Source: Knoellia koreensis (lineage in GTDB: Bacteria > Actinomycetota > Actinomycetes > Actinomycetales > Dermatophilaceae). Taken from it: DNA of 64,000 nucleotides. The stretch is taken from NCBI RefSeq assembly GCF_013041615.1, contig NZ_JABEPQ010000001.1, positions 1,480,976-1,544,975 of the forward strand, written 5' to 3'. Shown piece after piece: positions 1 through 64,000 of the stretch; positions within the stretch are counted from its first letter, which is position 1, and each line of letters begins with the position of its first letter. Both the position numbers and the translations under genes were made by a program. The notes beneath the pieces were generated by a model. That model was not told the origin of the DNA and ran no database searches. It saw nothing but the letters and a program-made list of their open reading frames with translations.

Positions 1-48
1 CGTCAGGTCCACGAGGCGTGGCCCGGCGTCGGTGGTGGCGGTGTGCAC
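1..48 (-). CDS. 5'-end of a gene running off the left edge (unknown product)
   Basis: Sixteen open codons are visible on the minus strand, from a GTG at 48 to the window edge (reads MHTATTDAGPRLVDLT). An AGGAG ribosome binding site lies six bases upstream (minus strand of 55-59), which is the reason for calling a start here. The gene would be divergent from the ferritin gene. Too little is present to say what the protein is. Confidence 0.4.
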   Translation of the reverse strand, partial: MHTATTDAGPRLVDLT

Positions 49-128
49 GGATGGCTCCTGGGAAGTTGACATACGCCGGTTTCAACCATGTCGCGGGTGG
101 CGTCATTCCCTCCCGATACCGTGGGGCC

Positions 129-674
129 ATGCCTCGCACCACCAAGCCCGGGTCGTTCGTCCAGCTGCTCACCGAGCAGGTGCGGCACGAGTTCACGGCC
201 AGCCAGCAGTACGTCGCGATCGCCGTCTGGTACGACGCCCACGACCTGCCCCGCCTCGCCGCGCACTTCTACGCGCAGAGCGTCGAGGAGCGCAACCACG
301 CGATGATGATCGTCCAGTACATGCTGGACCGCGACTGGCCGGTGCAGGTCCCCGGCATCGACGACGTGCGCGGCGACTTCGCCAAGCCGGTCGAGCCGAT
401 CGAGCTCGCCCTGGCCCAGGAGAAGGCGGTCACCGGCCAGATCGAGGCGCTGTTCCGCGCCGCCCGTTCCGAGGGCGACGTGCTGGGCGAGCAGTTCATG
501 CTCTGGTTCCTCAAGGAGCAGGTCGAGGAGGTGGCGGCGATGAACACGCTGCTCACCATCGCCCAGCGCGCCGGCACCGACTGGTTCCAGATCGAGGACC
601 ACCTCGCGCGCGAGGCTGTCGGCGATGGCGGCGACGACTCGTCCGCGCCGGCGGCGGCGGGCGGCGCGCTCTGA
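129..674 (+). CDS. Ferritin (non-heme iron storage protein)
   Basis: Predicted ferritin of 181 residues, which oxidises Fe(II) and stores it as a mineral inside a 24-subunit cytosolic shell. The four-helix-bundle pattern is clear: helix A carries the Glu of RHEF (about residue 21), helix B carries EERNH (Glu53, Glu54, His57), and further acidic ferroxidase positions follow in EKA (about 98) and EQFM/KEQ (about 121-130). The C-terminal 25 residues are a low-complexity acidic/Ala tail beyond the family core. The ATG at 129 was chosen because the conserved N-terminal helix begins a few residues later; there is no strong ribosome binding site. A TTGACA hexamer at 66-71 could be a -35 element, but no convincing -10 follows it. 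Confidence 0.88.
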   Translation: MPRTTKPGSFVQLLTEQVRHEFTASQQYVAIAVWYDAHDLPRLAAHFYAQSVEERNHAMMIVQYMLDRDWPVQVPGIDDVRGDFAKPVEPIELALAQEKAVTGQIEALFRAARSEGDVLGEQFMLWFLKEQVEEVAAMNTLLTIAQRAGTDWFQIEDHLAREAVGDGGDDSSAPAAAGGAL

Positions 675-684
675 GCGCAGCGCG

Positions 685-1326
685 CTAGCGCACCGACGCC
701 AAGAACCCGAGCGCTGCGGTGACCGCGTCGGCCGGGTTGCGCGGGAACGAGTGCGCCCCGTTCACCTCGGTCACGAGGTCGGGTGACGGCAGCTCGGCCC
801 GCACCTCCGCGGGCGTGCCGAACGGGTCGGTGCGCCCCTGGACGACATGCAGGGGTATGCCGTGTGCGAGCGGCGTGCGCAGCTCCTCGGCTCGCGACAC
901 CTCGGGCTTGCCGGGCGGGTGCAGCGGGAAGGACAGGCACAGCACGCCGTCGGCACCGGTGTCGTGGGCGGTGCGGCAGGCGACGCGTGCCCCGTTGCTC
1001 TTGCCGCCGGCCACCAGCGGCCCGGTGAGGCGGCGGCGCCCCGAGCGCAGCGCGGCCACGACGGGAAGCCAGGCCGGGTCCTGGGTCGGTGGCTGGGGCG
1101 GCATCTTGCGACCGGCGACGACCCAGGCCTGCTCGACGAGCGCCACCGCCCACCCGTCCTCGGTCGCGGCTGCCCGGATGGGCGCGAACTCCGAGGCGGT
1201 GAGCCGGCCGCCGGCTCCGTGGGTGAGGACGAGCAGCCCGGTCGAGTCGGCCGGCCGGCTCAGGCGGATGCGGGCCGGCCCCATCGGGGTGTCGACCTCG
1301 ATCACCGTGGCTTTGGAGGTGGTCAT
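685..1326 (-). CDS. Alpha/beta hydrolase (KANL3/TEX30-like, dienelactone-hydrolase fold)
   Basis: A 213-residue cytosolic alpha/beta hydrolase. The nucleophile elbow is GGKSNGA (Ser about residue 97), the acid is likely Asp in GRTDPFG and the base His in NGAHSF, giving a complete triad; the oxyanion strand is LVLTHGAGG. Such small proteins are usually annotated as dienelactone hydrolase-like or KANL3/TEX30 family and their substrates are unknown. The start ATG overlaps the stop of the upstream SRAP gene in an ATGA, so the two are translationally coupled and probably co-transcribed. The function beyond a hydrolase is not predictable. Confidence 0.8.
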   Translation of the reverse strand: MTTSKATVIEVDTPMGPARIRLSRPADSTGLLVLTHGAGGRLTASEFAPIRAAATEDGWAVALVEQAWVVAGRKMPPQPPTQDPAWLPVVAALRSGRRRLTGPLVAGGKSNGARVACRTAHDTGADGVLCLSFPLHPPGKPEVSRAEELRTPLAHGIPLHVVQGRTDPFGTPAEVRAELPSPDLVTEVNGAHSFPRNPADAVTAALGFLASVR

Positions 1327-2216
1327 TTCGAGTTTGGCCCGTCGGTGCTGGGGGCGCCCGCTCCCCCGCCGATGATCTCGCCGGTCGTGGGGTCGACGAC
1401 GCCGTCGAGCTCGTCGATGCCGGCGGGCTCGACCAGGCTCGGGCCGTTGCTGCGGTTGGAGGAGACGGCAGCTCCCACGGGGTAGGCGTCGAAACGGCCG
1501 GGCCGGCTGAAGGCGAGCAGCCGTGCCACCTCGTCGCGGTCGGTCATGGTGGGGTCGAGCCAGGTCGCCCAGTCCTCCCGCTCCAGGACCAGTGGTTGCC
1601 GGTCGTGGATCCGGTCGAGGCCTGGTTCGGCGTCGGTGGTGATGATGGTGAAGGTCGTGAGCCAGGCGTCCGGGTCGTCCTTGTCCTCGATGTCGCGGTC
1701 GCGCCAGAACTCGTAGAGCCCGGCGAAGGCAACGGGCTCCCCGTCGGCGCGGTGCATGAAGAACGGCTGCTTGCGCGGCTTGCCCTTGGCGTCGGTGGCC
1801 ACCGGCGACTTCTGCCACTCGTACCAGCCCTGCGCCGGGACGATGCACCGCCGCGACAGAGCCGCCTTGGTGAAGGACGGCTTCTCGAGCACCGAGTCCG
1901 CGCGGGCGTTGATCATCCGCATGCCCATCTTCACGTCCTTGGCCCAGCTCGGCACGAGGCCCCACGTCAGCAACCGCAGCTGGCGCACGGGAGCCGGCTC
2001 ACCGGCATACCCCTCCTCGCGCTGCTCCCGGGGCACCCGGGTGAGGACGACGGGGGCCTGCTTGCTGGGGGCCATGTTCCAGTCGGGCTGGCCCGGGGGC
2101 GGCGACTGGGGGTTCTTGAGGATGCTGCGCACCGGCTCGACCGACCGGTCGTCCTCGACCTCGAACTCCTCGACCAGCTCATCGGGGTTCGCGGTTGCCG
2201 CATATCTCCCGCACAT
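1323..2216 (-). CDS. SRAP domain protein (YedK/HMCES, abasic-site DNA-protein crosslinker)
   Basis: A 297-residue SOS-response-associated peptidase family protein. SRAP proteins shield abasic sites in single-stranded DNA by forming a thiazolidine link through Cys2, then self-reverse. The start is fixed by biology: the protein must begin MCGRYA so that Cys2 becomes the N-terminus after Met removal, so ATG at 2216 is used rather than in-frame codons upstream. Other family signatures are NARADSVLEKPSF, QGWYEWQ (catalytic Glu) and the HDRQPLVL block (His). It is longer than E. coli YedK (about 222 residues), mainly through an internal insertion around residues 30-75 and a C-terminal tail. A SRAP gene next to aroA and rsgA is typical of actinobacteria. 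Confidence 0.92.
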   Translation of the reverse strand: MCGRYAATANPDELVEEFEVEDDRSVEPVRSILKNPQSPPPGQPDWNMAPSKQAPVVLTRVPREQREEGYAGEPAPVRQLRLLTWGLVPSWAKDVKMGMRMINARADSVLEKPSFTKAALSRRCIVPAQGWYEWQKSPVATDAKGKPRKQPFFMHRADGEPVAFAGLYEFWRDRDIEDKDDPDAWLTTFTIITTDAEPGLDRIHDRQPLVLEREDWATWLDPTMTDRDEVARLLAFSRPGRFDAYPVGAAVSSNRSNGPSLVEPAGIDELDGVVDPTTGEIIGGGAGAPSTDGPNSK

Positions 2217-2276
2217 GGTGGACAGGGTACGCAGCGCCACCGACCCGCCCATACGGTAGGAAGGAGCCGAGGCCTT

Positions 2277-2318
2277 TTCCGACTTCAGGTTTCCGACTTC
2301 AGCATTGCGACTTCACCA
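2277..2318 (+). repeat. Three tandem 14-bp repeats upstream of doxX
   Basis: Three directly adjacent 14-bp units at 2277-2290, 2291-2304 and 2305-2318 share the core TTCCGACTTCA (third copy TTGCGACTTCA), with only the last bases differing. They end 13 bases before the doxX start codon and lie between the divergent SRAP and doxX genes, so they may be an operator or leader element. The role is inference; the repeat itself is direct observation. Confidence 0.7.
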
Positions 2319-2331
2319 CCGAGGAGTGGAC

Positions 2332-2871
2332 ATGACGCTGGTCCGACGAGTTGCCCGCCCGATGCTCGCCGCCCTGTTCGTGATCCAGGGCTACCAGCAG
2401 CTGCGCCAGCCGGGGGTGATGAAGCCCAAGGTCGAGCCGTTCGCGCAGAAGCTGGCGCCGCTCGGTGTGCCGAACGACCCGGAGCTGCTCGTGCGCGCCA
2501 ACGGCGCCACCATGATGGGTGCGGGCGCGATGCTCGCGACTGGCAACTTCCCGCGGATCGCGTCGCTCGTGCTGGCGGGCTCGATGGTCCCGACCACCTA
2601 TGTCGGCCACGCGTTCTGGGAGGAGAAGGACCCGACCGCGCGGCGCATGCAGCGCATCCAGTTCCTCAAGAACATCAGCCTGATCGGCGGACTACTCCTC
2701 GCCTCTGTCGACACCGAGGGCAAGCCCGGCCTGGCCTACCGCGTCGGCATGGCGGAGGACTCCGCCCGCCGGACCGCCAAGCGCGCCAAGCGTGAGGCCA
2801 AGATCGCCACGAAGGCCGCCCGGCGCGAGGCCAAGCTCGCCGCCACCCAGGCGCACGATGCCCTCACCTGA
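2332..2871 (+). CDS. DoxX family membrane protein
   Basis: A 179-residue integral membrane protein with about four hydrophobic segments (near residues 8-25, 55-72, 78-95 and 115-130), matching the DoxX family. DoxX relatives take part in membrane redox or detoxification processes, and the mycobacterial DoxX partners with superoxide dismutase and a thiol transferase. The C-terminal 40 residues are a highly basic Lys/Arg/Ala cytosolic tail (repeats of KRAKREAK type). ATG at 2332 was chosen for its GAGGAG ribosome binding site at 2321-2326. Its end overlaps aroA by 14 bases, so aroA is probably co-transcribed. Confidence 0.85.
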
Positions 2872-4180
2872 CCCAGCAGCGCGGGTCGACTGGCCCGCAC
2901 CCACCCCGGGCCACGCCGTCGACGCCACGGTCACCCTGCCCGGCAGCAAGTCGCTGACCAACCGCTACCTCGTGCTCGCCGCGCTGGCGAACAGCCCGTC
3001 GATGCTGCGGGCACCGTTGCGCTCGCGCGACACGCTGCTCATGGCACAGGCCCTGCGCAGCCTCGGCACGCGGATCGAGGACTCCCCCGCCCAAGGGGGT
3101 TCGCTGGACTGGCTCGTCACACCGGCCGAGCTGGTCGGCGGCGCCACCGTGGACTGCGGACTGGCCGGCACCGTCATGCGGTTCGTCCCGCCGGTGGCCG
3201 CGCTGGCATCGGGCGAGGTGCGGTTCGACGGCGACCCGCAGGCGCGGGTGCGGCCCATGGGCCCGGTGCTCGACGCGCTGCGCACCCTCGGCGTCACCAT
3301 CGACGACGACGGACGCGGCACCCTGCCGTTCACGGTGCGGGGCAACGGCTCGGTGCGCGGAGGCGACGTCACGCTCGACGCGTCGGAGAGCTCGCAGTTC
3401 GTGTCGGCCCTGCTCCTGGCGGGGGCACGGTATGCCGAGGGCGTCACCGTGCACCACGACGGCAAGCCCGTGCCCTCCGAGCCCCACATCGCCATGACGG
3501 TCGAAACCCTGAGGGACGCAGGGGCTTTCGTCGACGACAGCGACGCCAACACCTGGCGGGTCGAGCCGTCCGAGCTCAGCGGGCTGGACGTCCAGGTCGA
3601 GCCCGACCTCTCCAACGCTGCCCCCTTCCTGGCCGCCGCCCTCGTCTGCGGCGGTCGGGTCACCGTGCCCGCCTGGCCGCAGCACACCACCCAGGCCGGC
3701 GACGCCGTGCGCGACATCCTCGACGCCATGGGCGCCGACGTGACGCTCACCCGCGAGGGCCTGACGGTGGCCGGCACCGGTGAGGTCAACGGCGTCGACC
3801 TCGACCTGCACGACGCCTCCGAGCTCACCCCGGTCGTGGCCGCGATCGCCGCCCTCGCCGACTCCCCGTCCGTGATCCGTGGCGTGGCGCACATCCGCGG
3901 TCACGAGACGGACCGCCTGGCCGCTCTCGCCCGTGAGCTCGGCACCCTGGGCAGCAACGTCACCGAGACCGACGACGGCCTGCGGATCGCTCCCGCGCCC
4001 CTGCACGGCGGCACCTTCCACACCTACGCCGACCACCGCATGGTGATGGCGGGAGCGGTCCTCGGGCTGCGGGTGCCGGACGTGGTCGTCGAGGACTCCG
4101 GCACCGTCGCCAAGACCCTGCCGGAGTTCACCACGCTCTGGGAGCGGATGCTGTCGTCGACGGGCCCGGCCCACCAATGA
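2858..4180 (+). CDS. aroA: 3-phosphoshikimate 1-carboxyvinyltransferase (EPSP synthase)
   Basis: Catalyses phosphoenolpyruvate plus shikimate-3-phosphate to EPSP, the sixth step of the shikimate pathway in the cytosol. The 440-residue protein has the family blocks in order: [12 protein letters not shown] (substrate-binding Lys31), [53 protein letters not shown] (the key Asp), [13 protein letters not shown] and [12 protein letters not shown]. The start ATG at 2858 lies inside the end of doxX, giving an N-terminus about 20 residues ahead of the first conserved strand. It is followed after 7 bases by rsgA; the SRAP-doxX-aroA-rsgA order is common in actinobacteria. Confidence 0.96.
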
Positions 4181-4187
4181 GACCCGC

Positions 4188-5222
4188 ATGAGCCGGCGCG
4201 CGTCGGACTACGACGAGAGCGACGTCCGCATCCGGCCCAGCCGCCGCGGCTCCCGCCCACGCTCGAAGGACCGGCCCGCCCACGACGACGCCGTGCCCGG
4301 GCTCGTCACCGCCGTCGACCGCGGCCGCTACACCGTGCTCGTCGCCAAAGGCGTTGGTGGCAAACGACTTCCGGAGCGCGTCGTGATGGCCATGAAGGCG
4401 CGCGAGCTCGGCCGCAAGGGCATCGTCGTCGGCGACAACGTCGACCTCGTGGGTGACGTCGGCGGCGGACCGGACGCCCTCGCGCGCATCGTGCGGGTGC
4501 AACCGCGCACCTCGGTACTGCGGCGCACCGCCGACGACACCGACCCTGTCGAGCGGGTCATCGTCGCGAACGCCGACCAGCTGGTCATCGTCACCGCCCT
4601 CGCCAACCCCGAGCCCCGCCCTCGACTGATCGACCGGTGCCTCGTCGCGGCATACGACGCCGACCTCGACCCGTTGCTGGTCCTCACCAAGGCCGACCTC
4701 GCCGACCGGGCCCCGTTCCTGCAGACCTATGCGCCCCTCGACGTGCCCCACGTGGTGACCTCCAGCGAGGACGACTTCCTCGGACTGGAGCAGCTGCTCG
4801 ACCACCTCGAGGGACGGGTCAGCGTGTTCGTCGGCCACTCGGGCGTCGGCAAGTCGACGCTCGTCAACGCCCTGGTCCCCGACGCGAACCGCGCCACCGG
4901 TGACGTCAACGACGTCACCGGTCGTGGGCGGCACACCTCCACCTCGGCCGTGGCCCTGCGCCTCCCCGACGGCGACGGGTGGGTCATCGACACCCCGGGC
5001 GTGCGCTCGTTCGGGCTGGCGCACGTCGACCTCGCCCGCATCATCGACCACTTCCCCGACCTCGAGCCCGGCACGGCTGGATGTCCTCGCGGATGCACCC
5101 ATGACGAACCGGAGTGCGCGCTCGACGAGTGGGTTGCGTCCGGCCAGGCCGGCCCGGCCGGGCCGTCGCGCCTGGAGTCGCTGCGGCGCCTGCTGCGGGC
5201 GCGTTCGGGCGAATCCGACTGA
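4188..5222 (+). CDS. rsgA: Ribosome small-subunit-dependent GTPase RsgA
   Basis: A 344-residue circularly permuted GTPase that acts late in 30S ribosome assembly. Order of motifs: a basic N-terminal tail (1-35), an OB fold (about 35-115), the G4 motif LTKAD (about 164), the P-loop GHSGVGKST (about 213-221), the G3 motif DTPGVRSFG (about 265) and the zinc finger CPRGCTHDEPEC (about 299-310). This permuted order (G4-G1-G3) is diagnostic. It starts 7 bases after aroA and ends just before a strong hairpin, so it is the last gene of the doxX-aroA-rsgA unit. Confidence 0.95.
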   Translation: MSRRASDYDESDVRIRPSRRGSRPRSKDRPAHDDAVPGLVTAVDRGRYTVLVAKGVGGKRLPERVVMAMKARELGRKGIVVGDNVDLVGDVGGGPDALARIVRVQPRTSVLRRTADDTDPVERVIVANADQLVIVTALANPEPRPRLIDRCLVAAYDADLDPLLVLTKADLADRAPFLQTYAPLDVPHVVTSSEDDFLGLEQLLDHLEGRVSVFVGHSGVGKSTLVNALVPDANRATGDVNDVTGRGRHTSTSAVALRLPDGDGWVIDTPGVRSFGLAHVDLARIIDHFPDLEPGTAGCPRGCTHDEPECALDEWVASGQAGPAGPSRLESLRRLLRARSGESD

Positions 5223-5236
5223 GCCGCAACGCGATC

Positions 5237-5266
5237 GCGCCGCCACCCCCGGTGGGGTGGCGGCGC
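5237..5266 (+). terminator. Hairpin terminator after rsgA (between convergent genes)
   Basis: Perfect 11-bp arms, GCGCCGCCACC (5237-5247) and its complement (5256-5266), with an 8-base loop. It sits in the 80-bp gap between the ends of rsgA and the convergent dppF, with a short T-containing tail (ATCGTTGTC) on the plus side, so it can serve both directions. Confidence 0.75.
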
Positions 5267-5302
5267 AATCGTTGTCGTATGCCGGCTGGCCGGCTCTCGA
5301 CG

Positions 5303-6409
5303 TCAGCTCTCCTGGGTGCCCTCGCCGACCCGCTGGGGCTGCTCGAAGGACGCCTGGTCGCGGACCTCGGCCTTGAACACGACCTCTTGGTCCGACACGT
5401 CGACCGTCTCGATGACCTCACGCGGCGACGCGAAGTGGCACGCGGACGGGTGCTCGCCGACACCGTCGGGCCGCAGCTCGAGCAGTGGGACGTCGGTCTT
5501 GCACTTGTCCTGCGCCTTCCAGCACCGGGTGTGGAACCGGCAGCCCGACGGCGGGTTCGCCGGCGACGGAACGTCGCCCTTGAGGACGATCTGCTCCTTC
5601 TTGTCGCGCAGCGTGGGGTCGGGCACGGGCACCGCCGACAGGAGGGCCTGCGTGTAGGGGTGGGTGGGACGACCGTAGATCTCGTCCTCCTCGCCCAGCT
5701 CGGCCATCTTGCCGAGGTACATGACGCCGACCCGGTCGGAGATGTGGCGCACGACGGACAGGTCGTGCGCGATGAAGATGTAGGACAGGCCGAGCTCGTC
5801 CTGCAGCTTCTCCATCAGGTTGACGACCTGCGCCTGCACCGAGACGTCCAGCGCGGAGACCGGCTCGTCACAGATCAGCACCTTGGGGTTGAGTGCGATG
5901 CCTCGGGCGATGCCGATGCGCTGCCGCTGGCCACCGGAGAACTGGTGGGGGTAGCGGTTGATGTGCTCGGGGTTGAGGCCGACCATGTCCAGCAGGTCCT
6001 GGACCGCCTTGCGGCGGCCGTTCTTCGGCACCACGTCGGGGTGGATGTCGAAGGGCTCACCGATGATGTCGCCGACCGTCTTGCGCGGGTTGAGCGACGT
6101 GTACGGGTCCTGGAACACGATCTGGATGTCGCGACGCAGCTTGCGCATCGCACGACCCCGCTGGGAGTACATGTCGATCCCGTCGAAGACGACGGAACCC
6201 GACGTGGGCTCCTCCAGGCGCATCAGCAGGCGGCCCAGCGTGGACTTGCCACATCCGGACTCACCGACGATGCCGAGCGTCTCACCCTTGAGCAGCTCGA
6301 AGCTGACACCGTCGACGGCCTTGACGTGCCCGACGGTGCGCCGCAGCACACCGCCCTTGATCGGGTAGTGCTTGACCAGGTCGGTCGCGGTCAGGATCGG
6401 CTCAGCCAT
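5303..6409 (-). CDS. dppF: Dipeptide/oligopeptide ABC importer, ATP-binding protein DppF/OppF
   Basis: One of the two cytosolic ATPases that power the peptide importer encoded by this operon (368 residues). Walker A is GESGCGKST (about 50-58), the Q-loop is VFQDPYTSLNP, the signature is FSGGQRQR and Walker B is VLICDEP followed by the H-loop His of AHDLSVV. The C-terminal oligopeptide-transporter domain carries the Cys cluster CRFHTRC...C...CHF seen in OppD/OppF/DppD/DppF proteins, reported to hold an iron-sulfur cluster in some. Its start overlaps the dppD stop by 8 bases. The last 45 residues are a charged extension. Confidence 0.93.
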   Translation of the reverse strand: MAEPILTATDLVKHYPIKGGVLRRTVGHVKAVDGVSFELLKGETLGIVGESGCGKSTLGRLLMRLEEPTSGSVVFDGIDMYSQRGRAMRKLRRDIQIVFQDPYTSLNPRKTVGDIIGEPFDIHPDVVPKNGRRKAVQDLLDMVGLNPEHINRYPHQFSGGQRQRIGIARGIALNPKVLICDEPVSALDVSVQAQVVNLMEKLQDELGLSYIFIAHDLSVVRHISDRVGVMYLGKMAELGEEDEIYGRPTHPYTQALLSAVPVPDPTLRDKKEQIVLKGDVPSPANPPSGCRFHTRCWKAQDKCKTDVPLLELRPDGVGEHPSACHFASPREVIETVDVSDQEVVFKAEVRDQASFEQPQRVGEGTQES

Positions 6410-7445
6410 GGAGGACCTCCTCGGCGAAGTGGCACGCGGACTCGCGGCCGGGGGCGACGGTCAGCAGCTCGGGACGCTCCTCACGGCAGATGTCCTGGGC
6501 GTAGCGGCAGCGCGGGTTGAACGCGCAGCCGGCCGGGATCCGCATGAGGTTCGGCGGGAGGCCGCCGATCGCCGCGAGCTGCTGGCCCTTCTGGTCCAGC
6601 CGCGGGATCGACTCGAGCAGGCCCTTGGTGTACGGGTGGGCCGGCTGCCGGTAGAGGTCGAAGACGTCGGCGCGCTCGACGATCCGGCCGGCATACATGA
6701 CCGCGATCTTGTCGGCGACGTCGGCGACCACACCGAGGTCGTGCGTGATGAGGATGAGGCCCATCTGGCGCTCCTCCTGCAGCTCCTGCAGGAGGGACAT
6801 GATCTGCGCCTGGACGGTCACGTCCAGGGCGGTTGTCGGCTCGTCGGCGATGAGCACCGCCGGGTCGAGCGCGATGGCCATCGCGATCATGATGCGCTGA
6901 CGCATACCACCGGAGAACTGGTGCGGGTAGGCCTTCACCCGCTCCTTGGCCGCCGGGATCTGCACCCGCTGCATGAGCTTGACCGCCCGCTCCAGGGAGT
7001 CGGACTTGTTCATGCCGCGGTGCTTGCGGAACATCTCCGCGATCTGCCACCCGACCGGGAAGACCGGGTTGAGCGAGGAGAGCGCGTCCTGGAAGACCAT
7101 CGAGATCTCCGGACCGCGGGTCTTGCGCCGCTGCTCCTCGGGCATCGTCAGCAGGTCCTGGCCGCAGTAGCGGATCTGACCGCCGGGGATGACCGCCGGG
7201 GGCATGTCCAGGATGCCCATGATCGCCTGTGCGGTCACGGACTTGCCCGACCCCGACTCACCGAGGATGGCGAGCGTCTCGCCCTCGTGCAGGTCGAAGT
7301 TGACGCCGTTGATGGCCTTGGCCACACCGTCCTCGGTGTGGAACTCGACGCGGAGGTCCTCCACCTCGAGCAGCAGGCCGTCGACCGGCTTGTACTGCGA
7401 GGTCGCCGGGGTCTCCGACTTCCTCGTCTGCGTGTCTGTCGTCAT
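6402..7445 (-). CDS. dppD: Dipeptide/oligopeptide ABC importer, ATP-binding protein DppD/OppD
   Basis: Second ATPase subunit of the importer (347 residues), forming a heterodimer with DppF. Visible motifs: Walker A GESGSGKSVT (about 58-67), Q-loop VFQDALSSLNP, signature FSGGMRQR, Walker B VLIADEPTTALD and the ITHDLGVVA H-loop. The C-terminal domain ends with the Cys set CAFNPRCRYAQDIC...C typical of the family. DppD-type (FSGGMRQR) and DppF-type (FSGGQRQR) signatures are both present in the pair, as expected. It is 20 bases downstream of dppC. Confidence 0.93.
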   Translation of the reverse strand: MTTDTQTRKSETPATSQYKPVDGLLLEVEDLRVEFHTEDGVAKAINGVNFDLHEGETLAILGESGSGKSVTAQAIMGILDMPPAVIPGGQIRYCGQDLLTMPEEQRRKTRGPEISMVFQDALSSLNPVFPVGWQIAEMFRKHRGMNKSDSLERAVKLMQRVQIPAAKERVKAYPHQFSGGMRQRIMIAMAIALDPAVLIADEPTTALDVTVQAQIMSLLQELQEERQMGLILITHDLGVVADVADKIAVMYAGRIVERADVFDLYRQPAHPYTKGLLESIPRLDQKGQQLAAIGGLPPNLMRIPAGCAFNPRCRYAQDICREERPELLTVAPGRESACHFAEEVLHG

Positions 7446-7465
7446 GTGTGTGTCGTCTTTCCCGC

Positions 7466-8407
7466 TCAGCGCGACTTCGGGTCGAAGGCGTCACGGATGG
7501 CGTCACCAAGCATGATGAACGCCAGGACCGCCAGGCTGAGGAAGAGGCTGGGGAACAGGAGCATGTGCGGCGTGGTGCGGATGCCGACCAGTGCGTCGGA
7601 GATCGCGACACCCCACGAGACCGCGGGCGGCGTGAGGCCGATACCGAGGAAGCTCAGCGTCGCCTCCACCGCGATGTAGACACCGAGGTTGATCGTGGAC
7701 ACCACGATGACCGGGGCCATCGCGTTGGGCAGGACGTGCGACCGGATGATCCGCCACGGGCTCGCACCGAGGGCACGGGCCGCCTGCACGTAGTCGTTCG
7801 GCTTGACCTGAAGCACGCTGGACCGCATCAGTCGGGCGATGCCCGGCCAGCCGAAGATGGCGAGCACGACCACGACCTTGCCGACCACCACGAGGTACGG
7901 GGTGTTCTGGTCGTTCGGCATCACCGACATGAACAGGATGCCGCCGAGCAGCAGCGGGATCGCGAAGAAGATGTCGGTGAGGCGGGAGACGATGGCGTCG
8001 ATCCAGCCGCCGTAGAAGCCGGCGATGATGCCCAGGGCCGTGCCGATGATCAGCGTCGACAGGGTCGCGAAGACACCGACGAGGATCGAGGCACGGGCAC
8101 CGTGGATGGTGCGGGCGTAGATGTCGTAGCCCTGGATGTCGCGGCCGAACCATGGGCCGTCCAGGCTCGGACGCTCGCGCGCCTGCTGGAGGATGGCCTC
8201 GTTGGGATCGGTGCTGGTGAACAGCTGCGGCACGACCGCCATCAGCACGAACAGTGCGATGAGGATGACCGAGACCCAGAAGATCGGGTTCTTCTTCAGC
8301 TGCCGCCAGGCGTCCGACGCCAGCGAACGGGGCTTGTCCTGCTGGACGTCGCCCCCGGGAGCGGCACCGGTCTCCGCGGAGACTGCAATCGTCGATGCCT
8401 CAGTCAT
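7466..8407 (-). CDS. dppC: Dipeptide/oligopeptide ABC importer, permease DppC
   Basis: Inner permease subunit of 313 residues. It has a cytosolic N-terminal tail (1-35), a first membrane helix (about 40-60), a short periplasmic-side loop, then five more helices. The EAA-type coupling loop that docks on the ATPases is AARALGASPWRIIRSHVLP (about 215-235). The start ATG at 8407 overlaps the dppB stop by 8 bases. Pairs with DppB to form the translocation channel. Confidence 0.92.
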   Translation of the reverse strand: MTEASTIAVSAETGAAPGGDVQQDKPRSLASDAWRQLKKNPIFWVSVILIALFVLMAVVPQLFTSTDPNEAILQQARERPSLDGPWFGRDIQGYDIYARTIHGARASILVGVFATLSTLIIGTALGIIAGFYGGWIDAIVSRLTDIFFAIPLLLGGILFMSVMPNDQNTPYLVVVGKVVVVLAIFGWPGIARLMRSSVLQVKPNDYVQAARALGASPWRIIRSHVLPNAMAPVIVVSTINLGVYIAVEATLSFLGIGLTPPAVSWGVAISDALVGIRTTPHMLLFPSLFLSLAVLAFIMLGDAIRDAFDPKSR

Positions 8408-9332
8408 GGCTGATCCTCGGGTCGAGCACGCCGTACAACAGGTCGACGAGCAGGTTGACAAGGAGGAAGACGAGCACCAGGACGGTGACCGTGCCCACGA
8501 CGGACACGCCGTCGTGGTTGCGGATGCCGGTGAAGAGGAACCCACCGACACCCGGAATGTTGAAGATGCGCTCGGTCACGATGGCGCCACCGAGCAGGCC
8601 ACCGAAGTCGGCACCGATGAAGGTGACGACCGGGATCAACGAGTTGCGCAGCGCGTGCACACCGATCGCGCGGGACCGGGTCAGGCCCTTGGCGATCGCG
8701 GTGCGCAGGTAGTCGGCGCGCAGGTTCTCCACGAGGTTGGTGCGCGTCAGGCGCGCGACGTAGGCGATGGAGGCGCTGCCGAGCACGAAGGCCGGGAGGA
8801 TGAGCGACTGGAGTGGCCGGGCCGAGTCGTACGTCACCGGGAAGATCTGTCCGCCCATCTTGACGCCCAGGTAGTACTGGAGCACCGAGCCGATGACGAA
8901 CACCGGGATCGAGATGACGACGAGGGTGCTGACCAGCACCAGGTTGTCGATGAACTTGCCCTTGCGTACGCCCGCCAGCACACCGGCGATGATGCCGATG
9001 ACCGCCTCGAAGGCGATGGCCATCAGTGCGAGCTTGGCCGTGATCGGGTACCGCTGCTCCAGCTCGAAGCCGACGGACTGGTTGCGGAAGTTGGTCCCGA
9101 GGTCACCCTGGACGACGTTGCCGAGGTACTTCGCGTACTGCAGCGGGAACGGGTCGTCGAGGTTGTGCTCCTCGCGGAACTGGGCGACGAAGGCCGGCGA
9201 ACAGCCTCGGTCACCACACATGCCGGCGGTGGGGTCGCCCGGCATCGAGAACACCATGTAGAAGATGATGAACGTGGCGCCGATGAGCACCGGGATCATC
9301 TGTAGCAGGCGTCGAATGACGTACTTGTACAC
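8400..9332 (-). CDS. dppB: Dipeptide/oligopeptide ABC importer, permease DppB
   Basis: Permease subunit of 310 residues starting MYKYVIRRLLQMIPVL, a typical DppB/OppB N-terminal helix. The EAA-type loop is RTAIAKGLTRSRAIGVHALRN (about residues 215-235) and six membrane segments are visible. The external loop after helix 1 has two Cys (MCGDRGCSP, about residues 38-45). The start is GTG at 9332, fixed by AGGAGGTGA just upstream on the minus strand. It lies 253 bases downstream of dppA, a gap with two strong hairpins and a palindrome, so dppB-F may be expressed at a lower level than dppA. Confidence 0.92.
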   Translation of the reverse strand: MYKYVIRRLLQMIPVLIGATFIIFYMVFSMPGDPTAGMCGDRGCSPAFVAQFREEHNLDDPFPLQYAKYLGNVVQGDLGTNFRNQSVGFELEQRYPITAKLALMAIAFEAVIGIIAGVLAGVRKGKFIDNLVLVSTLVVISIPVFVIGSVLQYYLGVKMGGQIFPVTYDSARPLQSLILPAFVLGSASIAYVARLTRTNLVENLRADYLRTAIAKGLTRSRAIGVHALRNSLIPVVTFIGADFGGLLGGAIVTERIFNIPGVGGFLFTGIRNHDGVSVVGTVTVLVLVFLLVNLLVDLLYGVLDPRISHD

Positions 9333-9439
9333 GTCACCTCCTAGTCGCTGGACGCCTCGATCCGGGTTGCTTCCCGAGGCGTCGTTGGTCGGGGCCCGGC
9401 AGCCACGGATGGCGTCCGCAGTCCTCGACCCAAGATAGT

Positions 9440-9454
9440 CGTATGGACCATACG
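9440..9454. promoter_or_regulatory. 15-bp palindrome upstream of dppB (operator candidate)
   Basis: CGTATGG-A-CCATACG is a perfect 7-1-7 inverted repeat, 108 bases upstream of the dppB start and downstream of the dppA hairpins. A perfect odd-centred palindrome of this size is the usual form of a GntR- or TetR-type operator. No regulator gene is adjacent, so its use is inference. Confidence 0.4.
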
Positions 9455-9494
9455 TGGGGCAGGTTCACGAGGTGAAACCGACCCCGGACAGGGC

Positions 9495-9530
9495 GTCGGC
9501 CTGCCGACCTTTCAAGGCCGGCAGGCCGAC
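9495..9530 (-). terminator. Second hairpin between dppA and dppB
   Basis: Arms GTCGGCCTGCCG (9495-9506) and CGGCAGGCCGAC (9519-9530) are perfect complements, and the loop itself contains CCTT/AAGG that can extend the stem. On the minus strand it follows the dppA terminal hairpin by about 17 bases. Likely partial terminator or mRNA-stabilising structure. Confidence 0.55.
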
Positions 9531-9546
9531 GACTCTATCTGGTGGC

Positions 9547-9578
9547 GGGGCCCCGGGAACGAGCGTGCCCGGGGCCCC
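9547..9578 (-). terminator. GC-rich hairpin directly after dppA
   Basis: Perfect 11-bp arms GGGGCCCCGGG (9547-9557) and CCCGGGGCCCC (9568-9578) with a 10-base loop begin 8 bases after the dppA stop codon on the minus strand. No U-run follows, as is common for actinobacterial terminators. With the next hairpin it probably sets a high dppA to dppBCDF ratio. Confidence 0.65.
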
Positions 9579-9585
9579 ACTCACG

Positions 9586-11241
9586 TCAGGACTTCAGAGC
9601 CAGGCTCGAGAAGTCGATCGTGCCGAACGCGGTGATCTTCACACCGGTGACCTTGTCGGACCAGCCGAAGGTCGCAGTGGAGTACCACATGGGGATGGAC
9701 GGCATGTCGTTCGCGAGGAGCGCCTCAGCCTGCTGGTACTTGGCGTTGGCGGCAGCCGCGTCGGACTCGGCAGCTGCCTCGTTGAGCAGCTTGTCGAACT
9801 CCGGGTTGGAGTAGTCACCGTCGTTGGAGGACGCGCCGGTCTTGTAGATCGGGGCGAGGAAGTTCTCGATCGACGGGTAGTCCATCTGCCAGCCGGTGCG
9901 GAACATGCCCTTCATCTTCTTGTCCGCGATCTGCGAACGGAAGGTGGCGAAGTCCACGACCGGGGTGGCGACACAGTCGACACCCAGGGCGCCCTTGATC
10001 GAGTTACAGGTCGCCTCGGTCCACGGCTTGTGGTCGGCGTCCGCGTTGTACGACAGGGTCATCTTGCCGCCCTTGAAGCCACCGGCCTCGTCGAGCTTGG
10101 CCTTGGCCTTGGCCTTGTCGTAGGTGCACCACTCGCCACACTGGTTGGCCTTGTAGCCGTCCACGACCGGGGAGACCCAGCCGGTGGCGGGCTGACGGGT
10201 GTTGTTGAAGATCTGCTTGATGATCGTCGCACGGTCGATGGCCATGGAGATCGCCTGGCGGATCTTCGGGTCAGCGTAGTTCGGGTCGGTCTTGACCGGC
10301 GCGAACGTGATCGTCTGGATGACACCGACGGCGCGCTGGGCGTTCCGGTCGGGCAGGTCCGTCTTGTACTTGTCGTCGATCATCGCCGAGGACGGGATCG
10401 AGTCGGTCACGTCGAGCTGGTTGGCGATGACGTCGTTGTAGGCGGCGCCGTCGTCCTGGTAGATCTTGAAGGTGATGGCGTCGAGCTTGCCACCGAACTT
10501 GCCCGAGTAGTCAGCGAACTTGCTGAGCTTGATCTCGGAGTTCTTGGCCCAGCTGTCGAACTTGAACGGGCCCGCACCGATCGGCTTCTCACCGAAGGCC
10601 TTCGGGTCGCTGAAGAACGAGTCCGGCAGCGGCGAGAACGCCGAGTAGCCGAGACGGACCGGCATGTTCGAGACCTTCTCGGAGGTCTTGATGGTGAAGG
10701 TGTAGTCGTCCTTCACGGCCAGACCGGTGAGCTTGTCTGCCTTGGGCTTGGCGGTGCACTTCTCGTCGGCGCACTGCATGTCGGCGAAGCCCTCGATCGG
10801 CTCCATGAAGTACCCGGAGGACTGGGCGTTCGGGCCGTATGCCGCGTAGTTCCAGGCGTCGACGAAGTTCTTCGCCTTGACCTCGGTGCCGTCGTGGAAC
10901 TTGTAACCCTTCTTGAGGGTGACGGTGAAGTTCTGGTTGTCCGAGGTCTCGATCTTGTCCGCGATGTCGTTCTCGGGCGCGGCGTTCTCGGGGTTGTAGT
11001 GGACGAGCTTGGCCGTGATGGCGTCGAGCACGTTTCCACCACAGGTCTCGGTGGTGTTGCTGGGGATGAGGGTGTTCTGGGGGTTGCACCCTCGGACCGT
11101 CACAGCGCCGCCGGTCTTGCCGCCGCCGCCACCACTGGCGTTGTTACCACTGCCGCTGTCGCCGCCGCCACAGGCTGCAGCGAGCAGCGCAGCGGCGGAG
11201 ATGCCAGCAACCATGGTCACCGTGCGAGTAATTCCTCGCAT
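9586..11241 (-). CDS. dppA: Dipeptide/oligopeptide ABC importer, substrate-binding lipoprotein DppA
   Basis: Extracellular solute-binding protein, family 5 (551 residues), which captures peptides and delivers them to DppBC. The N-terminus is a lipoprotein signal: MRGITR, hydrophobic stretch, then lipobox LLAAAC with Cys24 for lipid anchoring, followed by a Gly/Ser/Asn linker. Family features include KKGYKFHDGTEVKAKNFV (about residues 110-127), GAGPFKF and IDRATIIKQI. ATG at 11241 was chosen for the AGGAGG site (minus strand, about 10 bases upstream) and the immediate signal peptide. It is the first gene of the dppABCDF set and is separated from dppB by hairpins. Confidence 0.93.
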   Translation of the reverse strand: MRGITRTVTMVAGISAAALLAAACGGGDSGSGNNASGGGGGKTGGAVTVRGCNPQNTLIPSNTTETCGGNVLDAITAKLVHYNPENAAPENDIADKIETSDNQNFTVTLKKGYKFHDGTEVKAKNFVDAWNYAAYGPNAQSSGYFMEPIEGFADMQCADEKCTAKPKADKLTGLAVKDDYTFTIKTSEKVSNMPVRLGYSAFSPLPDSFFSDPKAFGEKPIGAGPFKFDSWAKNSEIKLSKFADYSGKFGGKLDAITFKIYQDDGAAYNDVIANQLDVTDSIPSSAMIDDKYKTDLPDRNAQRAVGVIQTITFAPVKTDPNYADPKIRQAISMAIDRATIIKQIFNNTRQPATGWVSPVVDGYKANQCGEWCTYDKAKAKAKLDEAGGFKGGKMTLSYNADADHKPWTEATCNSIKGALGVDCVATPVVDFATFRSQIADKKMKGMFRTGWQMDYPSIENFLAPIYKTGASSNDGDYSNPEFDKLLNEAAAESDAAAANAKYQQAEALLANDMPSIPMWYSTATFGWSDKVTGVKITAFGTIDFSSLALKS

Positions 11242-11633
11242 TGATGTCCTCCTACTTGGGGTTACCCGCCCGGATGGACGAGGTCTGGCCGGGCCGCCCA
11301 CCGGTTGGAGCGCAGCCCTACAACGCACAAGGCGTCGTCGTGTGGCACCCATGAAAGAGCAAGGAGTCGGTAAAGGCGACGATCTGGAGCAAGCCGAGAC
11401 AAAAACGTGATCGTCCCGCGTCCATGTCGAGAGCGGGGCGCCGCGGCGCCACCCTCGGGAACCTCCGTGAGGCGGCGTCCGTGCTGGTCAGGAGAGGGTG
11501 GGGGTATGCCGCACGGTCGGCTGGACGGCATACCTGCGGCTCCCGCGGGGGCGGGGCCGGCGAGGTGTCGCCGGCCGGGTCCGCCGACGTGGCGTTGCGC
11601 CTGAACCGGGCCGCAACCGGCTAGCGTGACGGC
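11242..11633. other. 392-bp divergent spacer between dppA and hisN
   Basis: No supported gene. The part near dppA (about 11250-11410) should hold the dpp promoter, but I cannot pick -35/-10 hexamers with confidence. The part near hisN holds an inverted pair of the window-wide GTATGCC motif (11503-11534). Confidence 0.6.
11503..11534. repeat. Inverted pair of the GTATGCC motif
   Basis: GGTATGCCG (11503-11511) faces CGGCATACC (11526-11534) across a 14-base loop, forming a perfect 9-bp stem. It is one of three such pairs in the window with nearly the same spacing (others at 34661-34689 and 36574-36604). It could act as a hairpin or as a paired protein site. Confidence 0.7.
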
Positions 11634-12428
11634 GTGCCCCGCTACGACGACGACCTGCGGCTCGCCCACGTCCTTGCGGACGCGGTGGAGCGCATCACGA
11701 CCGCGCGGTTCCGGTCCGAGGACCTGGCGGTGTCGTCCAAGCCGGACCTCACCCTGGTCAGCGACGCCGACACCGCCGCCGAGGAGCTCATCCGGGCCCA
11801 GCTGAAGCGGACACGTCCGCGTGACGCGGTCGAGGGCGAGGAGTTCGAGACCACCGGTCACGGGCCGCGCCGTTGGGTGATCGACCCCATCGACGGTACC
11901 CACAACTTCGTGCGGGGCGTGCCGGTGTGGGCGACCCTCATCGCGCTCGTCGACGACGAGGCCCCCGTGCTCGGGCTGGTGGCCGCGCCCGCCCTGGGTC
12001 GCCGCTGGTGGGCGGCCAACGGGTCCGGCGCCTGGTCGGGCCGCAGCCTCGCGTCGGCGAAGCAGATCCACGTCTCGAAGGTCGGGGCGGTCAGCGACGC
12101 GTCACTGTCCTACTCCAGCGTGCGGTCGTGGCGCGGCGTGGACCGCTACGACGAGTTCCTGTCCCTGACGGACGAGTGCTGGCGGTCGCGCGCCTACGGC
12201 GACTTCTGGTCCTACATGCTGGTGGCGGAGGGCGCGGCCGACATCGCCGCCGAGCCGGAGCTCGCCGTCTATGACATGGCGGCACTGGTCCCCATCGTCA
12301 CCGAGGCCGGCGGCCGGTTCACGTCCCTCGCCGGGCGCGAGGGCCCGTGGGGCGGAAACGCGTTGGCCACCAACGGATTGCTGCACGACGAGGTCCTGTC
12401 CCGCATCGGCACCGACGCACGCGCCTGA
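11634..12428 (+). CDS. hisN: Histidinol-phosphatase, inositol-monophosphatase family
   Basis: A 264-residue cytosolic Mg-dependent phosphatase of the inositol monophosphatase fold; the actinobacterial members of this type perform the histidinol-phosphate dephosphorylation of histidine synthesis. Metal-binding motifs in order: EGEEF (about residue 68), DPIDGTHNFVRG (about 83-94) and YGDFWSYMLVAEG with the late Asp in VYDMAAL (about 216). Start is GTG at 11634; there is no strong ribosome binding site. In other actinobacteria hisN follows rsgA directly; here the dpp operon lies between them. Confidence 0.85.
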   Translation: MPRYDDDLRLAHVLADAVERITTARFRSEDLAVSSKPDLTLVSDADTAAEELIRAQLKRTRPRDAVEGEEFETTGHGPRRWVIDPIDGTHNFVRGVPVWATLIALVDDEAPVLGLVAAPALGRRWWAANGSGAWSGRSLASAKQIHVSKVGAVSDASLSYSSVRSWRGVDRYDEFLSLTDECWRSRAYGDFWSYMLVAEGAADIAAEPELAVYDMAALVPIVTEAGGRFTSLAGREGPWGGNALATNGLLHDEVLSRIGTDARA

Positions 12429-12461
12429 GCGAACGACGACCACGCGGCATACCTGGACCGC

Positions 12462-13847
12462 TCAGGCAGGCACGACGCTCACGGTGCCGACGCCCAGGTC
12501 ACGGATCGCGTCGGCATACGTGCTGGCGTCGCCGACCACGATGACGGTCCACTCCCCCGTCACCCACCGGCGCCACGCCTCGGCGAGCTGCTCGGGCGTC
12601 AGTGCCCGCATCGCCTCGAGGTTGTCGGTGGTGAACTGCGTCGTGAGGCCCTCGAGCGCGAGCATCGACGCCTCGTCGGCGACCGCGTCTGCGGTGGCGA
12701 ACCGGCCGGGCGCGGTCTTGCTGATGAAGTCGACGCCGGCCCGCACCTCCTCGTCGGTGAAGCCGTCGCGGGCCTTGTCGAGGATCTCCAGCAGGAGCCG
12801 CACCGAGTCGACGGTCGAGTCGGCGCGCACCGACCCGGAGGTGATGAACAGCCCGCCAACGCGCCGCGGCCGGAACGCCGACCGGATCCCGTAGGTGTAG
12901 CCCTTCTCCTCGCGCAGCACCGCGTCGACGCGCGCGTTGGGCGCCCCACCCACGACAAAACCCAGGACGGGGTATGCCGCCCAGCCGCCGTCGGCGCGCC
13001 GGTCGGGACCGGGGACGGCGACGAGCAGCTCGGACTGGACCGCGCCGGGCCGGTCGACGAGGACGACGCGGGCCCGGTCGGGGGCCCAGACCGGTGCGTC
13101 CGGCTGGCCCGGGTCGACCTGGCGCCCACCACTCCACGAGCCGAGCGTGCGGCCGGCCAGGGCCGCGACGTCGAGCCCGGTGAGGTCGCCGGCGATGACG
13201 ACGGTGGCGCCACGGGGACCGACGCGTTCGGCGTGGAAGGCCGCCAGGTGCTCGCGGGTGATCGCCTTGACGGTCTCGGCCGCACCAGCGGTGGGACGCG
13301 AGCCGCGGTCGGAGGGGTCGAAGATCGTGGCGATCAGCTCGCGGGCCGCGCGCTGCGGGCCGAGGGCGCGCTCCTGCTCGATCTCGGCGAGTCGGGTGCG
13401 CAGGTGCCGGTCGAGCTCGGGCTGCGGGAAGACCGGGTCGGCCAATACCTGGCGGAGCAGGTCGAGCGCCTCCTCGAGGTTGCCCTTCGGCACGTCCAGG
13501 TCGACCGCGAGGCCCGCGTCGTTGACGCCGGCGCCAAGGGCAATCCCCTTGCGCTCCAACAGTTCCGCGAACTCCTCGGAGCTGTGCTCGGCTGTTCCCT
13601 CGTCGAGCATGCGCGCCATGATGGCGGCGACACCCTCGACCTCACGCGGCTCCGCGGACAACGGGAACGGCACCACAGTGCGCACCGACACGACGTACTG
13701 ACCGGGGATGTCGTAGGTCAGCAGCCGCAGCCCGTTGTCGAGCGTGTGCTCCCGCGGGGTGGCGAACTCCCACGGACCCGGCGGGGTGACGTCCGGACGA
13801 GGCACCTCGGGGGCGGGCTGGCCGCCTTGGGTGGTGGTGTCGCTCAT
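12462..13847 (-). CDS. M16 peptidase family protein, non-catalytic (Arg/Tyr) subunit
   Basis: A 461-residue M16 (pitrilysin-type) protein. The N-terminal half aligns with the M16 core but the zinc motif HxxEH is absent; that position reads GVAAIMARMLDEGT. The C-terminal half keeps the substrate-binding Arg/Tyr region (GYTYGIRSAFRPR, about residue 310). Heterodimeric M16 enzymes pair such a subunit with an active HxxEH subunit, and the adjacent upstream gene supplies one. ATG at 13847 is used; the gap from the upstream gene is 58 bases. Cytosolic, since no signal peptide is visible. Confidence 0.85.
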   Translation of the reverse strand: MSDTTTQGGQPAPEVPRPDVTPPGPWEFATPREHTLDNGLRLLTYDIPGQYVVSVRTVVPFPLSAEPREVEGVAAIMARMLDEGTAEHSSEEFAELLERKGIALGAGVNDAGLAVDLDVPKGNLEEALDLLRQVLADPVFPQPELDRHLRTRLAEIEQERALGPQRAARELIATIFDPSDRGSRPTAGAAETVKAITREHLAAFHAERVGPRGATVVIAGDLTGLDVAALAGRTLGSWSGGRQVDPGQPDAPVWAPDRARVVLVDRPGAVQSELLVAVPGPDRRADGGWAAYPVLGFVVGGAPNARVDAVLREEKGYTYGIRSAFRPRRVGGLFITSGSVRADSTVDSVRLLLEILDKARDGFTDEEVRAGVDFISKTAPGRFATADAVADEASMLALEGLTTQFTTDNLEAMRALTPEQLAEAWRRWVTGEWTVIVVGDASTYADAIRDLGVGTVSVVPA

Positions 13848-13905
13848 GCGGGGTCCCCACGAAGTATCTGGAGGAGCGCAGCGGGGGAAGAACTTCGAGG
13901 GGTTC

Positions 13906-15189
13906 TCATGCGGCGTCCTCTTCCGCGAGGGCGAGGTGGCGGACGACGGCGCGGTGGTCCGGGGTGAGCCAGGTGGCCGCGGCCCGCTGGATGTCCTCGG
14001 CACCGACCTCGCGCAACCGGTCGAGGAAGGTGTTGACGACCTGGGGGTCGTCGTGGAGCAGGGTGTACTGGCTGAGCAGGTCGGCGCGCTCCTCCTGCCC
14101 GGCCAGCGCGGAGAGCCAGCCGCGTTCGGACTGCGCGAGCGCCGACTCGAGCTCGACCTCCGTGGGGCCCTCCTGGGCGAACCGCTCCAGCTCCTCGAGC
14201 ACCTCGGCCTCGAGCACCTCCGGGTCCTGCCCATCGGCGACGTCGACGACGAGGAAGCCGAGCGAGGCGCCGTCGACGAACCCCATGGTGTGCGCCTGCA
14301 CGGAGTTGGCCACCTGATCGCGGCGGACGAGGCGCTGCACGAGCCGCGAGGTGCTGAGACCGCCGATGATGTCGAGCGCGAGCGCGGACGCGTAGTAGTC
14401 GGCGGTGTTGTCGACGGGCAGCCGGAAGGCGATGTGGAGCCGGTCGTTGGGCACGTCACCGGGTCGGTCGACCCGCACCGGCGACTCGATGGGCCGAAGC
14501 TGCGGGAGGTTGGCGCGCGGCTCCTCGGCGGAGGCGGGCAGCGACCCAAAGTACTTCTCGGCCGCGGCGAATCCCTCCTCTGGGGTGAGGTCGCCGACGA
14601 GGGTGAGCACCGTGTTGTTGGGCCCGTAGTAGCGCCGGAAGAAGTCGTGCACGTCCGCCAGGCTCGCCGCGTCGAGGTCCTCCATCGACCCGATCGTCGG
14701 GTGGTGGTACGGGTGCTCGGGCGGGAACACCGCGGCATACACCTCCATCAACGCCTTGCCGTAGGGGACGTTGTCGTAGCGCTGGCGCTTCTCCTCCTTG
14801 ACCACGTCGCGCTGGTTGTCGAGGTTCTCCTGCGTGACCGCGTCGAGGAGATGGCCGTGTCGGTCGGCCTCCATCCACAGCGCCAGCTCGTAGGCCCCCT
14901 TGGGCACGGTCTCGAAGTAGTTGGTGCGGTCGAACCACGTGGTCGCGTTGAGCCGCCCACCCTCGGCCATGAGCCGGCTGAAGTGCTCACCGCTGGCGAC
15001 GTGGCGTGACCCTTGGAACATCAGGTGCTCGAAGAGGTGCGCGAAACCGGTGCGCCCCTGCGCCTCGTGGCGGGAGCCGACGTTGACCCACAGGTTGACC
15101 GTGACCATGGGCACGCTGGCGTCGGGCGAGACGACCACCGTGAGGCCGTTGCCGAGGGTCGTACGGTGGATCGGGTAGTCCAGCGGCAT
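13906..15189 (-). CDS. M16 family zinc metallopeptidase, catalytic subunit
   Basis: A 427-residue M16 peptidase with the inverted zinc motif HLFEH (about residues 53-57) in GFAHLFEHLMFQGS and the distal zinc ligand Glu in VVKEEKRQRYDN (about 130-135). The C-terminal domain follows at about residue 220. It probably forms a heterodimer with the downstream zinc-less paralogue, cutting peptides or presequence-like substrates in the cytosol; the true substrate is unknown. ATG at 15189 is preferred over an in-frame GTG nine bases upstream because AGGGTG lies before it at a usable distance. Confidence 0.9.
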   Translation of the reverse strand: MPLDYPIHRTTLGNGLTVVVSPDASVPMVTVNLWVNVGSRHEAQGRTGFAHLFEHLMFQGSRHVASGEHFSRLMAEGGRLNATTWFDRTNYFETVPKGAYELALWMEADRHGHLLDAVTQENLDNQRDVVKEEKRQRYDNVPYGKALMEVYAAVFPPEHPYHHPTIGSMEDLDAASLADVHDFFRRYYGPNNTVLTLVGDLTPEEGFAAAEKYFGSLPASAEEPRANLPQLRPIESPVRVDRPGDVPNDRLHIAFRLPVDNTADYYASALALDIIGGLSTSRLVQRLVRRDQVANSVQAHTMGFVDGASLGFLVVDVADGQDPEVLEAEVLEELERFAQEGPTEVELESALAQSERGWLSALAGQEERADLLSQYTLLHDDPQVVNTFLDRLREVGAEDIQRAAATWLTPDHRAVVRHLALAEEDAA

Positions 15190-15232
15190 GCGGTTCACCC
15201 TAGGTGACGCGCTGCGGTGCCGCAGGGACTTC

Positions 15233-16669
15233 TCACGCCCGGCGGCTGGCTTCCTCGCGTGCCTGCCCGACCGACTGCGGCGCGGGCTTCTTGTCGGCGG
15301 CCACCCGTGGCAGCGACGGGGAGTACTGGTCGCCCAGCTGCTGGATCGCGTTGCGGGCGAACGTCTGCTGCTCGGTCACGGTGCGCTCGGAGCGGCCGCG
15401 GCCGAGGAAGCTGACGGCCCAGTGCAGCAGCGTGGTGATGCGGTGCTTGAACCCGATGATGTAGACGAGGTGCACGGCCAGCCACAGGAACCAGGCGACG
15501 AAGCCGCTGAACCGGAACTTGCCGATGGACGCCACCGCACTGAAGCGGGAGATCGTCGCCATCGAGCCCTTGTCGTGGTACTCGAACGGGCCCGGGACGG
15601 GCTTGCCGGCGATGCGCGCCTTGATCACCTTCGCGGCATACCGGGCACCCTGGATCGCGACCTGGGCGACACCGGGGTAGCCCTTCAGGGCCGCCATGTC
15701 GCCGACCACGAAGACGTTGGGGTAGCCCGGCAGGGTGAGGTCGTCGTTCACCTCGACCCGGCCGGCGCGGTCGAGCGTGGCGCCCGACTGCTCGGCCAGC
15801 TGTTCCCCCAGCTCGGAAGCCTGCACACCCGCGGCCCAGACCTTGGTGACGGCCTCGATCCGGCGACGCGTGCCGTCGGCGTCCTCGATGTCGATGCCCG
15901 TCTGGTCGACCCCGACGACCTTGGCCCCGAGCTGGACCTCGACGCCAATGTCCGCCAGGCGCTTGGCTGCTCGCGCTCCGAGGCGGTCGCCGAACGACGG
16001 GAGGACCTGGTTCGCGGCGTCGAGCAGGATCACGCGGGCGTTGGCCGGGTCGATCTTGCGGAAGTCGTTCTTGAGGGTGCGGCGCGAGAGCTCGGCGATC
16101 TGTCCGGCCATCTCGACACCCGTCGGTCCGGCGCCCACGACGACGAACGTCATGATGCGCTCGATCTCCTTGGGGGTGCTCGCGAGCTCGGCGTACTCGA
16201 ATGCCCCGAAGATGCGCCCACGCAGCTCGAGGGCATCATCGATCGACTTCATGCCGGGGGCGAACTCGGCGTACTGGTCGTTGCCGAAGTAGGACTGGCC
16301 TGCACCCGCAGCCACGATCAGGTCGTCGTAGGGCGTGACCGTGTCGCGGTCGAGGATGCGGGAGGTGACCGTCTGCGCCTTGAGGTCGATGTCGGTGACC
16401 GTGCCGAGGATGACGCGCGCGTTCTTCTGGTGGGCGATCACCTCACGCGTCGCGGGCGCGATCTCGCCCTCGGAGAGGATGCCGGTGGCCACCTGGTAGA
16501 GCAGCGGCTGGAACAGGTGGTGCGTCGTCTTGCCGATGAGGGTGATGTCGACATCGGCGTGCTTGAGCGCCTGCGTGGCGAACAGGCCACCGAAGCCGGA
16601 GCCGATGACGACCACGCGGCGGCGGCCGGGCTCACGGGCGGTTGTCGTGCCGGTCTCGTGCGACGTCAT
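15233..16669 (-). CDS. ndh: Type II NADH:quinone oxidoreductase
   Basis: Single-subunit, non-proton-pumping NADH dehydrogenase (478 residues) that passes electrons from NADH via FAD to quinone at the inner face of the membrane. FAD motif VVVIGSGFGGLFATQAL (about 19-35), NADH motif FVVVGAGPTGVEMAGQIAEL (about 172-191) and the second FAD block VFVVGDMAAL (about 301-310) are present. A C-terminal hydrophobic segment FSGFVAWFLWLAVHLVYII (about 380-400) would anchor it. ATG at 16669 has a GAGGAG site upstream, so the eight in-frame codons before it are not used. Confidence 0.94.
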   Translation of the reverse strand: MTSHETGTTTAREPGRRRVVVIGSGFGGLFATQALKHADVDITLIGKTTHHLFQPLLYQVATGILSEGEIAPATREVIAHQKNARVILGTVTDIDLKAQTVTSRILDRDTVTPYDDLIVAAGAGQSYFGNDQYAEFAPGMKSIDDALELRGRIFGAFEYAELASTPKEIERIMTFVVVGAGPTGVEMAGQIAELSRRTLKNDFRKIDPANARVILLDAANQVLPSFGDRLGARAAKRLADIGVEVQLGAKVVGVDQTGIDIEDADGTRRRIEAVTKVWAAGVQASELGEQLAEQSGATLDRAGRVEVNDDLTLPGYPNVFVVGDMAALKGYPGVAQVAIQGARYAAKVIKARIAGKPVPGPFEYHDKGSMATISRFSAVASIGKFRFSGFVAWFLWLAVHLVYIIGFKHRITTLLHWAVSFLGRGRSERTVTEQQTFARNAIQQLGDQYSPSLPRVAADKKPAPQSVGQAREEASRRA

Positions 16670-16819
16670 GCGCACACTCTCCTCGTCAAACAAGGAGGAC
16701 GGTCACCCTGTGCAGCTGGGTGCCGTCCTCGGTGACGTCGTGCTCTTCCTCTTCTTCCAACCACCCTAGACCCGCAGGTATGCCGCGTGCGCGCCGTCGT
16801 GCGCCCGATGCGACCGGGA

Positions 16820-17992
16820 TCACGGGGCGGACGTGGGGGCGGTCTCGGCTGCCGCGGCCGAGGTCGAGGTGGGGGCCGGCGCCGTGCTGCGGGGCGGGTC
16901 GCTCGTCGTGGTGGGCGGTGGTGGGGTGCTCGTCGTCGTGGGGGTGGGTGCGGGCTCAGTGGTGGTCGTGGGCGCCGGTCCGGTCGGTGTCGTGGTCGGC
17001 TTGGTGGTCGAGCCCGTGGGCGGTGTGGTGGGGCGCGAGGTGGGTGTCGAGGTGGGGGTGGCGGTGCCGGGCTTGGCCGTCGCCTTGGAGTCGGGCCCGG
17101 CGGCCGGCGGCTTGGGCGGCTTCACCGGCTCGGCCAGGTCGCTGCCGCGCCCGCCCGAGGCGACCTTGAAGGCGACGTGGTCGAGGGACTTGAGGCCGTT
17201 CTGCGTGAAGTAGTCGACCCACCCCAGCACCGCGTCGAGGTAGTCGCTGGACCCGTTGTAGGACAGGATCGCCGCGCGCAGGTCGGCGGCGCGCGCCAGG
17301 TCGCGACCGCCATGGCACAGGTAGTTGGCGGTGCCGAGGGCGGCGTCGTAGACGTTCTGCGGGTCACGGCGACCGTCACCGTCCCCATCGGCGCCGGCCC
17401 ACGACCAGGTGCCTGGGATGAACTGCAGCGGCCCGACCGCGCGGTCGAAAGAGCCGTCGCCGTCGACGGAGCCTCCGTCGGTGTCGTGGACGACCGCGAA
17501 CGGCCCGCCGTCCAGCAGCGGCCCGTAGATGGCCGGCGTGACGACCTTGTCCCTGGTGACCTCACGGCCCCCGATCGACCCCGACTCGACCTGGCCGATC
17601 GCGGCCAGGTGGAAGACGGTGATGTTGCAGCCCTTCGGGGCCTTCGCGACGGCGTTCCGGTAGGCCAGTGCCAGCTCGTACTGCGAGGTGCCCGAGGCCG
17701 GCAGGTCCTGCGGCCGCTTGGCCCTGGCCGGCTTGGCCGCGGGCTTCTTCTTCACCGCCGGTGCAGCCTTGACGACTGCCGTGGTGGTCACCGGGCGCGG
17801 GCGCAGCGACCCGGGTCGTAGGTCGTCGGGTGCGAACGGGCCGGGCACCGGCGCCGACCATGCGGCCAGGGCCCGGCGCGGGTCGGCAGCTGGCCGCGGG
17901 TCGGTCGAGTGCGGGATCGACGAGGTCTGGCTGCCCACGGCAGCGACGACGGTGGCGGCAACCGCCAGCCTGGTCACGCGCACTACCTTCAC
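16820..17992 (-). CDS. Secreted lytic transglycosylase (MltB-like) with Thr/Pro-rich C-terminal tail
   Basis: A 390-residue exported cell-wall enzyme that would cleave peptidoglycan glycan strands. A signal peptide covers about residues 1-20, followed by a basic/Pro-rich linker (to about 95). The catalytic domain (about 100-280) has IGQVESGS with the candidate catalytic Glu and the family signature AVGPLQFIPGTW. An aspartate-rich stretch DGDGDGRRDP follows, as in other actinobacterial transglycosylases. From about residue 290 the protein is a Thr/Pro/Ser-rich tail, likely cell-wall spanning. The start is GTG at 17992. Substrate specificity is inferred from the family. Confidence 0.88.
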   Translation of the reverse strand: MKVVRVTRLAVAATVVAAVGSQTSSIPHSTDPRPAADPRRALAAWSAPVPGPFAPDDLRPGSLRPRPVTTTAVVKAAPAVKKKPAAKPARAKRPQDLPASGTSQYELALAYRNAVAKAPKGCNITVFHLAAIGQVESGSIGGREVTRDKVVTPAIYGPLLDGGPFAVVHDTDGGSVDGDGSFDRAVGPLQFIPGTWSWAGADGDGDGRRDPQNVYDAALGTANYLCHGGRDLARAADLRAAILSYNGSSDYLDAVLGWVDYFTQNGLKSLDHVAFKVASGGRGSDLAEPVKPPKPPAAGPDSKATAKPGTATPTSTPTSRPTTPPTGSTTKPTTTPTGPAPTTTTEPAPTPTTTSTPPPPTTTSDPPRSTAPAPTSTSAAAAETAPTSAP

Positions 17993-18137
17993 CCCCGCGA
18001 TCGATGTCGTCCCTCACCCATCGTGGGCGACGGGGCGCCGTGACGCACCCCGACAGCGGCGAACACCGGACGAACTGACGACCCCCAAAGCCGTCATCTA
18101 CCACTGTGGCCACACCAGTAACAGCACGGGACAAGTT

Positions 18138-18177
18138 GAGTGCCTGACACCGCCCTCTGGGTCGGTCTCAGGCACTC
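18138..18177 (-). terminator. Hairpin terminator after ogt
   Basis: Perfect 10-bp arms GAGTGCCTGA (18138-18147) and TCAGGCACTC (18168-18177), with an inner ACCG/CGGT pairing. It begins 12 bases beyond the ogt stop codon on the minus strand. Confidence 0.65.
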
Positions 18178-18189
18178 GACTCGGTGCTC

Positions 18190-18726
18190 CTAGAAGAGGC
18201 GGCCGCCGTCGTCGGCCGACGGCTCCTCGAGCGCGAGGAGGATGCGCTTGCGATCGAGCCCACCGGCATACCCCACGAGGGAGCCATCGGCTCCGATCAC
18301 ACGGTGGCACGGGACGATGATCGCGATCGGGTTGCGGCCGTTGGCGAAACCGACGGCCTGGCTGAGGTTGACGTCGCCGAGCTGGCGCGCGAGGTCGCCG
18401 TAGCTGCGGGTCTGGCCGTAGGGGATCTCGCGCAGCAGGCCCCAGACCCGCTGCTTGAAGTCGTCGCCCTCGGGTGCCAGGGGGACGTTGAAGTCGGTGC
18501 GCTCGCCCGCGAAGTACTCGGTCAGCTGCCGCACGACCTCCGCGCCCGCCTCGTCGTCGCGCTCCCCCACCTCGGCCGGGTCGTGCGCGGGCTCGTCCCA
18601 GTCCATGTGGAGCCGCACGACGGCGCCCTCGGCGGACACGATGGTGAGGTGACCGACCGGGGAGTCCATCACGGTGTGGGTGCGCACCCCGCCATCCTGC
18701 CGCGCCGCTGCGACAGCACCGCTCAT
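18190..18726 (-). CDS. ogt: Methylated-DNA--protein-cysteine S-methyltransferase
   Basis: A 178-residue suicide repair protein that removes O6-alkyl groups from guanine onto its own Cys. The active site is IVPCHRVIGADGSLVGYAGG (about residues 138-157), with the helix-turn-helix region YGQTRSYGDLARQLG (about 103-117). The start ATG at 18726 overlaps the stop of the HIT gene as ATGA; an alternative start about 14-19 codons later would give a more standard N-terminus. A second, catalytically dead relative (Atl) is encoded at 61214-61567. Confidence 0.93.
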   Translation of the reverse strand: MSGAVAAARQDGGVRTHTVMDSPVGHLTIVSAEGAVVRLHMDWDEPAHDPAEVGERDDEAGAEVVRQLTEYFAGERTDFNVPLAPEGDDFKQRVWGLLREIPYGQTRSYGDLARQLGDVNLSQAVGFANGRNPIAIIVPCHRVIGADGSLVGYAGGLDRKRILLALEEPSADDGGRLF

Positions 18727-19142
18727 GCCGGCGGCGCCAGGGCGCCGGCGACGCGAGCGGCATACTCCTGCGCCTCCTGGTCGGAGGCGTACTTGGTGCG
18801 CGGCCAGAAGAAGCCGCGCAGCCCGTCACCCTTGGTGCGGGGCACGACGTGCCAGTGCAGGTGCGGCACCGACTGTGAGACCACGTTGTTGCAGGCGACG
18901 AACGAGCCCTGCGCGCCGAGCCCGGTCACGACGGCGGCCGCGGTGCGCTGGACGGCACCCATGAGGGGCGGCAGCAGCTCGGCGGGGAGGTCGACGAGCG
19001 TGTCGACGTGGATGCGCGGCACGAGCAGGACGTGGCCCTTGAAAACCGGGCGGGTGTCGAGGAACCCGAGCACGAACGGTTCGTCGACCACGACGGTGGC
19101 CGGCACGCGGCCGTCGACGATGTCGCAGAAGAGGCACTCCAC
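18723..19142 (-). CDS. HIT family nucleotide-binding hydrolase
   Basis: A 139-residue histidine-triad protein with the signature PHLHWHVVP (H-x-H-x-H) near residue 93 and the N-terminal CLFCDIV zinc-type motif. HIT proteins hydrolyse nucleotide phosphoramidates or dinucleoside polyphosphates; the exact substrate cannot be told. The start is GTG at 19142. It is translationally coupled to ogt downstream and divergent from the small gene at 19203. Confidence 0.92.
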   Translation of the reverse strand: MECLFCDIVDGRVPATVVVDEPFVLGFLDTRPVFKGHVLLVPRIHVDTLVDLPAELLPPLMGAVQRTAAAVVTGLGAQGSFVACNNVVSQSVPHLHWHVVPRTKGDGLRGFFWPRTKYASDQEAQEYAARVAGALAPPA

Positions 19143-19202
19143 GCAGGGCAGCCTAGAGTGACTGGTCCCTCACCCGTGTCGCCCGCCAACCCAAGGAGCT
19201 GC

Positions 19203-19505
19203 GTGACCGACCGACCCGAGATCGTCTGCATCTGTGGCTCGATGCGGTTCGCCGAGGAGATGAAGGCGGCCAACCGTGACCTGACCTTCGCGGGTGTCAT
19301 CGTCCTCGCACCGGGCGAGGTCGGTGCAACGACGATCACGACGGAGCAGAAGGCGGCGCTCGACGCTCTGCACCGGCGCAAGATCGACCTGGCCGACCGG
19401 GTCCTGGTCGTGAACCCCGGCGGCTACGTCGGCGAGTCCACGCGCGGCGAGATCGCCTACGCCACCGAGACCGGCAAGCCGGTCACCTACACCGACGGGG
19501 GCTAG
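19203..19505 (+). CDS. Small nucleoside 2-deoxyribosyltransferase-like protein
   Basis: A 100-residue protein beginning MTDRPEIVCICGSMRF. The CGSMRF strand-loop, the central RKIDLADRVLVVNPGGYVG block and the terminal RGEIAYATETGKPV strand match the fold of nucleoside 2-deoxyribosyltransferase-like proteins. The enzymatic role is not established for these short members. GTG at 19203 was chosen because AAGGAG lies at 19192-19197. Its stop codon TAG shares the palindrome CTAG with the stop of the convergent DUF1295 gene. Confidence 0.75.
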   Translation: MTDRPEIVCICGSMRFAEEMKAANRDLTFAGVIVLAPGEVGATTITTEQKAALDALHRRKIDLADRVLVVNPGGYVGESTRGEIAYATETGKPVTYTDGG

Positions 19506-20299
19506 GCGGCCCCACGCTTCGGCGGTCGCGGCAGGAAGTAGGACGTGCGGCGTTGGTACGCCTCGTAACCCGGCCGCTGGGCCATGTGCTGCTCGAGGAG
19601 CCGGGCACCCGTGGCGAAGACGAGGAAGTAGGTCATCGCGACCGGGGACAGGATCGTGAGGACGCCCGGCCACGCGCTCGCGGCGACCAGCCACAGGCCC
19701 CACCAGACGCTGGAGTCACCGAAGTAGTTGGGGTGCCGCGTCCACGCCCACAGGCCCCGGTCCATGACCTTGCCGTGGTTGGCCGGGTCGGCCTTGAACG
19801 CGGCGAGCTGGCGGTCACCGACCGCCTCGAAGACGAACCCGACCAGCCAGAGCAGGATCCCGACCACCGCGACGGCCGGGACGCCCGGGCCGGCGGCAGC
19901 ACTGACCTGGATCGGCAGGGACACGAACCACAGAGCCACGCCCTGTACGGCGTACACCTTGCGGACCGCCACCCAGGTCGGGTTGCCGCCCTCCTTCTCG
20001 AGCATCGCGGCATAACGCGGGTCCTCACCCTTGCCGGCGTTGCGGCGATGCATGTGCCGGGCGAGACGCAGTCCCCACACGGCCACGAGGACGAGCAGCA
20101 CGAGCCGCCGCCACGCCATGCCGTCACCGACCACGGCGGCCACGGCAGCGATGACGACGAAGCCGAGGCCCCACGTGGTGTCGACGACGCTGACCCGGCC
20201 CTGACGGCGCCCCTCACGCGCCGTCAGGGCCATCAGCACCACTACGGCGAGCAGCGAAAATCCGCTCACTGCAATGAAGTTCGACAGGTCGAAGGTCAT
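19502..20299 (-). CDS. DUF1295 membrane protein (steroid 5-alpha-reductase/ICMT-like)
   Basis: A 265-residue multi-pass membrane protein (about seven helices) with the C-terminal signature LWAWTRHPNYFGD and the following membrane segment, characteristic of DUF1295 and related isoprenylcysteine methyltransferase/steroid reductase folds. It is the last gene of a five-gene operon with two cyclopropane-synthase-like enzymes; DUF1295 genes recur in such lipid clusters, so a role as reductase or lipid-modifying membrane enzyme is inferred. The start ATG at 20299 overlaps the upstream stop as ATGA. Confidence 0.85.
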   Translation of the reverse strand: MTFDLSNFIAVSGFSLLAVVVLMALTAREGRRQGRVSVVDTTWGLGFVVIAAVAAVVGDGMAWRRLVLLVLVAVWGLRLARHMHRRNAGKGEDPRYAAMLEKEGGNPTWVAVRKVYAVQGVALWFVSLPIQVSAAAGPGVPAVAVVGILLWLVGFVFEAVGDRQLAAFKADPANHGKVMDRGLWAWTRHPNYFGDSSVWWGLWLVAASAWPGVLTILSPVAMTYFLVFATGARLLEQHMAQRPGYEAYQRRTSYFLPRPPKRGAA

Positions 20300-21627
20300 G
20301 ACCACCCTTGCGGACGCGCCGGCTCGACGTCGGCTGCGCCATTCGGGTGGGGGCGCACCGACAGGATCTGGTCGACGCCCATGCGGCCGTCCCGGAAAGC
20401 CATGGCACCACCGACGAGGTAGAGCCGCCAGACACGGGCGACCTCCTCACCGACGAGCTCCACGACCCGGTCATGGTTGGCCTCGAACGTGTCGTGCCAC
20501 GCCGCGACGGTGCGCACGTAGTGCTCGCGCAGGGCGTGCACATCACGCACCTCGAGCCCTGCGTCCTCGAGCAGTGCCACGGTCTCGCCGACGGGACGCA
20601 TCGTCATGTCGGGCGCGATGAACGACTCGATGAACGGACCGCCACCGGGGTGACGGCCGCGACGCGACATCTGCTGCACCAGCACACGTCCACCGGGGCG
20701 CACCGCGTCGTGGAGGACCCGTGCGTAGGTCGCGTAGTTCTTCTCCCCCACGTGCTCGCCCATCTCGAGCGACACGACCGCGTCGAAACCGTCCTCGCGC
20801 ACGTCGCGGTAGTCCTGCAACCGGATCTCGACCCGGTCCTCCAGACCGCGCTCGCGAATTCTGTTGTCGGCAAAGCGTTTCTGCTCGGCCGAGATGGTCA
20901 CGCCGGTGACCTGGGCACCAAAGTGCTCCGCGGCATACAGGCTCATCGAACCCCAACCGCAGCCGACGTCGAGCAGGCGCGACCCCTCCCGCAAGCCGAG
21001 CTTGCGCCCCACCAGCTCGAACTTGTCGCGCTGCGCGTCCTGGAGCGTGTAGTCCGGGTCGTCGGAGCGCCAGTAGGCGCACGAGTACGACAGGTGCGGG
21101 TCGAGGATCAGCGCGTAGAAGTCGTTGGACAGGTCGTAGTGGTGGCTGATGACGGCACGGTCGCGGCCCAGGCTGTGGAGCCGTCCTCGGACGACCGCCT
21201 GGCTGGCGGGCGGCGACAGCGGCCGCCCGAGGACACCGGCCGATCGGGCCAGCTTGGCCAGGTCGGCCAGCGCCGACGGCGTGAGGCGTATGCCGCTGAG
21301 CCCGCGTTCGTGGGCCACTCCCCAGACGTGGGTGAGGGCTTCGTCGAGGTCACCCTCGACCTCCAGCTCACTCGTGACGTAGGCCTGGGCGGCACCGAGC
21401 TCGCCCGGGTGCCAGAACAGACGGCGGAGCGCGCGCGGTGACCGCACGACGACCCGAGGGGCGTCGGCCGGGCCGGCGCTGCTGCCGTCCCAGAGGGTGA
21501 GGTGGACCGGAAGCGCCCCGCCCACGACAGGCTCCAGGGCGCGCGCGAACTGCGCGGCGAGACCGGAACCCGTTGTGCTGGGGGACTTTCCGGCCGACTT
21601 GGCCGGCTTGATCTCGAGTGTGGTCAT
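20296..21627 (-). CDS. Cyclopropane-fatty-acyl-phospholipid synthase family methyltransferase (Cys-containing)
   Basis: A 443-residue SAM-dependent enzyme that would add a methylene or methyl carbon to unsaturated acyl chains of membrane phospholipids. It has the N-terminal lipid-binding domain (about 35-150), HYDLSNDFYALILDPHLSYSCAYW (Cys183, equivalent to the bicarbonate-binding Cys of E. coli Cfa), SAM motif LLDVGCGWG (about 218-226) and EMGEHVGEKNY (conserved Glu). The later His of the E. coli site is replaced (LVQQMS). It is coupled by ATGA overlaps to the paralogue upstream and the DUF1295 gene downstream. Confidence 0.9.
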   Translation of the reverse strand: MTTLEIKPAKSAGKSPSTTGSGLAAQFARALEPVVGGALPVHLTLWDGSSAGPADAPRVVVRSPRALRRLFWHPGELGAAQAYVTSELEVEGDLDEALTHVWGVAHERGLSGIRLTPSALADLAKLARSAGVLGRPLSPPASQAVVRGRLHSLGRDRAVISHHYDLSNDFYALILDPHLSYSCAYWRSDDPDYTLQDAQRDKFELVGRKLGLREGSRLLDVGCGWGSMSLYAAEHFGAQVTGVTISAEQKRFADNRIRERGLEDRVEIRLQDYRDVREDGFDAVVSLEMGEHVGEKNYATYARVLHDAVRPGGRVLVQQMSRRGRHPGGGPFIESFIAPDMTMRPVGETVALLEDAGLEVRDVHALREHYVRTVAAWHDTFEANHDRVVELVGEEVARVWRLYLVGGAMAFRDGRMGVDQILSVRPHPNGAADVEPARPQGWS

Positions 21628-22958
21628 GCCTGGACCTCCCGGCGGAAGACGAGCTGTTGGACGTCGAGGTAACCTGACCGGAACCCAGCCTGGGAGTACT
21701 CGAGGTAGAAGTGCCACATCCGGTCGAACACCTCGTCGAACCCCAGCTCGCGCACCCGCTCGAGGGAGCCGACGAATCGCTCGTCCCACAGCCGCAGGGT
21801 CTGCGCGTAGTGCTGACCGAACGACAGCCGCTCGGTCAGGCGCAGGCCGCTGTGGGTGCGGCTACGCTCCTCGAGCGCCTCGGTGGAGGGCAGGAAGCCG
21901 CCGGGGAAGATGTACTTGTTGATCCACGTGTAGGTGTTGCGGGTGGCCAGCATCCGGTCGTGCGGCATCGTGATCGCCTGGATCGCGACAGCGCCGCCCG
22001 GCGCCAGGACGCGGTCGATGGTGCGGAAGTACTCGCCCCAGTACTGGTGGCCGACCGCCTCGATCATCTCGACCGACACGACGGCGTCGTACTGGCCCTC
22101 GACCGCCCGGTAGTCCAGCAGGTCGATCTGCACCCGGTCCGACAGGCCGGCGTCGGCGACCCGCTGCCGGGCCAGCTCGAGTTGCTCGCTCGACAACGTG
22201 ACACTGCGCACCGTGGCCCCGCGCCCGGCTGCGCGGATCGCCAGCTCGCCCCACCCGGTGCCGATCTCGAGGACCCGGGTGCCCTCCCCCACGCCGGCCG
22301 CGTCGAGGATGCGGTCGACCTTGCGCTGCTGGGCGGGCACGAGGTCGGCCCAGCCCGGTCGGGTGACCGGACGGCATACCGTCGTCTGCTCGTCGGCGAC
22401 CGAGGCCCCGGGCGACGTCTCACCCTCGAACAACGCCGCGGAGTAGGACATCGTCTCGTCGAGGAACGATGCGAACAGGTCGTTAGACAGGTCGTAGTGC
22501 CGTGCGATGTTGTTGCGGGTGTTGCGCGTCGAGTTCCGTTCTGCCCGTGGGTTCTTCGCGACGTAGAACGCGCGCAGCCGCTGCAGCGGAGCGGGCACGA
22601 GCGTCGCGACCTGGGCGGCGAACACCTCGAGCAGGGAGGCGAGGTCGGGCGAGTCCCAGTCACCGGCCATGTAGGACTCACCGAACCCGATGAGGCCGCT
22701 CGCGCCGACGGCCGCGAAGAACGCGTCGGGTCGGGCGATCTGCATGACCGGGGCGTCCGGGTCGGTCGCGGCACCACCGAGGACGGTGTCACCCAGCTCC
22801 ACACGCACCGCGAGCCGGCGCACGGCAGCTCGGAAGATCTGCTCGGCCACCTTGGCCTCGACGCGGCGGCGAGCCCGCCGGCGTGAGGCCGCGAGGTCGG
22901 GCCAGCGACGCGGGTCGATCGACGGCCGCGGCGCAAGGCGGAGATCGGCGGTGGTCAC
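21624..22958 (-). CDS. Cfa-like methyltransferase lacking the active-site cysteine
   Basis: A 444-residue second member of the cyclopropane synthase family in the operon. It keeps ARHYDLSNDLFASFLDETM, the SAM site VLEIGTGWG (about residue 225-233), and the WINKYIFPGG and FGQHYAQTL blocks of E. coli Cfa. It differs at key points: the YSCAYW motif reads YSAALF, so the bicarbonate-binding Cys is gone, and FEHVG reads IEAVG. This fits a C-methyltransferase rather than a cyclopropanase, but that is inference. The start is GTG at 22958, overlapping the DUF1365 stop as GTGA. Confidence 0.87.
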   Translation of the reverse strand: MTTADLRLAPRPSIDPRRWPDLAASRRRARRRVEAKVAEQIFRAAVRRLAVRVELGDTVLGGAATDPDAPVMQIARPDAFFAAVGASGLIGFGESYMAGDWDSPDLASLLEVFAAQVATLVPAPLQRLRAFYVAKNPRAERNSTRNTRNNIARHYDLSNDLFASFLDETMSYSAALFEGETSPGASVADEQTTVCRPVTRPGWADLVPAQQRKVDRILDAAGVGEGTRVLEIGTGWGELAIRAAGRGATVRSVTLSSEQLELARQRVADAGLSDRVQIDLLDYRAVEGQYDAVVSVEMIEAVGHQYWGEYFRTIDRVLAPGGAVAIQAITMPHDRMLATRNTYTWINKYIFPGGFLPSTEALEERSRTHSGLRLTERLSFGQHYAQTLRLWDERFVGSLERVRELGFDEVFDRMWHFYLEYSQAGFRSGYLDVQQLVFRREVQA

Positions 22959-23677
22959 TGGACGGCCTCCTGGCGGTGGTGGGGACGGGGTTGGATCGGG
23001 AGCCTGCGGGCCCAGAGGCGTATGCCGTGCCACCGGATGCGGGCCATGACGGCCAGTGGCTCGATTGGCTGGGTCAGCGCGAGGCGCAGGACGGTCAGGC
23101 GCGTGACCGGCTCGGCGGCGCCCGACACGGTGGCGACGAACGGGTGCTGTCCCGGCCGGTGGAGCACGACGTGCAGGCTGAGCCGGTCGTCGGGCTCGGG
23201 CAGCTTGAGGTCGTAGCTGCCGGACACGTCGTTGAACGGTGAGACGTAGAAGGCCTTGTCGACCTGGGCTCGGCCGCGCTCGTCGGTGCGCACGAGGTAG
23301 GCGTGCCGGTCGCCGTAGGTGTTGTGGACCTCGACGACGGTGGCGACGAGCCGGCCCTGCGGGTCGTGGCACCAGTGCACACTCATCGGGTTGAAGACCA
23401 GGCCCAGCACCCGCGGCATCCCGAGCATGAGGATCCGGCCGCCGTGCAGGTCGATTCCCTCGGTGGCGAGGTAGGTGTCGAGGTTCTGGCGCAGGGTGCG
23501 GTCAGGGGAGCCCAGGTGGTCGCGCGACTCGAACCGGGCCAGCGGCGACAGGATGCCGAGCCGCGGCAGGTCGTCGAGATCGACCAGCCAGGCGTGGCTG
23601 CGGTGCCGGAACGCGTGGCGGATCGGCGAGGTGCGGGCGTGCCGGACCACCGTGCGGTAGATCCGCGGCCGGGTCAC
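22955..23677 (-). CDS. DUF1365 domain protein
   Basis: A 240-residue DUF1365 protein. Recognisable family segments are RHAFRHRSHAWLVDLDDLP (residues 20-38), VFNPMSVHWCHD (about 94-105), VVEVHNTYGDRHAY and KAFYVSPFNDVSGSYDL. The biochemical role is unknown, but the gene is almost always found with an FAD-dependent amine-oxidase-like gene and Cfa-type genes, as here, implying a function in unusual fatty-acid formation. The start GTG at 23677 overlaps the upstream stop as GTGA. Confidence 0.88.
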   Translation of the reverse strand: MTRPRIYRTVVRHARTSPIRHAFRHRSHAWLVDLDDLPRLGILSPLARFESRDHLGSPDRTLRQNLDTYLATEGIDLHGGRILMLGMPRVLGLVFNPMSVHWCHDPQGRLVATVVEVHNTYGDRHAYLVRTDERGRAQVDKAFYVSPFNDVSGSYDLKLPEPDDRLSLHVVLHRPGQHPFVATVSGAAEPVTRLTVLRLALTQPIEPLAVMARIRWHGIRLWARRLPIQPRPHHRQEAVQ

Positions 23678-24981
23678 GTTGCACTCCCCAGCATGACGGG
23701 CTCCACACTGGGTGCGACCCACTCGTGGCCGAGGGCCCGGGCAGCGGCCACACCCGAGCGGGCGCCGTCCTCGTGGAAGCCCCAGCCGTGGTAGGCGCCG
23801 GCGAAGGCGACTCGACCGGTGGTGAGCTCGGGCAGACGACGTTGTGCCGCAACGGATTCCGGGGTGTAGAGCGGGTGCTCGTAGTGCATGGTGTCGATGA
23901 CCTTGGCCTGGTCGACGACGTCGACGCCGTTGAGCGTGACGAGAAACCGCCGGTCCGGGAGGTCGATGCGCATGAGCCGCGACAGGTCGTAGGTGACGAG
24001 CACGCCGGCCCCGTCGACGTCGCGCCGCCAGTAGTTCCACGAGGCGCGGGCACCGGACGAGCGCGGCAGCACCGACTCGTCGGTGTGCAGCTGGGCCACG
24101 TTGCGGGAGTAGTGGATCGAGCCGAGGACCTCGCGCTGGGCCACCGTCGGCTCCGTGAGCATGGTGAGCGCCTGGTGCGGGTGGGTCGCGATGACGACCT
24201 GGTCGTAGACGTCGGACTCACCCGTCGCGTCGGTGACCACGACCCCGTCGGGACGGTCCTCGACCGAGGTGACCGGGCGGCATACCCGCACGTCGTCGAT
24301 GCCCGCGGCCACGGCCTCGACGTAGCGCGCCGAGCCGCCCACGACCGTGCGCCACGTCGGTGACCCGAAGACGGTGAGCATGCCGTGGTGGTCGAGGAAC
24401 TCGAAGAGGTAGCGGGCCGGGTAGTCGAGCGCGTCCGCGGGGTCGCACGACCAGACGCACGCCACCAGGGGCTCGAGGAAGTGATCGGCGAAGTAGTCGG
24501 TGAAGCGGCAGCGCTCGACGAACGCGCGCAGCGGCTCGTCCCGGTCGACGGCCGTCGCCGGTCGCTCCAGGAGGGTGCTCGCCTCGCGGTGGAAGCGGCG
24601 CACCTCGACGAGCATGCGCAGGTATGCCGGGTCGGCCAGGTTGCGTGCCCGCGGGAACAGCCCGCGCGCCCCCTTGGCACCGGCGTACTCGAGCCCGCTG
24701 GAGTCGGTGCGGATGGACATGCTCATGTCCGAGTCCTGGGTGGCGACGCCGAGCTCGGCGAAGAGCCGCAGGAGGGTCGGGTAGGTGCGGTCGTTGTGGA
24801 CGATGAAGCCCGTGTCGATGCCGATCGTGCGGTCGCCGACCTGCACCTCGTGGGTGTCCGCATGGCCGCCGAGACGGTCGTCGGCCTCGTACAGCGTCAC
24901 CGGGCCGTGGCCCTGCAACACGTGGGCTGCGGCAAGGCCGGCGATGCCGCTGCCGATGACGGCGCGACGCGTGGCGGACAT
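23674..24981 (-). CDS. FAD-dependent oxidoreductase, amine-oxidase family (lipid operon)
   Basis: A 435-residue flavoprotein. The dinucleotide-binding motif is AVIGSGIAGLAAAHVL (residues 7-22) followed by the amine-oxidase continuation DDRLGGHADTHEV; the C-terminal FAD block is GRVAFAGAYHGWGFHEDGARSG (about 390-411). Proteins of this kind head clusters with DUF1365 and Cfa genes and are thought to oxidise acyl chains (desaturation or ring formation), not amines. ATG at 24981 has an AAGGAG site upstream and opens the five-gene operon, so its promoter should lie in the 61-base gap before it. Confidence 0.9.
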   Translation of the reverse strand: MSATRRAVIGSGIAGLAAAHVLQGHGPVTLYEADDRLGGHADTHEVQVGDRTIGIDTGFIVHNDRTYPTLLRLFAELGVATQDSDMSMSIRTDSSGLEYAGAKGARGLFPRARNLADPAYLRMLVEVRRFHREASTLLERPATAVDRDEPLRAFVERCRFTDYFADHFLEPLVACVWSCDPADALDYPARYLFEFLDHHGMLTVFGSPTWRTVVGGSARYVEAVAAGIDDVRVCRPVTSVEDRPDGVVVTDATGESDVYDQVVIATHPHQALTMLTEPTVAQREVLGSIHYSRNVAQLHTDESVLPRSSGARASWNYWRRDVDGAGVLVTYDLSRLMRIDLPDRRFLVTLNGVDVVDQAKVIDTMHYEHPLYTPESVAAQRRLPELTTGRVAFAGAYHGWGFHEDGARSGVAAARALGHEWVAPSVEPVMLGSAT

Positions 24982-25042
24982 GGGGCTCCTTCCGTCGTGA
25001 TCCGGACACTGGTGGTTCGGGGCCGGTGCGACGACGGATGGG

Positions 25043-26296
25043 TCAGCGGTGGCTGGCCTGTTGCGATGGGTCCGGCACCCGAGTTGAAGGCTGGCCGACG
25101 ACGGCCGAACCCGCCACCTGAGCGAGCCGGGCCACGACGGTCTCGAGCGGTCCCTTGAGCGGCACCAAGGCGAAGAAGGCACCGACGGCCAGCACGAGGA
25201 CGACCTGCTTGGGGTAGTCCTCCGGCCGCTCCCAGTGCGGCCAGTAGCCCTGCGCCATCACCGCGACGTGCAGGCTGTAGAGCGTCAGGGTCATGGCGCC
25301 CGCCCCGAACACGGCGGCCCACAGGTTGCGACCGATGCGGGTCAGCAGGAGGCACAGCCCGAGGACCGCGAGCGCGCTGCCGATGGTCTGGGCCAGGTCG
25401 AGCGGCGTGCCGGAGTGCGGCGCCACCGTGGCCAGCCACCACCACGAACCGGTCGGGGTCGTGCCGTGCAGGCCCTCGGTGAGCGTGGCGTCCAGCGCGC
25501 CGGGGTCGGACAGGAGGGTGGGGTCAGGGTTGGCCGCGTCCGGGTAGGTGGTGGCCAGGGCGGTGCGGGCACCGCTGCCGGACAGGAGGATCCGCGACGC
25601 GACGGTGCTGGTCACGGCCAGCGCGCAGCCCCCGACCAGCAGGGCCAGGTCGGTGCCACGACGGCGCAGGTCGAGCCGGCCGAGCGCCATGCCGGCCAGG
25701 AGGTAGGCCACCCACGTGAAGGCCGGGTAGTAGCCGACGAAGAGCAGCTGGCTCAGGAGGTCGAGGGGATGCGCCAGGTCCGAGGGTGACGGGCTGCCGG
25801 TCGTGTGGGCGAGCAGGTGGGGGCGCAGCAGCTGGGACACCACGGGCGCCACGAGTGCCCAGCCGGCGGCGAGCACGGCCAGCGCCCGGGCGCCGAACCC
25901 GAGGAACGGCAGGGCGAGGAGGAACAGCACCCCGTAGTAGCTGAGGATCACCGCGATCCAGGTCGGGAGCGCGCCGAGCAGCAACCCGAGCCCGAACACG
26001 AGCAGCGCCCGCACGACGAGGCGCACCGACGCGGCATACCGCTCGCGACCGCGCAGCGGCGTCGCCCGGCCGGTCACGAGGGCGACACTCACGCCCGCGA
26101 GCACGGCGAACAACGCGGACGCGCGCCCGCCGGCCAGCTGCTGGACCACGGTGACGTCGTTGCCCACCCGGCCGGGGACGATGTGCGTGGCCATCATTCC
26201 CACGAGCGCGAGGGCGCGGGCCACGTCGACGCCCACGATGCGCCGCGGGGGCACCTCGGGGATGAGGGGCCGCGGTGGAGCGGCGGCGTCGGCCAT
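25043..26296 (-). CDS. Multi-pass membrane protein, heparan-alpha-glucosaminide acetyltransferase-like (DUF1624/DUF418 type)
   Basis: A 417-residue polytopic membrane protein with about ten hydrophobic segments. The N-terminus RIVGVDVARALALVGMMATH (residues 19-38) is the signature of the HGSNAT/DUF1624-like acyltransferase group, and LYSLHVAVMAQGYW near residue 345 matches the late helix of DUF418-type proteins. Probably transfers acyl groups to an extracytoplasmic substrate; which one is unknown. It lies 61 bases upstream of the lipid operon on the same strand, so read-through into that operon is possible. Confidence 0.75.
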   Translation of the reverse strand: MADAAAPPRPLIPEVPPRRIVGVDVARALALVGMMATHIVPGRVGNDVTVVQQLAGGRASALFAVLAGVSVALVTGRATPLRGRERYAASVRLVVRALLVFGLGLLLGALPTWIAVILSYYGVLFLLALPFLGFGARALAVLAAGWALVAPVVSQLLRPHLLAHTTGSPSPSDLAHPLDLLSQLLFVGYYPAFTWVAYLLAGMALGRLDLRRRGTDLALLVGGCALAVTSTVASRILLSGSGARTALATTYPDAANPDPTLLSDPGALDATLTEGLHGTTPTGSWWWLATVAPHSGTPLDLAQTIGSALAVLGLCLLLTRIGRNLWAAVFGAGAMTLTLYSLHVAVMAQGYWPHWERPEDYPKQVVLVLAVGAFFALVPLKGPLETVVARLAQVAGSAVVGQPSTRVPDPSQQASHR

Positions 26297-26399
26297 GACC
26301 CCATCGTGTCAACGAAACCCGAAGCGCGGGCGAAAGCCGCGGCCCCCTGACGTCGCGACTCGGCCTGCCAACGGCCGACGACCGGTCTAGCGTGAAGGC

Positions 26400-26624
26400 A
26401 TGACCCCGGACACGAACTACGAACGCGAGCCCGTGCTCTCCGACGAGGACCGCAAGGCCGACATCGCCCACGAGCAGGAGGCGCTGGCGAAGAACCCGCC
26501 GCCGGACCCCTCGGTCCAGGGCGGCGACGACGAGGACATCGACCCCACCGAGTCCGCCGAGAGCACCGACTACACGACCGGTCTGGACAGCCTCGAGCGC
26601 GCGCAGGAGTCACTCGAGGAGTGA
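26400..26624 (+). CDS. Small acidic hypothetical protein
   Basis: A 74-residue, very acidic protein (many Asp/Glu, with PPPDPS and DDEDIDPTE stretches) with no recognised domain. It is probably disordered. ATG at 26400 is preceded closely by GAAGG. Flanked by genes on the opposite strand at both sides. Composition matches neighbouring DNA, and short acidic proteins of this style are common in actinobacteria, so I consider it a real gene of unknown role. Confidence 0.6.
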   Translation: MTPDTNYEREPVLSDEDRKADIAHEQEALAKNPPPDPSVQGGDDEDIDPTESAESTDYTTGLDSLERAQESLEE

Positions 26625-26658
26625 GCATGACGCCCGGCCCGGTGGCCTGACGCCGCGC

Positions 26659-27093
26659 TCAGGAACGGCCCTCGGCGATGAGGGCCAGCCGGCGCAGCGA
26701 CTCGACGTTGCGCCAGTGCACCACCGGCTCGAACACGGGCGCGGGCACGAGGGTCCCGGGACCGCGCACCGCCCATTCACGCATGGTGACGAGGCAGCCG
26801 CCGGCATCGTCTTCGAGGTTCACGACGACATCGGCCTCACCGAGCGGCCAGCCCCGGGCGCGCAGCCCGAGCCGGGTGCCGGGGTTGGACTCGACGACAC
26901 TCGTGGTGTCGTTGAGCAGCAGCGGCCAGACCCCCACCGAGTGGTGGATGACCGCGTCGACGTCGGGCCAACGGCCCTCAACGGTGCGGATCCGGGACGC
27001 GCCGACGACCCAGCTGGGGTACAACCACGGGTCGGCGAGCACCGCCCAGACCGCATCCCGTGGCGCAGCGCAGTGGCGACGGACTGTGGCCAC
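26659..27093 (-). CDS. SRPBCC (START/polyketide-cyclase-like) family protein
   Basis: A 144-residue protein with the SRPBCC pattern: N-terminal strand ATVRRHCAAPRDAVWAVLADP, then YPSWVVGASRIRTVEG, a central WPLGEADVVVNLEDDAGGCLVTM strand pair and a C-terminal helix VHWRNVESLRRLALIAE. These form a hydrophobic ligand cavity; the ligand is unknown. The start is GTG at 27093. Divergent from the LysR gene 92 bases away. Confidence 0.8.
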   Translation of the reverse strand: MATVRRHCAAPRDAVWAVLADPWLYPSWVVGASRIRTVEGRWPDVDAVIHHSVGVWPLLLNDTTSVVESNPGTRLGLRARGWPLGEADVVVNLEDDAGGCLVTMREWAVRGPGTLVPAPVFEPVVHWRNVESLRRLALIAEGRS

Positions 27094-27170
27094 GACAACC
27101 CTCCTCCGACCTCGACGTCCTCAGCCCCATGCCCGCGACAAGGCGACCGCAAACGCCCGGGACGCAGGTG

Positions 27171-27180
27171 CGATAGACAT
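27171..27180. promoter_or_regulatory. CGATAGACAT element before the lysR gene
   Basis: This decamer lies 6-15 bases upstream of the LysR start codon and is repeated exactly at 28201-28210 before the MFS gene. A shared site of this kind is expected for a LysR protein that binds both its own promoter and its target. Inference from identity of the two copies. Confidence 0.45.
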
Positions 27181-27185
27181 CTCGC

Positions 27186-28154
27186 ATGCTTGTGCGCCAG
27201 CTCGAGTACTTGGTGGCACTGTCACGTGAGGGGCACTTCGCCCGTGCTGCCGAGGCCTGCCACGTCTCTCAGCCGGCGCTGTCGGCCGGCATCCGCAAGC
27301 TCGAGTCCGAGCTCGGGGTGCAGGTGGTGCTGCGGGGGCAGCGGTTCGAGGGCTTCACCCCCGAGGGGCTCGAGGTGCTGCGGTGGGCGCAACGGGTGGT
27401 CGCCGACCAGGAGGCGCTGCAGCAGACGCTGACCTCCATGCGCACCGGGCTCACCGGCACGCTGCGCATCGGTGCCATCCCGACGGCGCTCGGCATCGCC
27501 GCCCAGCTGACCACACCGCTGCGCGCCGCCCACGAGCTGGTGCGGTTCTCGATCGAGTCCCTGACGTCGCGCGAGATCGTGGCCAAGCTCAACGACTTCG
27601 ACATCGACGTGGGCCTCACCTACGTCGACGGCGAGCCCCTCGGCCGGGTGCGCGTCATCCCCCTCTACCGGGAGCGGTACGTGTTCCTGACCCCGGTCGA
27701 TGGCGCGTTCGCCGGCCGGACCTCGGTGACGTGGCCCGAGGCCGCGGACACCCCGCTGTGCCTGCTCGTGCCGTCGATGCAGAACCGGCGCATCATCGAC
27801 GGCTACTTCGCCGACCACGGGCTCAGCGTCACGCCCGTCGTCGAGACCGACACCGTCTCGGCCATGTACGCCCACCTCGCCGTCATGAAGCTGTCGACCA
27901 TCGCTCCGTTCTCGTGGATCAAGAGCTTCGGCCCCCCGCCGGGAGCCATGGTGCTGCGGCTGCCCCGACCCCGGCGGGCCCGCCATGTCGGGCTGGTGCT
28001 CGCCGGCCGGGGGCGGGAGTCTCTGCTGACGAGCGCGCTCGTGGAGACCGCGCAGGGGCTCGACCTCGACCGGCAGCTCGGGACCGCGATGCGGCGTCTC
28101 CTCGCCGAGCTGGAGCCGGCCGAGCCCGCCGCCGACCCCTCCGCCGACCGCTAG
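27186..28154 (+). CDS. LysR family transcriptional regulator
   Basis: A 322-residue LysR-type regulator. The N-terminal winged helix-turn-helix is MLVRQLEYLVALSREGHFARAAEACHVSQPALS-type (residues 1-60) and the effector-binding domain runs from about 90 to 295. It sits directly upstream of an OFA-family MFS carrier on the same strand, so it most likely controls that carrier in response to a small carboxylate. The decamer CGATAGACAT occurs just before its own start (27171-27180) and again in the spacer before the carrier (28201-28210), suggesting autoregulation and target control by one site type. Confidence 0.92.
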   Translation: MLVRQLEYLVALSREGHFARAAEACHVSQPALSAGIRKLESELGVQVVLRGQRFEGFTPEGLEVLRWAQRVVADQEALQQTLTSMRTGLTGTLRIGAIPTALGIAAQLTTPLRAAHELVRFSIESLTSREIVAKLNDFDIDVGLTYVDGEPLGRVRVIPLYRERYVFLTPVDGAFAGRTSVTWPEAADTPLCLLVPSMQNRRIIDGYFADHGLSVTPVVETDTVSAMYAHLAVMKLSTIAPFSWIKSFGPPPGAMVLRLPRPRRARHVGLVLAGRGRESLLTSALVETAQGLDLDRQLGTAMRRLLAELEPAEPAADPSADR

Positions 28155-28182
28155 GCCGGCCGTCGCGAGCCTGCGCGGGTGA

Positions 28183-28229
28183 TTGACGGTAGTTGTCAAG
28201 CGATAGACATTTTCTCTTGGCTGACTATC
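28183..28229. promoter_or_regulatory. LysR-type operator region before the MFS carrier
   Basis: Two dyads lie side by side: TTGAC-N7-GTCAA (28183-28199) and GATAG-N18-CTATC (28202-28229), the latter containing the decamer shared with the lysR leader. The region is visibly less GC-rich than its surroundings. LysR proteins bind such paired dyads (T-N11-A type recognition and activation sites). The rest of the 284-bp spacer (28230-28438) holds no gene I can support. Confidence 0.5.
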
Positions 28230-28438
28230 ACCCACCACCCCTAGGGTGCACGCAGCCCGTGCCGACCGGACCACCGCCAGGACCCGGTGGCGGGCCGCCT
28301 CACCCCTGGCCCGGCCGACGGGTGTGATGACGGCCTGACACCTAGACTTGGTCGCCTGCGACGCACGGCTGGACCACGTCTCGCCCACGGGCCCACCTGC
28401 GCGGACGTCATCGCCACACCGCACCCAAGGAGGCGTGC

Positions 28439-29863
28439 ATGGCTGCACTCTCGTTCCTCGACCGCAAGCACACCGTGGCCCCACCCGGCTACAGCCGCTG
28501 GCTCATCCCGCCGGCCGCCCTCGCGGTCCACATCTGCATCGGCCAGGCCTACGCCACGAGCGTGTACAAGGCGGCGCTGGTCCAGCACTTCAACACGAGC
28601 CTGACGTCGATCGGCATCATCTTCTCGATCGCCATCGTCATGCTCGGCGTCTCGGCCGCGGTGTTCGGCACCTGGGTCGACACCGGCGGCCCCCGACGCG
28701 CCATGTTCACCGCGGCCTGCTGCTGGGCGGCCGGCTTCCTCGTCGCCTCCGTCGGCATCTCGAGCAAGCAGCTGTGGCTGGTCTACCTCGGCTATGGCGT
28801 CATCGGCGGCATCGGGCTCGGCATCGGGTACATCTCGCCCGTGTCGACCCTGATCAAGTGGTTCCCGGACCGCCCGGGTCTGGCCACCGGCATGGCCATC
28901 ATGGGCTTCGGTGGCGGTGCGCTCGTCGCGTCGCCGCTGTCCAGCGAGCTGCTGGCCCGCTACTCCGGCCTCGACAAGGCCTCCCTCGCCACCAGCACCG
29001 TGCCCGGCAGCGCCGTGGCCAAGCTGTTCATCACCCTGGCGATCGTCTACTTCATCGTCATGATGTTCGGCGTCTTCACCATCCGCGTCCCCGCCGACGG
29101 CTGGAAGCCCGACGGCTTCGACCCCTCCACGGTCAAGCAGAAGGCCATGGTGACGACCAACAACGTCTCGGCCAACAACGCCATCCGGACGCCGCAGTTC
29201 TACCTGCTGTGGATCGTGCTGTTCTGCAACGTCACCGCGGGTATCGGCATCCTCGAGCAGGCCGCGCCGATGATCCAGGACTTCTTCCGCAACGGGGACA
29301 CCTCAGAGGTGTCGAAGGCAGCCGCCGCCGGCTTCGTCGGCGTGCTGTCGCTGTTCAACATGGCGGGCCGGTTCGTCTGGTCGACCACGTCGGACTACCT
29401 GGGCCGCAAGAACAACTACATCATGTACCTCGGTGTGGGGATCGTCTGCTACGTGCTGCTCGCACTGCTCGGCTCGACCCACACCGCGGTGTTCGTCCTG
29501 CTGTGCGCGGTGATCATCTCGTTCTACGGCGGCGGCTTCTCCACCGTGCCGGCCTACCTGCGCGACCTGTTCGGCACCTACCAGGTGGGCGCGATCCACG
29601 GCCGACTGCTGACCGCGTGGTCGGCGGCGGGCGTCGCCGGCCCGCTCATCATCAACCGGGTGCTCGACTCGCGCGGCGAGCCCGGCAAGCTGGTGGCCGG
29701 CGACTACCGCCCGGCGCTGTTCATCATGGTCGGCGTCCTGGCCGTCGGGTTCATCGCCAACCTGCTGATCCGCCCGGTCGACTCGCGCTTCCACGAGAAG
29801 GTCGAGCACCACTTCATCGACGACGACAACTCGGCCGACCCCGACACGGTCCCCGCCAAGTGA
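28439..29863 (+). CDS. OFA-family MFS transporter (oxalate/formate antiporter-like)
   Basis: A 474-residue major facilitator with twelve hydrophobic segments. The early helix PPAALAVHICIGQAYATSVY and WFPDRPGLATGMAIMGFGGGAL (about 140-161) are hallmarks of the oxalate:formate antiporter family; the mid-loop GRFVWSTTSDYLGRKN is the MFS signature after helix 7-8. The substrate is a small carboxylate by family, not proven. ATG at 28439 has an AAGGAGG site at 28429-28435. It follows a LysR gene and is followed by a 43-residue membrane peptide that looks like its accessory subunit. Confidence 0.9.
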   Translation: MAALSFLDRKHTVAPPGYSRWLIPPAALAVHICIGQAYATSVYKAALVQHFNTSLTSIGIIFSIAIVMLGVSAAVFGTWVDTGGPRRAMFTAACCWAAGFLVASVGISSKQLWLVYLGYGVIGGIGLGIGYISPVSTLIKWFPDRPGLATGMAIMGFGGGALVASPLSSELLARYSGLDKASLATSTVPGSAVAKLFITLAIVYFIVMMFGVFTIRVPADGWKPDGFDPSTVKQKAMVTTNNVSANNAIRTPQFYLLWIVLFCNVTAGIGILEQAAPMIQDFFRNGDTSEVSKAAAAGFVGVLSLFNMAGRFVWSTTSDYLGRKNNYIMYLGVGIVCYVLLALLGSTHTAVFVLLCAVIISFYGGGFSTVPAYLRDLFGTYQVGAIHGRLLTAWSAAGVAGPLIINRVLDSRGEPGKLVAGDYRPALFIMVGVLAVGFIANLLIRPVDSRFHEKVEHHFIDDDNSADPDTVPAK

Positions 29864-29888
29864 CACCCTGACGGCAAAGGACGAACCC

Positions 29889-30020
29889 ATGAGTGAATCC
29901 ACCACCACGACCACCACGCCGACGGCGCGCATCGTCCTCGCCTGGCTGGTCCCGGTGATTCCGTTGGCCTACGGGCTCTACAACACCCTCAAGTCCGCGC
30001 TGAAGCTCTTCACCCAGTAG
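29889..30020 (+). CDS. 43-residue membrane peptide, MFS transporter small-subunit type
   Basis: A short gene of 43 codons: a Thr-rich start (MSESTTTTTTPTARIV), one hydrophobic helix (LAWLVPVIPLAYGLYNTL) and a short basic end KSALKLFTQ. An AAAGGA site lies 8 bases upstream of ATG 29889. It follows the OFA-type carrier by 25 bases on the same strand. Peptides with a P-AYG-Y-T motif are recurrent immediately after OFA carriers in many bacteria and are annotated as MFS transporter small subunits, so a partner role in the membrane is likely. Confidence 0.75.
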   Translation: MSESTTTTTTPTARIVLAWLVPVIPLAYGLYNTLKSALKLFTQ

Positions 30021-30060
30021 CAGCAGCCGGACCAAGCAGTCCCGGCCCCGGGTCGCGCAC

Positions 30061-31200
30061 TCAGCGCGGTCCGGGGCCGGCCTGCGCCTGCCCTTTGACG
30101 CGGCCCGGGATCAACGCCGCCGACGCCACACCCGCGGCGACGCCGATCGCCGTGTCGACGCCGCGCGCGACGATCATCGTCAACGGTGACGTGGGTTCGG
30201 CCAGCTCGGTCATGATCATGATGACGGGCGTGAAGAACCCCAGGGCCACGCCGTAGTGCCGGCTCATGAACAGCTCGGTGGGAAACAGCAGCACCATCAC
30301 GGCCACGGCCAGGACGACCGCACCCGGTCGCGGCCACAACAGCACCGCGGTCACGACCAGCCCGGCTGCCGTCCCCGTCAACCGGTGCAGGGCGCGGTGC
30401 AGCACCGCCCGCAGCTCGAGCCGCTCCCCGCCGACGACGACCGCCAGCGGCACCGCGGCCGACGCCATCGCCCAATTGGCGTGGTCGACGCCGAGGAGCA
30501 GCCCGGCGAGGCCCGCACCGGCCGTCGCGACGGCATACCGGAACGCGTGTGTCCCCGACCCGGCTGGGAGGCCACGGCGCCACGACGCCGGCCGCTGGGT
30601 CACCCGGCTGCGCGCCGACCCGGCCCACGTCCGCGGGGACGACGCCGGCCCACCGCCGCCGCGCGTGACGGACACGACGACCCCGAGCAGCATGGCGAAC
30701 GCGGCGGTGCCCGCGCACAGGGCAACCGCGTGCCACCACGACACGAGGTCGGCGCCGACCGTGGCCGTGGCGCCGAGCGCGAAGATGCCGAAGAACGGGC
30801 CGCCGGGTCGCAGCCGCAACCAGTCGGTGACGACCGAGGCGATGGTGGCGAAGGCAGTGACGCAGACGACGACCGTGGCCGCCGACGCGCGGTTGTGCGC
30901 CAGCGCGACGCCCGTCGCGACACCGGTCACGATCATGCCCGCGCCGTGGAACTGGTGGCGCAGCCGGTCCTTCCACGGCTCGAGCCGCCCGTACATGCCG
31001 GTGAACGAGCCGAAGACGACGTAGAGCATGAGCTCGGGCCGGCCGACGGCAATGAGGCCGAGGCCGGGCACGAGCAGGCCGAGGGCCACGCGGACCGCGT
31101 GCCGCACGTCGGCGCGGTCGCGCAGGTATGCCGCGGGCGAACCTGCCCTGGAGCGCATGCCCTTCCGAGCGCTGCTCCCCCGGGGACCGACCGCTGACAT
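30061..31200 (-). CDS. FUSC family membrane protein
   Basis: A 379-residue protein with two sets of membrane helices (about residues 40-165 and 210-360), matching the fusaric-acid-resistance (FUSC) fold, a putative efflux family. The second half repeats the GVDHANWAMASAAVPL-type segment found in FUSC-2 domains. The start is uncertain: ATG at 31200 is used, but ATG at 31158 would also fit because the first 14 residues are polar and carry no signal. No dedicated membrane-fusion partner is nearby, so an efflux role is only by family. Confidence 0.8.
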   Translation of the reverse strand: MSAVGPRGSSARKGMRSRAGSPAAYLRDRADVRHAVRVALGLLVPGLGLIAVGRPELMLYVVFGSFTGMYGRLEPWKDRLRHQFHGAGMIVTGVATGVALAHNRASAATVVVCVTAFATIASVVTDWLRLRPGGPFFGIFALGATATVGADLVSWWHAVALCAGTAAFAMLLGVVVSVTRGGGGPASSPRTWAGSARSRVTQRPASWRRGLPAGSGTHAFRYAVATAGAGLAGLLLGVDHANWAMASAAVPLAVVVGGERLELRAVLHRALHRLTGTAAGLVVTAVLLWPRPGAVVLAVAVMVLLFPTELFMSRHYGVALGFFTPVIMIMTELAEPTSPLTMIVARGVDTAIGVAAGVASAALIPGRVKGQAQAGPGPR

Positions 31201-31262
31201 GGGGCCAAGGGTGTCAGACCCCACTCCCCGCCGAGACGCTGCCACACCCCCGTGTCCCAGCA

Positions 31263-31300
31263 CGACGAAGGCCCGGACCGTGTGGTCCGGGCCTTCGTCG
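31263..31300 (-). terminator. Strong hairpin terminator downstream of tRNA-fMet
   Basis: Perfect 17-bp arms (31263-31279 and 31284-31300; core GAAGGCCCGGACC) close a 4-base loop GTGT. It lies 10 bases beyond the 3' end of the tRNA on the minus strand and between it and the FUSC gene. Confidence 0.85.
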
Positions 31301-31309
31301 TTGACGCGT

Positions 31310-31386
31310 TGGTAGCGGGGGCAGGATTTGAACCTGCGACCTCCGGGTTATGAGCCCGGCGAGCTACCGAGCTGCTCCACCCCGCG
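31310..31386 (-). tRNA. Initiator tRNA-fMet (anticodon CAT)
   Basis: A complete cloverleaf on the minus strand starting CGCGGGGTGGAGCAG, with anticodon loop CTCATAA, TpsiC arm GCAGG-TTCAAAT-CCTGC and encoded CCA (31310-31312). Two initiator hallmarks are visible: three consecutive G-C pairs in the anticodon stem (GGG/CCC) and an unpaired first acceptor position (C1 facing T72), as in mycobacterial initiator tRNAs. Confidence 0.96.
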
Positions 31387-31461
31387 TCGGTAACCCCTAC
31401 TTTACGTGACGTTCCCCGGCGCGACCAAATCGGCCACGCGGCATACCGACTCGCGCGCTCG

Positions 31462-34400
31462 TCAGGGCGTGCTCGTCGCGGTGCCGGTCGGGGTCGGGGT
31501 CGGCTTCACCGTCGCGGTGCCGCCCTTGGGCGAGGCCGCGACCGCGCGCTTGATGGCGTCGTCGAGCTTCTTCTGAGCTGCGCCGTATGCCGCGAAGTCG
31601 CCGTCACGCAGCGCCTTCTGCCCCTCGTCGTAGGCGGCCTGGATGTCGGTGAGCGCCTTGGCGAGCGCCGCCGGGTCCGTCGCCCCACTCGGGGGCGTCG
31701 TGGGCGTGGTGGGTGTCGTCGGCGGGGTCGTCCCGCCGTCACCGCCACCGCCAGTGCCCGAATCCCCTGCAGTGGCGCCGGAGTTGCCACCGAAGAGCCC
31801 GTCGAGCGCCCCGTCGAGGGTGTCCGACCAGGCGAGCTTGTCACCGAACGCGACCACGGTCGCCCGCAACAGCGGGAACGCCGAAGTCCCTTGTGCTGCA
31901 ACGTAGATCGGCTGCACGTAGAGCAGACCGCCACCGACCGGAAGGGTCAGCAGGTTGCCAAGGGTCACGTTGGATCCCTGCTGCCGGGCGTTGTTGAGGA
32001 ACTGGCTCAAGGTCAGGCTGAACGCCGGCGAGGTCTGGTTGGAGGAGTTGATGTCGTTCTGCACCTGCCCGGGGCCACGCACCTGGGTGTCCTTGGGCAG
32101 GGCGAGCAGACGCATGGTGCCGTAGTCGGCGTCGGGCTTGCCGGCCGTCTTGCCCGCGTCGGCGTCGACGGCGAGGAACCCGGTCAGCACCTGCCGGTCA
32201 CCACGCGGCTTGAACGTCGTCGTCAGCGAGAACTTGGCGCTCTCCTGCTCCGGCAGCTTGAGGGTCAGGTAGTAGGGCGGTTGGTCCACGGGGTTGTCCG
32301 CGGACGGGTCCTCCGGCACCTCCCAGAAGTCCTGGCCGCCGTAGAAGGAGTCCGCGTCGGTCACGTGGAACCGGGTGAGCAGCTGGCGCTGCACCTTGAA
32401 CAGGTCCTCGGGGTAGCGCAGGTGCGACATGAGGTCGGCGTCGATCTCGCTCATCGGGCGGACGGTGCCGTCGAAGGCCTTGTTCCAGGCCTTGAGCAGC
32501 GGGTCGTTCGCGTCCCAGGCGTAGAGCTTGACGGTGCCGTCGTAGGCGTCGACCGTCGCCTTGACCGAGTTGCGGATGTAGTTGACCTTGCCGCTGCCGA
32601 TGGCGCGCACGGCGCTCGACCGGGCCGTCACCGAGTCGGACGTGGCGTTGTCGATCTCGGTCAGGCTCGAGTACGGGTAGTCGGCCGTCGTCGTGTAGCC
32701 GTCGACGATCCACTGCACGCGTCCGTCGACGACCGCCGGGTAGGGGTTGCCGTCGGTCGTGAGCCACGGGGCCACCCGCTCGACGCGCTCGAGCGGCTGG
32801 CGGTGGTCGAGGATCTTGCTGTCCCCGTTGACTGCGTTGGAGAGCAGGAAGTTCAGCTCGCGGTACTTCAGCGCGTAGGCCACCTTGCGCGGGAACGAGC
32901 CCACGTCGACACCGCCGCTGCCGGCATAGGTGTTGTTCTCCTGGCCACCCTCGCTCGGGTAGTCGAACTCCCGCGGCGCCGCACCGGACGGGCCACCGAC
33001 GATGGAGTACTGCGGCGACTCCTCACCGAAGTAGATGCGTGGCTCGAACTTCGGCAGCTTGCCGGACTGGGGGATGTTCTGGGCGTAGAAGACCGGCTCA
33101 CCGTCGGCCGTGCGCTGGTTGCCGTATGCCGCGACCATGCCGAAGCCGTGCGTGTAGACGGTGTGGTCGTTCAGCCAGTTGCGCTGCTGCTCCGGCACAC
33201 CGGCAAGGTCGAGCTCGCGCACCGCGACCACGGTGTCGCGCGTCTGGCCGTCGACGGTGTAGCGGTCGACGTCGAGAGAGTCGGGGAAGGCGTAGTAGTT
33301 GCGCACCGACTGCAGCTGCTTGAACGTCGGCGACACGACGTTGGGGTCGACGAGGCGTATGCCCGGCACGGTCTCGGCGTCGTCGCGTAGCTGGCCGGGG
33401 CTCGCCTCCGTCGTCGCCGTGTAGGGCTGCACCTCCACCTTGTCGATGGCGTAGGCCTTGCGCGTGGCGTCGATGTTGCGCTGCAGGTAGGGCTGCTCGA
33501 GCGACTTCTCCGACGGCTTGACCTGGAAGCGCTGCACCAGTGCGGGGTAGATGCTGCCAACCACGACCGAGGTGACGACGAGCAGGCCGAGGCCGATGAC
33601 GGGCAGCCGCCACGACCGGGTCCAGATGGCCGCGATGAACAGCCCGGCGGTCATGATCGCGGCCACCGCGAGGATCACCTTGGTCGGGAGCACTGCGTTG
33701 GCCGCGGTGTAGTTGATTCCCGTCTCCACCGGTCCGGAGTTGGCGGACGTGGCCAGGGAGTAGCGGTCGAACCAGTAGGTCGCGGCGCGGACGAGGACGA
33801 GGGCCGCCGCGAGCACCGCGAGGTGGGTGCGCGCCGCACGCGTCGTCCGCTCGCCACGGTTCTGGATCTGCAGACCGCCGTAGACGTAGTGGGTGAACGC
33901 CGCGGCCACCAACGCCATGACGAGCGCCATCGTGAGGAAGCCCAGCACGAACCGGATCCACGGCAGCGTGAAGACGAAGAACGAGATGTCCATCTTGAAC
34001 TGCGGGTCCTTGGTGCCGAACGGAACTCCGTTGCGCCACAACAGGAATGTCTTCCACTGTCCAGCCGCGCCCGCCCCGGCGAGCAGGCCGAGGACGCCGG
34101 GGATCGCGACCATGGCGATCTTGCGCAGCGGCTCGATCGCCTCGCGGTACTGGTCGAGGTTCTGCTGCTGGGCCGTCACGGGCGCGTAGATCGGCCGGGT
34201 GCGCCACCCGATGACCAGGCTCGAGCCGACCAGCGCTGCGGTGACCACGAAACCGACGACGAACAGCAGCACCTTGGTCCACAGCTGCTTGGTGAAGACG
34301 TCGGTGTAGCCGACGGAGCCGAACCACAGGACCTCGGTCCACAGCGAGGCGAAGATCGTGACGAGGAAGCCCAGCACGATGAGGATCGCGATGGTCGGCG

Positions 34401-34545
34401 CGAGCGGTCCGCGGCGACGTCCGAAGGAGAGGTTCGGCGGGCGGCGACCGCCGGCACCCCCGGAGCCACCGGGCTGCGCGGGCCGCCCCGGCCGGCCGCC
34501 CTCGCCCGGGCGCTCGCCGGGACCGAACCACTCAGAAGAACTCAC
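31462..34545 (-). CDS. UPF0182 family large membrane protein
   Basis: A 1027-residue protein, the usual actinobacterial length. A Gly/Pro/Arg-rich N-terminal tail (1-45) is followed by about seven membrane helices (about 47-330) and a large extracytoplasmic domain (about 330-900) with SFYGGQDFWEVPED and NVTLGNLLTLPVGGGLLYVQP. The C-terminus has a Thr/Pro linker (about 925-945) and an Ala/Lys/Asp coiled-type end. Function is unknown. GTG at 34545 starts MSSSEWFGPGE; the upstream in-frame stretch is not protein-like. Its companions here, a PPA1309 protein and a PDZ/Lon-like protease, are its usual neighbours in actinobacteria. Confidence 0.92.
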   Translation of the reverse strand: MSSSEWFGPGERPGEGGRPGRPAQPGGSGGAGGRRPPNLSFGRRRGPLAPTIAILIVLGFLVTIFASLWTEVLWFGSVGYTDVFTKQLWTKVLLFVVGFVVTAALVGSSLVIGWRTRPIYAPVTAQQQNLDQYREAIEPLRKIAMVAIPGVLGLLAGAGAAGQWKTFLLWRNGVPFGTKDPQFKMDISFFVFTLPWIRFVLGFLTMALVMALVAAAFTHYVYGGLQIQNRGERTTRAARTHLAVLAAALVLVRAATYWFDRYSLATSANSGPVETGINYTAANAVLPTKVILAVAAIMTAGLFIAAIWTRSWRLPVIGLGLLVVTSVVVGSIYPALVQRFQVKPSEKSLEQPYLQRNIDATRKAYAIDKVEVQPYTATTEASPGQLRDDAETVPGIRLVDPNVVSPTFKQLQSVRNYYAFPDSLDVDRYTVDGQTRDTVVAVRELDLAGVPEQQRNWLNDHTVYTHGFGMVAAYGNQRTADGEPVFYAQNIPQSGKLPKFEPRIYFGEESPQYSIVGGPSGAAPREFDYPSEGGQENNTYAGSGGVDVGSFPRKVAYALKYRELNFLLSNAVNGDSKILDHRQPLERVERVAPWLTTDGNPYPAVVDGRVQWIVDGYTTTADYPYSSLTEIDNATSDSVTARSSAVRAIGSGKVNYIRNSVKATVDAYDGTVKLYAWDANDPLLKAWNKAFDGTVRPMSEIDADLMSHLRYPEDLFKVQRQLLTRFHVTDADSFYGGQDFWEVPEDPSADNPVDQPPYYLTLKLPEQESAKFSLTTTFKPRGDRQVLTGFLAVDADAGKTAGKPDADYGTMRLLALPKDTQVRGPGQVQNDINSSNQTSPAFSLTLSQFLNNARQQGSNVTLGNLLTLPVGGGLLYVQPIYVAAQGTSAFPLLRATVVAFGDKLAWSDTLDGALDGLFGGNSGATAGDSGTGGGGDGGTTPPTTPTTPTTPPSGATDPAALAKALTDIQAAYDEGQKALRDGDFAAYGAAQKKLDDAIKRAVAASPKGGTATVKPTPTPTGTATSTP

Positions 34546-34660
34546 GCCGTGCCCGATCTGCCGCGCGGATGCCTTCGCCACCCGCTGGTAGGGGGTCCAA
34601 CTTACCGACCGCCCCTGTGGTTCCCGCCGCCGAGGTCCCGCCGACGCCGACCCGGCGCGG

Positions 34661-34689
34661 GTATGCCGGGTGGTGGGCACGCGGCATAC
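34661..34689. repeat. Inverted pair of the GTATGCC motif
   Basis: GTATGCCG (34661-34668) faces CGGCATAC (34682-34689) across 13 bases, in the 150-bp divergent spacer between the UPF0182 and PPA1309 genes and just before the start of the latter. Same geometry as the pairs at 11503-11534 and 36574-36604. Confidence 0.7.
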
Positions 34690-34695
34690 GGCACC

Positions 34696-35250
34696 ATGGG
34701 GCGCGTGACATCGCAGACCCCCGAACGCCGCCAGGTCACCGACCCCCTCTCGATCGCCGCCCTCGACACCGAACGCCACGTCGCGGCCGGCGGGTGGGAG
34801 CAGAACCCGCGGCTGTTCGCGCTCGTGCCGACCGCCGATCTCGTCGCCCGCGAGCCGCACCTGCGGCCGGGTCTGCACGGCTCCGACCTCGCCGAGGGCG
34901 CGCTGAGCGCGATCGAGCAGGACAACCTGCCCCCCACGTCTAACCTCGAGTCTCTCCTCGGCGGCATCAGCTGGCCCGAGGCCGTCGTCGGCGCGGCGCT
35001 GGCGATCGAGCGGATCGTGGTGCCACCGGGCGCCGACAGCGACCTGCCCGACGACCCGGAGAAGGCCGTCGAGGCCCTGGCCAACCATCCGCAGCGGCAG
35101 GACGTGCGGCTGCTGGTCGCCGTCACCCGCGACGGCCAGGCGCGGTGCCTGCTGCGCCAGCGCGCCCACGACAGCGACGACCAGGTCGCGGCGGGTGAGG
35201 ACATCGCGCCCGGTCTGGTGCACGCCCTGCGGGCGACCCTGCAGGACTAG
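34696..35250 (+). CDS. PPA1309 family protein
   Basis: A 184-residue protein of the actinobacteria-specific PPA1309 family, function unknown. Typical segments are ALDTERHVAAGGWEQNPRLFALVPT (about residues 22-46) and LLGGISWPEAVVGAALAIERIVVPP (about 88-112), ending with a C-terminal DSDDQVAAGEDIAPGLV block. ATG at 34696 is used; GTG at 34705 is an alternative start. Its place between UPF0182 (divergent) and the PDZ protease (convergent) is conserved in the phylum. Confidence 0.88.
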   Translation: MGRVTSQTPERRQVTDPLSIAALDTERHVAAGGWEQNPRLFALVPTADLVAREPHLRPGLHGSDLAEGALSAIEQDNLPPTSNLESLLGGISWPEAVVGAALAIERIVVPPGADSDLPDDPEKAVEALANHPQRQDVRLLVAVTRDGQARCLLRQRAHDSDDQVAAGEDIAPGLVHALRATLQD

Positions 35251-35263
35251 CGCGGCGGTCGCC

Positions 35264-36373
35264 TCAGCGGGTGCAGGTCGGCAGCGATCCACCCTTGCCG
35301 GCGGCGATCGACTCGACCGACGACCTGGCCTCGTCGAAGGTCGCGATCCGCACCACCTTGAGCCCGTCCGGCACGTGGCCGACGACCTCGGAGCAGTTGT
35401 CGGCCGGGGCGAGGAACCACTTCGCTCCCCCGTCGCGCGCACCCACGAGCTTCTGCCGGATGCCGCCGATCGGGCCCACCGCGCCGGTGTAGTCGATGGT
35501 CCCGGTGCCGGCGATCTTCTGCCCGCCGGTGAGGGCGCCCGGGGTGAGGGTGTCGTAGAGCCCGAGCGCGAACATCGTTCCGGCAGAAGGGCCTCCGACG
35601 TCACCGGCGTCGATGGTGACCTTGTAGGGGAAGTCGAAGGTCAACCCGAGGAAGACCCCGATCGTGGTGCGACCCTGGTTCTCCTTGGTCGCCGCCTCGA
35701 CCGTGACGGGCTTGCCGTCGCGGACGAGCCCGAGCCGGACCTTCTCGCCCGGCTTGTGCTTGCCGATGGCGGTGCGGACGGCCTCGGTGTTCGCGACCGG
35801 CTTCCCGTCGATGGTGTCGATCCGGTCGCCCGCCTTGAGGAGCGACTGGTTCGGGCTGTCCTTGGTGACCTGGCCGACGACGATGTGCGACTTCACGTCG
35901 GCCCCAACGGCCTTGAGTGCCACGGCAATCGCCTCCTGCTGGGAGTCGACCATCTCGGCGGCGTTCTCCTCCTGCACCTGCTTGCTGGTGACGCCCTTGG
36001 GGAAGTACGCCTCCTCCGGCTCGATCTCCTCGCTCCGGCTGATCGCCGCGTGCAGCAGGTCCCAGACGGTGACCTTGAGCCCGGGCCCGCCGGCGACGCG
36101 CACGGTGGTGAAGTCGAGCGCGCCATCGGTCGGGTACGTCTTGGCCCCTGACACGGTGATCAGCTGCTTGTCGTCGAGCTTGCCCAACGTGTTGGTGACG
36201 GGGCCCGGCTTGAGGACGATGTAGGGCAGGCCGACCATCGTCGACAGGGCCGCGAACGCGATGACGAGGAAGCCACCAACGAGGGTGGCGACCGAACGTC
36301 GGCCGAGGCGGTAGGGATCACCCTCGACCGGGCCCGGCCCCCAGTGGTCGGGCGCGGAGTCGTGCTGGCTCAT
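35264..36373 (-). CDS. Membrane-anchored PDZ / Lon-type S16 serine protease (YlbL-like)
   Basis: A 369-residue protease with one N-terminal membrane helix (about 29-53), a PDZ domain (about 130-225) and a C-terminal Lon-like proteolytic domain. The catalytic dyad is visible: Ser263 in DVGGPSAGTM and Lys308 in GGIRQKLVGA. The protease domain faces outside. Substrates are unknown; homologues neighbour UPF0182 genes. The ATG at 36373 overlaps the moaE stop by one base (TGATG), so it is coupled to moaE upstream. Confidence 0.92.
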   Translation of the reverse strand: MSQHDSAPDHWGPGPVEGDPYRLGRRSVATLVGGFLVIAFAALSTMVGLPYIVLKPGPVTNTLGKLDDKQLITVSGAKTYPTDGALDFTTVRVAGGPGLKVTVWDLLHAAISRSEEIEPEEAYFPKGVTSKQVQEENAAEMVDSQQEAIAVALKAVGADVKSHIVVGQVTKDSPNQSLLKAGDRIDTIDGKPVANTEAVRTAIGKHKPGEKVRLGLVRDGKPVTVEAATKENQGRTTIGVFLGLTFDFPYKVTIDAGDVGGPSAGTMFALGLYDTLTPGALTGGQKIAGTGTIDYTGAVGPIGGIRQKLVGARDGGAKWFLAPADNCSEVVGHVPDGLKVVRIATFDEARSSVESIAAGKGGSLPTCTR

Positions 36374-36825
36374 CAGGGCAGCCCCACCCACTCGTCGGTG
36401 CCGTCGGTGAACTCCTGGTGCTTCCAGATCGGCACGGTCGCCTTGAGCGTGTCGATGAGGTCGCGGCAGGCCTCGATCGCCTGCGCGCGGTGCGGCGCCG
36501 AGACGGCGGCCACCACGGCGAGGTCCCCGACCTTGAGCCGCCCGCTGCGGTGGACGGCGGCCACCTTGGCGACGGTATGCCGCGTGGCGACCTCACGGCA
36601 TACCCGCGCCAGCTCGTCCGCGGCGCTCGGGTGCGCGGAGTAGTCCAGGCCGGCCACCTCCTCGCCGTGGTCGTGGTCGCGCACGACACCCACGAAGAGG
36701 GACACCGCGCCACACCGCGGGTGCTGCACGGCCGCGAGCGCCTCGTCGACCGACAGGGGCGCCTCGCGGATATCGGCGAGCACGACCTCGGCGGGGTCGG
36801 TGAGCTGGGTCGAACGGTCCGACAT
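36373..36825 (-). CDS. moaE: Molybdopterin synthase catalytic subunit
   Basis: Large subunit of molybdopterin synthase (150 residues), which transfers sulfur from MoaD thiocarboxylate to precursor Z. Conserved blocks: AVSLFVGVVRDHDHGEEVAGLDYSAH (residues 40-65), KVAAVHRSGRLKVGD (about 89-103) and the C-terminal WKHQEFTDGTDEWVG with the catalytic Lys. No moaD or other molybdenum cofactor gene is adjacent; moeZ, which can activate MoaD-type proteins, is at 61573-62784. The gene contains an inverted pair of the GTATGCC motif (36574-36604). Confidence 0.92.
   Translation of the reverse strand: MSDRSTQLTDPAEVVLADIREAPLSVDEALAAVQHPRCGAVSLFVGVVRDHDHGEEVAGLDYSAHPSAADELARVCREVATRHTVAKVAAVHRSGRLKVGDLAVVAAVSAPHRAQAIEACRDLIDTLKATVPIWKHQEFTDGTDEWVGLP
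36574..36604. repeat. Inverted pair of the GTATGCC motif inside moaE
   Basis: GGTATGCCG (36574-36582) and CGGCATACC (36596-36604) form a perfect 9-bp inverted repeat with a 13-base loop, within coding sequence. Third pair with nearly identical spacing in this window. Confidence 0.7.
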
Positions 36826-36830
36826 CGCTT

Positions 36831-37994
36831 TCAGGCCTTCCTGCGGCGGCGCCGCACGATTGCCGCCGTGCCCACGAGGGCGACGGCGGCGCTGGCCGCC
36901 CCGAGGGCGGCGTCCTTGCGGTCGAGCCGGCGGGCTGCGACCGCGTGTGATCCTGCGATGGTCCCGAGCAGGACGCCGAGGCAGGTCTCGTTGTCGTGCA
37001 CCGGTTCCCACCCGGCCTCGAGCAGCCGCTGCGAGGACACGGCCCAGGGGAAGACGACGAAGGTGAGGTCGCTGGCGGGTGCCGGCAGCATCCCAACGCG
37101 GTGGAGCCGGTCGGCGGTTCCCATGGCCGAGGACAGGCTCAGCGACACCGGCCGCATCCCGGTGAGCCGCTCGAGCTCGGCGTGGGTGAGGTGGCCCGGC
37201 GCTCCGACCGGGACGACACCTTCCATGCCGGTCGCCACGACGAGCGCAACGGCGGTGCCGAGGTCGTCGACGTGGCAGAACTGCCAGGCCGGCGCGGCGC
37301 CCCGGACGGTGAGCAGCCGGGGTGCCTCGAAGTGCCGGGTGAGGACCGTGTCGACGCCCTCCCCCACGAGGGCCGCCGGGCGCACCACGGACAGGCGCAG
37401 GCCGGGGTGGACGTCACGCGCGACGGCGACGAGCTGCTCGACGTCCATGAGGTCGCCGACCTGGCCGCCGTCGCTGGGCGCGCGCAGCGGCGCGTCGTCG
37501 GGCAGCGGCACGGGGTTGTCCGCCTCGGCGCCGTAGACCTGCGCGCTCGTCACGACGACCAGGTGCCGCACCCCGGCTGCCGCGGCAGCCGTCACGACGG
37601 TCTGGGCCCGGCGCAGGCTGCGCTCGCGGCGGGCGCGGGTGCCGAGGGCCAGGTCGGCCGCCAGATCGGTGCTGACGGCGACGTATGCCGCGACGTCGGC
37701 TCCGCGCAGGGCCTGCGCCAGTGCCGGGTCGGCCGGGTCGCAGCGGCTGAACTCGACACCCTCGACTCCCGGTGGCTCGAGCCCGATGGCGCGGACGCTG
37801 CCGATCGGGGCGGGAGCCGGCCGGTCCGTGCCACGGGTCGATGCAGGTCGGATGGGTGCGGACCGGGTGGACGCAGAGGCCAGCGCGCGCAGCACCGCCC
37901 GGCTCGCGGCGTCGCCGTTCGCCACCACGGCGACGTCGACGGCGCTACGCCGCGAGCGAACGGCGCCCTTGGGGGCGCGCGCAGGGGAACTCAC
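36831..37994 (-). CDS. NAD-dependent epimerase/dehydratase-like protein (extended SDR) with C-terminal membrane segment
   Basis: A 387-residue extended short-chain dehydrogenase-like protein. The body shows the SDR scaffold (LVVVTSAQVYGAEADNPVP around residue 150, LRLSVVRPAALVGEGVDT around 205, and WQFCHVDDLGTAVALV around 245). The nucleotide-binding motif is degenerate (VDVAVVANGDAASRA in place of TGxxGxxG) and the Tyr-xxx-Lys pair is disturbed (Lys missing), so catalysis is doubtful. The C-terminus has a hydrophobic stretch (about 360-380) ending in a basic cluster. It ends 5 bases before moaE. The start is GTG at 37994. Confidence 0.75.
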   Translation of the reverse strand: MSSPARAPKGAVRSRRSAVDVAVVANGDAASRAVLRALASASTRSAPIRPASTRGTDRPAPAPIGSVRAIGLEPPGVEGVEFSRCDPADPALAQALRGADVAAYVAVSTDLAADLALGTRARRERSLRRAQTVVTAAAAAGVRHLVVVTSAQVYGAEADNPVPLPDDAPLRAPSDGGQVGDLMDVEQLVAVARDVHPGLRLSVVRPAALVGEGVDTVLTRHFEAPRLLTVRGAAPAWQFCHVDDLGTAVALVVATGMEGVVPVGAPGHLTHAELERLTGMRPVSLSLSSAMGTADRLHRVGMLPAPASDLTFVVFPWAVSSQRLLEAGWEPVHDNETCLGVLLGTIAGSHAVAARRLDRKDAALGAASAAVALVGTAAIVRRRRRKA

Positions 37995-38055
37995 TTCGGC
38001 CTCCGCGTGGTTGTCTGGGTGGACGTCATCCTCTCAGGAGCCACCAGGAGCTGTT

Positions 38056-39483
38056 GTGCCCGACCACCCCGACCTGCCCCAGTCGCCCGACCAGCCGGGC
38101 GATGACGACGGCACGGGCCTGCCACCCGAGCTCGAGCAGGTGCTGCGCCAGCTGACCGGCGGCCAGCAGCTCGACCCGCAGATGGTCAAGGCCCTCAAGG
38201 ACATGGGCGTCGACCAGGTCGACCCCGCCATGCTGTCGATGATGGCCGGCCAGGTGCAGGCGATGTTCGCCGGCGGCCCGTCCGACGAGGCGTTCAACGT
38301 GGCGCTGGCGACCGACACCGCCCGCAAGACCGTGGCCGCCGGCGGCGACGCCCTCGTGAGCGAGGCCGAGCGACGCCAGCTCGACACCGCCGCCCAGGTG
38401 GCCGAGCTGTGGCTCGACGACGTAACCGCCTTCTCCGCCCCCGGCATCAGCACCCACGCCTGGAGCCGCGCCGAGTGGGTCGAGGAGACCATGCCGATGT
38501 GGCGCCAGCTCGTGGAACCGGTGGCCGAGGGGGTCGGCCGTGCGGTCTCGACCGCGATGCGCGCCCAGATCGGCGAGCTCGGCGACCTGCCCGAGGGCGC
38601 GGTTCCCGAGGGCCTGCTGCCGCCGGGGATGGACCCGGCCGCGATGCTCGGCCAGATGGAGCCGATGCTGGCGAAGATGAGCGGCTCGATGTTCGGGCTC
38701 CAGGTCGGGCAGGCCGTGGGGGCGCTGGCCGCCGAGACCGTCAGCGGCACCGAGGTCGGTCTGCCGCTGGTGTCCGACCGGTCGGTGGCGCTGTTGCCGG
38801 CCAACGTCGCCGCCTTCGCCGAGGGACTTGGCGTCGACCTGGACCAGGTGCGGCTCTACCTCGCGGTCCGCGAGGCCGCCCGGGTGCGGCTCTTCGCGCG
38901 GGTGCCGTGGATCGGTCCCCAGCTGGTGACGGCCGTGCGGGACTACGCCCGCGACATCACCATCGACACCGACCGCATCGAGACGGCCCTGCAGTCGGTC
39001 GACCCCAGCGACGCGAGCGCCCTGCAGTCCGCGCTGCAGGACCAGCTGTTCCGGCCCGACCCCAGCCCCGCGCAGCGGGCCGCGCTGGCCCGGCTCGAGA
39101 CCTACCTCGCCCTCGTCGAGGGCTGGGTCGACGTCGTCGCCGAGCGCGCCACCCGACAGCACCTGCCGCAGGCGGCCGCTCTCGCCGAGGCGGTGCGCCG
39201 CCGCCGGGCCACCGGCGGTCCGGCCGAGAAGGTGTTCTCCGGCCTGGTCGGCCTCGAGCTGCGCCCGCGCCGGCTGCGTGACGCCGCCAACCTGTGGGCG
39301 GCGCTGGAGGCCAAGCACGGCATCACCGGCCGCGACGGCGCGTGGGGGCACCCGGACGTCGCACCGACCGCCGCAGACCTGGACGACCCGCTCGGCTACG
39401 TCGAGAAGGTCGGCTCCACCGACGGCTCCGACGCCGACCTCGACGCCGCGCTCGACCAGATCCTGCGCGAGGGCGACCAGTGA
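38056..39483 (+). CDS. DUF2342 / putative zinc-dependent metalloprotease-type hydrolase (metal motif not conserved)
   Basis: A 475-residue protein of the actinobacterial DUF2342 family (zincin-like fold, often called putative hydrolase). The characteristic segment is VRLYLAVREAARVRLFARVPWIGPQL (about residues 270-295); where active zincins have HExxH this reads REAAR, so a zinc site of that type is missing. The N-terminal third is rich in PPELEQVLRQL-type helices. GTG at 38056 has AGGAG at 38046-38050. Its stop overlaps the NUDIX start as GTGA. Its orthologue also neighbours UPF0182 and the PDZ protease in mycobacteria. Confidence 0.8.
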   Translation: MPDHPDLPQSPDQPGDDDGTGLPPELEQVLRQLTGGQQLDPQMVKALKDMGVDQVDPAMLSMMAGQVQAMFAGGPSDEAFNVALATDTARKTVAAGGDALVSEAERRQLDTAAQVAELWLDDVTAFSAPGISTHAWSRAEWVEETMPMWRQLVEPVAEGVGRAVSTAMRAQIGELGDLPEGAVPEGLLPPGMDPAAMLGQMEPMLAKMSGSMFGLQVGQAVGALAAETVSGTEVGLPLVSDRSVALLPANVAAFAEGLGVDLDQVRLYLAVREAARVRLFARVPWIGPQLVTAVRDYARDITIDTDRIETALQSVDPSDASALQSALQDQLFRPDPSPAQRAALARLETYLALVEGWVDVVAERATRQHLPQAAALAEAVRRRRATGGPAEKVFSGLVGLELRPRRLRDAANLWAALEAKHGITGRDGAWGHPDVAPTAADLDDPLGYVEKVGSTDGSDADLDAALDQILREGDQ

Positions 39484-40088
39484 CCGACCCCGCCACCGCG
39501 TCCGCGGAGCCGGACGCGCAGGCTGGCGTGCCCGCGGCATACCTGGCCCTGCGCGACGACGCGATGGCGACGCTGCGCGCGTGGGACGCGTTCGACGACC
39601 AGCAGGAGCAGTGGCGGCGCGAGCTGCTCGCCCACCTGGAGGTCCACCCCGGCGCCATGTGGAAGCAGGGCCCGCCCCAGCACCTCACGGCCGGGGCGAT
39701 CGTCCTCAACCAGTCACTCGACCAGGTCCTGCTGACCCTGCACGCCAAGGCCGGGATGTGGCTGCAGTTCGGTGGTCACTTCGAGCCCGAGGACCGCAGC
39801 GTGCACGCGGCGGCCACGCGCGAGGCACGCGAGGAGAGCGGCCTGGCCGACCTCGTGCTCGACCCGCGCATCGTCGAGCTGCACCGGCACCGGCTGCTGG
39901 CGGCCGGCTTCGGCCGGTGCGAGGAGCACCTCGACATCCGGTATGCCGCGGTCGTCCCCGACGACGCCGCGTTCGCCGTGAGCGACGAGTCGCTCGACGT
40001 GGCGTGGTGGCCGGTCGACGCCCTGCCACCCGAAAGTGCGCACGAGATCGCGCCGATGGTCGCCGCGGCGCTGCGGCTGCTGGGCTGA
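39480..40088 (+). CDS. NUDIX hydrolase
   Basis: A 202-residue NUDIX enzyme with an intact box, GGHFEPEDRSVHAAATREAREESGL pattern (G-x5-E-x7-R-E-x2-E-E-x-G; about residues 97-121), cleaving a nucleoside diphosphate linked to another group. It has an N-terminal helical extension of about 60 residues. The substrate cannot be told. The start GTG at 39480 overlaps the DUF2342 stop (GTGA), so the two are co-translated. Confidence 0.9.
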   Translation: MTDPATASAEPDAQAGVPAAYLALRDDAMATLRAWDAFDDQQEQWRRELLAHLEVHPGAMWKQGPPQHLTAGAIVLNQSLDQVLLTLHAKAGMWLQFGGHFEPEDRSVHAAATREAREESGLADLVLDPRIVELHRHRLLAAGFGRCEEHLDIRYAAVVPDDAAFAVSDESLDVAWWPVDALPPESAHEIAPMVAAALRLLG

Positions 40089-40110
40089 GGCTGCCGCCCG
40101 GCGAACGGCC

Positions 40111-40698
40111 TCAGTCGTCGCTCGGCCCGAAGTCGAGCGCGGCCTGGTGCGGCTCGCCCCGCTCCGCCGGCTCACCACCCGGGCTCTCGACGTCGTCGGA
40201 CAGGTCGAGCCCGGCTGCATGGGCGACGCCCTCGAGGTAGCCACGCGCGCGCTCGAGCCGCGGGTAGCCGGCGAGCAGCTGCCAGAACTCTGGCCCGTGA
40301 CCCGGCGCGAGCAGGTGGGCCAGCTCGTGCAGGATCACGTAGTCCAGGACGTAGGCGGGCATGCCCTTGACCCGGTGCGAGATGCGGATCGTGCGGTCAC
40401 TCGGCGTGCACGACCCCCAGCGGGAGTTCTGGTTGGTGACCCAGCGGATGCTGGCCGGCTTGGCGAGCCCGCCGAGGTAGCGCCCCGACAGATCGGCCGC
40501 GCGCGTGGACAGCTCGGCGTCACTGGGGCGACGGCGTCGGTCGCCCTTCTCGAGCCGCTCGACCATGGTCGCGACCCACTGCCGCTCCTCAGCCTTGGTG
40601 AACCGCGCGGGGATGAGCACGATCGTGCGGCCGCCCTCGCGGTACGCACTCACGGTGCGACGCCGCCTGCGGCTGCGTCGGACCTCGATGTCGCTCAT
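40111..40698 (-). CDS. YgjP-like (SprT/M48-type) zinc metallopeptidase domain protein
   Basis: A 195-residue protein with the YgjP/DUF45 metallopeptidase motif VILHELAHLLAPGHGPEFW (about residues 119-137), providing HExxH plus the third His ligand, preceded by the hallmark NSRWGSCTPSDRTIRIS. Such proteins often accompany restriction or repair systems, but nothing of that kind is adjacent here. ATG at 40698 has GGAGGA just upstream, placed unusually close. The C-terminal 40 residues are polar and acidic. Confidence 0.88.
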   Translation of the reverse strand: MSDIEVRRSRRRRRTVSAYREGGRTIVLIPARFTKAEERQWVATMVERLEKGDRRRRPSDAELSTRAADLSGRYLGGLAKPASIRWVTNQNSRWGSCTPSDRTIRISHRVKGMPAYVLDYVILHELAHLLAPGHGPEFWQLLAGYPRLERARGYLEGVAHAAGLDLSDDVESPGGEPAERGEPHQAALDFGPSDD

Positions 40699-40770
40699 TC
40701 CTCCACGATAGGCGAGCACGCGGACATTCCCGAGCAGCACGAGCCGTGCCTGTGGACGAGACGCGCCGCC

Positions 40771-41595
40771 TCAGCGACTGTGAAAAACCGGCGCCCGCTT
40801 GGCAGCTGCGGCAGCGATGCCCTCGTGCAGGTCCTCGGTAGCGAGCGTCGTCGCCTGGGCCAGCGCCTCCCACTGCAGCGCGGTCTCGTGGCTGTCGTGG
40901 CCGCCGCCCCGGAGCGCCTGCACGGTGAGCCGGCTCGCGATGGGAGCCGTGGCTGCCACCCGGTCGGCCGCCTCCAGTGCGCGGTCGAGCACCTCCCCCG
41001 CCGGGTATGCCGCGGACGCCAGTCCCAGCCCGACCGCCTCCTCGCCGGTGACGATGCGTCCGGTGAGGAGCAGGTCGCGCGCCACCGCCATGCCCGCGAC
41101 GTCCGGCAGCGACCAAGTGGTCGCCATCCCCGGGTGCAGCCCCAGCGAGGTGAACGGCACGCCCAGCTTGGCGTCAGCGGCGGCATACCTGATGTCACAG
41201 GCGAGCGCGATCGCCAGGCCCGCGCCGATGGCCGACCCGTTGACCGCAGCGATCGTCGGGACCGGAACGTCCCTGATCGTGAGCCAGGTGCGGTAGAAGG
41301 TCAGCATCCGCTCGCGCAGGTCGCTGACCGAGGCGTCCTTGTCCTTGACGATCCACGACAGGTCCCCACCCGCGCAGAAGGCCGGCGGGGCACCCGTGAC
41401 GACGACGGCGGCCAGCTCGGGGTCGGCCGCAAGGGCCGGCATGAGCCGCCCCCAGGACTCGGTCATGGGCGTGCTCATCGAGTTGCGGCGCTCCGGCAGG
41501 TCGAGGGTGACGACCGCGATCCGGCGCCCGCTGGAGTCGCGCCGCTCGGCCCGCAGGTCGGTCAGGTCGGTCTCCCACCAGGGCTGCGTGCTCAT
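40771..41595 (-). CDS. Enoyl-CoA hydratase/isomerase family protein
   Basis: A 274-residue crotonase-fold enzyme, probably acting on 2-enoyl-CoA or a related acyl-CoA. Oxyanion-hole segments FCAGGDLSWIV (about residue 73) and NGSAIGAGLAIALACDIRYAA (about 120-140) are present, followed by FTSLGLHPGMATTWSLP. Of the two catalytic Glu positions of classical hydratases, the first is replaced by His in GLHPG, so isomerase, thioesterase or other crotonase chemistry is possible. ATG at 41595. Confidence 0.85.
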   Translation of the reverse strand: MSTQPWWETDLTDLRAERRDSSGRRIAVVTLDLPERRNSMSTPMTESWGRLMPALAADPELAAVVVTGAPPAFCAGGDLSWIVKDKDASVSDLRERMLTFYRTWLTIRDVPVPTIAAVNGSAIGAGLAIALACDIRYAAADAKLGVPFTSLGLHPGMATTWSLPDVAGMAVARDLLLTGRIVTGEEAVGLGLASAAYPAGEVLDRALEAADRVAATAPIASRLTVQALRGGGHDSHETALQWEALAQATTLATEDLHEGIAAAAAKRAPVFHSR

Positions 41596-41741
41596 GGGAG
41601 CGAACCCTAAGGGGCGGCTGAGCACGACGCGACCCGCGGTCGCTGAGCACCCCCCTTGCGCGATTTTGTGCTCAGCATGGTCTAAGTTGGCCGGAGTCCG
41701 GCGCCGCAACCGTGCGGCGCGATCGACAAGGAGACATGGCG

Positions 41742-41900
41742 ATGGCAGACGAGACCTACAAGGGCGAGTTCTACTGCGTGAAGTGCAAGGAGAAGCGCGA
41801 GGCCGAGGGCAAGGTCGTCGAGACCAACGGCCGCCGCATGGCCAAGGGTGTGTGCCCGGTCTGTGGCACCAACCTCAACCGCATTCTCGGCAAGGCCTGA
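41742..41900 (+). CDS. DUF5679 small zinc-ribbon protein
   Basis: A 52-residue protein with two CxxC knuckles, FYCVKCKEK and GVCPVCGTN, typical of DUF5679. Its role is unknown, perhaps nucleic acid or protein binding. Two in-frame ATGs exist (41736 and 41742); AAGGAG at 41728-41733 is only two bases from the first but eight from the second, so 41742 is chosen. It is a single-gene unit closed by a strong terminator. Confidence 0.85.
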   Translation: MADETYKGEFYCVKCKEKREAEGKVVETNGRRMAKGVCPVCGTNLNRILGKA

Positions 41901-41917
41901 CGCAGGCTTTCCCATCG

Positions 41918-41957
41918 CGAGGGGCGGACCCGACCAGCCGGTCGGGTCCGCCCCTCG
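41918..41957 (+). terminator. Intrinsic terminator after DUF5679 gene
   Basis: Perfect 18-bp arms at 41918-41935 and 41940-41957 (core GAGGGGCGGACCCGAC) with a 4-base loop AGCC, followed by CTGTTT. It begins 17 bases after the stop codon. Confidence 0.9.
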
Positions 41958-42067
41958 CTGTTTCCCGCAGACCACTTGCGCCCCACCAGACGCATCGACC
42001 CCGTGTTGGAGCGGTTCACCTGTGGATGACCGCTTTTGCCCCGGATTGCCTGTGCCAGATTGAACCG

Positions 42068-43174
42068 GTGAGCCAGCCCTTCCTCCCCAAGCTCCTCGGT
42101 CCCCTGCTCCACCGCGGCGACGGCCGGGTGCAGGTCGGGGTCGAACCTGGCCGGTCCGTCGTCCTCGACGGGCCCCCACCGGCCCAGCTGGACGCGCTGC
42201 GCGCGCTCGACGGCACGCGGACCCTTCCCGCCGCCCTCGCCACGCCCGAGGGCCAGGCCCTCCTCGCGCTGCTCGTGCGGGCGGGTCTGGTGGTCGACGG
42301 CTCCACGACGGTCCAGGCCGGCGCGGCGTCCGCCCTGGGGCGCGAGGACACGCGCGGCCTGCTGCGCGTCACCAGCACACCACCGCAGGGGTATGCCGCG
42401 GCCGCGGCGCGCGCGGACGCGTGCGTCCTCGTCGTGGGGCGCGGCGCCGTGCCCGACGGGGTCGCGACCGTGTTGCGGCGCGCCGGCGTGGGTGACGTGC
42501 GCTCGGGTGCGCAGGCCGCTTCCGACTGGGAGCACGACGCGGTCGGCGACGACGCCGTCGACCACGACGGCGCCCGTCACGACCTCGGCCACAACGGCAA
42601 CCACCGCGACCTCGACCACGACCACATCGACGGCGACGAGGCGACCGCCCTGCTGGCCCCGGACCCCGCGGACTCCCCCGTGGGCGACCGACCGGACCTC
42701 GTCGTCCTGTGCGGCCGCCACGTGGTCGACCCGCGGCAGGGCCGCGGGTGGCGACGACACGGCATACCCCTGCTGCCCGTCGTCATCGGCGCGACCGAGA
42801 CGGTCGTCGGGCCACTGGTGGCGGGCGCGGACCGGCCCTGCCTGGACTGCCTCGACCAGACCCGCACCGACCTCGACCCGGCCTGGCCGACACTGCTGGC
42901 GCAGCTGACCGCACCGGCCGTCGGGGCCGGCGAGGAGGTCGGGGGTGAGGAGTCGCTGGTGGCGTTGGCGTCCGCGATGGCCGCGATGGTGACGCTCGGG
43001 TGGCTCGACGGCCAGCCGCAACCGGTCGGGCGCTCGCTCGAGGCGGGGCTGCCCTGGCCGGGGGTGCGGCAGCGGGACTGGCCGGTCCACCCGCGCTGCC
43101 GGTGCGGCGGTCGCGACACGGCGGGGCGACCCACCGACGCCAGCGCAGAGGGACAGGTGAGAATGGCGGGGTGA
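42068..43174 (+). CDS. ThiF/TOMM-leader-binding-like protein with His/Asp-rich insertion
   Basis: A 368-residue protein of the actinobacterial ThiF-like group sometimes labelled TOMM precursor leader peptide-binding protein. Diagnostic is ADRPCLDCLDQTRTDLDPAWP (about residues 257-278), a CxxC zinc knuckle found in the E1-like partner of cyclodehydratases, after a Rossmann-like core (VLVVGRGAVPDGVATVLRRAGV, about 120-141). Residues 153-191 form an insertion with 7 His and 12 Asp, unlike the rest. No precursor peptide or YcaO gene is nearby, so a housekeeping role is likelier than natural-product synthesis. GTG at 42068; its end overlaps the ABC1 kinase start (GTGA). Confidence 0.75.
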   Translation: MSQPFLPKLLGPLLHRGDGRVQVGVEPGRSVVLDGPPPAQLDALRALDGTRTLPAALATPEGQALLALLVRAGLVVDGSTTVQAGAASALGREDTRGLLRVTSTPPQGYAAAAARADACVLVVGRGAVPDGVATVLRRAGVGDVRSGAQAASDWEHDAVGDDAVDHDGARHDLGHNGNHRDLDHDHIDGDEATALLAPDPADSPVGDRPDLVVLCGRHVVDPRQGRGWRRHGIPLLPVVIGATETVVGPLVAGADRPCLDCLDQTRTDLDPAWPTLLAQLTAPAVGAGEEVGGEESLVALASAMAAMVTLGWLDGQPQPVGRSLEAGLPWPGVRQRDWPVHPRCRCGGRDTAGRPTDASAEGQVRMAG

Positions 43175-44505
43175 GTGACCTCCCCCGCCGCGCCGTGAGC
43201 CGCACGGCCCGGCTCGCCAGCCTGCCGCTGGGCTTCGCCGGGCGCACCGCGGTGGGCTTCGGCAAGCGCGTGGGCGGCAAGCCCGCCGAGGCCGTGGCCG
43301 CCGAGCTCCAGGCCCGCACGGCCGAGCAGCTGTTCAAGGTGCTCGGCGAGCTCAAGGGCGGGGCGATGAAGTTCGGGCAGGCCATGTCGGTCATGGAGGC
43401 CGCCATGCCCGAGGAGCTCGCCGCCCCCTACCGGGCCACCCTGACCAAGCTGCAGGAGGCCGCGCCGCCGATGCCGGCCGCCACCGTGCACCAGGTGCTC
43501 GCCGAGGAGCTCGGCCCGCGGTGGCGGACCTCGAAGTTCCAGTCGTTCGACGACACGCCGTCCGCGGCTGCGTCGATCGGGCAGGTGCACCGGGCCGTGT
43601 GGCGCGACGGGCGCGAGGTCGCGGTGAAGATCCAGTACCCGGGCGCCGGCGAGGCCCTGATCTCCGACCTCAACCAGCTGGCGCGGGTGGCGCGGGTCGC
43701 CGGCGGCTGGATCCCGGGGATGGACATCAAGCCCATCACCGACGAGCTCAAGTCGCGGATGACCGAGGAGCTCGACTACGACCTCGAGGCGACGAGCCAG
43801 CGCCGGTTCGCCAAGGCATTCCGCGACGACCCGCACTTCGCGGTGCCGGACGTCCTCGTGCACAGCAAGCACGTCATCGTCTCGGAGTGGATGGACGGCC
43901 TGCCGCTGTCCAAGATCGTCTCCTCGGGCACCAAGGCGCAGCGCGACGCCGCCAGCCAGCGGTACATGGAGTTCCTGCTCGTCGGGCCCGCGCGGTCGGG
44001 GCTGCTGCACGCCGACCCGCACCCGGGCAACTTCCGGCTCCTGCCCGACGGGCGGCTCGGCGTCATCGACTACGGCGCGGTCAACCGGCTCCCCGACGGC
44101 CTGCCCTCGGAGATGGGGCGGCTGGTGTCGGCCGCCCTGTCGGGTGAGGCGGACGAGCTCGAGGCAGGGCTGCGGGCCGAGGGCTTCATCAAGCCGTCGA
44201 TGTCGATCGACGCCCGGGCGCTGCTGGACTACCTCGCGCCGTTCATCGAGCCGCTCACGCACGAGGAGTTCACCTTCAGCCGGCCGTGGCTGCGCTCGGT
44301 CGCGACCCACGTCAACGACGTCCGGCGGCCGGAGTTCCTCGTCGGTATGAAGCTCAACCTGCCGCCGTCCTACCTGCTCATCCACCGGGTCTGGCTGGGC
44401 GGGATCGGCGTGCTGTGCCAGCTCGGCGGCACGGTGCCGGCCCGCTCGATCGTGGTCGAGCACATGCCCGGGATGCGCCTGCGCCCCCTGCCCCCGCCGA
44501 CCTGA
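43171..44505 (+). CDS. ABC1 / UbiB (ADCK) family atypical kinase
   Basis: A 444-residue ABC1 kinase-like protein. Hallmarks: KFGQ in GGAMKFGQAMSV (KxGQ motif, about residue 65), ASIGQVHRAVWRDGREVAVKIQYPG with the kinase Lys (about 130-155), catalytic HADPHPGNF (about 277-285) and the metal-binding VIDYGAV (in place of DFG). Members support quinone or lipid metabolism and bind ATP at the membrane. In mycobacteria the orthologue lies next to whiB7 and contributes to drug tolerance; here whiB7 is 2.6 kb away. Coupled to the ThiF-like gene by GTGA overlap. Confidence 0.9.
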   Translation: MSDLPRRAVSRTARLASLPLGFAGRTAVGFGKRVGGKPAEAVAAELQARTAEQLFKVLGELKGGAMKFGQAMSVMEAAMPEELAAPYRATLTKLQEAAPPMPAATVHQVLAEELGPRWRTSKFQSFDDTPSAAASIGQVHRAVWRDGREVAVKIQYPGAGEALISDLNQLARVARVAGGWIPGMDIKPITDELKSRMTEELDYDLEATSQRRFAKAFRDDPHFAVPDVLVHSKHVIVSEWMDGLPLSKIVSSGTKAQRDAASQRYMEFLLVGPARSGLLHADPHPGNFRLLPDGRLGVIDYGAVNRLPDGLPSEMGRLVSAALSGEADELEAGLRAEGFIKPSMSIDARALLDYLAPFIEPLTHEEFTFSRPWLRSVATHVNDVRRPEFLVGMKLNLPPSYLLIHRVWLGGIGVLCQLGGTVPARSIVVEHMPGMRLRPLPPPT

Positions 44506-44526
44506 TCCCCAACGCCCCCACCCGTC

Positions 44527-44557
44527 CCAGCTTTTCCGCGTGACGCGGGAAAGCTGG
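44527..44557. terminator. Bidirectional terminator hairpin between ABC1 kinase and YihY genes
   Basis: CCAGCTTTTCCGCG (44527-44540) and CGCGGGAAAGCTGG (44544-44557) form a 14-bp stem with one G-T pair and a TGA loop, between convergent gene ends. Confidence 0.8.
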
Positions 44558-44587
44558 CTTCGCTCGCCTCAGTAGACCGAGCGAACC

Positions 44588-45649
44588 TCAGTCTTCCGGT
44601 GTGAGGTCCTTGGCCTGCGCCGGGCGGGACGAGTCACCACGCGCCTCGCCGGCCTCGGACGCCCCAGCCGGCTCCGCGGCATTCGGGCGCTTGGTGAAGT
44701 CGACCTCGATCTGTTGGTAGCCCTTGAACCGGCCGATCCGCGCCTGCTGGGCGTAGGCGCGGCGGTCACCGTCGGTGAGGCGCACGTTGTCGGTGAACGG
44801 CGTGAGCAGCGCCCGCGGGTAGAGCTTGCGGGCGCGCACGACATCGGCCTCGGCGAAGAACACCGTGCCCATCGCCGCCAGGTGCAGGAACGCGAAGAGG
44901 CCGATGACGATGCCGAAGACGCTGTTGGTCGCCGACGCCGAGCTGCTCGCGCGCTCGACGAGCCCCACCCCGAAGTACTGCAGCACCTGCCACGTCGCGG
45001 CGGCCCCGAACGCGCCCACCGCGACGTCCTTCAGCCCGAGGTCGAGCGCCACCGCGCGCCGCATCCCGAGCCCGAAGACCAGCGCGGTCCCGAGGAACGT
45101 CGCCACGAACACGAGGATCCGGGTCGCCGCCGGGAAGTCGTCGGACAGGTTGGCCTGCAGGATCGAGATGGCCGTCGTGAGGATGACGAAGAGCAGGATC
45201 GTGAGCAGCAGCAGGAAGCTGCGGCCGCGCGCCTTGAACGGGTTCGGGCGCGAGTTGCGGGGCACGCCCCACACGGTGTTCATGGCGTACTGGAACGCCT
45301 GCCCGACGCCGAGCCCACCGTAGAGCGCGACGAGGCTGCTGACGACGATGCCGGTCGGGCTGCCGCGCAGGCTCTCCGGCCGGCCGATCTGGTCCGCGAT
45401 GAGCGGGATCTCCGACAGCGTCGAGTTGAGGATCTGCTGCTGCAGCCGCGTGTCGTTGGCAAGGACGAAGCTCAGCGCCGTGGTGAGCAACAGCAGCAAC
45501 GGGAAGAACGACAGGAACGCGTAGTAGGCGATCAGCGCGACGAGGTAGCCGGCCTGGTCGTCGAAGAACTTGTAGAGGACCGCGATCGGGTAGCCGACGA
45601 CCGGGTGCTTGCGCTGGAACCGGTCCAGCCAACGGACGACCTTGGACAC
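44588..45649 (-). CDS. YihY/virulence factor BrkB family membrane protein
   Basis: A 353-residue protein with six membrane helices (about residues 30-285). Family signature segments are GYLVALIAYYAFLSFFPLLLLL (residues 34-55), the GLGVGQAFQYAMNTVWGVP block (about 112-130) and GIVIGLFAFLHLAAMGTVFFAEAD (about 240-263). The C-terminal 80 residues are cytosolic, charged and Ala/Glu-rich. Function is unknown; transport or envelope roles have been proposed for the family. The start is GTG at 45649. Confidence 0.9.
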   Translation of the reverse strand: MSKVVRWLDRFQRKHPVVGYPIAVLYKFFDDQAGYLVALIAYYAFLSFFPLLLLLTTALSFVLANDTRLQQQILNSTLSEIPLIADQIGRPESLRGSPTGIVVSSLVALYGGLGVGQAFQYAMNTVWGVPRNSRPNPFKARGRSFLLLLTILLFVILTTAISILQANLSDDFPAATRILVFVATFLGTALVFGLGMRRAVALDLGLKDVAVGAFGAAATWQVLQYFGVGLVERASSSASATNSVFGIVIGLFAFLHLAAMGTVFFAEADVVRARKLYPRALLTPFTDNVRLTDGDRRAYAQQARIGRFKGYQQIEVDFTKRPNAAEPAGASEAGEARGDSSRPAQAKDLTPED

Positions 45650-45723
45650 GTCGTGATCCCATCACATGACCTGCGGGTATGCCGTGTGCTCACCCCGCGT
45701 GGCGCGTCATGTGGGCGCCCGGG

Positions 45724-45927
45724 TCACCACCAGGACGAGTCGAGCTTGCCCTCGATGCTGCGCAGGTGCTCGCGGCTGCAGCGCTCGCAGGTCCACACGT
45801 CGCGCCCGTTCTCGGTGCCGCGGGTCCACGTCAGCCTGGCCAGCGACTCCTCGTCCGGGGTCGTCCCGCAGGTGGCGCACACCATTGCGTCGGCGCCGTC
45901 GTCCGGTATGCCGCGTGGCTCGCCCAT
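45724..45927 (-). CDS. Small zinc-ribbon protein
   Basis: A 67-residue protein with two CxxC pairs, VCATCGTTPDEE and WTCERCSREHLR, forming a likely zinc ribbon, and a conserved-looking end EGKLDSSWW. It starts two bases after the DNA glycosylase stop codon (TGAccATG), so the two are co-translated. Small proteins of this style are frequent in actinobacteria; the function is unknown. Confidence 0.78.
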   Translation of the reverse strand: MGEPRGIPDDGADAMVCATCGTTPDEESLARLTWTRGTENGRDVWTCERCSREHLRSIEGKLDSSWW

Positions 45928-45929
45928 GG

Positions 45930-46616
45930 TCAGGCCCTGGCCGTGCGCTTCGCGGTGGTCTTCTTCGTTGCGGTCTTCTTCGCCGTCGCCTTCGTCGTAG
46001 CTGCCTTCGCGGTGGCGGCCTTCTTCGTGGCCGGCTTGGCGCCGGCCTTGGCCTTCGCCTCGGCCTTGGCGGCCTGCTTGAACTCGCGCACCTTCTGCAA
46101 CGACTCCGCGTCGACGACGTCCGCCACCGAGCGGTAGGAGCCGTCCTCGGCATACGGGCCAATGGCCTCCTGCCACCCCGCCGGGCGCACCCCGAGCTGC
46201 TTGCCGACGAGGGCGGCGAAGATCCGGGCCTTCTGGTCGCCGTAGCCGGGCAGCTTGCGCAGCCGGTCGAGGAGCTCGTCGGTGTCCTTGGCCTCGGTCC
46301 AGATCCGCTCGGCGCGGCCGCCGTACTCGTCGCGGACCACGGCGGCGAGCTGCTGCACCCGCCCCGCCATCGACCGGCCGTAGCGGTGGATCGCCGGCGG
46401 CGTGGCCGCCAGGTCGGCGAAGGCCTCGGGCTCGGCCGACGCGATCGCGTCGACATCGAGGTTGCCGAAACGGCTCTTGATCTTCCACGGCCCGCGGAAC
46501 GCGTGCTCCATCGGGTACTGCTGGTCGAGCAACATCCCCACCAGCAGGGCGAACGGGTCCTCGCTGAGCACCGCGTCGGCGTCGGGGTCCTGGGCGATCC
46601 GGATCTGCGTGGCCAT
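45930..46616 (-). CDS. HhH-GPD base-excision DNA repair protein with Lys/Ala-rich histone-like tail
   Basis: A 228-residue actinobacterial HhH-GPD protein. Residues 1-175 hold the glycosylase-like fold: FALLVGMLLDQQYPMEHAFRGP near the N-terminus and the DNA-binding helix-hairpin-helix LRKLPGYGDQKARIFAALVGK (about 119-139). The last 50 residues are a repetitive Lys/Ala/Thr tail (AKAGAKPATKKAATAKAAT and so on) like histone H1 or the tail of mycobacterial HU. That tail would bind DNA non-specifically. The glycosylase substrate is unknown. The gene begins a unit with the small zinc-ribbon gene. Confidence 0.88.
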   Translation of the reverse strand: MATQIRIAQDPDADAVLSEDPFALLVGMLLDQQYPMEHAFRGPWKIKSRFGNLDVDAIASAEPEAFADLAATPPAIHRYGRSMAGRVQQLAAVVRDEYGGRAERIWTEAKDTDELLDRLRKLPGYGDQKARIFAALVGKQLGVRPAGWQEAIGPYAEDGSYRSVADVVDAESLQKVREFKQAAKAEAKAKAGAKPATKKAATAKAATTKATAKKTATKKTTAKRTARA

Positions 46617-46636
46617 GGGTGCAGCCTAGAACCCGC

Positions 46637-46700
46637 GCCTGCGAGTCTTCGGAACAATGTGCACGTTGGAACGTAGGGATGTTTCCGAAGACTCGCAGGC
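46637..46700. repeat. 18-bp perfect inverted repeat with 28-base loop
   Basis: Arms GCCTGCGAGTCTTCGGAA (46637-46654) and TTCCGAAGACTCGCAGGC (46683-46700) are exact complements. The 28-base loop is AT-richer than its surroundings and contains ACGTTGGAACGT and GTGCAC sub-palindromes. It lies between the 43-codon gene and the glycosylase start, both on the minus strand; it may be a terminator or a structured leader. Confidence 0.8.
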
Positions 46701-46768
46701 ACCCGGGCATGACGAACCCGCCGGGACACTCCCTCGGCAGGGGGTCGCGGCGGGTCCGTGGTGACGCG

Positions 46769-46900
46769 TCACCGGGCCAGCATGCGAGGCGCGTGAACCA
46801 GCATCTCGTGCTGGGCCGCTGCCTCGAGCCGGCGCTGGTGCTCGCGCTGGCGACGCCGCTGATGGGCGCGCGCCAGGTCGGCATACAGGGCCTGGAACAT
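46769..46900 (-). CDS. Small Arg/Gln-rich protein downstream of whiB7 (unknown)
   Basis: A 43-codon open frame starting MFQALYADLARAHQ, followed by an Arg/Gln/His-rich helix-forming stretch (RRRQREHQRR) and ending HAPRMLAR. A good AGGAG ribosome binding site lies eight bases upstream of ATG 46900. It is 178 bases after the whiB7 stop on the same strand. No known family is recognised; the Shine-Dalgarno and amphipathic helix make it plausible, but conservation is untested. Confidence 0.5.
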   Translation of the reverse strand: MFQALYADLARAHQRRRQREHQRRLEAAAQHEMLVHAPRMLAR

Positions 46901-47078
46901 GGTGAATCTCCTGTGTTCAGAACGACATTGGATGAAACGAGGGCGGACTGGAGTCCGGCCCGTGGGACCGGTGTCAATGCGCACCGGTCCCACGGGCGCC
47001 CCCTCTGGCATCCCCGCGGACGGGGTCACGACGGTCACGACCGACTCGGGCGTGGTGACGAGGTTCATGCGACGGGCC

Positions 47079-47366
47079 TCATGCGGCGACCGGGTTCTTC
47101 CTCGGTCGGCCACGCGGACGCTTGCGGGCGACGACGACTCCCTGGATGAAGAGCTCACCGCCCCACACGCCCCACGGCTCACGCCGGTCGAGCGCGCCGG
47201 CCAGGCACGCCTCGACGGCCGGGCACGTACGGCACAGCGACTTGGCGAACTCGACGTCGGCCGGGCTCTCGGCGAACCACATCTCGGCGTCGTTGTCTCG
47301 ACACGGGATGCCCGAACCTGCCATCGCGGCCTGCTCGTTCAGGTCGTGAAGTGCGCTCAACTGCAT
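47079..47366 (-). CDS. whiB7: WhiB7 transcriptional regulator (antibiotic-stress response)
   Basis: A 95-residue iron-sulfur WhiB protein. The cluster Cys are Cys22, Cys45, Cys48 and Cys54 (C-x22-C-x2-C-x5-C), the sigma-factor-binding turn is GVWGG (66-70), and the C-terminal AT-hook RGRPRK (85-90) is the mark that separates WhiB7 from other WhiB proteins. WhiB7 binds SigA and activates intrinsic antibiotic-resistance genes. ATG at 47366 has GGGAGGTGA upstream. It has a 600-base leader containing a small ORF and a terminator (see those entries), the arrangement known to switch whiB7 on during ribosome inhibition. Confidence 0.95.
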   Translation of the reverse strand: MQLSALHDLNEQAAMAGSGIPCRDNDAEMWFAESPADVEFAKSLCRTCPAVEACLAGALDRREPWGVWGGELFIQGVVVARKRPRGRPRKNPVAA

Positions 47367-47626
47367 CGTGTCACCTCCCCTTCTCGTCCCCGCCACGGTG
47401 GTGGCGGCTGCTCTCGGTATCGGTCCGGCCGGCTGGTCCTCGGTGGAGGGCCGGCCACTTCTCTTCGGTGTCGTGCTACTCGTGGTCCTGCAACGCGGTG
47501 TCGTGCTGTTCATCTGGTGGTGCTTCCTTCGGTGACTGTCGAACCGGAAGAAACTCATCGGGTCCGTCTCGGTGGCTGACTGCGCCGGACGCCGTGGCCA
47601 GGTCAAACCTGTTCTGGACAAACAGA
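47367..47626 (-). other. Distal part of the whiB7 leader
   Basis: About 260 bases between the attenuator and the whiB7 start codon. The frame of whiB7 stays open upstream for 85 codons without stop, but the translated sequence is not protein-like and lacks a better ribosome binding site, so I treat it as untranslated. No other gene is supported. Confidence 0.55.
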
Positions 47627-47663
47627 AAGGCCGCGGATCCCGGATTTCGGGTTCCGCGGCCTT
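47627..47663 (-). terminator. Attenuator terminator in the whiB7 leader
   Basis: On the minus strand, AAGGCCGCGGA pairs with TCCGCGGCCTT (11 bp), continued by CCCG/CGGG after one mismatch, around a small A/T-containing loop; TTTCTGTTTGTCC follows directly. This is a textbook intrinsic terminator placed 24 bases after the stop of the leader ORF and 260 bases before whiB7, so most transcripts should stop here without an inducing signal. Confidence 0.88.
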
Positions 47664-47686
47664 CGGAGAGACCTGGTGGCTGGTGC

Positions 47687-47893
47687 CTAGACAGGTGGTT
47701 CTCCGAAGGGTCGGAACTCGAGATCCGTGGCGTCGGTGCCGAAGGCGCCGGCGTAGGCCGGGCCATCCGGGATGACGACAGAAGCGGGCACAGCGGTCCC
47801 CTTGATCCAGCTACCGATGGGCGCGAGGAGGTGACGGCCGTCCTGCGGGCACACGGAAGCGACGCGGGACATGTGCATCGCGTCGATCGTCAT
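47687..47893 (-). CDS. whiB7 leader ORF (uORF)
   Basis: A 68-codon ORF starting MTIDAMHMSRVASVCPQDG and ending GEPPV, in the whiB7 leader. GGAG lies about ten bases before ATG 47893 (an in-frame ATG at 47926 is an alternative). Its last codons contain CCTTCGGAG(A) (minus strand 47709-47700), the perfect complement of (T)CTCCGAAGG at 47669-47660 that overlaps the left foot of the terminator. Ribosome progress through this ORF could therefore decide which hairpin forms. Known whiB7 genes in actinobacteria carry comparable uORFs. Confidence 0.72.
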   Translation of the reverse strand: MTIDAMHMSRVASVCPQDGRHLLAPIGSWIKGTAVPASVVIPDGPAYAGAFGTDATDLEFRPFGEPPV

Positions 47894-47983
47894 CGTGTTG
47901 TTCTCCACTGGGACCACCCTCCTCATCTACTGCTCGTTCGGCCCGGATCTCGGTCCTTCGGACCGGCCGGCTGTGCGTTGTCA

Positions 47984-48013
47984 AGAGTAGGGGACCGTCC
48001 CCGACGCCAGCAA
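47984..48013 (-). promoter_or_regulatory. Candidate whiB7 promoter
   Basis: On the minus strand, TTGCTG (48013-48008) and TACTCT (47989-47984) are 18 bases apart, and an unusually AT-rich stretch (48014-48056) lies directly upstream of the -35. WhiB7-dependent promoters carry an AT-rich block next to the -35 that the AT-hook binds, which supports autoregulation here. An alternative TTGACA overlaps the -10 region (47983-47978). Confidence 0.45.
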
Positions 48014-48056
48014 CGCAATTAACGGGATTTCTGGAACTTTTCTTCGTGAACTTTCG

Positions 48057-50249
48057 TCATTCATCGGATTCTGTTGTGGCAGAACGCTTTTCGAGAACGT
48101 CTTCAACCGGGCTTCCGCCGAGGAGCGCCAGCACGTCGGCGCCGTAGAGAGCGAGCTTGCGCGCCCCGACGCCGGACACCTGCGCCAGCTCGCCCTCCGA
48201 CGACGGCTCGCGTTCGGCGATCGCGGTGAGCGTCGCGTCGGTGAAGACGACGTATGCCGGGACGCTGGCCTCACGCGCGACGGCCAGCCGCCACTCGCGC
48301 AGCTTCTCGAAGGTCGCCTCGGAGTAGGTCGGTGGGCAGTCGTCGCATCGCCCCACCTTGCGCTGGCCGGCCGTCGTCAGCTCGGTGCCACAACCGCGGC
48401 AGTATGCCGGGAGCACCGGCCGGGCGGGCTTGCCACCTCGGCGTCCACCCACCGAGGACTTCGACTTCGGCTGCGAGCGCGCACCCTCACCGAGCACCGA
48501 CGCGGCACCGTCGAGGAACCGGGAGGGGCGGCGCGTGGCCCGCGCTCCAGGCGTGCGCGCACCGGCCCACGACAGCCGGAGCTCGCGCCGCGCGCGGGTC
48601 ACGCCGACGTAGAGAAGCCGCCGTTCCTCCTCGATCGCCTCCGGCGTCTCGGCCATGGTGATCGGCAGGTAGCCGTCGGACACACCGGCGAGGAACACGA
48701 CGTCCCACTCCAGGCCCTTGGCCGCGTGCAGCGACGCCAGGGTCACGCCCTCGACCGAGGGCGCGTGCTGGGCCGACGCCCGCTCGTCGAGCTCGCGGAT
48801 GAAGTCGGGCAGCCGCGCCTCGGGCGTCACGGCCACGAGGTCGTCGGACAGGGTCGCGAGCGCGGCCAGCGACTCCCAGCGCTCGCGTTGCGCCCCACCG
48901 GAGCTCGGCGCCTCCCGGGTCCACCCGGCCCCGAGCAGGACGTCGCGGACCAGCTCGGGCATCGGCTTCGACCCGTCGTCGGAGCGCGCCGCCCCGCGCA
49001 GCAGGAGCACCGCCTCGCGCACCTCGGTGCGGGCGAAGAACCGCTCGCCGCCACGCACGAGGTAGGGCACGTCGCGCTCGGCGAGCGCGGACTCGAATGC
49101 CTCGCTCTGGCCGTTGGTGCGGAACAGGATCGCCATCTGTGAGGGCGGCACACCAGCCTTGACCCGCTCGGCCACCTCGGCCGCGACGGCCGCCGCCTCT
49201 GCCGGGTCGTCGGAGTGCGACGTCAGCGCCGGCGTCGGACCCGCCTCGGAGTGTGCCTGGAGGACCACGGCGTTGCTGCGCATCGACCCCGACGGGCCGC
49301 GCACCACGAGGTTGGCCAGCTCGACGACCTGCGGTGTCGAGCGGTAGTTGCGGACCAGCCGCACGACCTGTGCCTTCGGGTGGTTCTGGGGGAACTCGAG
49401 CAGGTGGCGCGGTGAGGCACCGGTGAAGGAGTAGATCGTCTGCGCCGGGTCACCGACGACGCACAGGTCGTGACGCTCCCCCACCCACAGGTCGAGCAGC
49501 CGTTGCTGGAGCGCGTTGACGTCCTGGTACTCGTCCACGACGAAGTGGCGGTACTGCGACCGGACGGCGCGCGCGATCTCGTCGTGGTCCTGCAGGATCC
49601 CGACGGTCAGCAGCAGCACGTCCTCGAAGTCGATGGCCCCCCGCCCCGTCTTGACCTGCTCGTACGCGTCGAGCACCCGGGCCATCGCGGTGGCGTCGAG
49701 ACCGGGGGGTTCGCGGCGCGCGGCGCGCGCGCCCGCGGCATACGTCTCCGGCGTCAGCATCGAGACCTTCGCCCACTCGATCTCGGCGGCGAGGTCACGG
49801 ATAGCGGTGCGGTCGCGCGCGAGGTCGAGGCGCAGCGACGCGGCGGCCTGCGCGACGGCGGCTGCCTTGTGCGCCATCACCTCTGGCGCTGCCCCGCCGA
49901 CGGCCTGCGGCCAGAAGTAGTGGAGCTGGCGCAGCGCGGCGGCATGGAACGTGCGCGCCTGCACCCCGCCGGCGCCGAGCGCACGCAGCCGGGTGCGCAT
50001 CTCGCCCGCCGCGCGCGCCGTGAACGTCACGGCCAGCACGCGCTGCGGCTGGTAGGCCGCGGACCGGACGCCGTAGGCGATGCGGTGGGTGATCGCGCGG
50101 GTCTTGCCCGTGCCGGCGCCCGCGAGCACGCACATGGGCCCGAGCGGCTGCGCCGCCACCTCGCGCTGCTCGGGGTCGAGCGCGTCGAGGATCGCGTCAG
50201 GGGTCAGCTCACCGACGAGCGCCGGTATGCCGTGTGGCTGGGTGGGCAT
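48057..50249 (-). CDS. uvrD2: UvrD2-type ATP-dependent DNA helicase with HRDC domain
   Basis: A 730-residue superfamily I helicase (3'-5'). Walker A is LAGAGTGKT (about 42-50), motif II DEYQD (about 240), motif III GDPAQTIYSFTGA, motif VI YVGVTRARREL (about 565). The tetracysteine element CRGCG...CDDC (about 608-627) that separates UvrD2 from UvrD1 precedes the C-terminal HRDC domain (about 645-715). It acts in repair or replication-fork maintenance. ATG at 50249 is used. It is the next gene upstream of the whiB7 leader on the same strand, as in mycobacteria. Confidence 0.94.
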   Translation of the reverse strand: MPTQPHGIPALVGELTPDAILDALDPEQREVAAQPLGPMCVLAGAGTGKTRAITHRIAYGVRSAAYQPQRVLAVTFTARAAGEMRTRLRALGAGGVQARTFHAAALRQLHYFWPQAVGGAAPEVMAHKAAAVAQAAASLRLDLARDRTAIRDLAAEIEWAKVSMLTPETYAAGARAARREPPGLDATAMARVLDAYEQVKTGRGAIDFEDVLLLTVGILQDHDEIARAVRSQYRHFVVDEYQDVNALQQRLLDLWVGERHDLCVVGDPAQTIYSFTGASPRHLLEFPQNHPKAQVVRLVRNYRSTPQVVELANLVVRGPSGSMRSNAVVLQAHSEAGPTPALTSHSDDPAEAAAVAAEVAERVKAGVPPSQMAILFRTNGQSEAFESALAERDVPYLVRGGERFFARTEVREAVLLLRGAARSDDGSKPMPELVRDVLLGAGWTREAPSSGGAQRERWESLAALATLSDDLVAVTPEARLPDFIRELDERASAQHAPSVEGVTLASLHAAKGLEWDVVFLAGVSDGYLPITMAETPEAIEEERRLLYVGVTRARRELRLSWAGARTPGARATRRPSRFLDGAASVLGEGARSQPKSKSSVGGRRGGKPARPVLPAYCRGCGTELTTAGQRKVGRCDDCPPTYSEATFEKLREWRLAVAREASVPAYVVFTDATLTAIAEREPSSEGELAQVSGVGARKLALYGADVLALLGGSPVEDVLEKRSATTESDE

Positions 50250-50313
50250 CGCGGCGATCCTGTCACGCGGGCCTGACGTCGGTTGCGCCGACGCCTGCCC
50301 CACGGGGCGGCTG

Positions 50314-50742
50314 CTACTGGACCAGGCCGTAGACCTTGGTGACGTGCAGCCGCAGGACGAGGCGACGGTCGGCGACCATCACCTCGCGGTACTCCTGCCA
50401 GTCGGGGTGTTCCTCCCCGCGGATCGTGCGATAGACCTCCACCAGCTCCTCCACCGCCTCGTCGTCGGGGGCCGACGCGACCGGTGAGAAGTCCGCGTCA
50501 CCCTCGAGGACGGCATACGACCAACCGTCGGGCGACGACACGAACAATGACGCCCGCGGGTCGCGACGCAGGTTGGCGACCTTGGCGCGCCCGTCGGTGA
50601 CCGACGCGCGAGCGGTCGCGGTGGCGGGGTCGAAGGTGAAGTTCACCGTGGACAGCTGCGGCCGGCCGTCGCGCTTGAGCGTGGCGAGGGTGCCGATGTC
50701 GCGGCTGGCGGCGAGGGCGAGGAGGGACTGGTCGAAGGGCAT
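50314..50742 (-). CDS. PPOX-class F420-dependent oxidoreductase
   Basis: A 142-residue split-barrel flavin/deazaflavin-binding protein. GTLATLKRDGRPQLSTVNF (residues 17-35), the RDPRASLFVSSPDGWSYAVLEGDADF block (about 60-85) and the C-terminal RLHVTKVYG are typical of PPOX-class F420-dependent enzymes. The substrate is unknown. ATG at 50742. It implies the host makes coenzyme F420. Confidence 0.87.
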   Translation of the reverse strand: MPFDQSLLALAASRDIGTLATLKRDGRPQLSTVNFTFDPATATARASVTDGRAKVANLRRDPRASLFVSSPDGWSYAVLEGDADFSPVASAPDDEAVEELVEVYRTIRGEEHPDWQEYREVMVADRRLVLRLHVTKVYGLVQ

Positions 50743-50853
50743 GCGCCATCATGGACACGACCGGCAGCGGTCCGCACGGAAGATCCGGGGCTCCGCGCGC
50801 GTTGACGGTCCAGGACGAGACGTCGCACCCGAGACGAAGGACCCAGGCACCTC

Positions 50854-51120
50854 ATGAGCAACACCCCGCAGGCCCCCGCCCCCGGCAGCGTCACGATGTT
50901 CACGACGTCGTGGTGCGGCTACTGCAACCGGCTCAAGGCCCAGATGGGCCGCGAGAACATCCCGTTCACCGAGGTGAACATCGAGCAGGAGCCGGAGGCC
51001 GTGGCGTTCGTCATGGAGGTCAACGACGGCAACCAGACCGTCCCGACCCTGCTCTTCCCGGATGGCTCGGCCGCGACGAACCCGTCGATCAACGAGGTCA
51101 AGAAGCGCCTCGCCTCCTGA
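50854..51120 (+). CDS. mrx1: Mycoredoxin (glutaredoxin-fold mycothiol-dependent reductase)
   Basis: An 88-residue thioredoxin-fold protein with the active site WCGYC (residues 20-24) in MFTTSWCGYCNRLKAQM, the cis-Pro segment TVPTLLFPDGS and the TNPSINEVKKRL end. In actinobacteria this protein reduces mycothiol mixed disulfides, working with mycothiol disulfide reductase. Neighbouring uvrD2 and nudC are its known neighbours in M. tuberculosis. ATG at 50854; the convergent nudC follows after a nested hairpin. Confidence 0.93.
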   Translation: MSNTPQAPAPGSVTMFTTSWCGYCNRLKAQMGRENIPFTEVNIEQEPEAVAFVMEVNDGNQTVPTLLFPDGSAATNPSINEVKKRLAS

Positions 51121-51130
51121 GCGCCCTCCC

Positions 51131-51201
51131 GCAAAACGGGGGTTGCTGACATGAAACGGGCCCTATTTCCCCCCGTTTTATGCTCGCAACCGCCGTTTTG
51201 C
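51131..51201. repeat. Nested inverted repeat between mrx1 and nudC
   Basis: Outer arms GCAAAACGGGGGTTGC (51131-51146) and GCAACCGCCGTTTTGC (51186-51201) pair with one mismatch. The loop holds an inner stem, CATGAAACGGG (51150-51160) with CCCGTTTTATG (51172-51182), with one G-T pair. Both stems use the same AAACGG core. The element lies between convergent gene ends and may serve as terminator for both. Confidence 0.75.
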
Positions 51202-51231
51202 CGAGCGCGCGCGGAGACCAACGGGCGCTGC

Positions 51232-52158
51232 TCACGCCACGTCGAGCGGGTGGCCGAGCCAGTGCTCGACGAGCCGGCGTGAGATCGACAGCCGGCCCGA
51301 CGCCGTCACCGAGCCGTCCGCGACGGCCGCGCGCAGCTCGTCGCGGGTGAACCAGCGCGCGTCGGCGATCTCGCTCTCCTGCAGCTGGAACGTCGTCGGA
51401 CCGTTGCCCGCGACCCGGGCGGTGAACCCGACCATCAACGAGGTCGGGAACGGCCAGGGCTGGTCCCCGAGGTAGGCCACGTCCGTCACCTCGAGCCCGA
51501 CCTCCTCCTCGACCTCGCGGGCGACCGCCTGGGCGAGGCTCTCGCCGGGCTCGAGGAAACCGGCGAGCACCGAGTAGCGCCCCGGCCCCCAGCCGGCACC
51601 CTGCGCCATGAGCAGCCGGTCCTGCTCGTCGACGACGGACATGATCACGGCGACGTCGGTGCGCGGGTAGTGCTCGCTGCCCTCGACGGTGCACCGCCGC
51701 AGCCACCCCGCGTGGGTCGGCTCGGTCGGTGCACCACAGCGCGAGCAGTGTCCGTGGGCGCCGTGCCAGTTCGCGAGCGCGAGCGCCGTGGCGAACAGGC
51801 TGGCGTCGAAGTCGGCCAGGTCGGCCGCGGCCTGGCGGATCGTGCGCTCCCCCGGGGTCTCGTCCCCTTCGACGGGTCGGTCGCCCACGACGGCGAGGTA
51901 TGCCGTGCCGTCGCCGTCGCTGCCGAGGTAGAGCCCCAGGCGGCTCGCGTCGTCCGGCTCCGGTGGTCGCAGGGCCAGTCGGAGCCCGCCCGGGGTGTCG
52001 TCGACGGCGACCCGGTCGCCGTGCAGCTCGAAGACGCGGGTGGCGGGATCGGCGAGCAGCTTCGGCACGAGCTCGGGGTCGGTCCGAAGGTCGGCGCGAC
52101 GGTCCGGGCCGGGTCCGGTGAATGTCAGATTTGCGAGAGTTTCGGCGGAGCGGCCCAC
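51232..52158 (-). CDS. nudC: NAD(+) diphosphatase / NAD-decapping NUDIX hydrolase
   Basis: A 308-residue NudC-type enzyme that hydrolyses NAD(H) and can remove NAD caps from RNA. A zinc-ribbon region CSRCG...C (about residues 132-152) precedes the NUDIX domain, whose box is AGFLEPGESLAQAVAREVEEEVGL pattern (about 195-218), followed by the NudC-specific DQPWPFPTSLM. Only three zinc-type Cys are visible where E. coli has four. GTG at 52158. Divergent from the phosphotransferase gene 41 bases away. Confidence 0.93.
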   Translation of the reverse strand: MGRSAETLANLTFTGPGPDRRADLRTDPELVPKLLADPATRVFELHGDRVAVDDTPGGLRLALRPPEPDDASRLGLYLGSDGDGTAYLAVVGDRPVEGDETPGERTIRQAAADLADFDASLFATALALANWHGAHGHCSRCGAPTEPTHAGWLRRCTVEGSEHYPRTDVAVIMSVVDEQDRLLMAQGAGWGPGRYSVLAGFLEPGESLAQAVAREVEEEVGLEVTDVAYLGDQPWPFPTSLMVGFTARVAGNGPTTFQLQESEIADARWFTRDELRAAVADGSVTASGRLSISRRLVEHWLGHPLDVA

Positions 52159-52199
52159 GCCTCCACCCTAGGCGCGCCCACACGGCATACGGTGAAGGG

Positions 52200-53855
52200 G
52201 TGGATCGCAGCCCCCTCTTCCTCGCCGCCCTGGCCAGCGCCGCGGTGCCGGGACTCGACCCGGCGAGCGTCGAGGCGCTCCCCGGCGCGCCCGACCACCA
52301 CTACGACGTCGCGTTCGTCCAGGACACCCAACACCGGCGCTGGGTCGTGCGCGTCCCGCGCAGCCAGGCCGCGTCGGCCCAGATGGAGTCGACGTTCAGC
52401 CTGCTGACGTTGCTGGCGCGGCGGTTGCCGTTCAGCGTGCCGGTGCCCAAGGGGTACGCCGCGTTGAAGGAGGGCGGCCGTGCCGCGATCTACCCGTACC
52501 TGCCGGGACAGAACCTCGACTTCTCGCGGCTGCCGGGCGGGCCCGGGCTCGCGGCCGAGCTGGGGCGGGCGATCGCCGCGCTGCACAACGCCGACCACCA
52601 GCTGTTCGACGAGGCGGGCATGCCGGCCTACGACGCCGACACCTACCGCACCCGTCGGCTGAGCGAGCTCGACCGCGCCGCCGCGACGGGCCACGTGCCG
52701 ACGACGCTGCTCTCGCGCTGGGAGCGTCAGCTCGAGGACGTCACGCTGTGGCGGTTCGCGCCGACCCCGACCCATGGCGACCTCACCGGCGACCAGGTGC
52801 TCGTCGTGTTCGACGGTGATGACGCCTCGACCGGGCGGGTGAAGGCGTTCACCGGGTGGGAGGACGCCAAGGTGGCCGACCCAGCCGACGATTTCGCCGC
52901 GCTCGTGGCCGAGGCGCCGGAGGGTGCCGTCGAGACCGTGCTCGAGGCCTATGCCCACGCCCGGTCGGAGCGACCCGACCCGAACCTGCTGCAGCGGGCC
53001 CGGCTCTCGGGCGAGATGCAGGTGCTGTCCGCGCTGATGACCGCGGTGGCCGGCGGGGACCGACTGCTCGTGGAGCGGCACTCGGTGGCGCTGCGGCGCC
53101 TCGACGACCGCGTGCACGAGGAGGAGGCGGCCAAGGACGACTACCGCCGCGACTCGATCACGCCCGCCCGGCCCAAGGCGCCGGTCGCCGTCCCACCGGT
53201 CGTCGTCGACGACGAGGACGACGACGCCCAGGACGACGTCGAGGTGATGTTCGCCCCGACTGCCGCTGGACCGGACGAGCCGGACGCGCCGGAGAAGTCC
53301 GACCGGGCCGAACGGTCGGGCAACGTCGACCGGACCGACGAGGCCGATCGGTCCGGCGAGGCCGATCAGTCCGCCGATCACTCCGACGAGGTCGATCACT
53401 CCGATGTGGGAGAAGGCTCCGACGGCGCCGAGCAGTCCGATGCGGCTGACCGCTCCGAGACGTCCGACCACGCTTCCTTCGCCGACGACACCTCCCGCGC
53501 TGGTGGCGGCGCGACCGATGGGCATGCGACCCAGGAGATCCCGCAAGGCGGCTCCGGCCAGGCGGCCAGCGGGGCGACTCGCGCATCCGACGAAGCGGGC
53601 GAGCCTGCCGACGATGCACCAGCCGAGGACATGCCCGCCGACGACGAACCCACCGACGACGCGCCTGCGGATGGCGACCCGGTCCAGGACACGGCGACGC
53701 GGCGTGACGAGCTGCCCAGGTCCTCGGCGGGCGCTGCGGAGGTCACCACCGAGATCGACCTCGAGAGCCTGCGCGTGCCGCCGACCCACGACCCGACGAC
53801 CAACGTCCAGGGCGAGGACCCCGGCCCCGAGTTCGAGCCCGGCTACCGTCCCTGA
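52200..53855 (+). CDS. Phosphotransferase (APH/macrolide-phosphotransferase-like fold) with long acidic tail
   Basis: A 551-residue protein. Residues 1-300 show the aminoglycoside/macrolide phosphotransferase fold: PDHHYDVAFVQ...WVVRVPRS (ATP-binding strand region), PYLPGQNLDFSRLP, catalytic-loop THGDLTGDQVLV (about 197-208) and GWEDAKVADPADDFA (about 218-232); the catalytic-loop Asn and metal Asp are not in standard form. Residues 335-551 are a disordered Asp/Glu/Ser/Arg-rich tail with DRSxEAD-like repeats. A kinase of a small molecule is likely; an antibiotic substrate is only possible. GTG at 52200. Confidence 0.8.
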   Translation: MDRSPLFLAALASAAVPGLDPASVEALPGAPDHHYDVAFVQDTQHRRWVVRVPRSQAASAQMESTFSLLTLLARRLPFSVPVPKGYAALKEGGRAAIYPYLPGQNLDFSRLPGGPGLAAELGRAIAALHNADHQLFDEAGMPAYDADTYRTRRLSELDRAAATGHVPTTLLSRWERQLEDVTLWRFAPTPTHGDLTGDQVLVVFDGDDASTGRVKAFTGWEDAKVADPADDFAALVAEAPEGAVETVLEAYAHARSERPDPNLLQRARLSGEMQVLSALMTAVAGGDRLLVERHSVALRRLDDRVHEEEAAKDDYRRDSITPARPKAPVAVPPVVVDDEDDDAQDDVEVMFAPTAAGPDEPDAPEKSDRAERSGNVDRTDEADRSGEADQSADHSDEVDHSDVGEGSDGAEQSDAADRSETSDHASFADDTSRAGGGATDGHATQEIPQGGSGQAASGATRASDEAGEPADDAPAEDMPADDEPTDDAPADGDPVQDTATRRDELPRSSAGAAEVTTEIDLESLRVPPTHDPTTNVQGEDPGPEFEPGYRP

Positions 53856-53868
53856 GGCGAACCGCCCC

Positions 53869-53939
53869 CACTCGTTGCCGGCCAGACGGCATACACCCCC
53901 GAAACCGGGCCCCCCGTGCCGAGCCACCGGCAACAAGTG
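53869..53939. repeat. Inverted repeat between convergent genes (terminator candidate)
   Basis: CACTCGTTGCCGG (53869-53881) and CCGGCAACAAGTG (53927-53939) pair over 13 bp with one mismatch around a 45-base loop that includes one GTATGCC motif copy (minus orientation). It fills the gap between the phosphotransferase stop and the convergent TPR-like gene. Confidence 0.6.
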
Positions 53940-53949
53940 CAGCGAGCCG

Positions 53950-54423
53950 TCAGGGACGACGTCGCAGCGGCGTTCCGTCCGGGTCGTCGAGCCGCGCGCC
54001 CAAGCGGTCGAATCCGCGCCGGATCATGACTCCGTAGGCGTCGTCGGCCAAGGCACCGAGCGTCGCTCGTCCCCGGGTGAGGTGCTCGCGCGCCCTGCCC
54101 AGGTCACCGCGTCGCAGGTAGCCGTCGCCGAGGTTGAGGTGCAGCGACGGTGCGAACCCGGCAACCGAGGTGATGCCCAGGCCAGCGACGTCCTCGTCAC
54201 GCAGGTGCGGCAGCTCGGCGAGCGCCCTTTCGTCCCAAGCGATTTCGATGTCGAGGTCATCCTGCAGGTCGGCCAGGTAGTGCGCCACCACGCACCTCAC
54301 CGCGTGGTCGTCCGACGAGGTGGCGGCCCAGCACTCCTCGAGCGCAGCCTTGCCCGCCTGCACCTCACCGCTCTGGGTGAGCGCCACCGCGTCGGTGACC
54401 TGCGTCCACACGATCCCTGCCAC
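53950..54423 (-). CDS. TPR-like helical repeat protein (hypothetical)
   Basis: A 157-residue helical protein with tetratricopeptide-like periodicity: AVALTQSGEVQAGKAALEECWAAT, then AHYLADLQDDLDIEIAWDERALAEL and LHLNLGDGYLRRGDLGRAREHLTRGRATL (about residues 93-121), the clearest TPR unit. No catalytic domain is seen. GTG at 54423 is chosen because GAAGGAG lies just upstream. It follows adnB... by position lies 36 bases downstream-strand of it: it ends at 53950 and is preceded on the minus strand by adnB's end at 54460. Function is unknown. Confidence 0.65.
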   Translation of the reverse strand: MAGIVWTQVTDAVALTQSGEVQAGKAALEECWAATSSDDHAVRCVVAHYLADLQDDLDIEIAWDERALAELPHLRDEDVAGLGITSVAGFAPSLHLNLGDGYLRRGDLGRAREHLTRGRATLGALADDAYGVMIRRGFDRLGARLDDPDGTPLRRRP

Positions 54424-54459
54424 TGCCGCTCCTTCGTCGTCCAATCCCCGGTTACCCCG

Positions 54460-57400
54460 TCAGTCGGGGACGGTGCCCAGCAGCTCGACGAGGTCGGCCT
54501 CACCGGGCAGATCGGGCCACACGGTCTCACCGGACCCGGCGTAGTAGAACGCGCCGTCCACCTCGTCGACCTCCAGTCCGCGCAGCCGGGCATAGGCGAC
54601 CCGGTATGCCGCGAGCTGGAGTGCGCGGATGCGTGCCACCTCGCCGGTGGGTTTGGCACCGGTCTTCCAGTCGACGATCGTGAACCCGCCGCCCTCCCGG
54701 GGGAACACCGCGTCGATGCGGCCGCGCACCGCGATCCCGTCGAGCACCGTCTCGACCGCAATCTCGATCTCGGTCGGCACGCGATCTGCCCACTCGCTGG
54801 CGAGGAACTTCTCCCTCATCGCCGGCAGCTGGTCGTCGTCCGCCGGTTCCTCGTCCGCGCTGCCGGGCAGGTCGAGCAGGTCGACCATCGCGGCTCGCGC
54901 GTAGTGCTGCTCGATCCACGCGTGGAATGCGGTGCCTCGCCGGGCTGCCAGCGCCGGCGCCTCGGGCATCGGCCGTCGCAGCCCCAGCGCGAACCGTTCA
55001 GGGTCGGTTGCGAGCGCCACCACCGCGGAGGCCGACAGGTGGCGCGGCATCTCCACGACGAGCTCGCTGCGCTCGGCCAGCCGGCGTCGCTCCGCCAGGA
55101 GCAGGTCGACCTCGTGCAGCACGCTGACCCCCTCACCGGGGACGGGCAGCAGGCCCTGCTCGGGAGCCTGCGCCAGAGCGGGGGGCGCGCCCGCGGCATA
55201 CGCGTCAATGGCCTCACGCACGGCGGCCGCCGCCCGGGAAAGGGACGCACGACGCTCGGCCAGCGGGTCGGCGGGCCACTGCACGACGACCTGCTCGGCC
55301 TCGAGCGGGTTGGTGATGTCCGGGTCGTCGGGGTCGGGCAGGTCGACCCACTGGAGGCGACGCACGGCCGGGTCGCCCGCGACCTCACCGGCGCCGGCCG
55401 CCACGTCGAGCAGGAACCGCGAGGTCACCCGCGGCGACTTCGCCGTGCCCCAGACGTGCGCCGTGAGCAGCATCGCCCGCCGGGCCCGTGTGAAGGCGAC
55501 GTAGGCGAGCCGACGCTCCTCCTGCATCGCGTGCTCACCACCGCGCAGGTAGAAGTCCTCGACCTTGGTGTTGAAGTCCTTGTTGTCGGTCGCGCCCTCC
55601 CAGTCGAGCAGCGGCAGCCCGGCCGAGTCGCCCCGCAGGGCATAGGGAATGCCGCCACCGGACAGCCCACCGAGCCAGCCACGGTCCTTCGGCACCGAGG
55701 TGGTCCACTCGCCGTTCTTCGCCGTGGTCACGGCCGACGACAGGTCGGGGAACGTCGCCTCGACGAGCCCCGGCACGGCCACGGCATCCCACTCCAGGCC
55801 CTTGGCCGCGTGGACGGTGAGCACCTGCACGGCGTCCTCGCGGGGTTCGGTCCACCCCTTGTCGAGGCCGCGCTCCTCGTCGAGGGCGGCCTTGAGCCAG
55901 GCCAGGAACCCCCCGAGGTTCGGCCGGTCGGCGCTCACCGAGAAGTTGGCTGCCACGTCGGCGAACGCGTCCAGGTGGGCGCGCGCCGCGGACGGCGTGT
56001 ATCCCGGTCGGGCGAGCACCTCGATGTCGAGACCCAGGGCCCGCTCGGCCTCACCAACCAGGTCGGCCAGCGGCAGCGCGGTCAGCCCCCGCATCCGCCG
56101 GATCGTGTGCTGCAGGTCGCGCAGCCGCTCGAGCGCGACCGCGCCGATGCGCCGGCCGTCCCAGCTCACCCAGCCCGCGGGCGGCAGGTCGTCGACCGCC
56201 TCGACGATGCTCGCGGTGTCGGCGGCATCGGGGGCCTGGTCGCGCACACGCCCGACCACCGCCTCGTCACCGCCGTCCCCGAGCTCGGGCGAACCGCCCT
56301 CGGCGGCGTCGGCATCCGCGGCCTCCTGCTCGGGCCGACCGTGCCCCAACCGCACCTCCTGCTGGTGGCGCGCCCACGCCATGAGCCCGTCGAGGTCGGC
56401 CGCGCCGAGGTGGCACAGGGGGCCCGTCAGCAGCCGCATGAGCTGGTCGCCGCGGGTCGGGTCATGGACGACGTGCAGCAGGGCGGTGATGTCCTCGACC
56501 TCGGGCGTGAGCAGCAGGCCGCCGAGCCCGACGACCTCGTAGGGGATCTCGTGACGCTCGAGCGCGTCGATCACGGGAGCGAACAGGGACCGCTTGCGGC
56601 ACAACACCGCCCGCGTCTTGGCTCCGGACTCCCCTTGTGCCGCAAGCCAGTTCGCGACGACGTCAGCCTCGTCACGAATCGTCTCGAGCCGAGCGACCTC
56701 GACGACACCCGGCCCGGCGCCGGGGCGCGGGTCGAGTGGTTCGACCGGGACGCTGGACCGGTCGCGCAGTGGGGCGGCCACCAGGTTGGCCACCTCGAGC
56801 ACCCGCGCGTCGTTGCGCCAGCTCGTGGTGAGCGGCACCTGGGTCACCGGCGCCTCGGTGCGGCGGAAGGCGTGCCGGAAGGCGGACAGGGTGGTCGCGC
56901 TCGCCCCGCGCCACCCGTAGATCGACTGGTGCGGGTCACCGACCGCCGTCACCGGCACGGGCTCCCCCGGCGCCACGAACAGGGCCTGCAGCAGCTGGAG
57001 CTGGGCGTCGCTGGTGTCCTGGAACTCGTCGAGCAGCACCGCCCGGAACCGGTCCCGCTCAATCGCCCCGATGTCGTCGAACCCCCGCGCCAGCCGCGCC
57101 GCGAGGGCCATCTGGTCGGCGAAGTCCATCGCGTCCCGCTCCCGCTTCATCGCGAGGTAGCGCTCCACGATCGGCATCACCCCCGCCCGGGCGCGCAGGT
57201 TGTCCAGCGCCTTCTTGGACTCCGCCATCAGCCCGACGGTCTTGGTCGCCCCCTGCGGCAGGGCGGCGAGCGCCGCCTCCACCCGGTCCACGTAGGCCGT
57301 GACGTCAGCGGGCGTGCGCAGGTGCTCCGCGAGCTCGCCGGCGAGGTCGACGACGGCACCGATGACGGTCGCCTCGGCGCCCGCCACGTCGTCCATGGGG

Positions 57401-57918
57401 CCGTCGTAGGCGGCGACCACCTCGGCGGCGTACTGCCACGCGGCGGCCTCGGACAGCAGCCGCGACTCCCCCTCGTACCCCAGCCGCAGCGCGTGCTCGC
57501 GCACCAGCCGGCCGGCATACGAGTGGTAGGTCGACACGGTCGGGGTGCCGCCGAGCACCTCGGCGCCGGTCTCGTCGTCGTGCGCGCGCGGCTCCCACAC
57601 GCCACGCGCCTGAAGTTGCCTCAGCCGCAACCCGATTCGTTCGGCGAGCTCGGTCGCGGCCTTGCGCGTGAACGTCAGACCCAGCACCTGGTCGGGGTCG
57701 ACGAACCCGTTCGCGACCAGCCACACGACCCGGCTCGTCATCGTCTCGGTCTTGCCCGACCCGGCGCCCGCGACGACGAGCAACGGGTCATCGGGCGACG
57801 CCTCGATGACCGCCGTCTGCTGGGCAGTCGGGCGGGGCAGCCCGAGCGCGTCGGCCAACGACGCAGCGGTATGCCGCGGGGCTGCCACCGCGCCCACCTC
57901 ACCGGTCGGCTCGCTCAC
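54460..57918 (-). CDS. adnB: AdnB-type helicase-nuclease subunit (UvrD/REP helicase with RecB-like nuclease)
   Basis: A 1152-residue motor-nuclease subunit of the actinobacterial double-strand-break resection complex AdnAB. Walker A VVAGAGSGKTETM (about 47-59), motif II LLDEFQDTSDAQ (about 300-311), motif III GDPHQSIYGWRGA and motif VI YVAFTRARRAML are intact, marking this as the main motor. The C-terminal RecB-like nuclease has RGRIDAVFPREGG, the catalytic DWKTGAKPTG (about 1080) and the QLAAYRVAY motif. The start GTG at 57918 overlaps the adnA stop as GTGA, so the two subunits are co-translated. Confidence 0.93.
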   Translation of the reverse strand: MSEPTGEVGAVAAPRHTAASLADALGLPRPTAQQTAVIEASPDDPLLVVAGAGSGKTETMTSRVVWLVANGFVDPDQVLGLTFTRKAATELAERIGLRLRQLQARGVWEPRAHDDETGAEVLGGTPTVSTYHSYAGRLVREHALRLGYEGESRLLSEAAAWQYAAEVVAAYDGPMDDVAGAEATVIGAVVDLAGELAEHLRTPADVTAYVDRVEAALAALPQGATKTVGLMAESKKALDNLRARAGVMPIVERYLAMKRERDAMDFADQMALAARLARGFDDIGAIERDRFRAVLLDEFQDTSDAQLQLLQALFVAPGEPVPVTAVGDPHQSIYGWRGASATTLSAFRHAFRRTEAPVTQVPLTTSWRNDARVLEVANLVAAPLRDRSSVPVEPLDPRPGAGPGVVEVARLETIRDEADVVANWLAAQGESGAKTRAVLCRKRSLFAPVIDALERHEIPYEVVGLGGLLLTPEVEDITALLHVVHDPTRGDQLMRLLTGPLCHLGAADLDGLMAWARHQQEVRLGHGRPEQEAADADAAEGGSPELGDGGDEAVVGRVRDQAPDAADTASIVEAVDDLPPAGWVSWDGRRIGAVALERLRDLQHTIRRMRGLTALPLADLVGEAERALGLDIEVLARPGYTPSAARAHLDAFADVAANFSVSADRPNLGGFLAWLKAALDEERGLDKGWTEPREDAVQVLTVHAAKGLEWDAVAVPGLVEATFPDLSSAVTTAKNGEWTTSVPKDRGWLGGLSGGGIPYALRGDSAGLPLLDWEGATDNKDFNTKVEDFYLRGGEHAMQEERRLAYVAFTRARRAMLLTAHVWGTAKSPRVTSRFLLDVAAGAGEVAGDPAVRRLQWVDLPDPDDPDITNPLEAEQVVVQWPADPLAERRASLSRAAAAVREAIDAYAAGAPPALAQAPEQGLLPVPGEGVSVLHEVDLLLAERRRLAERSELVVEMPRHLSASAVVALATDPERFALGLRRPMPEAPALAARRGTAFHAWIEQHYARAAMVDLLDLPGSADEEPADDDQLPAMREKFLASEWADRVPTEIEIAVETVLDGIAVRGRIDAVFPREGGGFTIVDWKTGAKPTGEVARIRALQLAAYRVAYARLRGLEVDEVDGAFYYAGSGETVWPDLPGEADLVELLGTVPD

Positions 57919-60900
57919 AGGACCCTCCCCTCGGGCTGCGCCGGGCACGCAGCCTTGACCGCGCAGAGCTTGCAGTGGTCGCCCACCTTGGCGAGGAACA
58001 CCGGTCGCGACATCTCGTCCGCCGTCGACGCGACCAACTGCTCGGCCCACGTCGGGTCGTCCGCCTCGGCCAACGGCGGCTGGGGCTGCACCTGGTGGTT
58101 CTTGCCCGCAGCCTTGCCGATCTGGAGCAGCGCGGCGCCCGTGGACCGCTTCTCCTCGCCGAAAGCACCCCGCTCCACCGCCAGCTGGTAGACCCCGAGC
58201 TGCGGGTGCAGCGGCAGGTCGTCGGACTTGGGCTTGCTGCTGCCCGTCTTGTAGTCGACCACGCGCAGACCGGACCCGTCGGTGGCGCGCTCGAGCCGGT
58301 CGACTCGCCCGCTCACGACGGCACGGCCGAGGACGACCTTCATCGCGACCTCGGCCCCGACCTTCTCCCAGCCCTTGGCCCGCGCCTCGTCGAAGTAGCC
58401 CGCGAGCCGGCCGACCATCTCGTGCGCCTCGGCGCGCTTGCGGTCCGAGACCCAGCCACGCGGCATACCGAGCCTCGCCCACCGGGCGTCGACCTCGGCA
58501 GCCAGCGTCTGGGCGTCGACGTCGCCCAGCTCGGCCGCGATGTCGTGCACGAGGGTGCCGATGTCGGCAGCGCCGACGCGCGGCCCGTCGCCACCGACCG
58601 TGCTGAACAGCCAACGCAGCCCGCACTGCCCGAACGACTCGACCTTGCTCGGGGAGACGCGCACGTCCCGGTCCTCGTCGCGCAGCGGCCGGTCGTCGGA
58701 GACCACGCGCATCGCCCACCACTGCTCGGGGTCGGCACCCGCGACGCCCGCGTCGGCCAGCCGGGCGAGCGCCGCGACGGCGGTGAGGCGGTCGTCCTTG
58801 GTGGGCCCGTCGACGAGCTGGCGGCGCAGCTCACCGACGAGCGTGGGCAGCGTCATGGTGCGGCCGACCTCGGTGAACCCGCGGTCGCCGTTCTCGGACC
58901 GTTCGATGGTGTCGGGGTCGACCACGTCGAGGTAGACCGACGGCTGCTCGTCGTCGCTGCGCACCGCGGTGACGACGACACGGTCCGTCGCGCGGGTCAG
59001 GGCGACGAGGAAGAGCCGGGTCTCGTCGTAGCGCACCGCGGCCTGCGCCGCCCGGAACCGCGAATCCCGCCCGGCGACAACGTCGACGAGCTGCTCCGAG
59101 CCGAGCAGCGACCCGCGCAGCCGCAGGTCCGGCCACACGCCCTCCTGCACCCCGGCGACGATGACGAGCTGCCACTCCTGCCCGGCCGCGGCCTGCGGCG
59201 TGGTGACGGCGACCGACTCCCCCGACGGCGAGCGCGCGACAAGGGTGTCGCCGGGGATGTCCTGGCTCTCGATGTGGCGCAGGAACTCCTCGGGCCCGAG
59301 CCCCGGCATCCGGTCGGTGAACTTGGCCGCGGCGTCGAACAGCCCCACCACGGCGTCGAGGTCGCGGTCGGCCCGCGCCCCGCCCTGCCCGCCGGCGAGC
59401 GCGGACGCGCGCCACTCCTGGGCGATGCGGGTCGCCGACCACATGGCCCACAGCACCGACTCGGCCGTGACTCCGGGTGCCCAGCGCTGCCCGGGCTGGT
59501 CACCCGGTCGGGCCGCCTCGAGGCCGGCCCGGATCACGGTGGTAAGTCGGCGGGCCGGGTTGGCCTCCATGCCGAGGTCCTGGAGGTCGCCGGGGTTGAG
59601 CAGCGCCTGCGCCAGCAGCTCGTCGCTGGTGCGGTCGCCGCCGGACTCGAGCTCTGCCCGACGCAGGGCGCGGCGCAGCCGCCGCAGGCCGACGGCGTCG
59701 GCACCCCCGAGCGGGGAGGCGAGGGCGTCGACCGCCACCTGCGGGGGCACCGCGTCGGTGGCTCCCTGCGCGAGGTCGAGCACCACCTGCAGCAGTGCGA
59801 GCAGCGGCCGCACCGCCACCTCGTCGCGCACCGGCAGGTCGGCGCTGGCACCGGTGACGGGCACACCTGCCGCACTCAGCACCCGGCGCAGGGTCGACGT
59901 GCGCCCCTGCCCGCGGACGATGACCGCCATCTGCGACCACGGCACGCCGTCGCGCAGGTGTGCCTCGCGCAGCTCGGCGGCGACGAGCGCCGCCTCCTGG
60001 CTCACCGCGCGCAGCAGCCGCACGTCGACCGTGCCACCGCTGCGTCCCGGCCGGCTCTGGCGCTGGGCGCCGCCGCCGAGAGCGGCGATCTTGGGAGCCA
60101 CGCGGGCGGCCGCCGCGTGGACGGCCTGCGGCAGCCGGTATGCCGTGGGCAGCACGAACGTGGGCCCCTCGCCCAGGGCTGTCCAGCCGTCGGCGAGGTA
60201 GCGCGGGTCGGCGCCGCGGAAGGTCTGGACGGCGCTGTCGGGGTCGCCGATCAGGACGACGTCGATGCCGGGGGCGACGACGGTCTCGAGCAGCCGCACC
60301 GCGGCCGCCGTGAGCTCCTGTGCGTCGTCGACCACCACGAGCCGCAGCGAGTCCCGCACCCGCTGCATCGCCTCGGGCGTCTCCTCGAGCAGGTCGGCAG
60401 CGGCACCCAGGATCCACGCCGGGTCGTAGGCGCCGGGGGCTGAGAGCGCGGTGACCTCGTCGTACTCCTCGAGCACGTCGGCGGCCGCCACCCAGGCGGG
60501 CCGGTCGTGCTCGGCGCCGAGCCGGCGCAGGTCGTCGGCCTCGAGCCCGTGCTCGACGGCGCGCATGAGCAGGTCGCGCAGCTCACCACGAAATCCCTTG
60601 GTGGGCAAGGCTTCTCGCACCTGCTCAGGCCACGGCGGGCTCGGTGTCTCACCGCTCGCGTGACCGGCGAGCAGCTCGCGCAGGATGACGTCCTGCTCGG
60701 GGCCGCTCAGCAGCCGCGGGGTGGGGTCACCCCGCAGGGCCGCGGCCTGGCGCAGGAGGCCGAACCCGAACGCCTGGTGGGTGCGCGCCAACGGCTCGGT
60801 GGAGGTGCGGTCCAGCCGGGCGGTGACCCGCTCGCGCAGCGCGCCGGCGGCCAGTCGCGAGGAGGTGAGGACGAGGCACTGGTCGGGCCGCAGGCCGTCC

Positions 60901-61067
60901 CGCTCGACCCGGTCGACGACGACCTCGACCGCGGTCGTGGTCTTGCCCGTGCCCGGCCCGCCCAGGACGCGCAGCACCGCCCCGCGGTGCTCCACCGCGG
61001 CGCGCTGGACCTCGTCGAGCGGCGGCGGCTGCACCACGAGACTCGGAGCACGACGCAGGACGACCAC
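57915..61067 (-). CDS. adnA: AdnA-type helicase-nuclease subunit
   Basis: A 1050-residue partner of AdnB. Walker A is LGGPGTGKTTTA (about 35-46); motif II reads VVVDDAQELT rather than DEFQD, as expected for the weaker motor of the pair. The C-terminal nuclease contains SGRVDRLERA, catalytic DYKTGSSKPK (about 960) and QLGVYQLAVE. Cys in SFGQCGLRWLF and CKLCAVKAACPA (the C-terminal end) are placed to hold the iron-sulfur cluster described in AddB/AdnA-type nucleases. GTG at 61067 starts it, with no strong ribosome binding site. It is the first gene of the adnAB unit, preceded by a repeat-rich spacer. Confidence 0.93.
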   Translation of the reverse strand: MVVLRRAPSLVVQPPPLDEVQRAAVEHRGAVLRVLGGPGTGKTTTAVEVVVDRVERDGLRPDQCLVLTSSRLAAGALRERVTARLDRTSTEPLARTHQAFGFGLLRQAAALRGDPTPRLLSGPEQDVILRELLAGHASGETPSPPWPEQVREALPTKGFRGELRDLLMRAVEHGLEADDLRRLGAEHDRPAWVAAADVLEEYDEVTALSAPGAYDPAWILGAAADLLEETPEAMQRVRDSLRLVVVDDAQELTAAAVRLLETVVAPGIDVVLIGDPDSAVQTFRGADPRYLADGWTALGEGPTFVLPTAYRLPQAVHAAAARVAPKIAALGGGAQRQSRPGRSGGTVDVRLLRAVSQEAALVAAELREAHLRDGVPWSQMAVIVRGQGRTSTLRRVLSAAGVPVTGASADLPVRDEVAVRPLLALLQVVLDLAQGATDAVPPQVAVDALASPLGGADAVGLRRLRRALRRAELESGGDRTSDELLAQALLNPGDLQDLGMEANPARRLTTVIRAGLEAARPGDQPGQRWAPGVTAESVLWAMWSATRIAQEWRASALAGGQGGARADRDLDAVVGLFDAAAKFTDRMPGLGPEEFLRHIESQDIPGDTLVARSPSGESVAVTTPQAAAGQEWQLVIVAGVQEGVWPDLRLRGSLLGSEQLVDVVAGRDSRFRAAQAAVRYDETRLFLVALTRATDRVVVTAVRSDDEQPSVYLDVVDPDTIERSENGDRGFTEVGRTMTLPTLVGELRRQLVDGPTKDDRLTAVAALARLADAGVAGADPEQWWAMRVVSDDRPLRDEDRDVRVSPSKVESFGQCGLRWLFSTVGGDGPRVGAADIGTLVHDIAAELGDVDAQTLAAEVDARWARLGMPRGWVSDRKRAEAHEMVGRLAGYFDEARAKGWEKVGAEVAMKVVLGRAVVSGRVDRLERATDGSGLRVVDYKTGSSKPKSDDLPLHPQLGVYQLAVERGAFGEEKRSTGAALLQIGKAAGKNHQVQPQPPLAEADDPTWAEQLVASTADEMSRPVFLAKVGDHCKLCAVKAACPAQPEGRVL

Positions 61068-61122
61068 GACCCCATCCCATCACCCGGCGCCGACACGCTC
61101 CCGGCGACACCACGGCATACCC

Positions 61123-61189
61123 ACTTTGGCCCAAAGTTCGCCCTGGACGGGAAGGTTCCCAGCACTGGCGAACTTTGGCCCAAAGTTCG
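61123..61189. repeat. Duplicated palindromic element upstream of adnA
   Basis: ACTTTGGCCCAAAGTTCG occurs twice in direct orientation, at 61123-61140 and 61172-61189, exactly 49 bp apart. The second copy sits in a perfect 10-1-10 palindrome (CGAACTTTGG-C-CCAAAGTTCG, 61169-61189). The copies also form an 18-bp inverted pair (61125-61142 with 61167-61184, one central mismatch). It lies between the adnA start and the end of atl; a dimeric repressor operator or a terminator for neither gene can be excluded. Confidence 0.8.
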
Positions 61190-61213
61190 CGGCAGGCAGG
61201 CCGGCCGGTCGGC

Positions 61214-61567
61214 TCAGGTCGGTGATCCGGGCTGTGGCTCCGGACCCTGCCAGCGGGCCAGCTCGAGGTCGACCCGCCGACCGAGGGCGCCACCCACCAG
61301 GGGCGTCGCCTCCTCGCGCCAGCGCGCCACCGCCTCGTCCTCCAGCCCCTGCGGCGGGTAGCCGCCCGCGCGGATCACCCGCCACCACGGCACGTCCGAC
61401 CCGTAGTGCGACATCACCCGCCCGACCGACCGCGGGCCGCCGCGCCCCAGCATCTCGGCGAGGTCGCCGTAGGTCACGACCATCCCCTCGGGCACCTGGT
61501 CGACGAGGTCGAGCACGTCGTCGGCGAACTCGTCCGGCAGCCCGAAGTCCTTGTCCCGCGTGACCAT
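61214..61567 (-). CDS. Alkyltransferase-like protein (Atl), catalytically dead MGMT homologue
   Basis: A 117-residue protein of the MGMT DNA-binding fold: YGDLAEMLGRGGPRSVGRVMSH (about 33-54) is the helix-turn-helix, and the active-site region reads VPWWRVIRAGG where methyltransferases have PCHRV. Trp in place of the acceptor Cys is the signature of alkyltransferase-like proteins, which bind O6-alkylguanine and hand it to nucleotide excision repair. It starts 5 bases after moeZ on the same strand, so is probably co-transcribed with it. The true methyltransferase Ogt is at 18190-18726. Confidence 0.92.
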   Translation of the reverse strand: MVTRDKDFGLPDEFADDVLDLVDQVPEGMVVTYGDLAEMLGRGGPRSVGRVMSHYGSDVPWWRVIRAGGYPPQGLEDEAVARWREEATPLVGGALGRRVDLELARWQGPEPQPGSPT

Positions 61568-61572
61568 CCGCG

Positions 61573-62784
61573 TCAGTAGGTCGGCAGGGACGGGTCGACG
61601 TCGCGCACCCAGGCCAGCACCCCGCCGGTGAGGTTGGTGACGTCGTCGCGTCCGGTCGCGGCGAGCAGCCCCGCGGCCTCCGCGGAGCGCGCGCCCGACT
61701 TGCAGTGCACGACGACGGGTATGCCGCGGGGCAGCTCGGGTGCGGCCGTCCCCTCGCGGAACCGGTCGAGGTGGATGGGGACGGCTCCCGGGATCGAGAC
61801 GACCTCGCGCTCGCCCGGCTCGCGCACGTCGACGAGCACGAAGTCGCGCTGCCCGGACTCGCGCTCGGCGAGCATCGTCGCCAGCTCGGTCGCCGAGACC
61901 TCACCGAAACCGGCCTCCGGGGCGGCGGAGTCGACGTCCGCGCCCCCGGAGGCACCCGGCATACCGCAGAATTGCTCGTAGTCCACGAGCGACGTCACGG
62001 TCGGCGACTCGCCGCACACCGGGCAGTCCGGGTCGGCCCGCACGGTGAGGCTGTCCCAGCTCTGGCGCAGCGCGTCGTGCACGAGCAGCCGTCCCACCAG
62101 CGGCTCACCCTCACCGGTGATGAGCTTGACCGCCTCGGTCACCTGCACCGACCCGATCGACGCACACAACGCCCCGAGCACACCGCCGGTGGCGCACGAC
62201 GGCACGGCATCGGGCGGCGGCGGGTCCGGGAAGACGCACCGGTAGCACGGCCCCACCCCGGCGAACCACACCGACACCTGCCCGTCGAACCGGTAGATCG
62301 ACCCCCACACGTGCGGCAGCCCCAGCAGCACACAGGCGTCGTTGACCAAATACCGCGTCGCAAAGTTGTCGGCCCCGTCGAGGACCACGTCGTAGTCGGC
62401 GAGGATCTCCAGGGCGTTGTCGGCCGAGAGCCGCACGTCGTGCCGCACGACCTGCACGAGCGGGTTGACCCCGGCGACGGTCTCGGCAGCCGACTCGGTC
62501 TTGCGCCGCCCGACGTCCTTGACGCCATGGACCACCTGGCGCTGCAGGTTCGAGGCGTCCACCACGTCGTCGTCGACCACACCGATCGTGCCGACACCGG
62601 CCGCCGCGAGGTAGAGCAGGGCGGGCGACCCGAGGCCACCGGCACCCACGACGAGCACCCGCGCGTTGGCCAGCCGGCGCTGCCCCTCGAGGCCGATCTG
62701 CGGCAGCAGGATGTGCCTGGCGTAGCGCGCCTTCTGCTCGGCGGTCAGCTCGGGGCCGGGCGACACCAGCGGTGGAATGCCCAT
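61573..62784 (-). CDS. moeZ: MoeZ: adenylyltransferase and rhodanese sulfurtransferase
   Basis: A 403-residue two-domain enzyme that adenylates and then thiolates ubiquitin-like sulfur carriers (MoaD, CysO or ThiS type). The E1-like domain (1-265) has VVGAGGLGSPALLYLAAAGVG (about 43-63), the adenylation Arg/Asn block ASNLQRQVVHG, zinc Cys pairs CYRC (about 180) and CPVC (about 253), and the Cys of PSCATGGVLG. A linker leads to a C-terminal rhodanese domain (about 305-403) with active-site HCKSGARS. ATG at 62784; an in-frame GTG nine bases upstream is possible. Divergent from a TetR gene. Confidence 0.93.
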   Translation of the reverse strand: MGIPPLVSPGPELTAEQKARYARHILLPQIGLEGQRRLANARVLVVGAGGLGSPALLYLAAAGVGTIGVVDDDVVDASNLQRQVVHGVKDVGRRKTESAAETVAGVNPLVQVVRHDVRLSADNALEILADYDVVLDGADNFATRYLVNDACVLLGLPHVWGSIYRFDGQVSVWFAGVGPCYRCVFPDPPPPDAVPSCATGGVLGALCASIGSVQVTEAVKLITGEGEPLVGRLLVHDALRQSWDSLTVRADPDCPVCGESPTVTSLVDYEQFCGMPGASGGADVDSAAPEAGFGEVSATELATMLAERESGQRDFVLVDVREPGEREVVSIPGAVPIHLDRFREGTAAPELPRGIPVVVHCKSGARSAEAAGLLAATGRDDVTNLTGGVLAWVRDVDPSLPTY

Positions 62785-62793
62785 GGACGTCAC

Positions 62794-62821
62794 GGTACCC
62801 GCGCGTATACCCGTGCGTACC
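62794..62821. promoter_or_regulatory. 28-bp imperfect palindrome between moeZ and tetR (operator candidate)
   Basis: GGTAC (62794-62798) and GTACC (62817-62821) flank a core centred on GTATAC (62805-62810); the whole element is symmetric about 62807.5 apart from a few inner positions. It sits in the 108-bp divergent spacer, where a TetR autoregulatory operator is expected, and would also overlap the moeZ control region. Confidence 0.5.
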
Positions 62822-62892
62822 ATGGCCCCGACACCGCCGTCCCGGCCCACCGGCCGACGCCACGACGTGACGGCTCGACCAGAGAGGCACCC

Positions 62893-63555
62893 ATGTCGCT
62901 CGCCGACCAGCGCACCGAGTCCGGATCCCGCCAGCCGGGCCAGCGCATGCCCCGCTCCGCACGCCGGGCCCAGCTGCTCGACGCCGCACAGGCCGCGTTC
63001 GTCGAGTCCGGTTACCACGCCGCCGCCATGGACGACATCGCCGACCGCGCGGGCGTTTCCAAACCCGTTCTCTACCAACATTTCCCGGGCAAGCTCGAGC
63101 TCTACCTCGCGCTGCTCGACAAGCACAGCGAAGCCCTCGAGGAGCTCGTGCGCGAGGCGCTGGCCGAGACGAGCGACAACAAGGAACGCGTCTACGCCAC
63201 CATCAACGCCTACTTCGACTTCGTGGCGCGCGACGGCGCGGCGTTCCGCCTCATCTTCGAGTCCGACCTCACCAACGAGTCGCTCGTGCGCAACCGGCTC
63301 GACGCGGTCGGCCTCGTCTGCGCGGAGATGGTCGCCGAGGTCATCGCCGAGGACACCGGGCTCACCGACGAGGACGCCTCGCTGCTCGGCATGTCCCTCA
63401 CCGGCATGGCGCAGGTCGCTGCCCGGCACTGGCTCGCCCAGGGCTCGGAGGTCCCCAAGGAGGAGGCGGCCCGGCTCGTGGGCGCGCTCGCGTGGCGGGG
63501 CCTCGGCTCGTTCCCCAAGGTGGGCGGGGAAGGAACCGACGCACCCGCTCGTTAG
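62893..63555 (+). CDS. TetR family transcriptional regulator
   Basis: A 220-residue TetR-type regulator. The helix-turn-helix is RRAQLLDAAQAAF...YHAAAMDDIADRAGVSKPVLYQHFPGK (residues 24-66), with the ligand-binding domain after it. In M. tuberculosis the equivalent gene lies between moeZ and the DUF3107 gene, as here. Ligand unknown. ATG at 62893 has GAGAGG upstream. It faces moeZ across a palindromic spacer. Confidence 0.93.
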   Translation: MSLADQRTESGSRQPGQRMPRSARRAQLLDAAQAAFVESGYHAAAMDDIADRAGVSKPVLYQHFPGKLELYLALLDKHSEALEELVREALAETSDNKERVYATINAYFDFVARDGAAFRLIFESDLTNESLVRNRLDAVGLVCAEMVAEVIAEDTGLTDEDASLLGMSLTGMAQVAARHWLAQGSEVPKEEAARLVGALAWRGLGSFPKVGGEGTDAPAR

Positions 63556-63616
63556 GTTGGTGCACTCACGCACGCGGTATGCCGCGTGCCCAGCTTCGAG
63601 AAGGAAGGCCACCGCT

Positions 63617-63841
63617 GTGGAGGTCAAGATCGGCGTCCAGAACGTCGCCCGCGAGATCACCTTCGACACCGACGCCAGCGCCGAGGAGGTCGCGGCTGCC
63701 GTGACCGCCGCGGTCGAGAAGGGCAGCGCCCTGACGCTGACCGGCGAGAAGGGTCGTCAGCTGCTCGTCCCGGCGGGCGTCATCGGCTACGTCCAGCTCG
63801 GCGAGACCGAGAAGCGCGGCGTGGGCTTCGGCAACATCTGA
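63617..63841 (+). CDS. DUF3107 family small protein
   Basis: A 74-residue actinobacterial DUF3107 protein (MEVKIGVQNVAREI start, central SAEEVAAAVTAAVEKGSALTL helix, and LLVPAGVIGYVQLGE end). Homologues include the mycobacterial TB9.4 antigen; the molecular function is unknown. GTG at 63617 is chosen for GAAGGAAGG at 63599-63607. It lies 61 bases after tetR, a gap with one GTATGCC copy. Confidence 0.88.
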   Translation: MEVKIGVQNVAREITFDTDASAEEVAAAVTAAVEKGSALTLTGEKGRQLLVPAGVIGYVQLGETEKRGVGFGNI

Positions 63842-64000
63842 CCGATCCTGTTATGGTCGTCCGCGCATTGCCGGTGGAACCGCTTGCACGGCTCTGACCT
63901 GCAGGTTTACCCACCGGTTGTCATCAGTCCGTGACCCACGGTGCGGCATGTCTTCCGTGCAAAAAGCGTGCGGGGCGTGTTGAGTGGGTAATGCACGGCA
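63842..64000. other. Right-edge spacer without a supported gene
   Basis: No open frame with protein-like sequence is visible in these 159 bases on either strand. The composition is less GC-rich than the genes, so this is probably the leader of the next gene beyond the window. Confidence 0.5.

Follow-up and report, generated by a model that had tools for sequence, protein, structure and literature searches.

An iterated word in the Knoellia koreensis window

The window, a 64-kb stretch of the Knoellia koreensis genome, contains the 7-mer GTATGCC 31 times and GGCATAC 32 times by direct count, the same numbers that a preliminary description of this DNA had claimed; the example positions that we compared were right to within one base. 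A G follows 62 of the 63 7-mers, so that the core is the 8-mer GTATGCCG, present in 62 copies (30 on the + strand and 32 on the - strand) where an order-2 Markov model expects 1.2 for both strands together. The same model expects 2.9 copies of the 7-mer, again for both strands together. The features of the window are as follows.

855..63584, both strands: 62 copies of GTATGCCG, counted, 1.2 expected
+ strand, starts of GTATGCCG: 855, 3430, 5277, 10837, 11504, 12972, 16778, 21288, 23020, 24622, 31126, 31585, 33124, 34661, 36575, 37683, 39941, 41005, 42391, 45677, 45906, 48252, 48402, 50225, 51898, 54604, 57869, 60138, 61719, 63577
Minus strand, copies of GTATGCCG given by the first base of CGGCATAC: 2003, 4648, 6689, 11526, 12445, 12512, 14733, 15634, 18264, 18758, 20931, 22372, 24278, 26032, 30531, 31439, 34682, 36596, 39535, 41181, 42760, 46148, 46879, 49736, 50511, 52183, 53887, 55194, 57513, 58461, 61113, 61957
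11504..11533: convergent pair forming an inverted repeat, 22 bp apart, in the spacer of called genes 9586-11352 (-) and 11634-12428 (+)
33357..33363, + strand: the sole GTATGCC without a following G (GTATGCCC), left out of the 8-mer count
34661..34689: convergent pair, spaced by 21 bp, located in the 5' portion of the long UPF0182 frame 31462-35604 (-), upstream of the Pfam match
36575..36603: convergent pair, 21 bp apart, within a called reading frame
57915-61067: UvrD/PD-(D/E)XK helicase-nuclease, of the type that recognizes Chi

The extended form GGTATGCCGYG proposed earlier is a preference and not a fixed sequence. The flanking bases it names are indeed the preferred ones, with G at -1 in 38/63 window copies, C or T at the first position 3' of the core in 48/63, and G at the next position in 45/63. 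At spacer copies a longer consensus of about GGTATGCCGCGTGGTC emerges.

Genome-wide abundance and orientation

Across the 4.28-Mb genome GTATGCCG occurs 3,986 times, a density of about one copy per kb, whereas the word read backwards occurs 114 times (54 + 60). When the motif was masked before model training, 357 copies were observed in 364 kb of the organism's own sequence against 1.8 to 4.8 expected; scaled by length, the whole-genome count is roughly 70 to 190 times the masked expectation and thus far from a Markov expectation, so that one of the two outcomes which the preliminary description had named as refuting does not apply. An apparent depletion of near-matches under the unmasked model (232 observed, 276 expected) was discarded, having turned into a mild excess (232 versus 170) once the motif was masked.

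Copies are spaced more evenly than random and share no long repeat in their flanks. The earlier claim of equal orientation without polarity holds genome-wide, with 1983 forward and 2003 reverse copies (binomial p 0.76) and copies on both strands in all 15 further 20-kb samples of the main contig. A polar recombination or segregation signal resembling Chi or KOPS would be short and frequent as this word is, and the window does encode a helicase-nuclease of the appropriate kind, but the two strands are balanced in the window, in every 20-kb sample, and across the genome, which disfavors such a signal so strongly that we give it almost no weight.

Coding copies, spacers, and hairpin pairs

Copies lie in both genes and spacers, as had been noted. 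Among 322 coding copies, 158 fall in Tyr-Ala frames, 96 in Ala-Tyr frames (other strand), and 68 in other frames; the 93 spacer copies represent an enrichment over the 49 expected. The excess is therefore not the product of one amino acid pair in one frame. The 254/322 coding copies in Tyr-Ala or Ala-Tyr frames could be taken to indicate a by-product of codon or amino acid use. However, 170 of 241 TAT codons sit in TAT-GCC although TAC (2,325 occurrences) is the usual Tyr codon, and synonymous positions are kept within the word (TAT 71% versus 8%; GCA 90% versus 14%) but not beyond it. A codon or composition artifact was rejected on this synonymous-site test and on the spacer excess, and a dispersed repeat is contradicted by the flanks, which leaves by-products of either sort scarcely credible.

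In 444 kb we found 15 close pairs of copies (<60 bp), 12 of them convergent, and 8 of these 12 follow a stop codon by 50 bp or less according to our own gene calls, whereas none of the three convergent pairs of the window is directly behind a called gene. Three hairpin pairs have predicted folding energies of -27 to -36 kcal/mol. Convergent pairs carry the same extended consensus, which in spacers continues past the core for about 8 bases. Uptake sequences are described as forming inverted pairs in terminators (PMC1852404).

Distribution, dialects, and conservation

The word is abundant across much of the host family, the Dermatophilaceae/Intrasporangiaceae (Actinomycetota), and no comparable excess was seen in 290 sampled genomes from other families of the class. 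The suggestion that the motif might be a genome-wide signature of this lineage is borne out for the sampled genomes. Several relatives use single-base dialects, with genome-wide counts of 3,135 for GAATGCCG (the dialect word of G022), 3,816 for GGATGCCG, and 1,557 for GTATGACG. Orthologous copies are intact in 598 of 996 comparisons (60%), against 15 to 23% for control words at a local identity of 0.7 to 0.8. Two sites showed one dialect replacing another in place; for the most part, copies aligned between dialect genomes are simply different. GTACGCC-type words are moderately enriched in two genomes (G033 and G034), which is ambiguous and may reflect Tyr-Ala codons.

Four small plasmid- or island-like contigs carrying ParA/ParB, transposase, or catabolic genes hold 3 copies in 96.8 kb, against about 90 expected. 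Contig C15 was called plasmid- or island-like from its motif poverty and size alone; PHROGs searches on six of its proteins returned a sole match, endolysin/tail-like. The terminase model PF03354 was a weak prophage marker, matching in only 1 of 18 genomes (G014); the 40 kb around this match, taken irrespective of prophage borders, contain 17 copies versus about 36 at genome density, a difference from which we conclude nothing.

Even spacing, conservation at orthologous positions, and absence from the small contigs would all suit a chromosome-wide binding site for an organizing, segregation, or regulatory protein. Such a site seems improbable to us given that no orientation or position bias was seen, that copies recur about once per kb and form hairpin pairs behind genes, and that the respelling of thousands of copies would be unexpected for an essential cellular site.

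The main rival to an uptake sequence is a methylation-linked motif like cyanobacterial HIP1, in which an orphan methyltransferase would mark GTATGCCG, a methylation-dependent bias of mismatch repair would make and keep the word, and dialects would track enzyme changes. HIP1 is itself very frequent and family-wide; in some lineages alternate words paired with corresponding methyltransferases take its place, and a proposal based on repair exists for it (PMC4390886). Dialects alone therefore do not single out uptake, because HIP1 too is replaced by alternate words (PMC4390886). Upkeep at synonymous sites fits this alternative equally well, and newly arrived DNA would lack the word under it too. 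However, HIPs are palindromes, whereas GTATGCCG differs from its reverse complement; a consensus extending about 8 bases past the core and common to convergent pairs is not what a short methylation site would predict; and repair bias should consume near-matches, which are in mild excess in sum even though one of them, GTCTGCCG, is low (10 versus 27 expected). We consider a methylation-linked origin unlikely on balance, if somewhat less so than a chromosomal protein site. Among the options raised in the preliminary description (uptake sequence, HIP1-like motif, or modification-linked motif), an uptake sequence fits best.

Competence and pilus genes

The competence and pilus genes that the preliminary description proposed looking for are present in part. 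ComEA adjoins ComEC in the host genome, which also has four Tad-type loci. The third of these (L216:5880-10495) has the gene order tadA-B-C-TadE/F-G, the order required for transformation of Micrococcus luteus (PMC4322843). The ATPase of this locus is absent from 4 of the 8 motif-free family genomes and from 0 of 27 clearly motif-bearing ones; it is retained in the other 4 motif-free genomes, and its gene is split in G003, G009, and G017 despite their 1,934, 836, and 4,724 copies of the motif. More generally, comEA/comEC and a Tad ATPase also occur in motif-free relatives. Neither ComEC, found in 57 of 58 genomes, nor the Tad ATPase model TIGR03819, matched in 58 of 58 and over the cut-off in 49, discriminates motif-bearing genomes, and both were set aside as markers.

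Type IVa pilus models (PF11104 and PF07963) matched nothing in the host or 10 congeners, although very divergent pilins could escape them. A ComP-type reader is therefore unlikely in the host and was dropped as a candidate. Matches to type IVa pilin or PilM models do occur in two relatives that carry the motif, G015 and G035.

A putative uptake sequence read by a Tad-type system

Copy number, equal orientation, inverted pairs behind genes, dialects, and uptake genes in the host all agree with what characterizes an uptake sequence. Further support comes from the restriction to one family among the sampled genomes, the conservation at orthologous and synonymous sites, the spacer excess, the even spacing, the near-absence from the four small contigs, and the distribution of the ATPase of the third Tad locus. 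We think it probable that GTATGCCG, in its fuller form about GGTATGCCGCGTGGTC, serves as a DNA uptake sequence of the Dermatophilaceae/Intrasporangiaceae, tied to Tad-pilus competence. Both the reading of the word during uptake and the identity of its reader are our inference. A DNA-binding subunit of the competence machinery would prefer word-bearing DNA, the best candidate being a minor pilin of a Tad/Flp pilus or a neighboring protein, and ComEA and ComEC would then import one strand. Recombination of DNA acquired through this biased uptake would spread and preserve the word, so that each lineage would drift to its own dialect. With somewhat less assurance, and only a little better than evenly, we favor the more specific proposal that self-DNA uptake exists here in a monoderm phylum independently of the Neisseriaceae and Pasteurellaceae, with several single-base dialects in one family and with a reader from a Tad/Flp-type pilus (or from the ComEA side) in place of a type IVa pilin.

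Known systems resemble the host word to different degrees. Like it, the DUS of the Neisseriaceae is short, non-palindromic, and present in thousands of copies on both strands, with single-base dialects within one family, including two dialects in one genome (PMC3630211). DUS also form inverted pairs as terminator hairpins (PMC1852404), termination being only a candidate function in the host. All eight DUS dialects share a CTG core that the host word and its dialects lack (PMC3630211). The Pasteurellaceae USS is likewise genome-wide at about one copy per kb with terminator hairpin pairs (PMC1852404), and its receptor is described as unsettled too (PMC12616744). Both families belong to phyla other than that of the host; the Neisseriaceae further differ in cell envelope and in having demonstrated uptake, and the host genus, without type IVa pilus matches, probably has no ComP. 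The host word shares the string ATGCCG with the longer neisserial DUS; the USS core is unrelated to it. HIP1 resembles the word as a highly iterated, GC-rich, family-wide octamer with other words in some lineages (PMC4390886), but HIPs are tied to methyltransferases, and the extended consensus and hairpin pairs set the host word apart.

A parallel in gene content is M. luteus, which like the host has ComEA/ComEC and tadA-tadB-tadC-TadE/F-TadG clusters (PMC4322843). By eye, the two TadE-like proteins of the third Tad locus have N termini similar to those of M. luteus TadE and TadF (PMC6370729). M. luteus is naturally transformable in a Flp/Tad-dependent way, whereas competence of the host is a candidate trait suggested by its genes. 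No uptake sequence is reported for M. luteus in the main text of PMC4322843, where the term occurs 0 times. Among the open-licence papers listed we found no earlier report of an uptake sequence in Actinobacteria, and the matches listed for the word itself included no title about uptake.

In the abstracts of PMC7811141 and PMC1939737, uptake sequences are ascribed to only two bacterial groups, the Pasteurellaceae and the Neisseriaceae. If our interpretation is true, an independent case in the Actinomycetota would mean that own-DNA preference can evolve in monoderms, with a different pilus, and family-wide dialects could be used to find the reader by covariation. Should the word instead prove HIP-like, it would add a non-palindromic member to that unexplained class. 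An uptake function would also suggest that one short added word could ease transformation of these environmental bacteria, a family that includes wastewater polyphosphate accumulators (PMC9123174).

Abundance and placement of the word

An exact recount of the window gives 31 GTATGCC and 32 GGCATAC, bearing out the preliminary description of about 63 copies on both strands. The core is the 8-mer GTATGCCG, which occurs 62 times in the window (30 on the plus and 32 on the minus strand) versus 1.2 expected under an order-2 Markov model. The host genome (G000; 4.28 Mb, 15 contigs) carries 1983 + 2003 copies by strand, and the same word read backwards, used here as the control, occurs 54 + 60 times. 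With the motif masked before training, 364 kb of host sequence (the window and 15 stretches of 20 kb) hold 357 copies versus 1.8-4.8 expected. None of the 24 single-base variants of the core approaches its excess in this set. Under an order-3 model they sum to 232 observed versus 170 expected, with GGATGCCG (64/32, observed/expected), GTACGCCG (36/19), and GTTTGCCG (12/3) over expectation and others, including GTCTGCCG (10/27), under it. The longest word-free stretches of the window, 26033-30532 (4.5 kb) and 6690-10837 (4.1 kb), fall in an MFS-type transporter region and in one of the oligopeptide-transport type.

Based on our own codon-score gene calls rather than a published annotation, 322 copies in 444 kb of host sequence are genic and 93 lie in spacers, where 49 were expected (p 2e-9). 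The genic copies read xxG-TAT-GCC-G (Tyr-Ala) in 158 cases, are antisense as GCA-TAC (Ala-Tyr) in 96, and fall in the remaining frames in 68. Of 241 TAT codons, 170 belong to a Tyr-Ala pair spelled TAT-GCC, and TAC is used 2,325 times. Spacer copies have the longer consensus GGTATGCCGCGTGGTC. The words are spaced more regularly than chance would give (CV 0.85; random mean 0.97, first percentile 0.87). Fifteen word pairs lie less than 60 bp apart, of which 12 are convergent, some as perfect palindromes of the form GGTATGCCGCGTGGT-S-ACCACGCGGCATACC. Eight of these 12 lie 50 bp or less downstream of a stop codon, and the predicted folding of three hairpins ranges from -27 to -36 kcal/mol. The window contains three convergent pairs, none among the eight behind genes:

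11504, convergent pair
34661, convergent pair
36575, convergent pair

Maintenance at orthologous and synonymous sites

We compared 20 kb around comEC in 11 congeners (110 ordered pairs) and codon alignments of comEC and leuS; all of these comparisons have common ancestry and count each pair both ways, so that their significance is indicative only. The motif was intact at the aligned site of the other congener in 598 of 996 cases (27 gapped), as against 1,242 of 8,548 control 8-mers at a local identity of 0.7 and 4,028 of 17,582 at 0.8. Where Tyr was kept, TAT remained TAT in 114/160 comparisons inside the motif and 6/76 outside it; where Ala was kept, GCA remained GCA in 90/100 and 154/1,088, respectively. 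Because the retained bases are synonymous, it is the DNA word itself that is being preserved, by selection or by biased replacement.

The word shows every sequence-level hallmark of uptake sequences that was tested, and GTATGCCG is probably a DNA uptake signal. The main rival, a HIP1-like, methylation-linked motif (PMC4390886), is less likely. Tested for membership in the Neisseriaceae DUS/ComP group, the system of this word falls outside it.

Distribution among relatives and within the host genome

All 11 genomes of the host genus are enriched (625 to 3,986 copies), and enrichment is patchy across 25 further genomes of the family (Dermatophilaceae/Intrasporangiaceae). Counts in 22 genomes from other families of the order range from 2 to 167. 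In a class-wide sample (n=296), the 290 genomes outside the family lacked a comparable excess; the top count there, 386, came from a genome of 7.5 Mb whose control count was 176. Where the word is preceded by GCC, the reversed control errs on the conservative side, since GCCGTATGCCG contains that control. On a LeuS+ComEC tree of 40 genomes, the word is present in both deep family clades, and genomes devoid of it (G012, G016, G018, G019, G020, G023, and G024) are scattered. The UPF0182 protein of the window has Tetrasphaera loci as its nearest matches (65 and 60% identity; 19 loci found), and this assigns the host to Dermatophilaceae/Intrasporangiaceae.

Within the host, the larger contigs C10 to C13, where sampled, carry 11 to 24 copies in 20 kb. 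Four small contigs, chosen after the counts of all small contigs were known, together hold 3 copies in 96.8 kb versus about 90 expected, and are likely plasmids or islands:

Word-poor small contigs of the host
C2 (L229), 12.5 kb, ring-hydroxylating Rieske oxygenase and glutamine synthetase
C3 (L230), 9.6 kb, ParB-like protein
C14 (L239, L247), 37.6 kb, ParA-like protein, Mu-type transposase, and P-type ATPase (metal-ATPase-like)
C15 (L240, L248), 37.1 kb, endolysin-like match only

A fifth, C4 (L231; 6.5 kb, RHS-repeat protein), has 6 copies, and three further small contigs read N. C4 also has 3 copies of GTATGACG, a spelling found in relatives, versus 28 in the entire host genome.

Competence and pilus genes

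ComEC was matched in 57 of 58 relatives, and all 41 loci examined, including that of the host, have both ComEA and ComEC. The ComEC of G004 is split into two reading-frame pieces (L076, G004:C1:1507001-1527000), through either a sequencing error or recent loss; this genome carries the word 2,537 times. PilM and N_methyl models matched 13 and 12 of the 58 genomes, respectively; the host genus gave no match, and the only family members matched were G015, G030 (weakly), and G035.

The host has four Tad-type loci. The third (L216:5880-10495) reads tadA-tadB-tadC-small pilin-TadE-like-TadE-like-TadG-like, matching the gene order of the Micrococcus luteus tad clusters, which are required for transformation (PMC4322843). 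Among 39 family genomes, the ATPase of this third locus is absent from G016, G023, G024, and G229, all motif-free, is present in the other four motif-free genomes, and is absent from none of 27 clear motif carriers. Without phylogenetic correction, this association has p 0.0013 with the ambiguous G011, G029, G033, and G034 left aside, and 0.0009 or 0.006 with these counted one way or the other; G016 and G024 are sisters on the LeuS+ComEC tree. The ATPase gene is in two halves in three relatives:

Split third-locus ATPase genes
G003, C1:2352818-2424625, halves ~70 kb apart, ends in L254 and L255
G017, C43:9239-21506, halves ~11 kb apart, L256
G009, C11:594898-674692, halves ~79 kb apart

In addition, G031 has ATPase pieces on two contigs, and a single piece was found in G027. 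In both G003 and G017, the junctions read carry large serine integrases, with the gene broken at a different point in each; the element in G017 encodes a phage major head protein. The parts of these two elements seen (~27.6 kb) hold 3 copies of the word versus ~22 expected from genome densities. Mobile elements are known from competence genes elsewhere, as in Listeria comK; the split ATPase is therefore a lead, but not proof, that the third Tad locus is the competence pilus.

Dialects

Other, single-base spellings emerged when words were counted first in pieces of 11 to 80 kb from relatives and then genome-wide in 21 members of the family (reversed counts in parentheses). G022 has 3,135 GAATGCCG (27) alongside 1,025 GTATGCCG, and G013 has 1,557 GTATGACG (151) alongside 2,288 GTATGCCG; GTATGACG also occurs 834 (88), 597 (116), and 344 (111) times in G014, G021, and G028. 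GGATGCCG reaches 3,816 (392) in G026 and 1,336 (310) in G011, which has just 29 GTATGCCG; as the other 19 genomes carry a high background of 260 to 976 GGATGCCG copies, G011 is only about a two-fold case. An 80 kb piece of G030 has 20 GTATGCGG versus 1.1 expected. Sister genera on the LeuS+ComEC tree differ in dialect in G025/G026 and G027/G011 (the latter with support of 0.84).

In-place replacement was seen at two sites only, both translated by eye. At L068:1964, G000, G027, and G032 have GTATGCCG, G022 has GAATGCCG, and G011 has GGATGCCG; in one frame, the difference between these spellings falls on the third position of a Gly codon. The congener G002 likewise carries GGATGCCG here, so that of G011 may be the plain state rather than a replacement. 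At the second site, in leuS, GTATGCCG (G000, G032) is aligned with GTATGCGG (G030), again a synonymous difference. One stretch of a further relative (L077, G005:C12:71001-91000) has 14 ACTGACCC versus 0.7 expected, in that stretch only, perhaps as a local repeat array.
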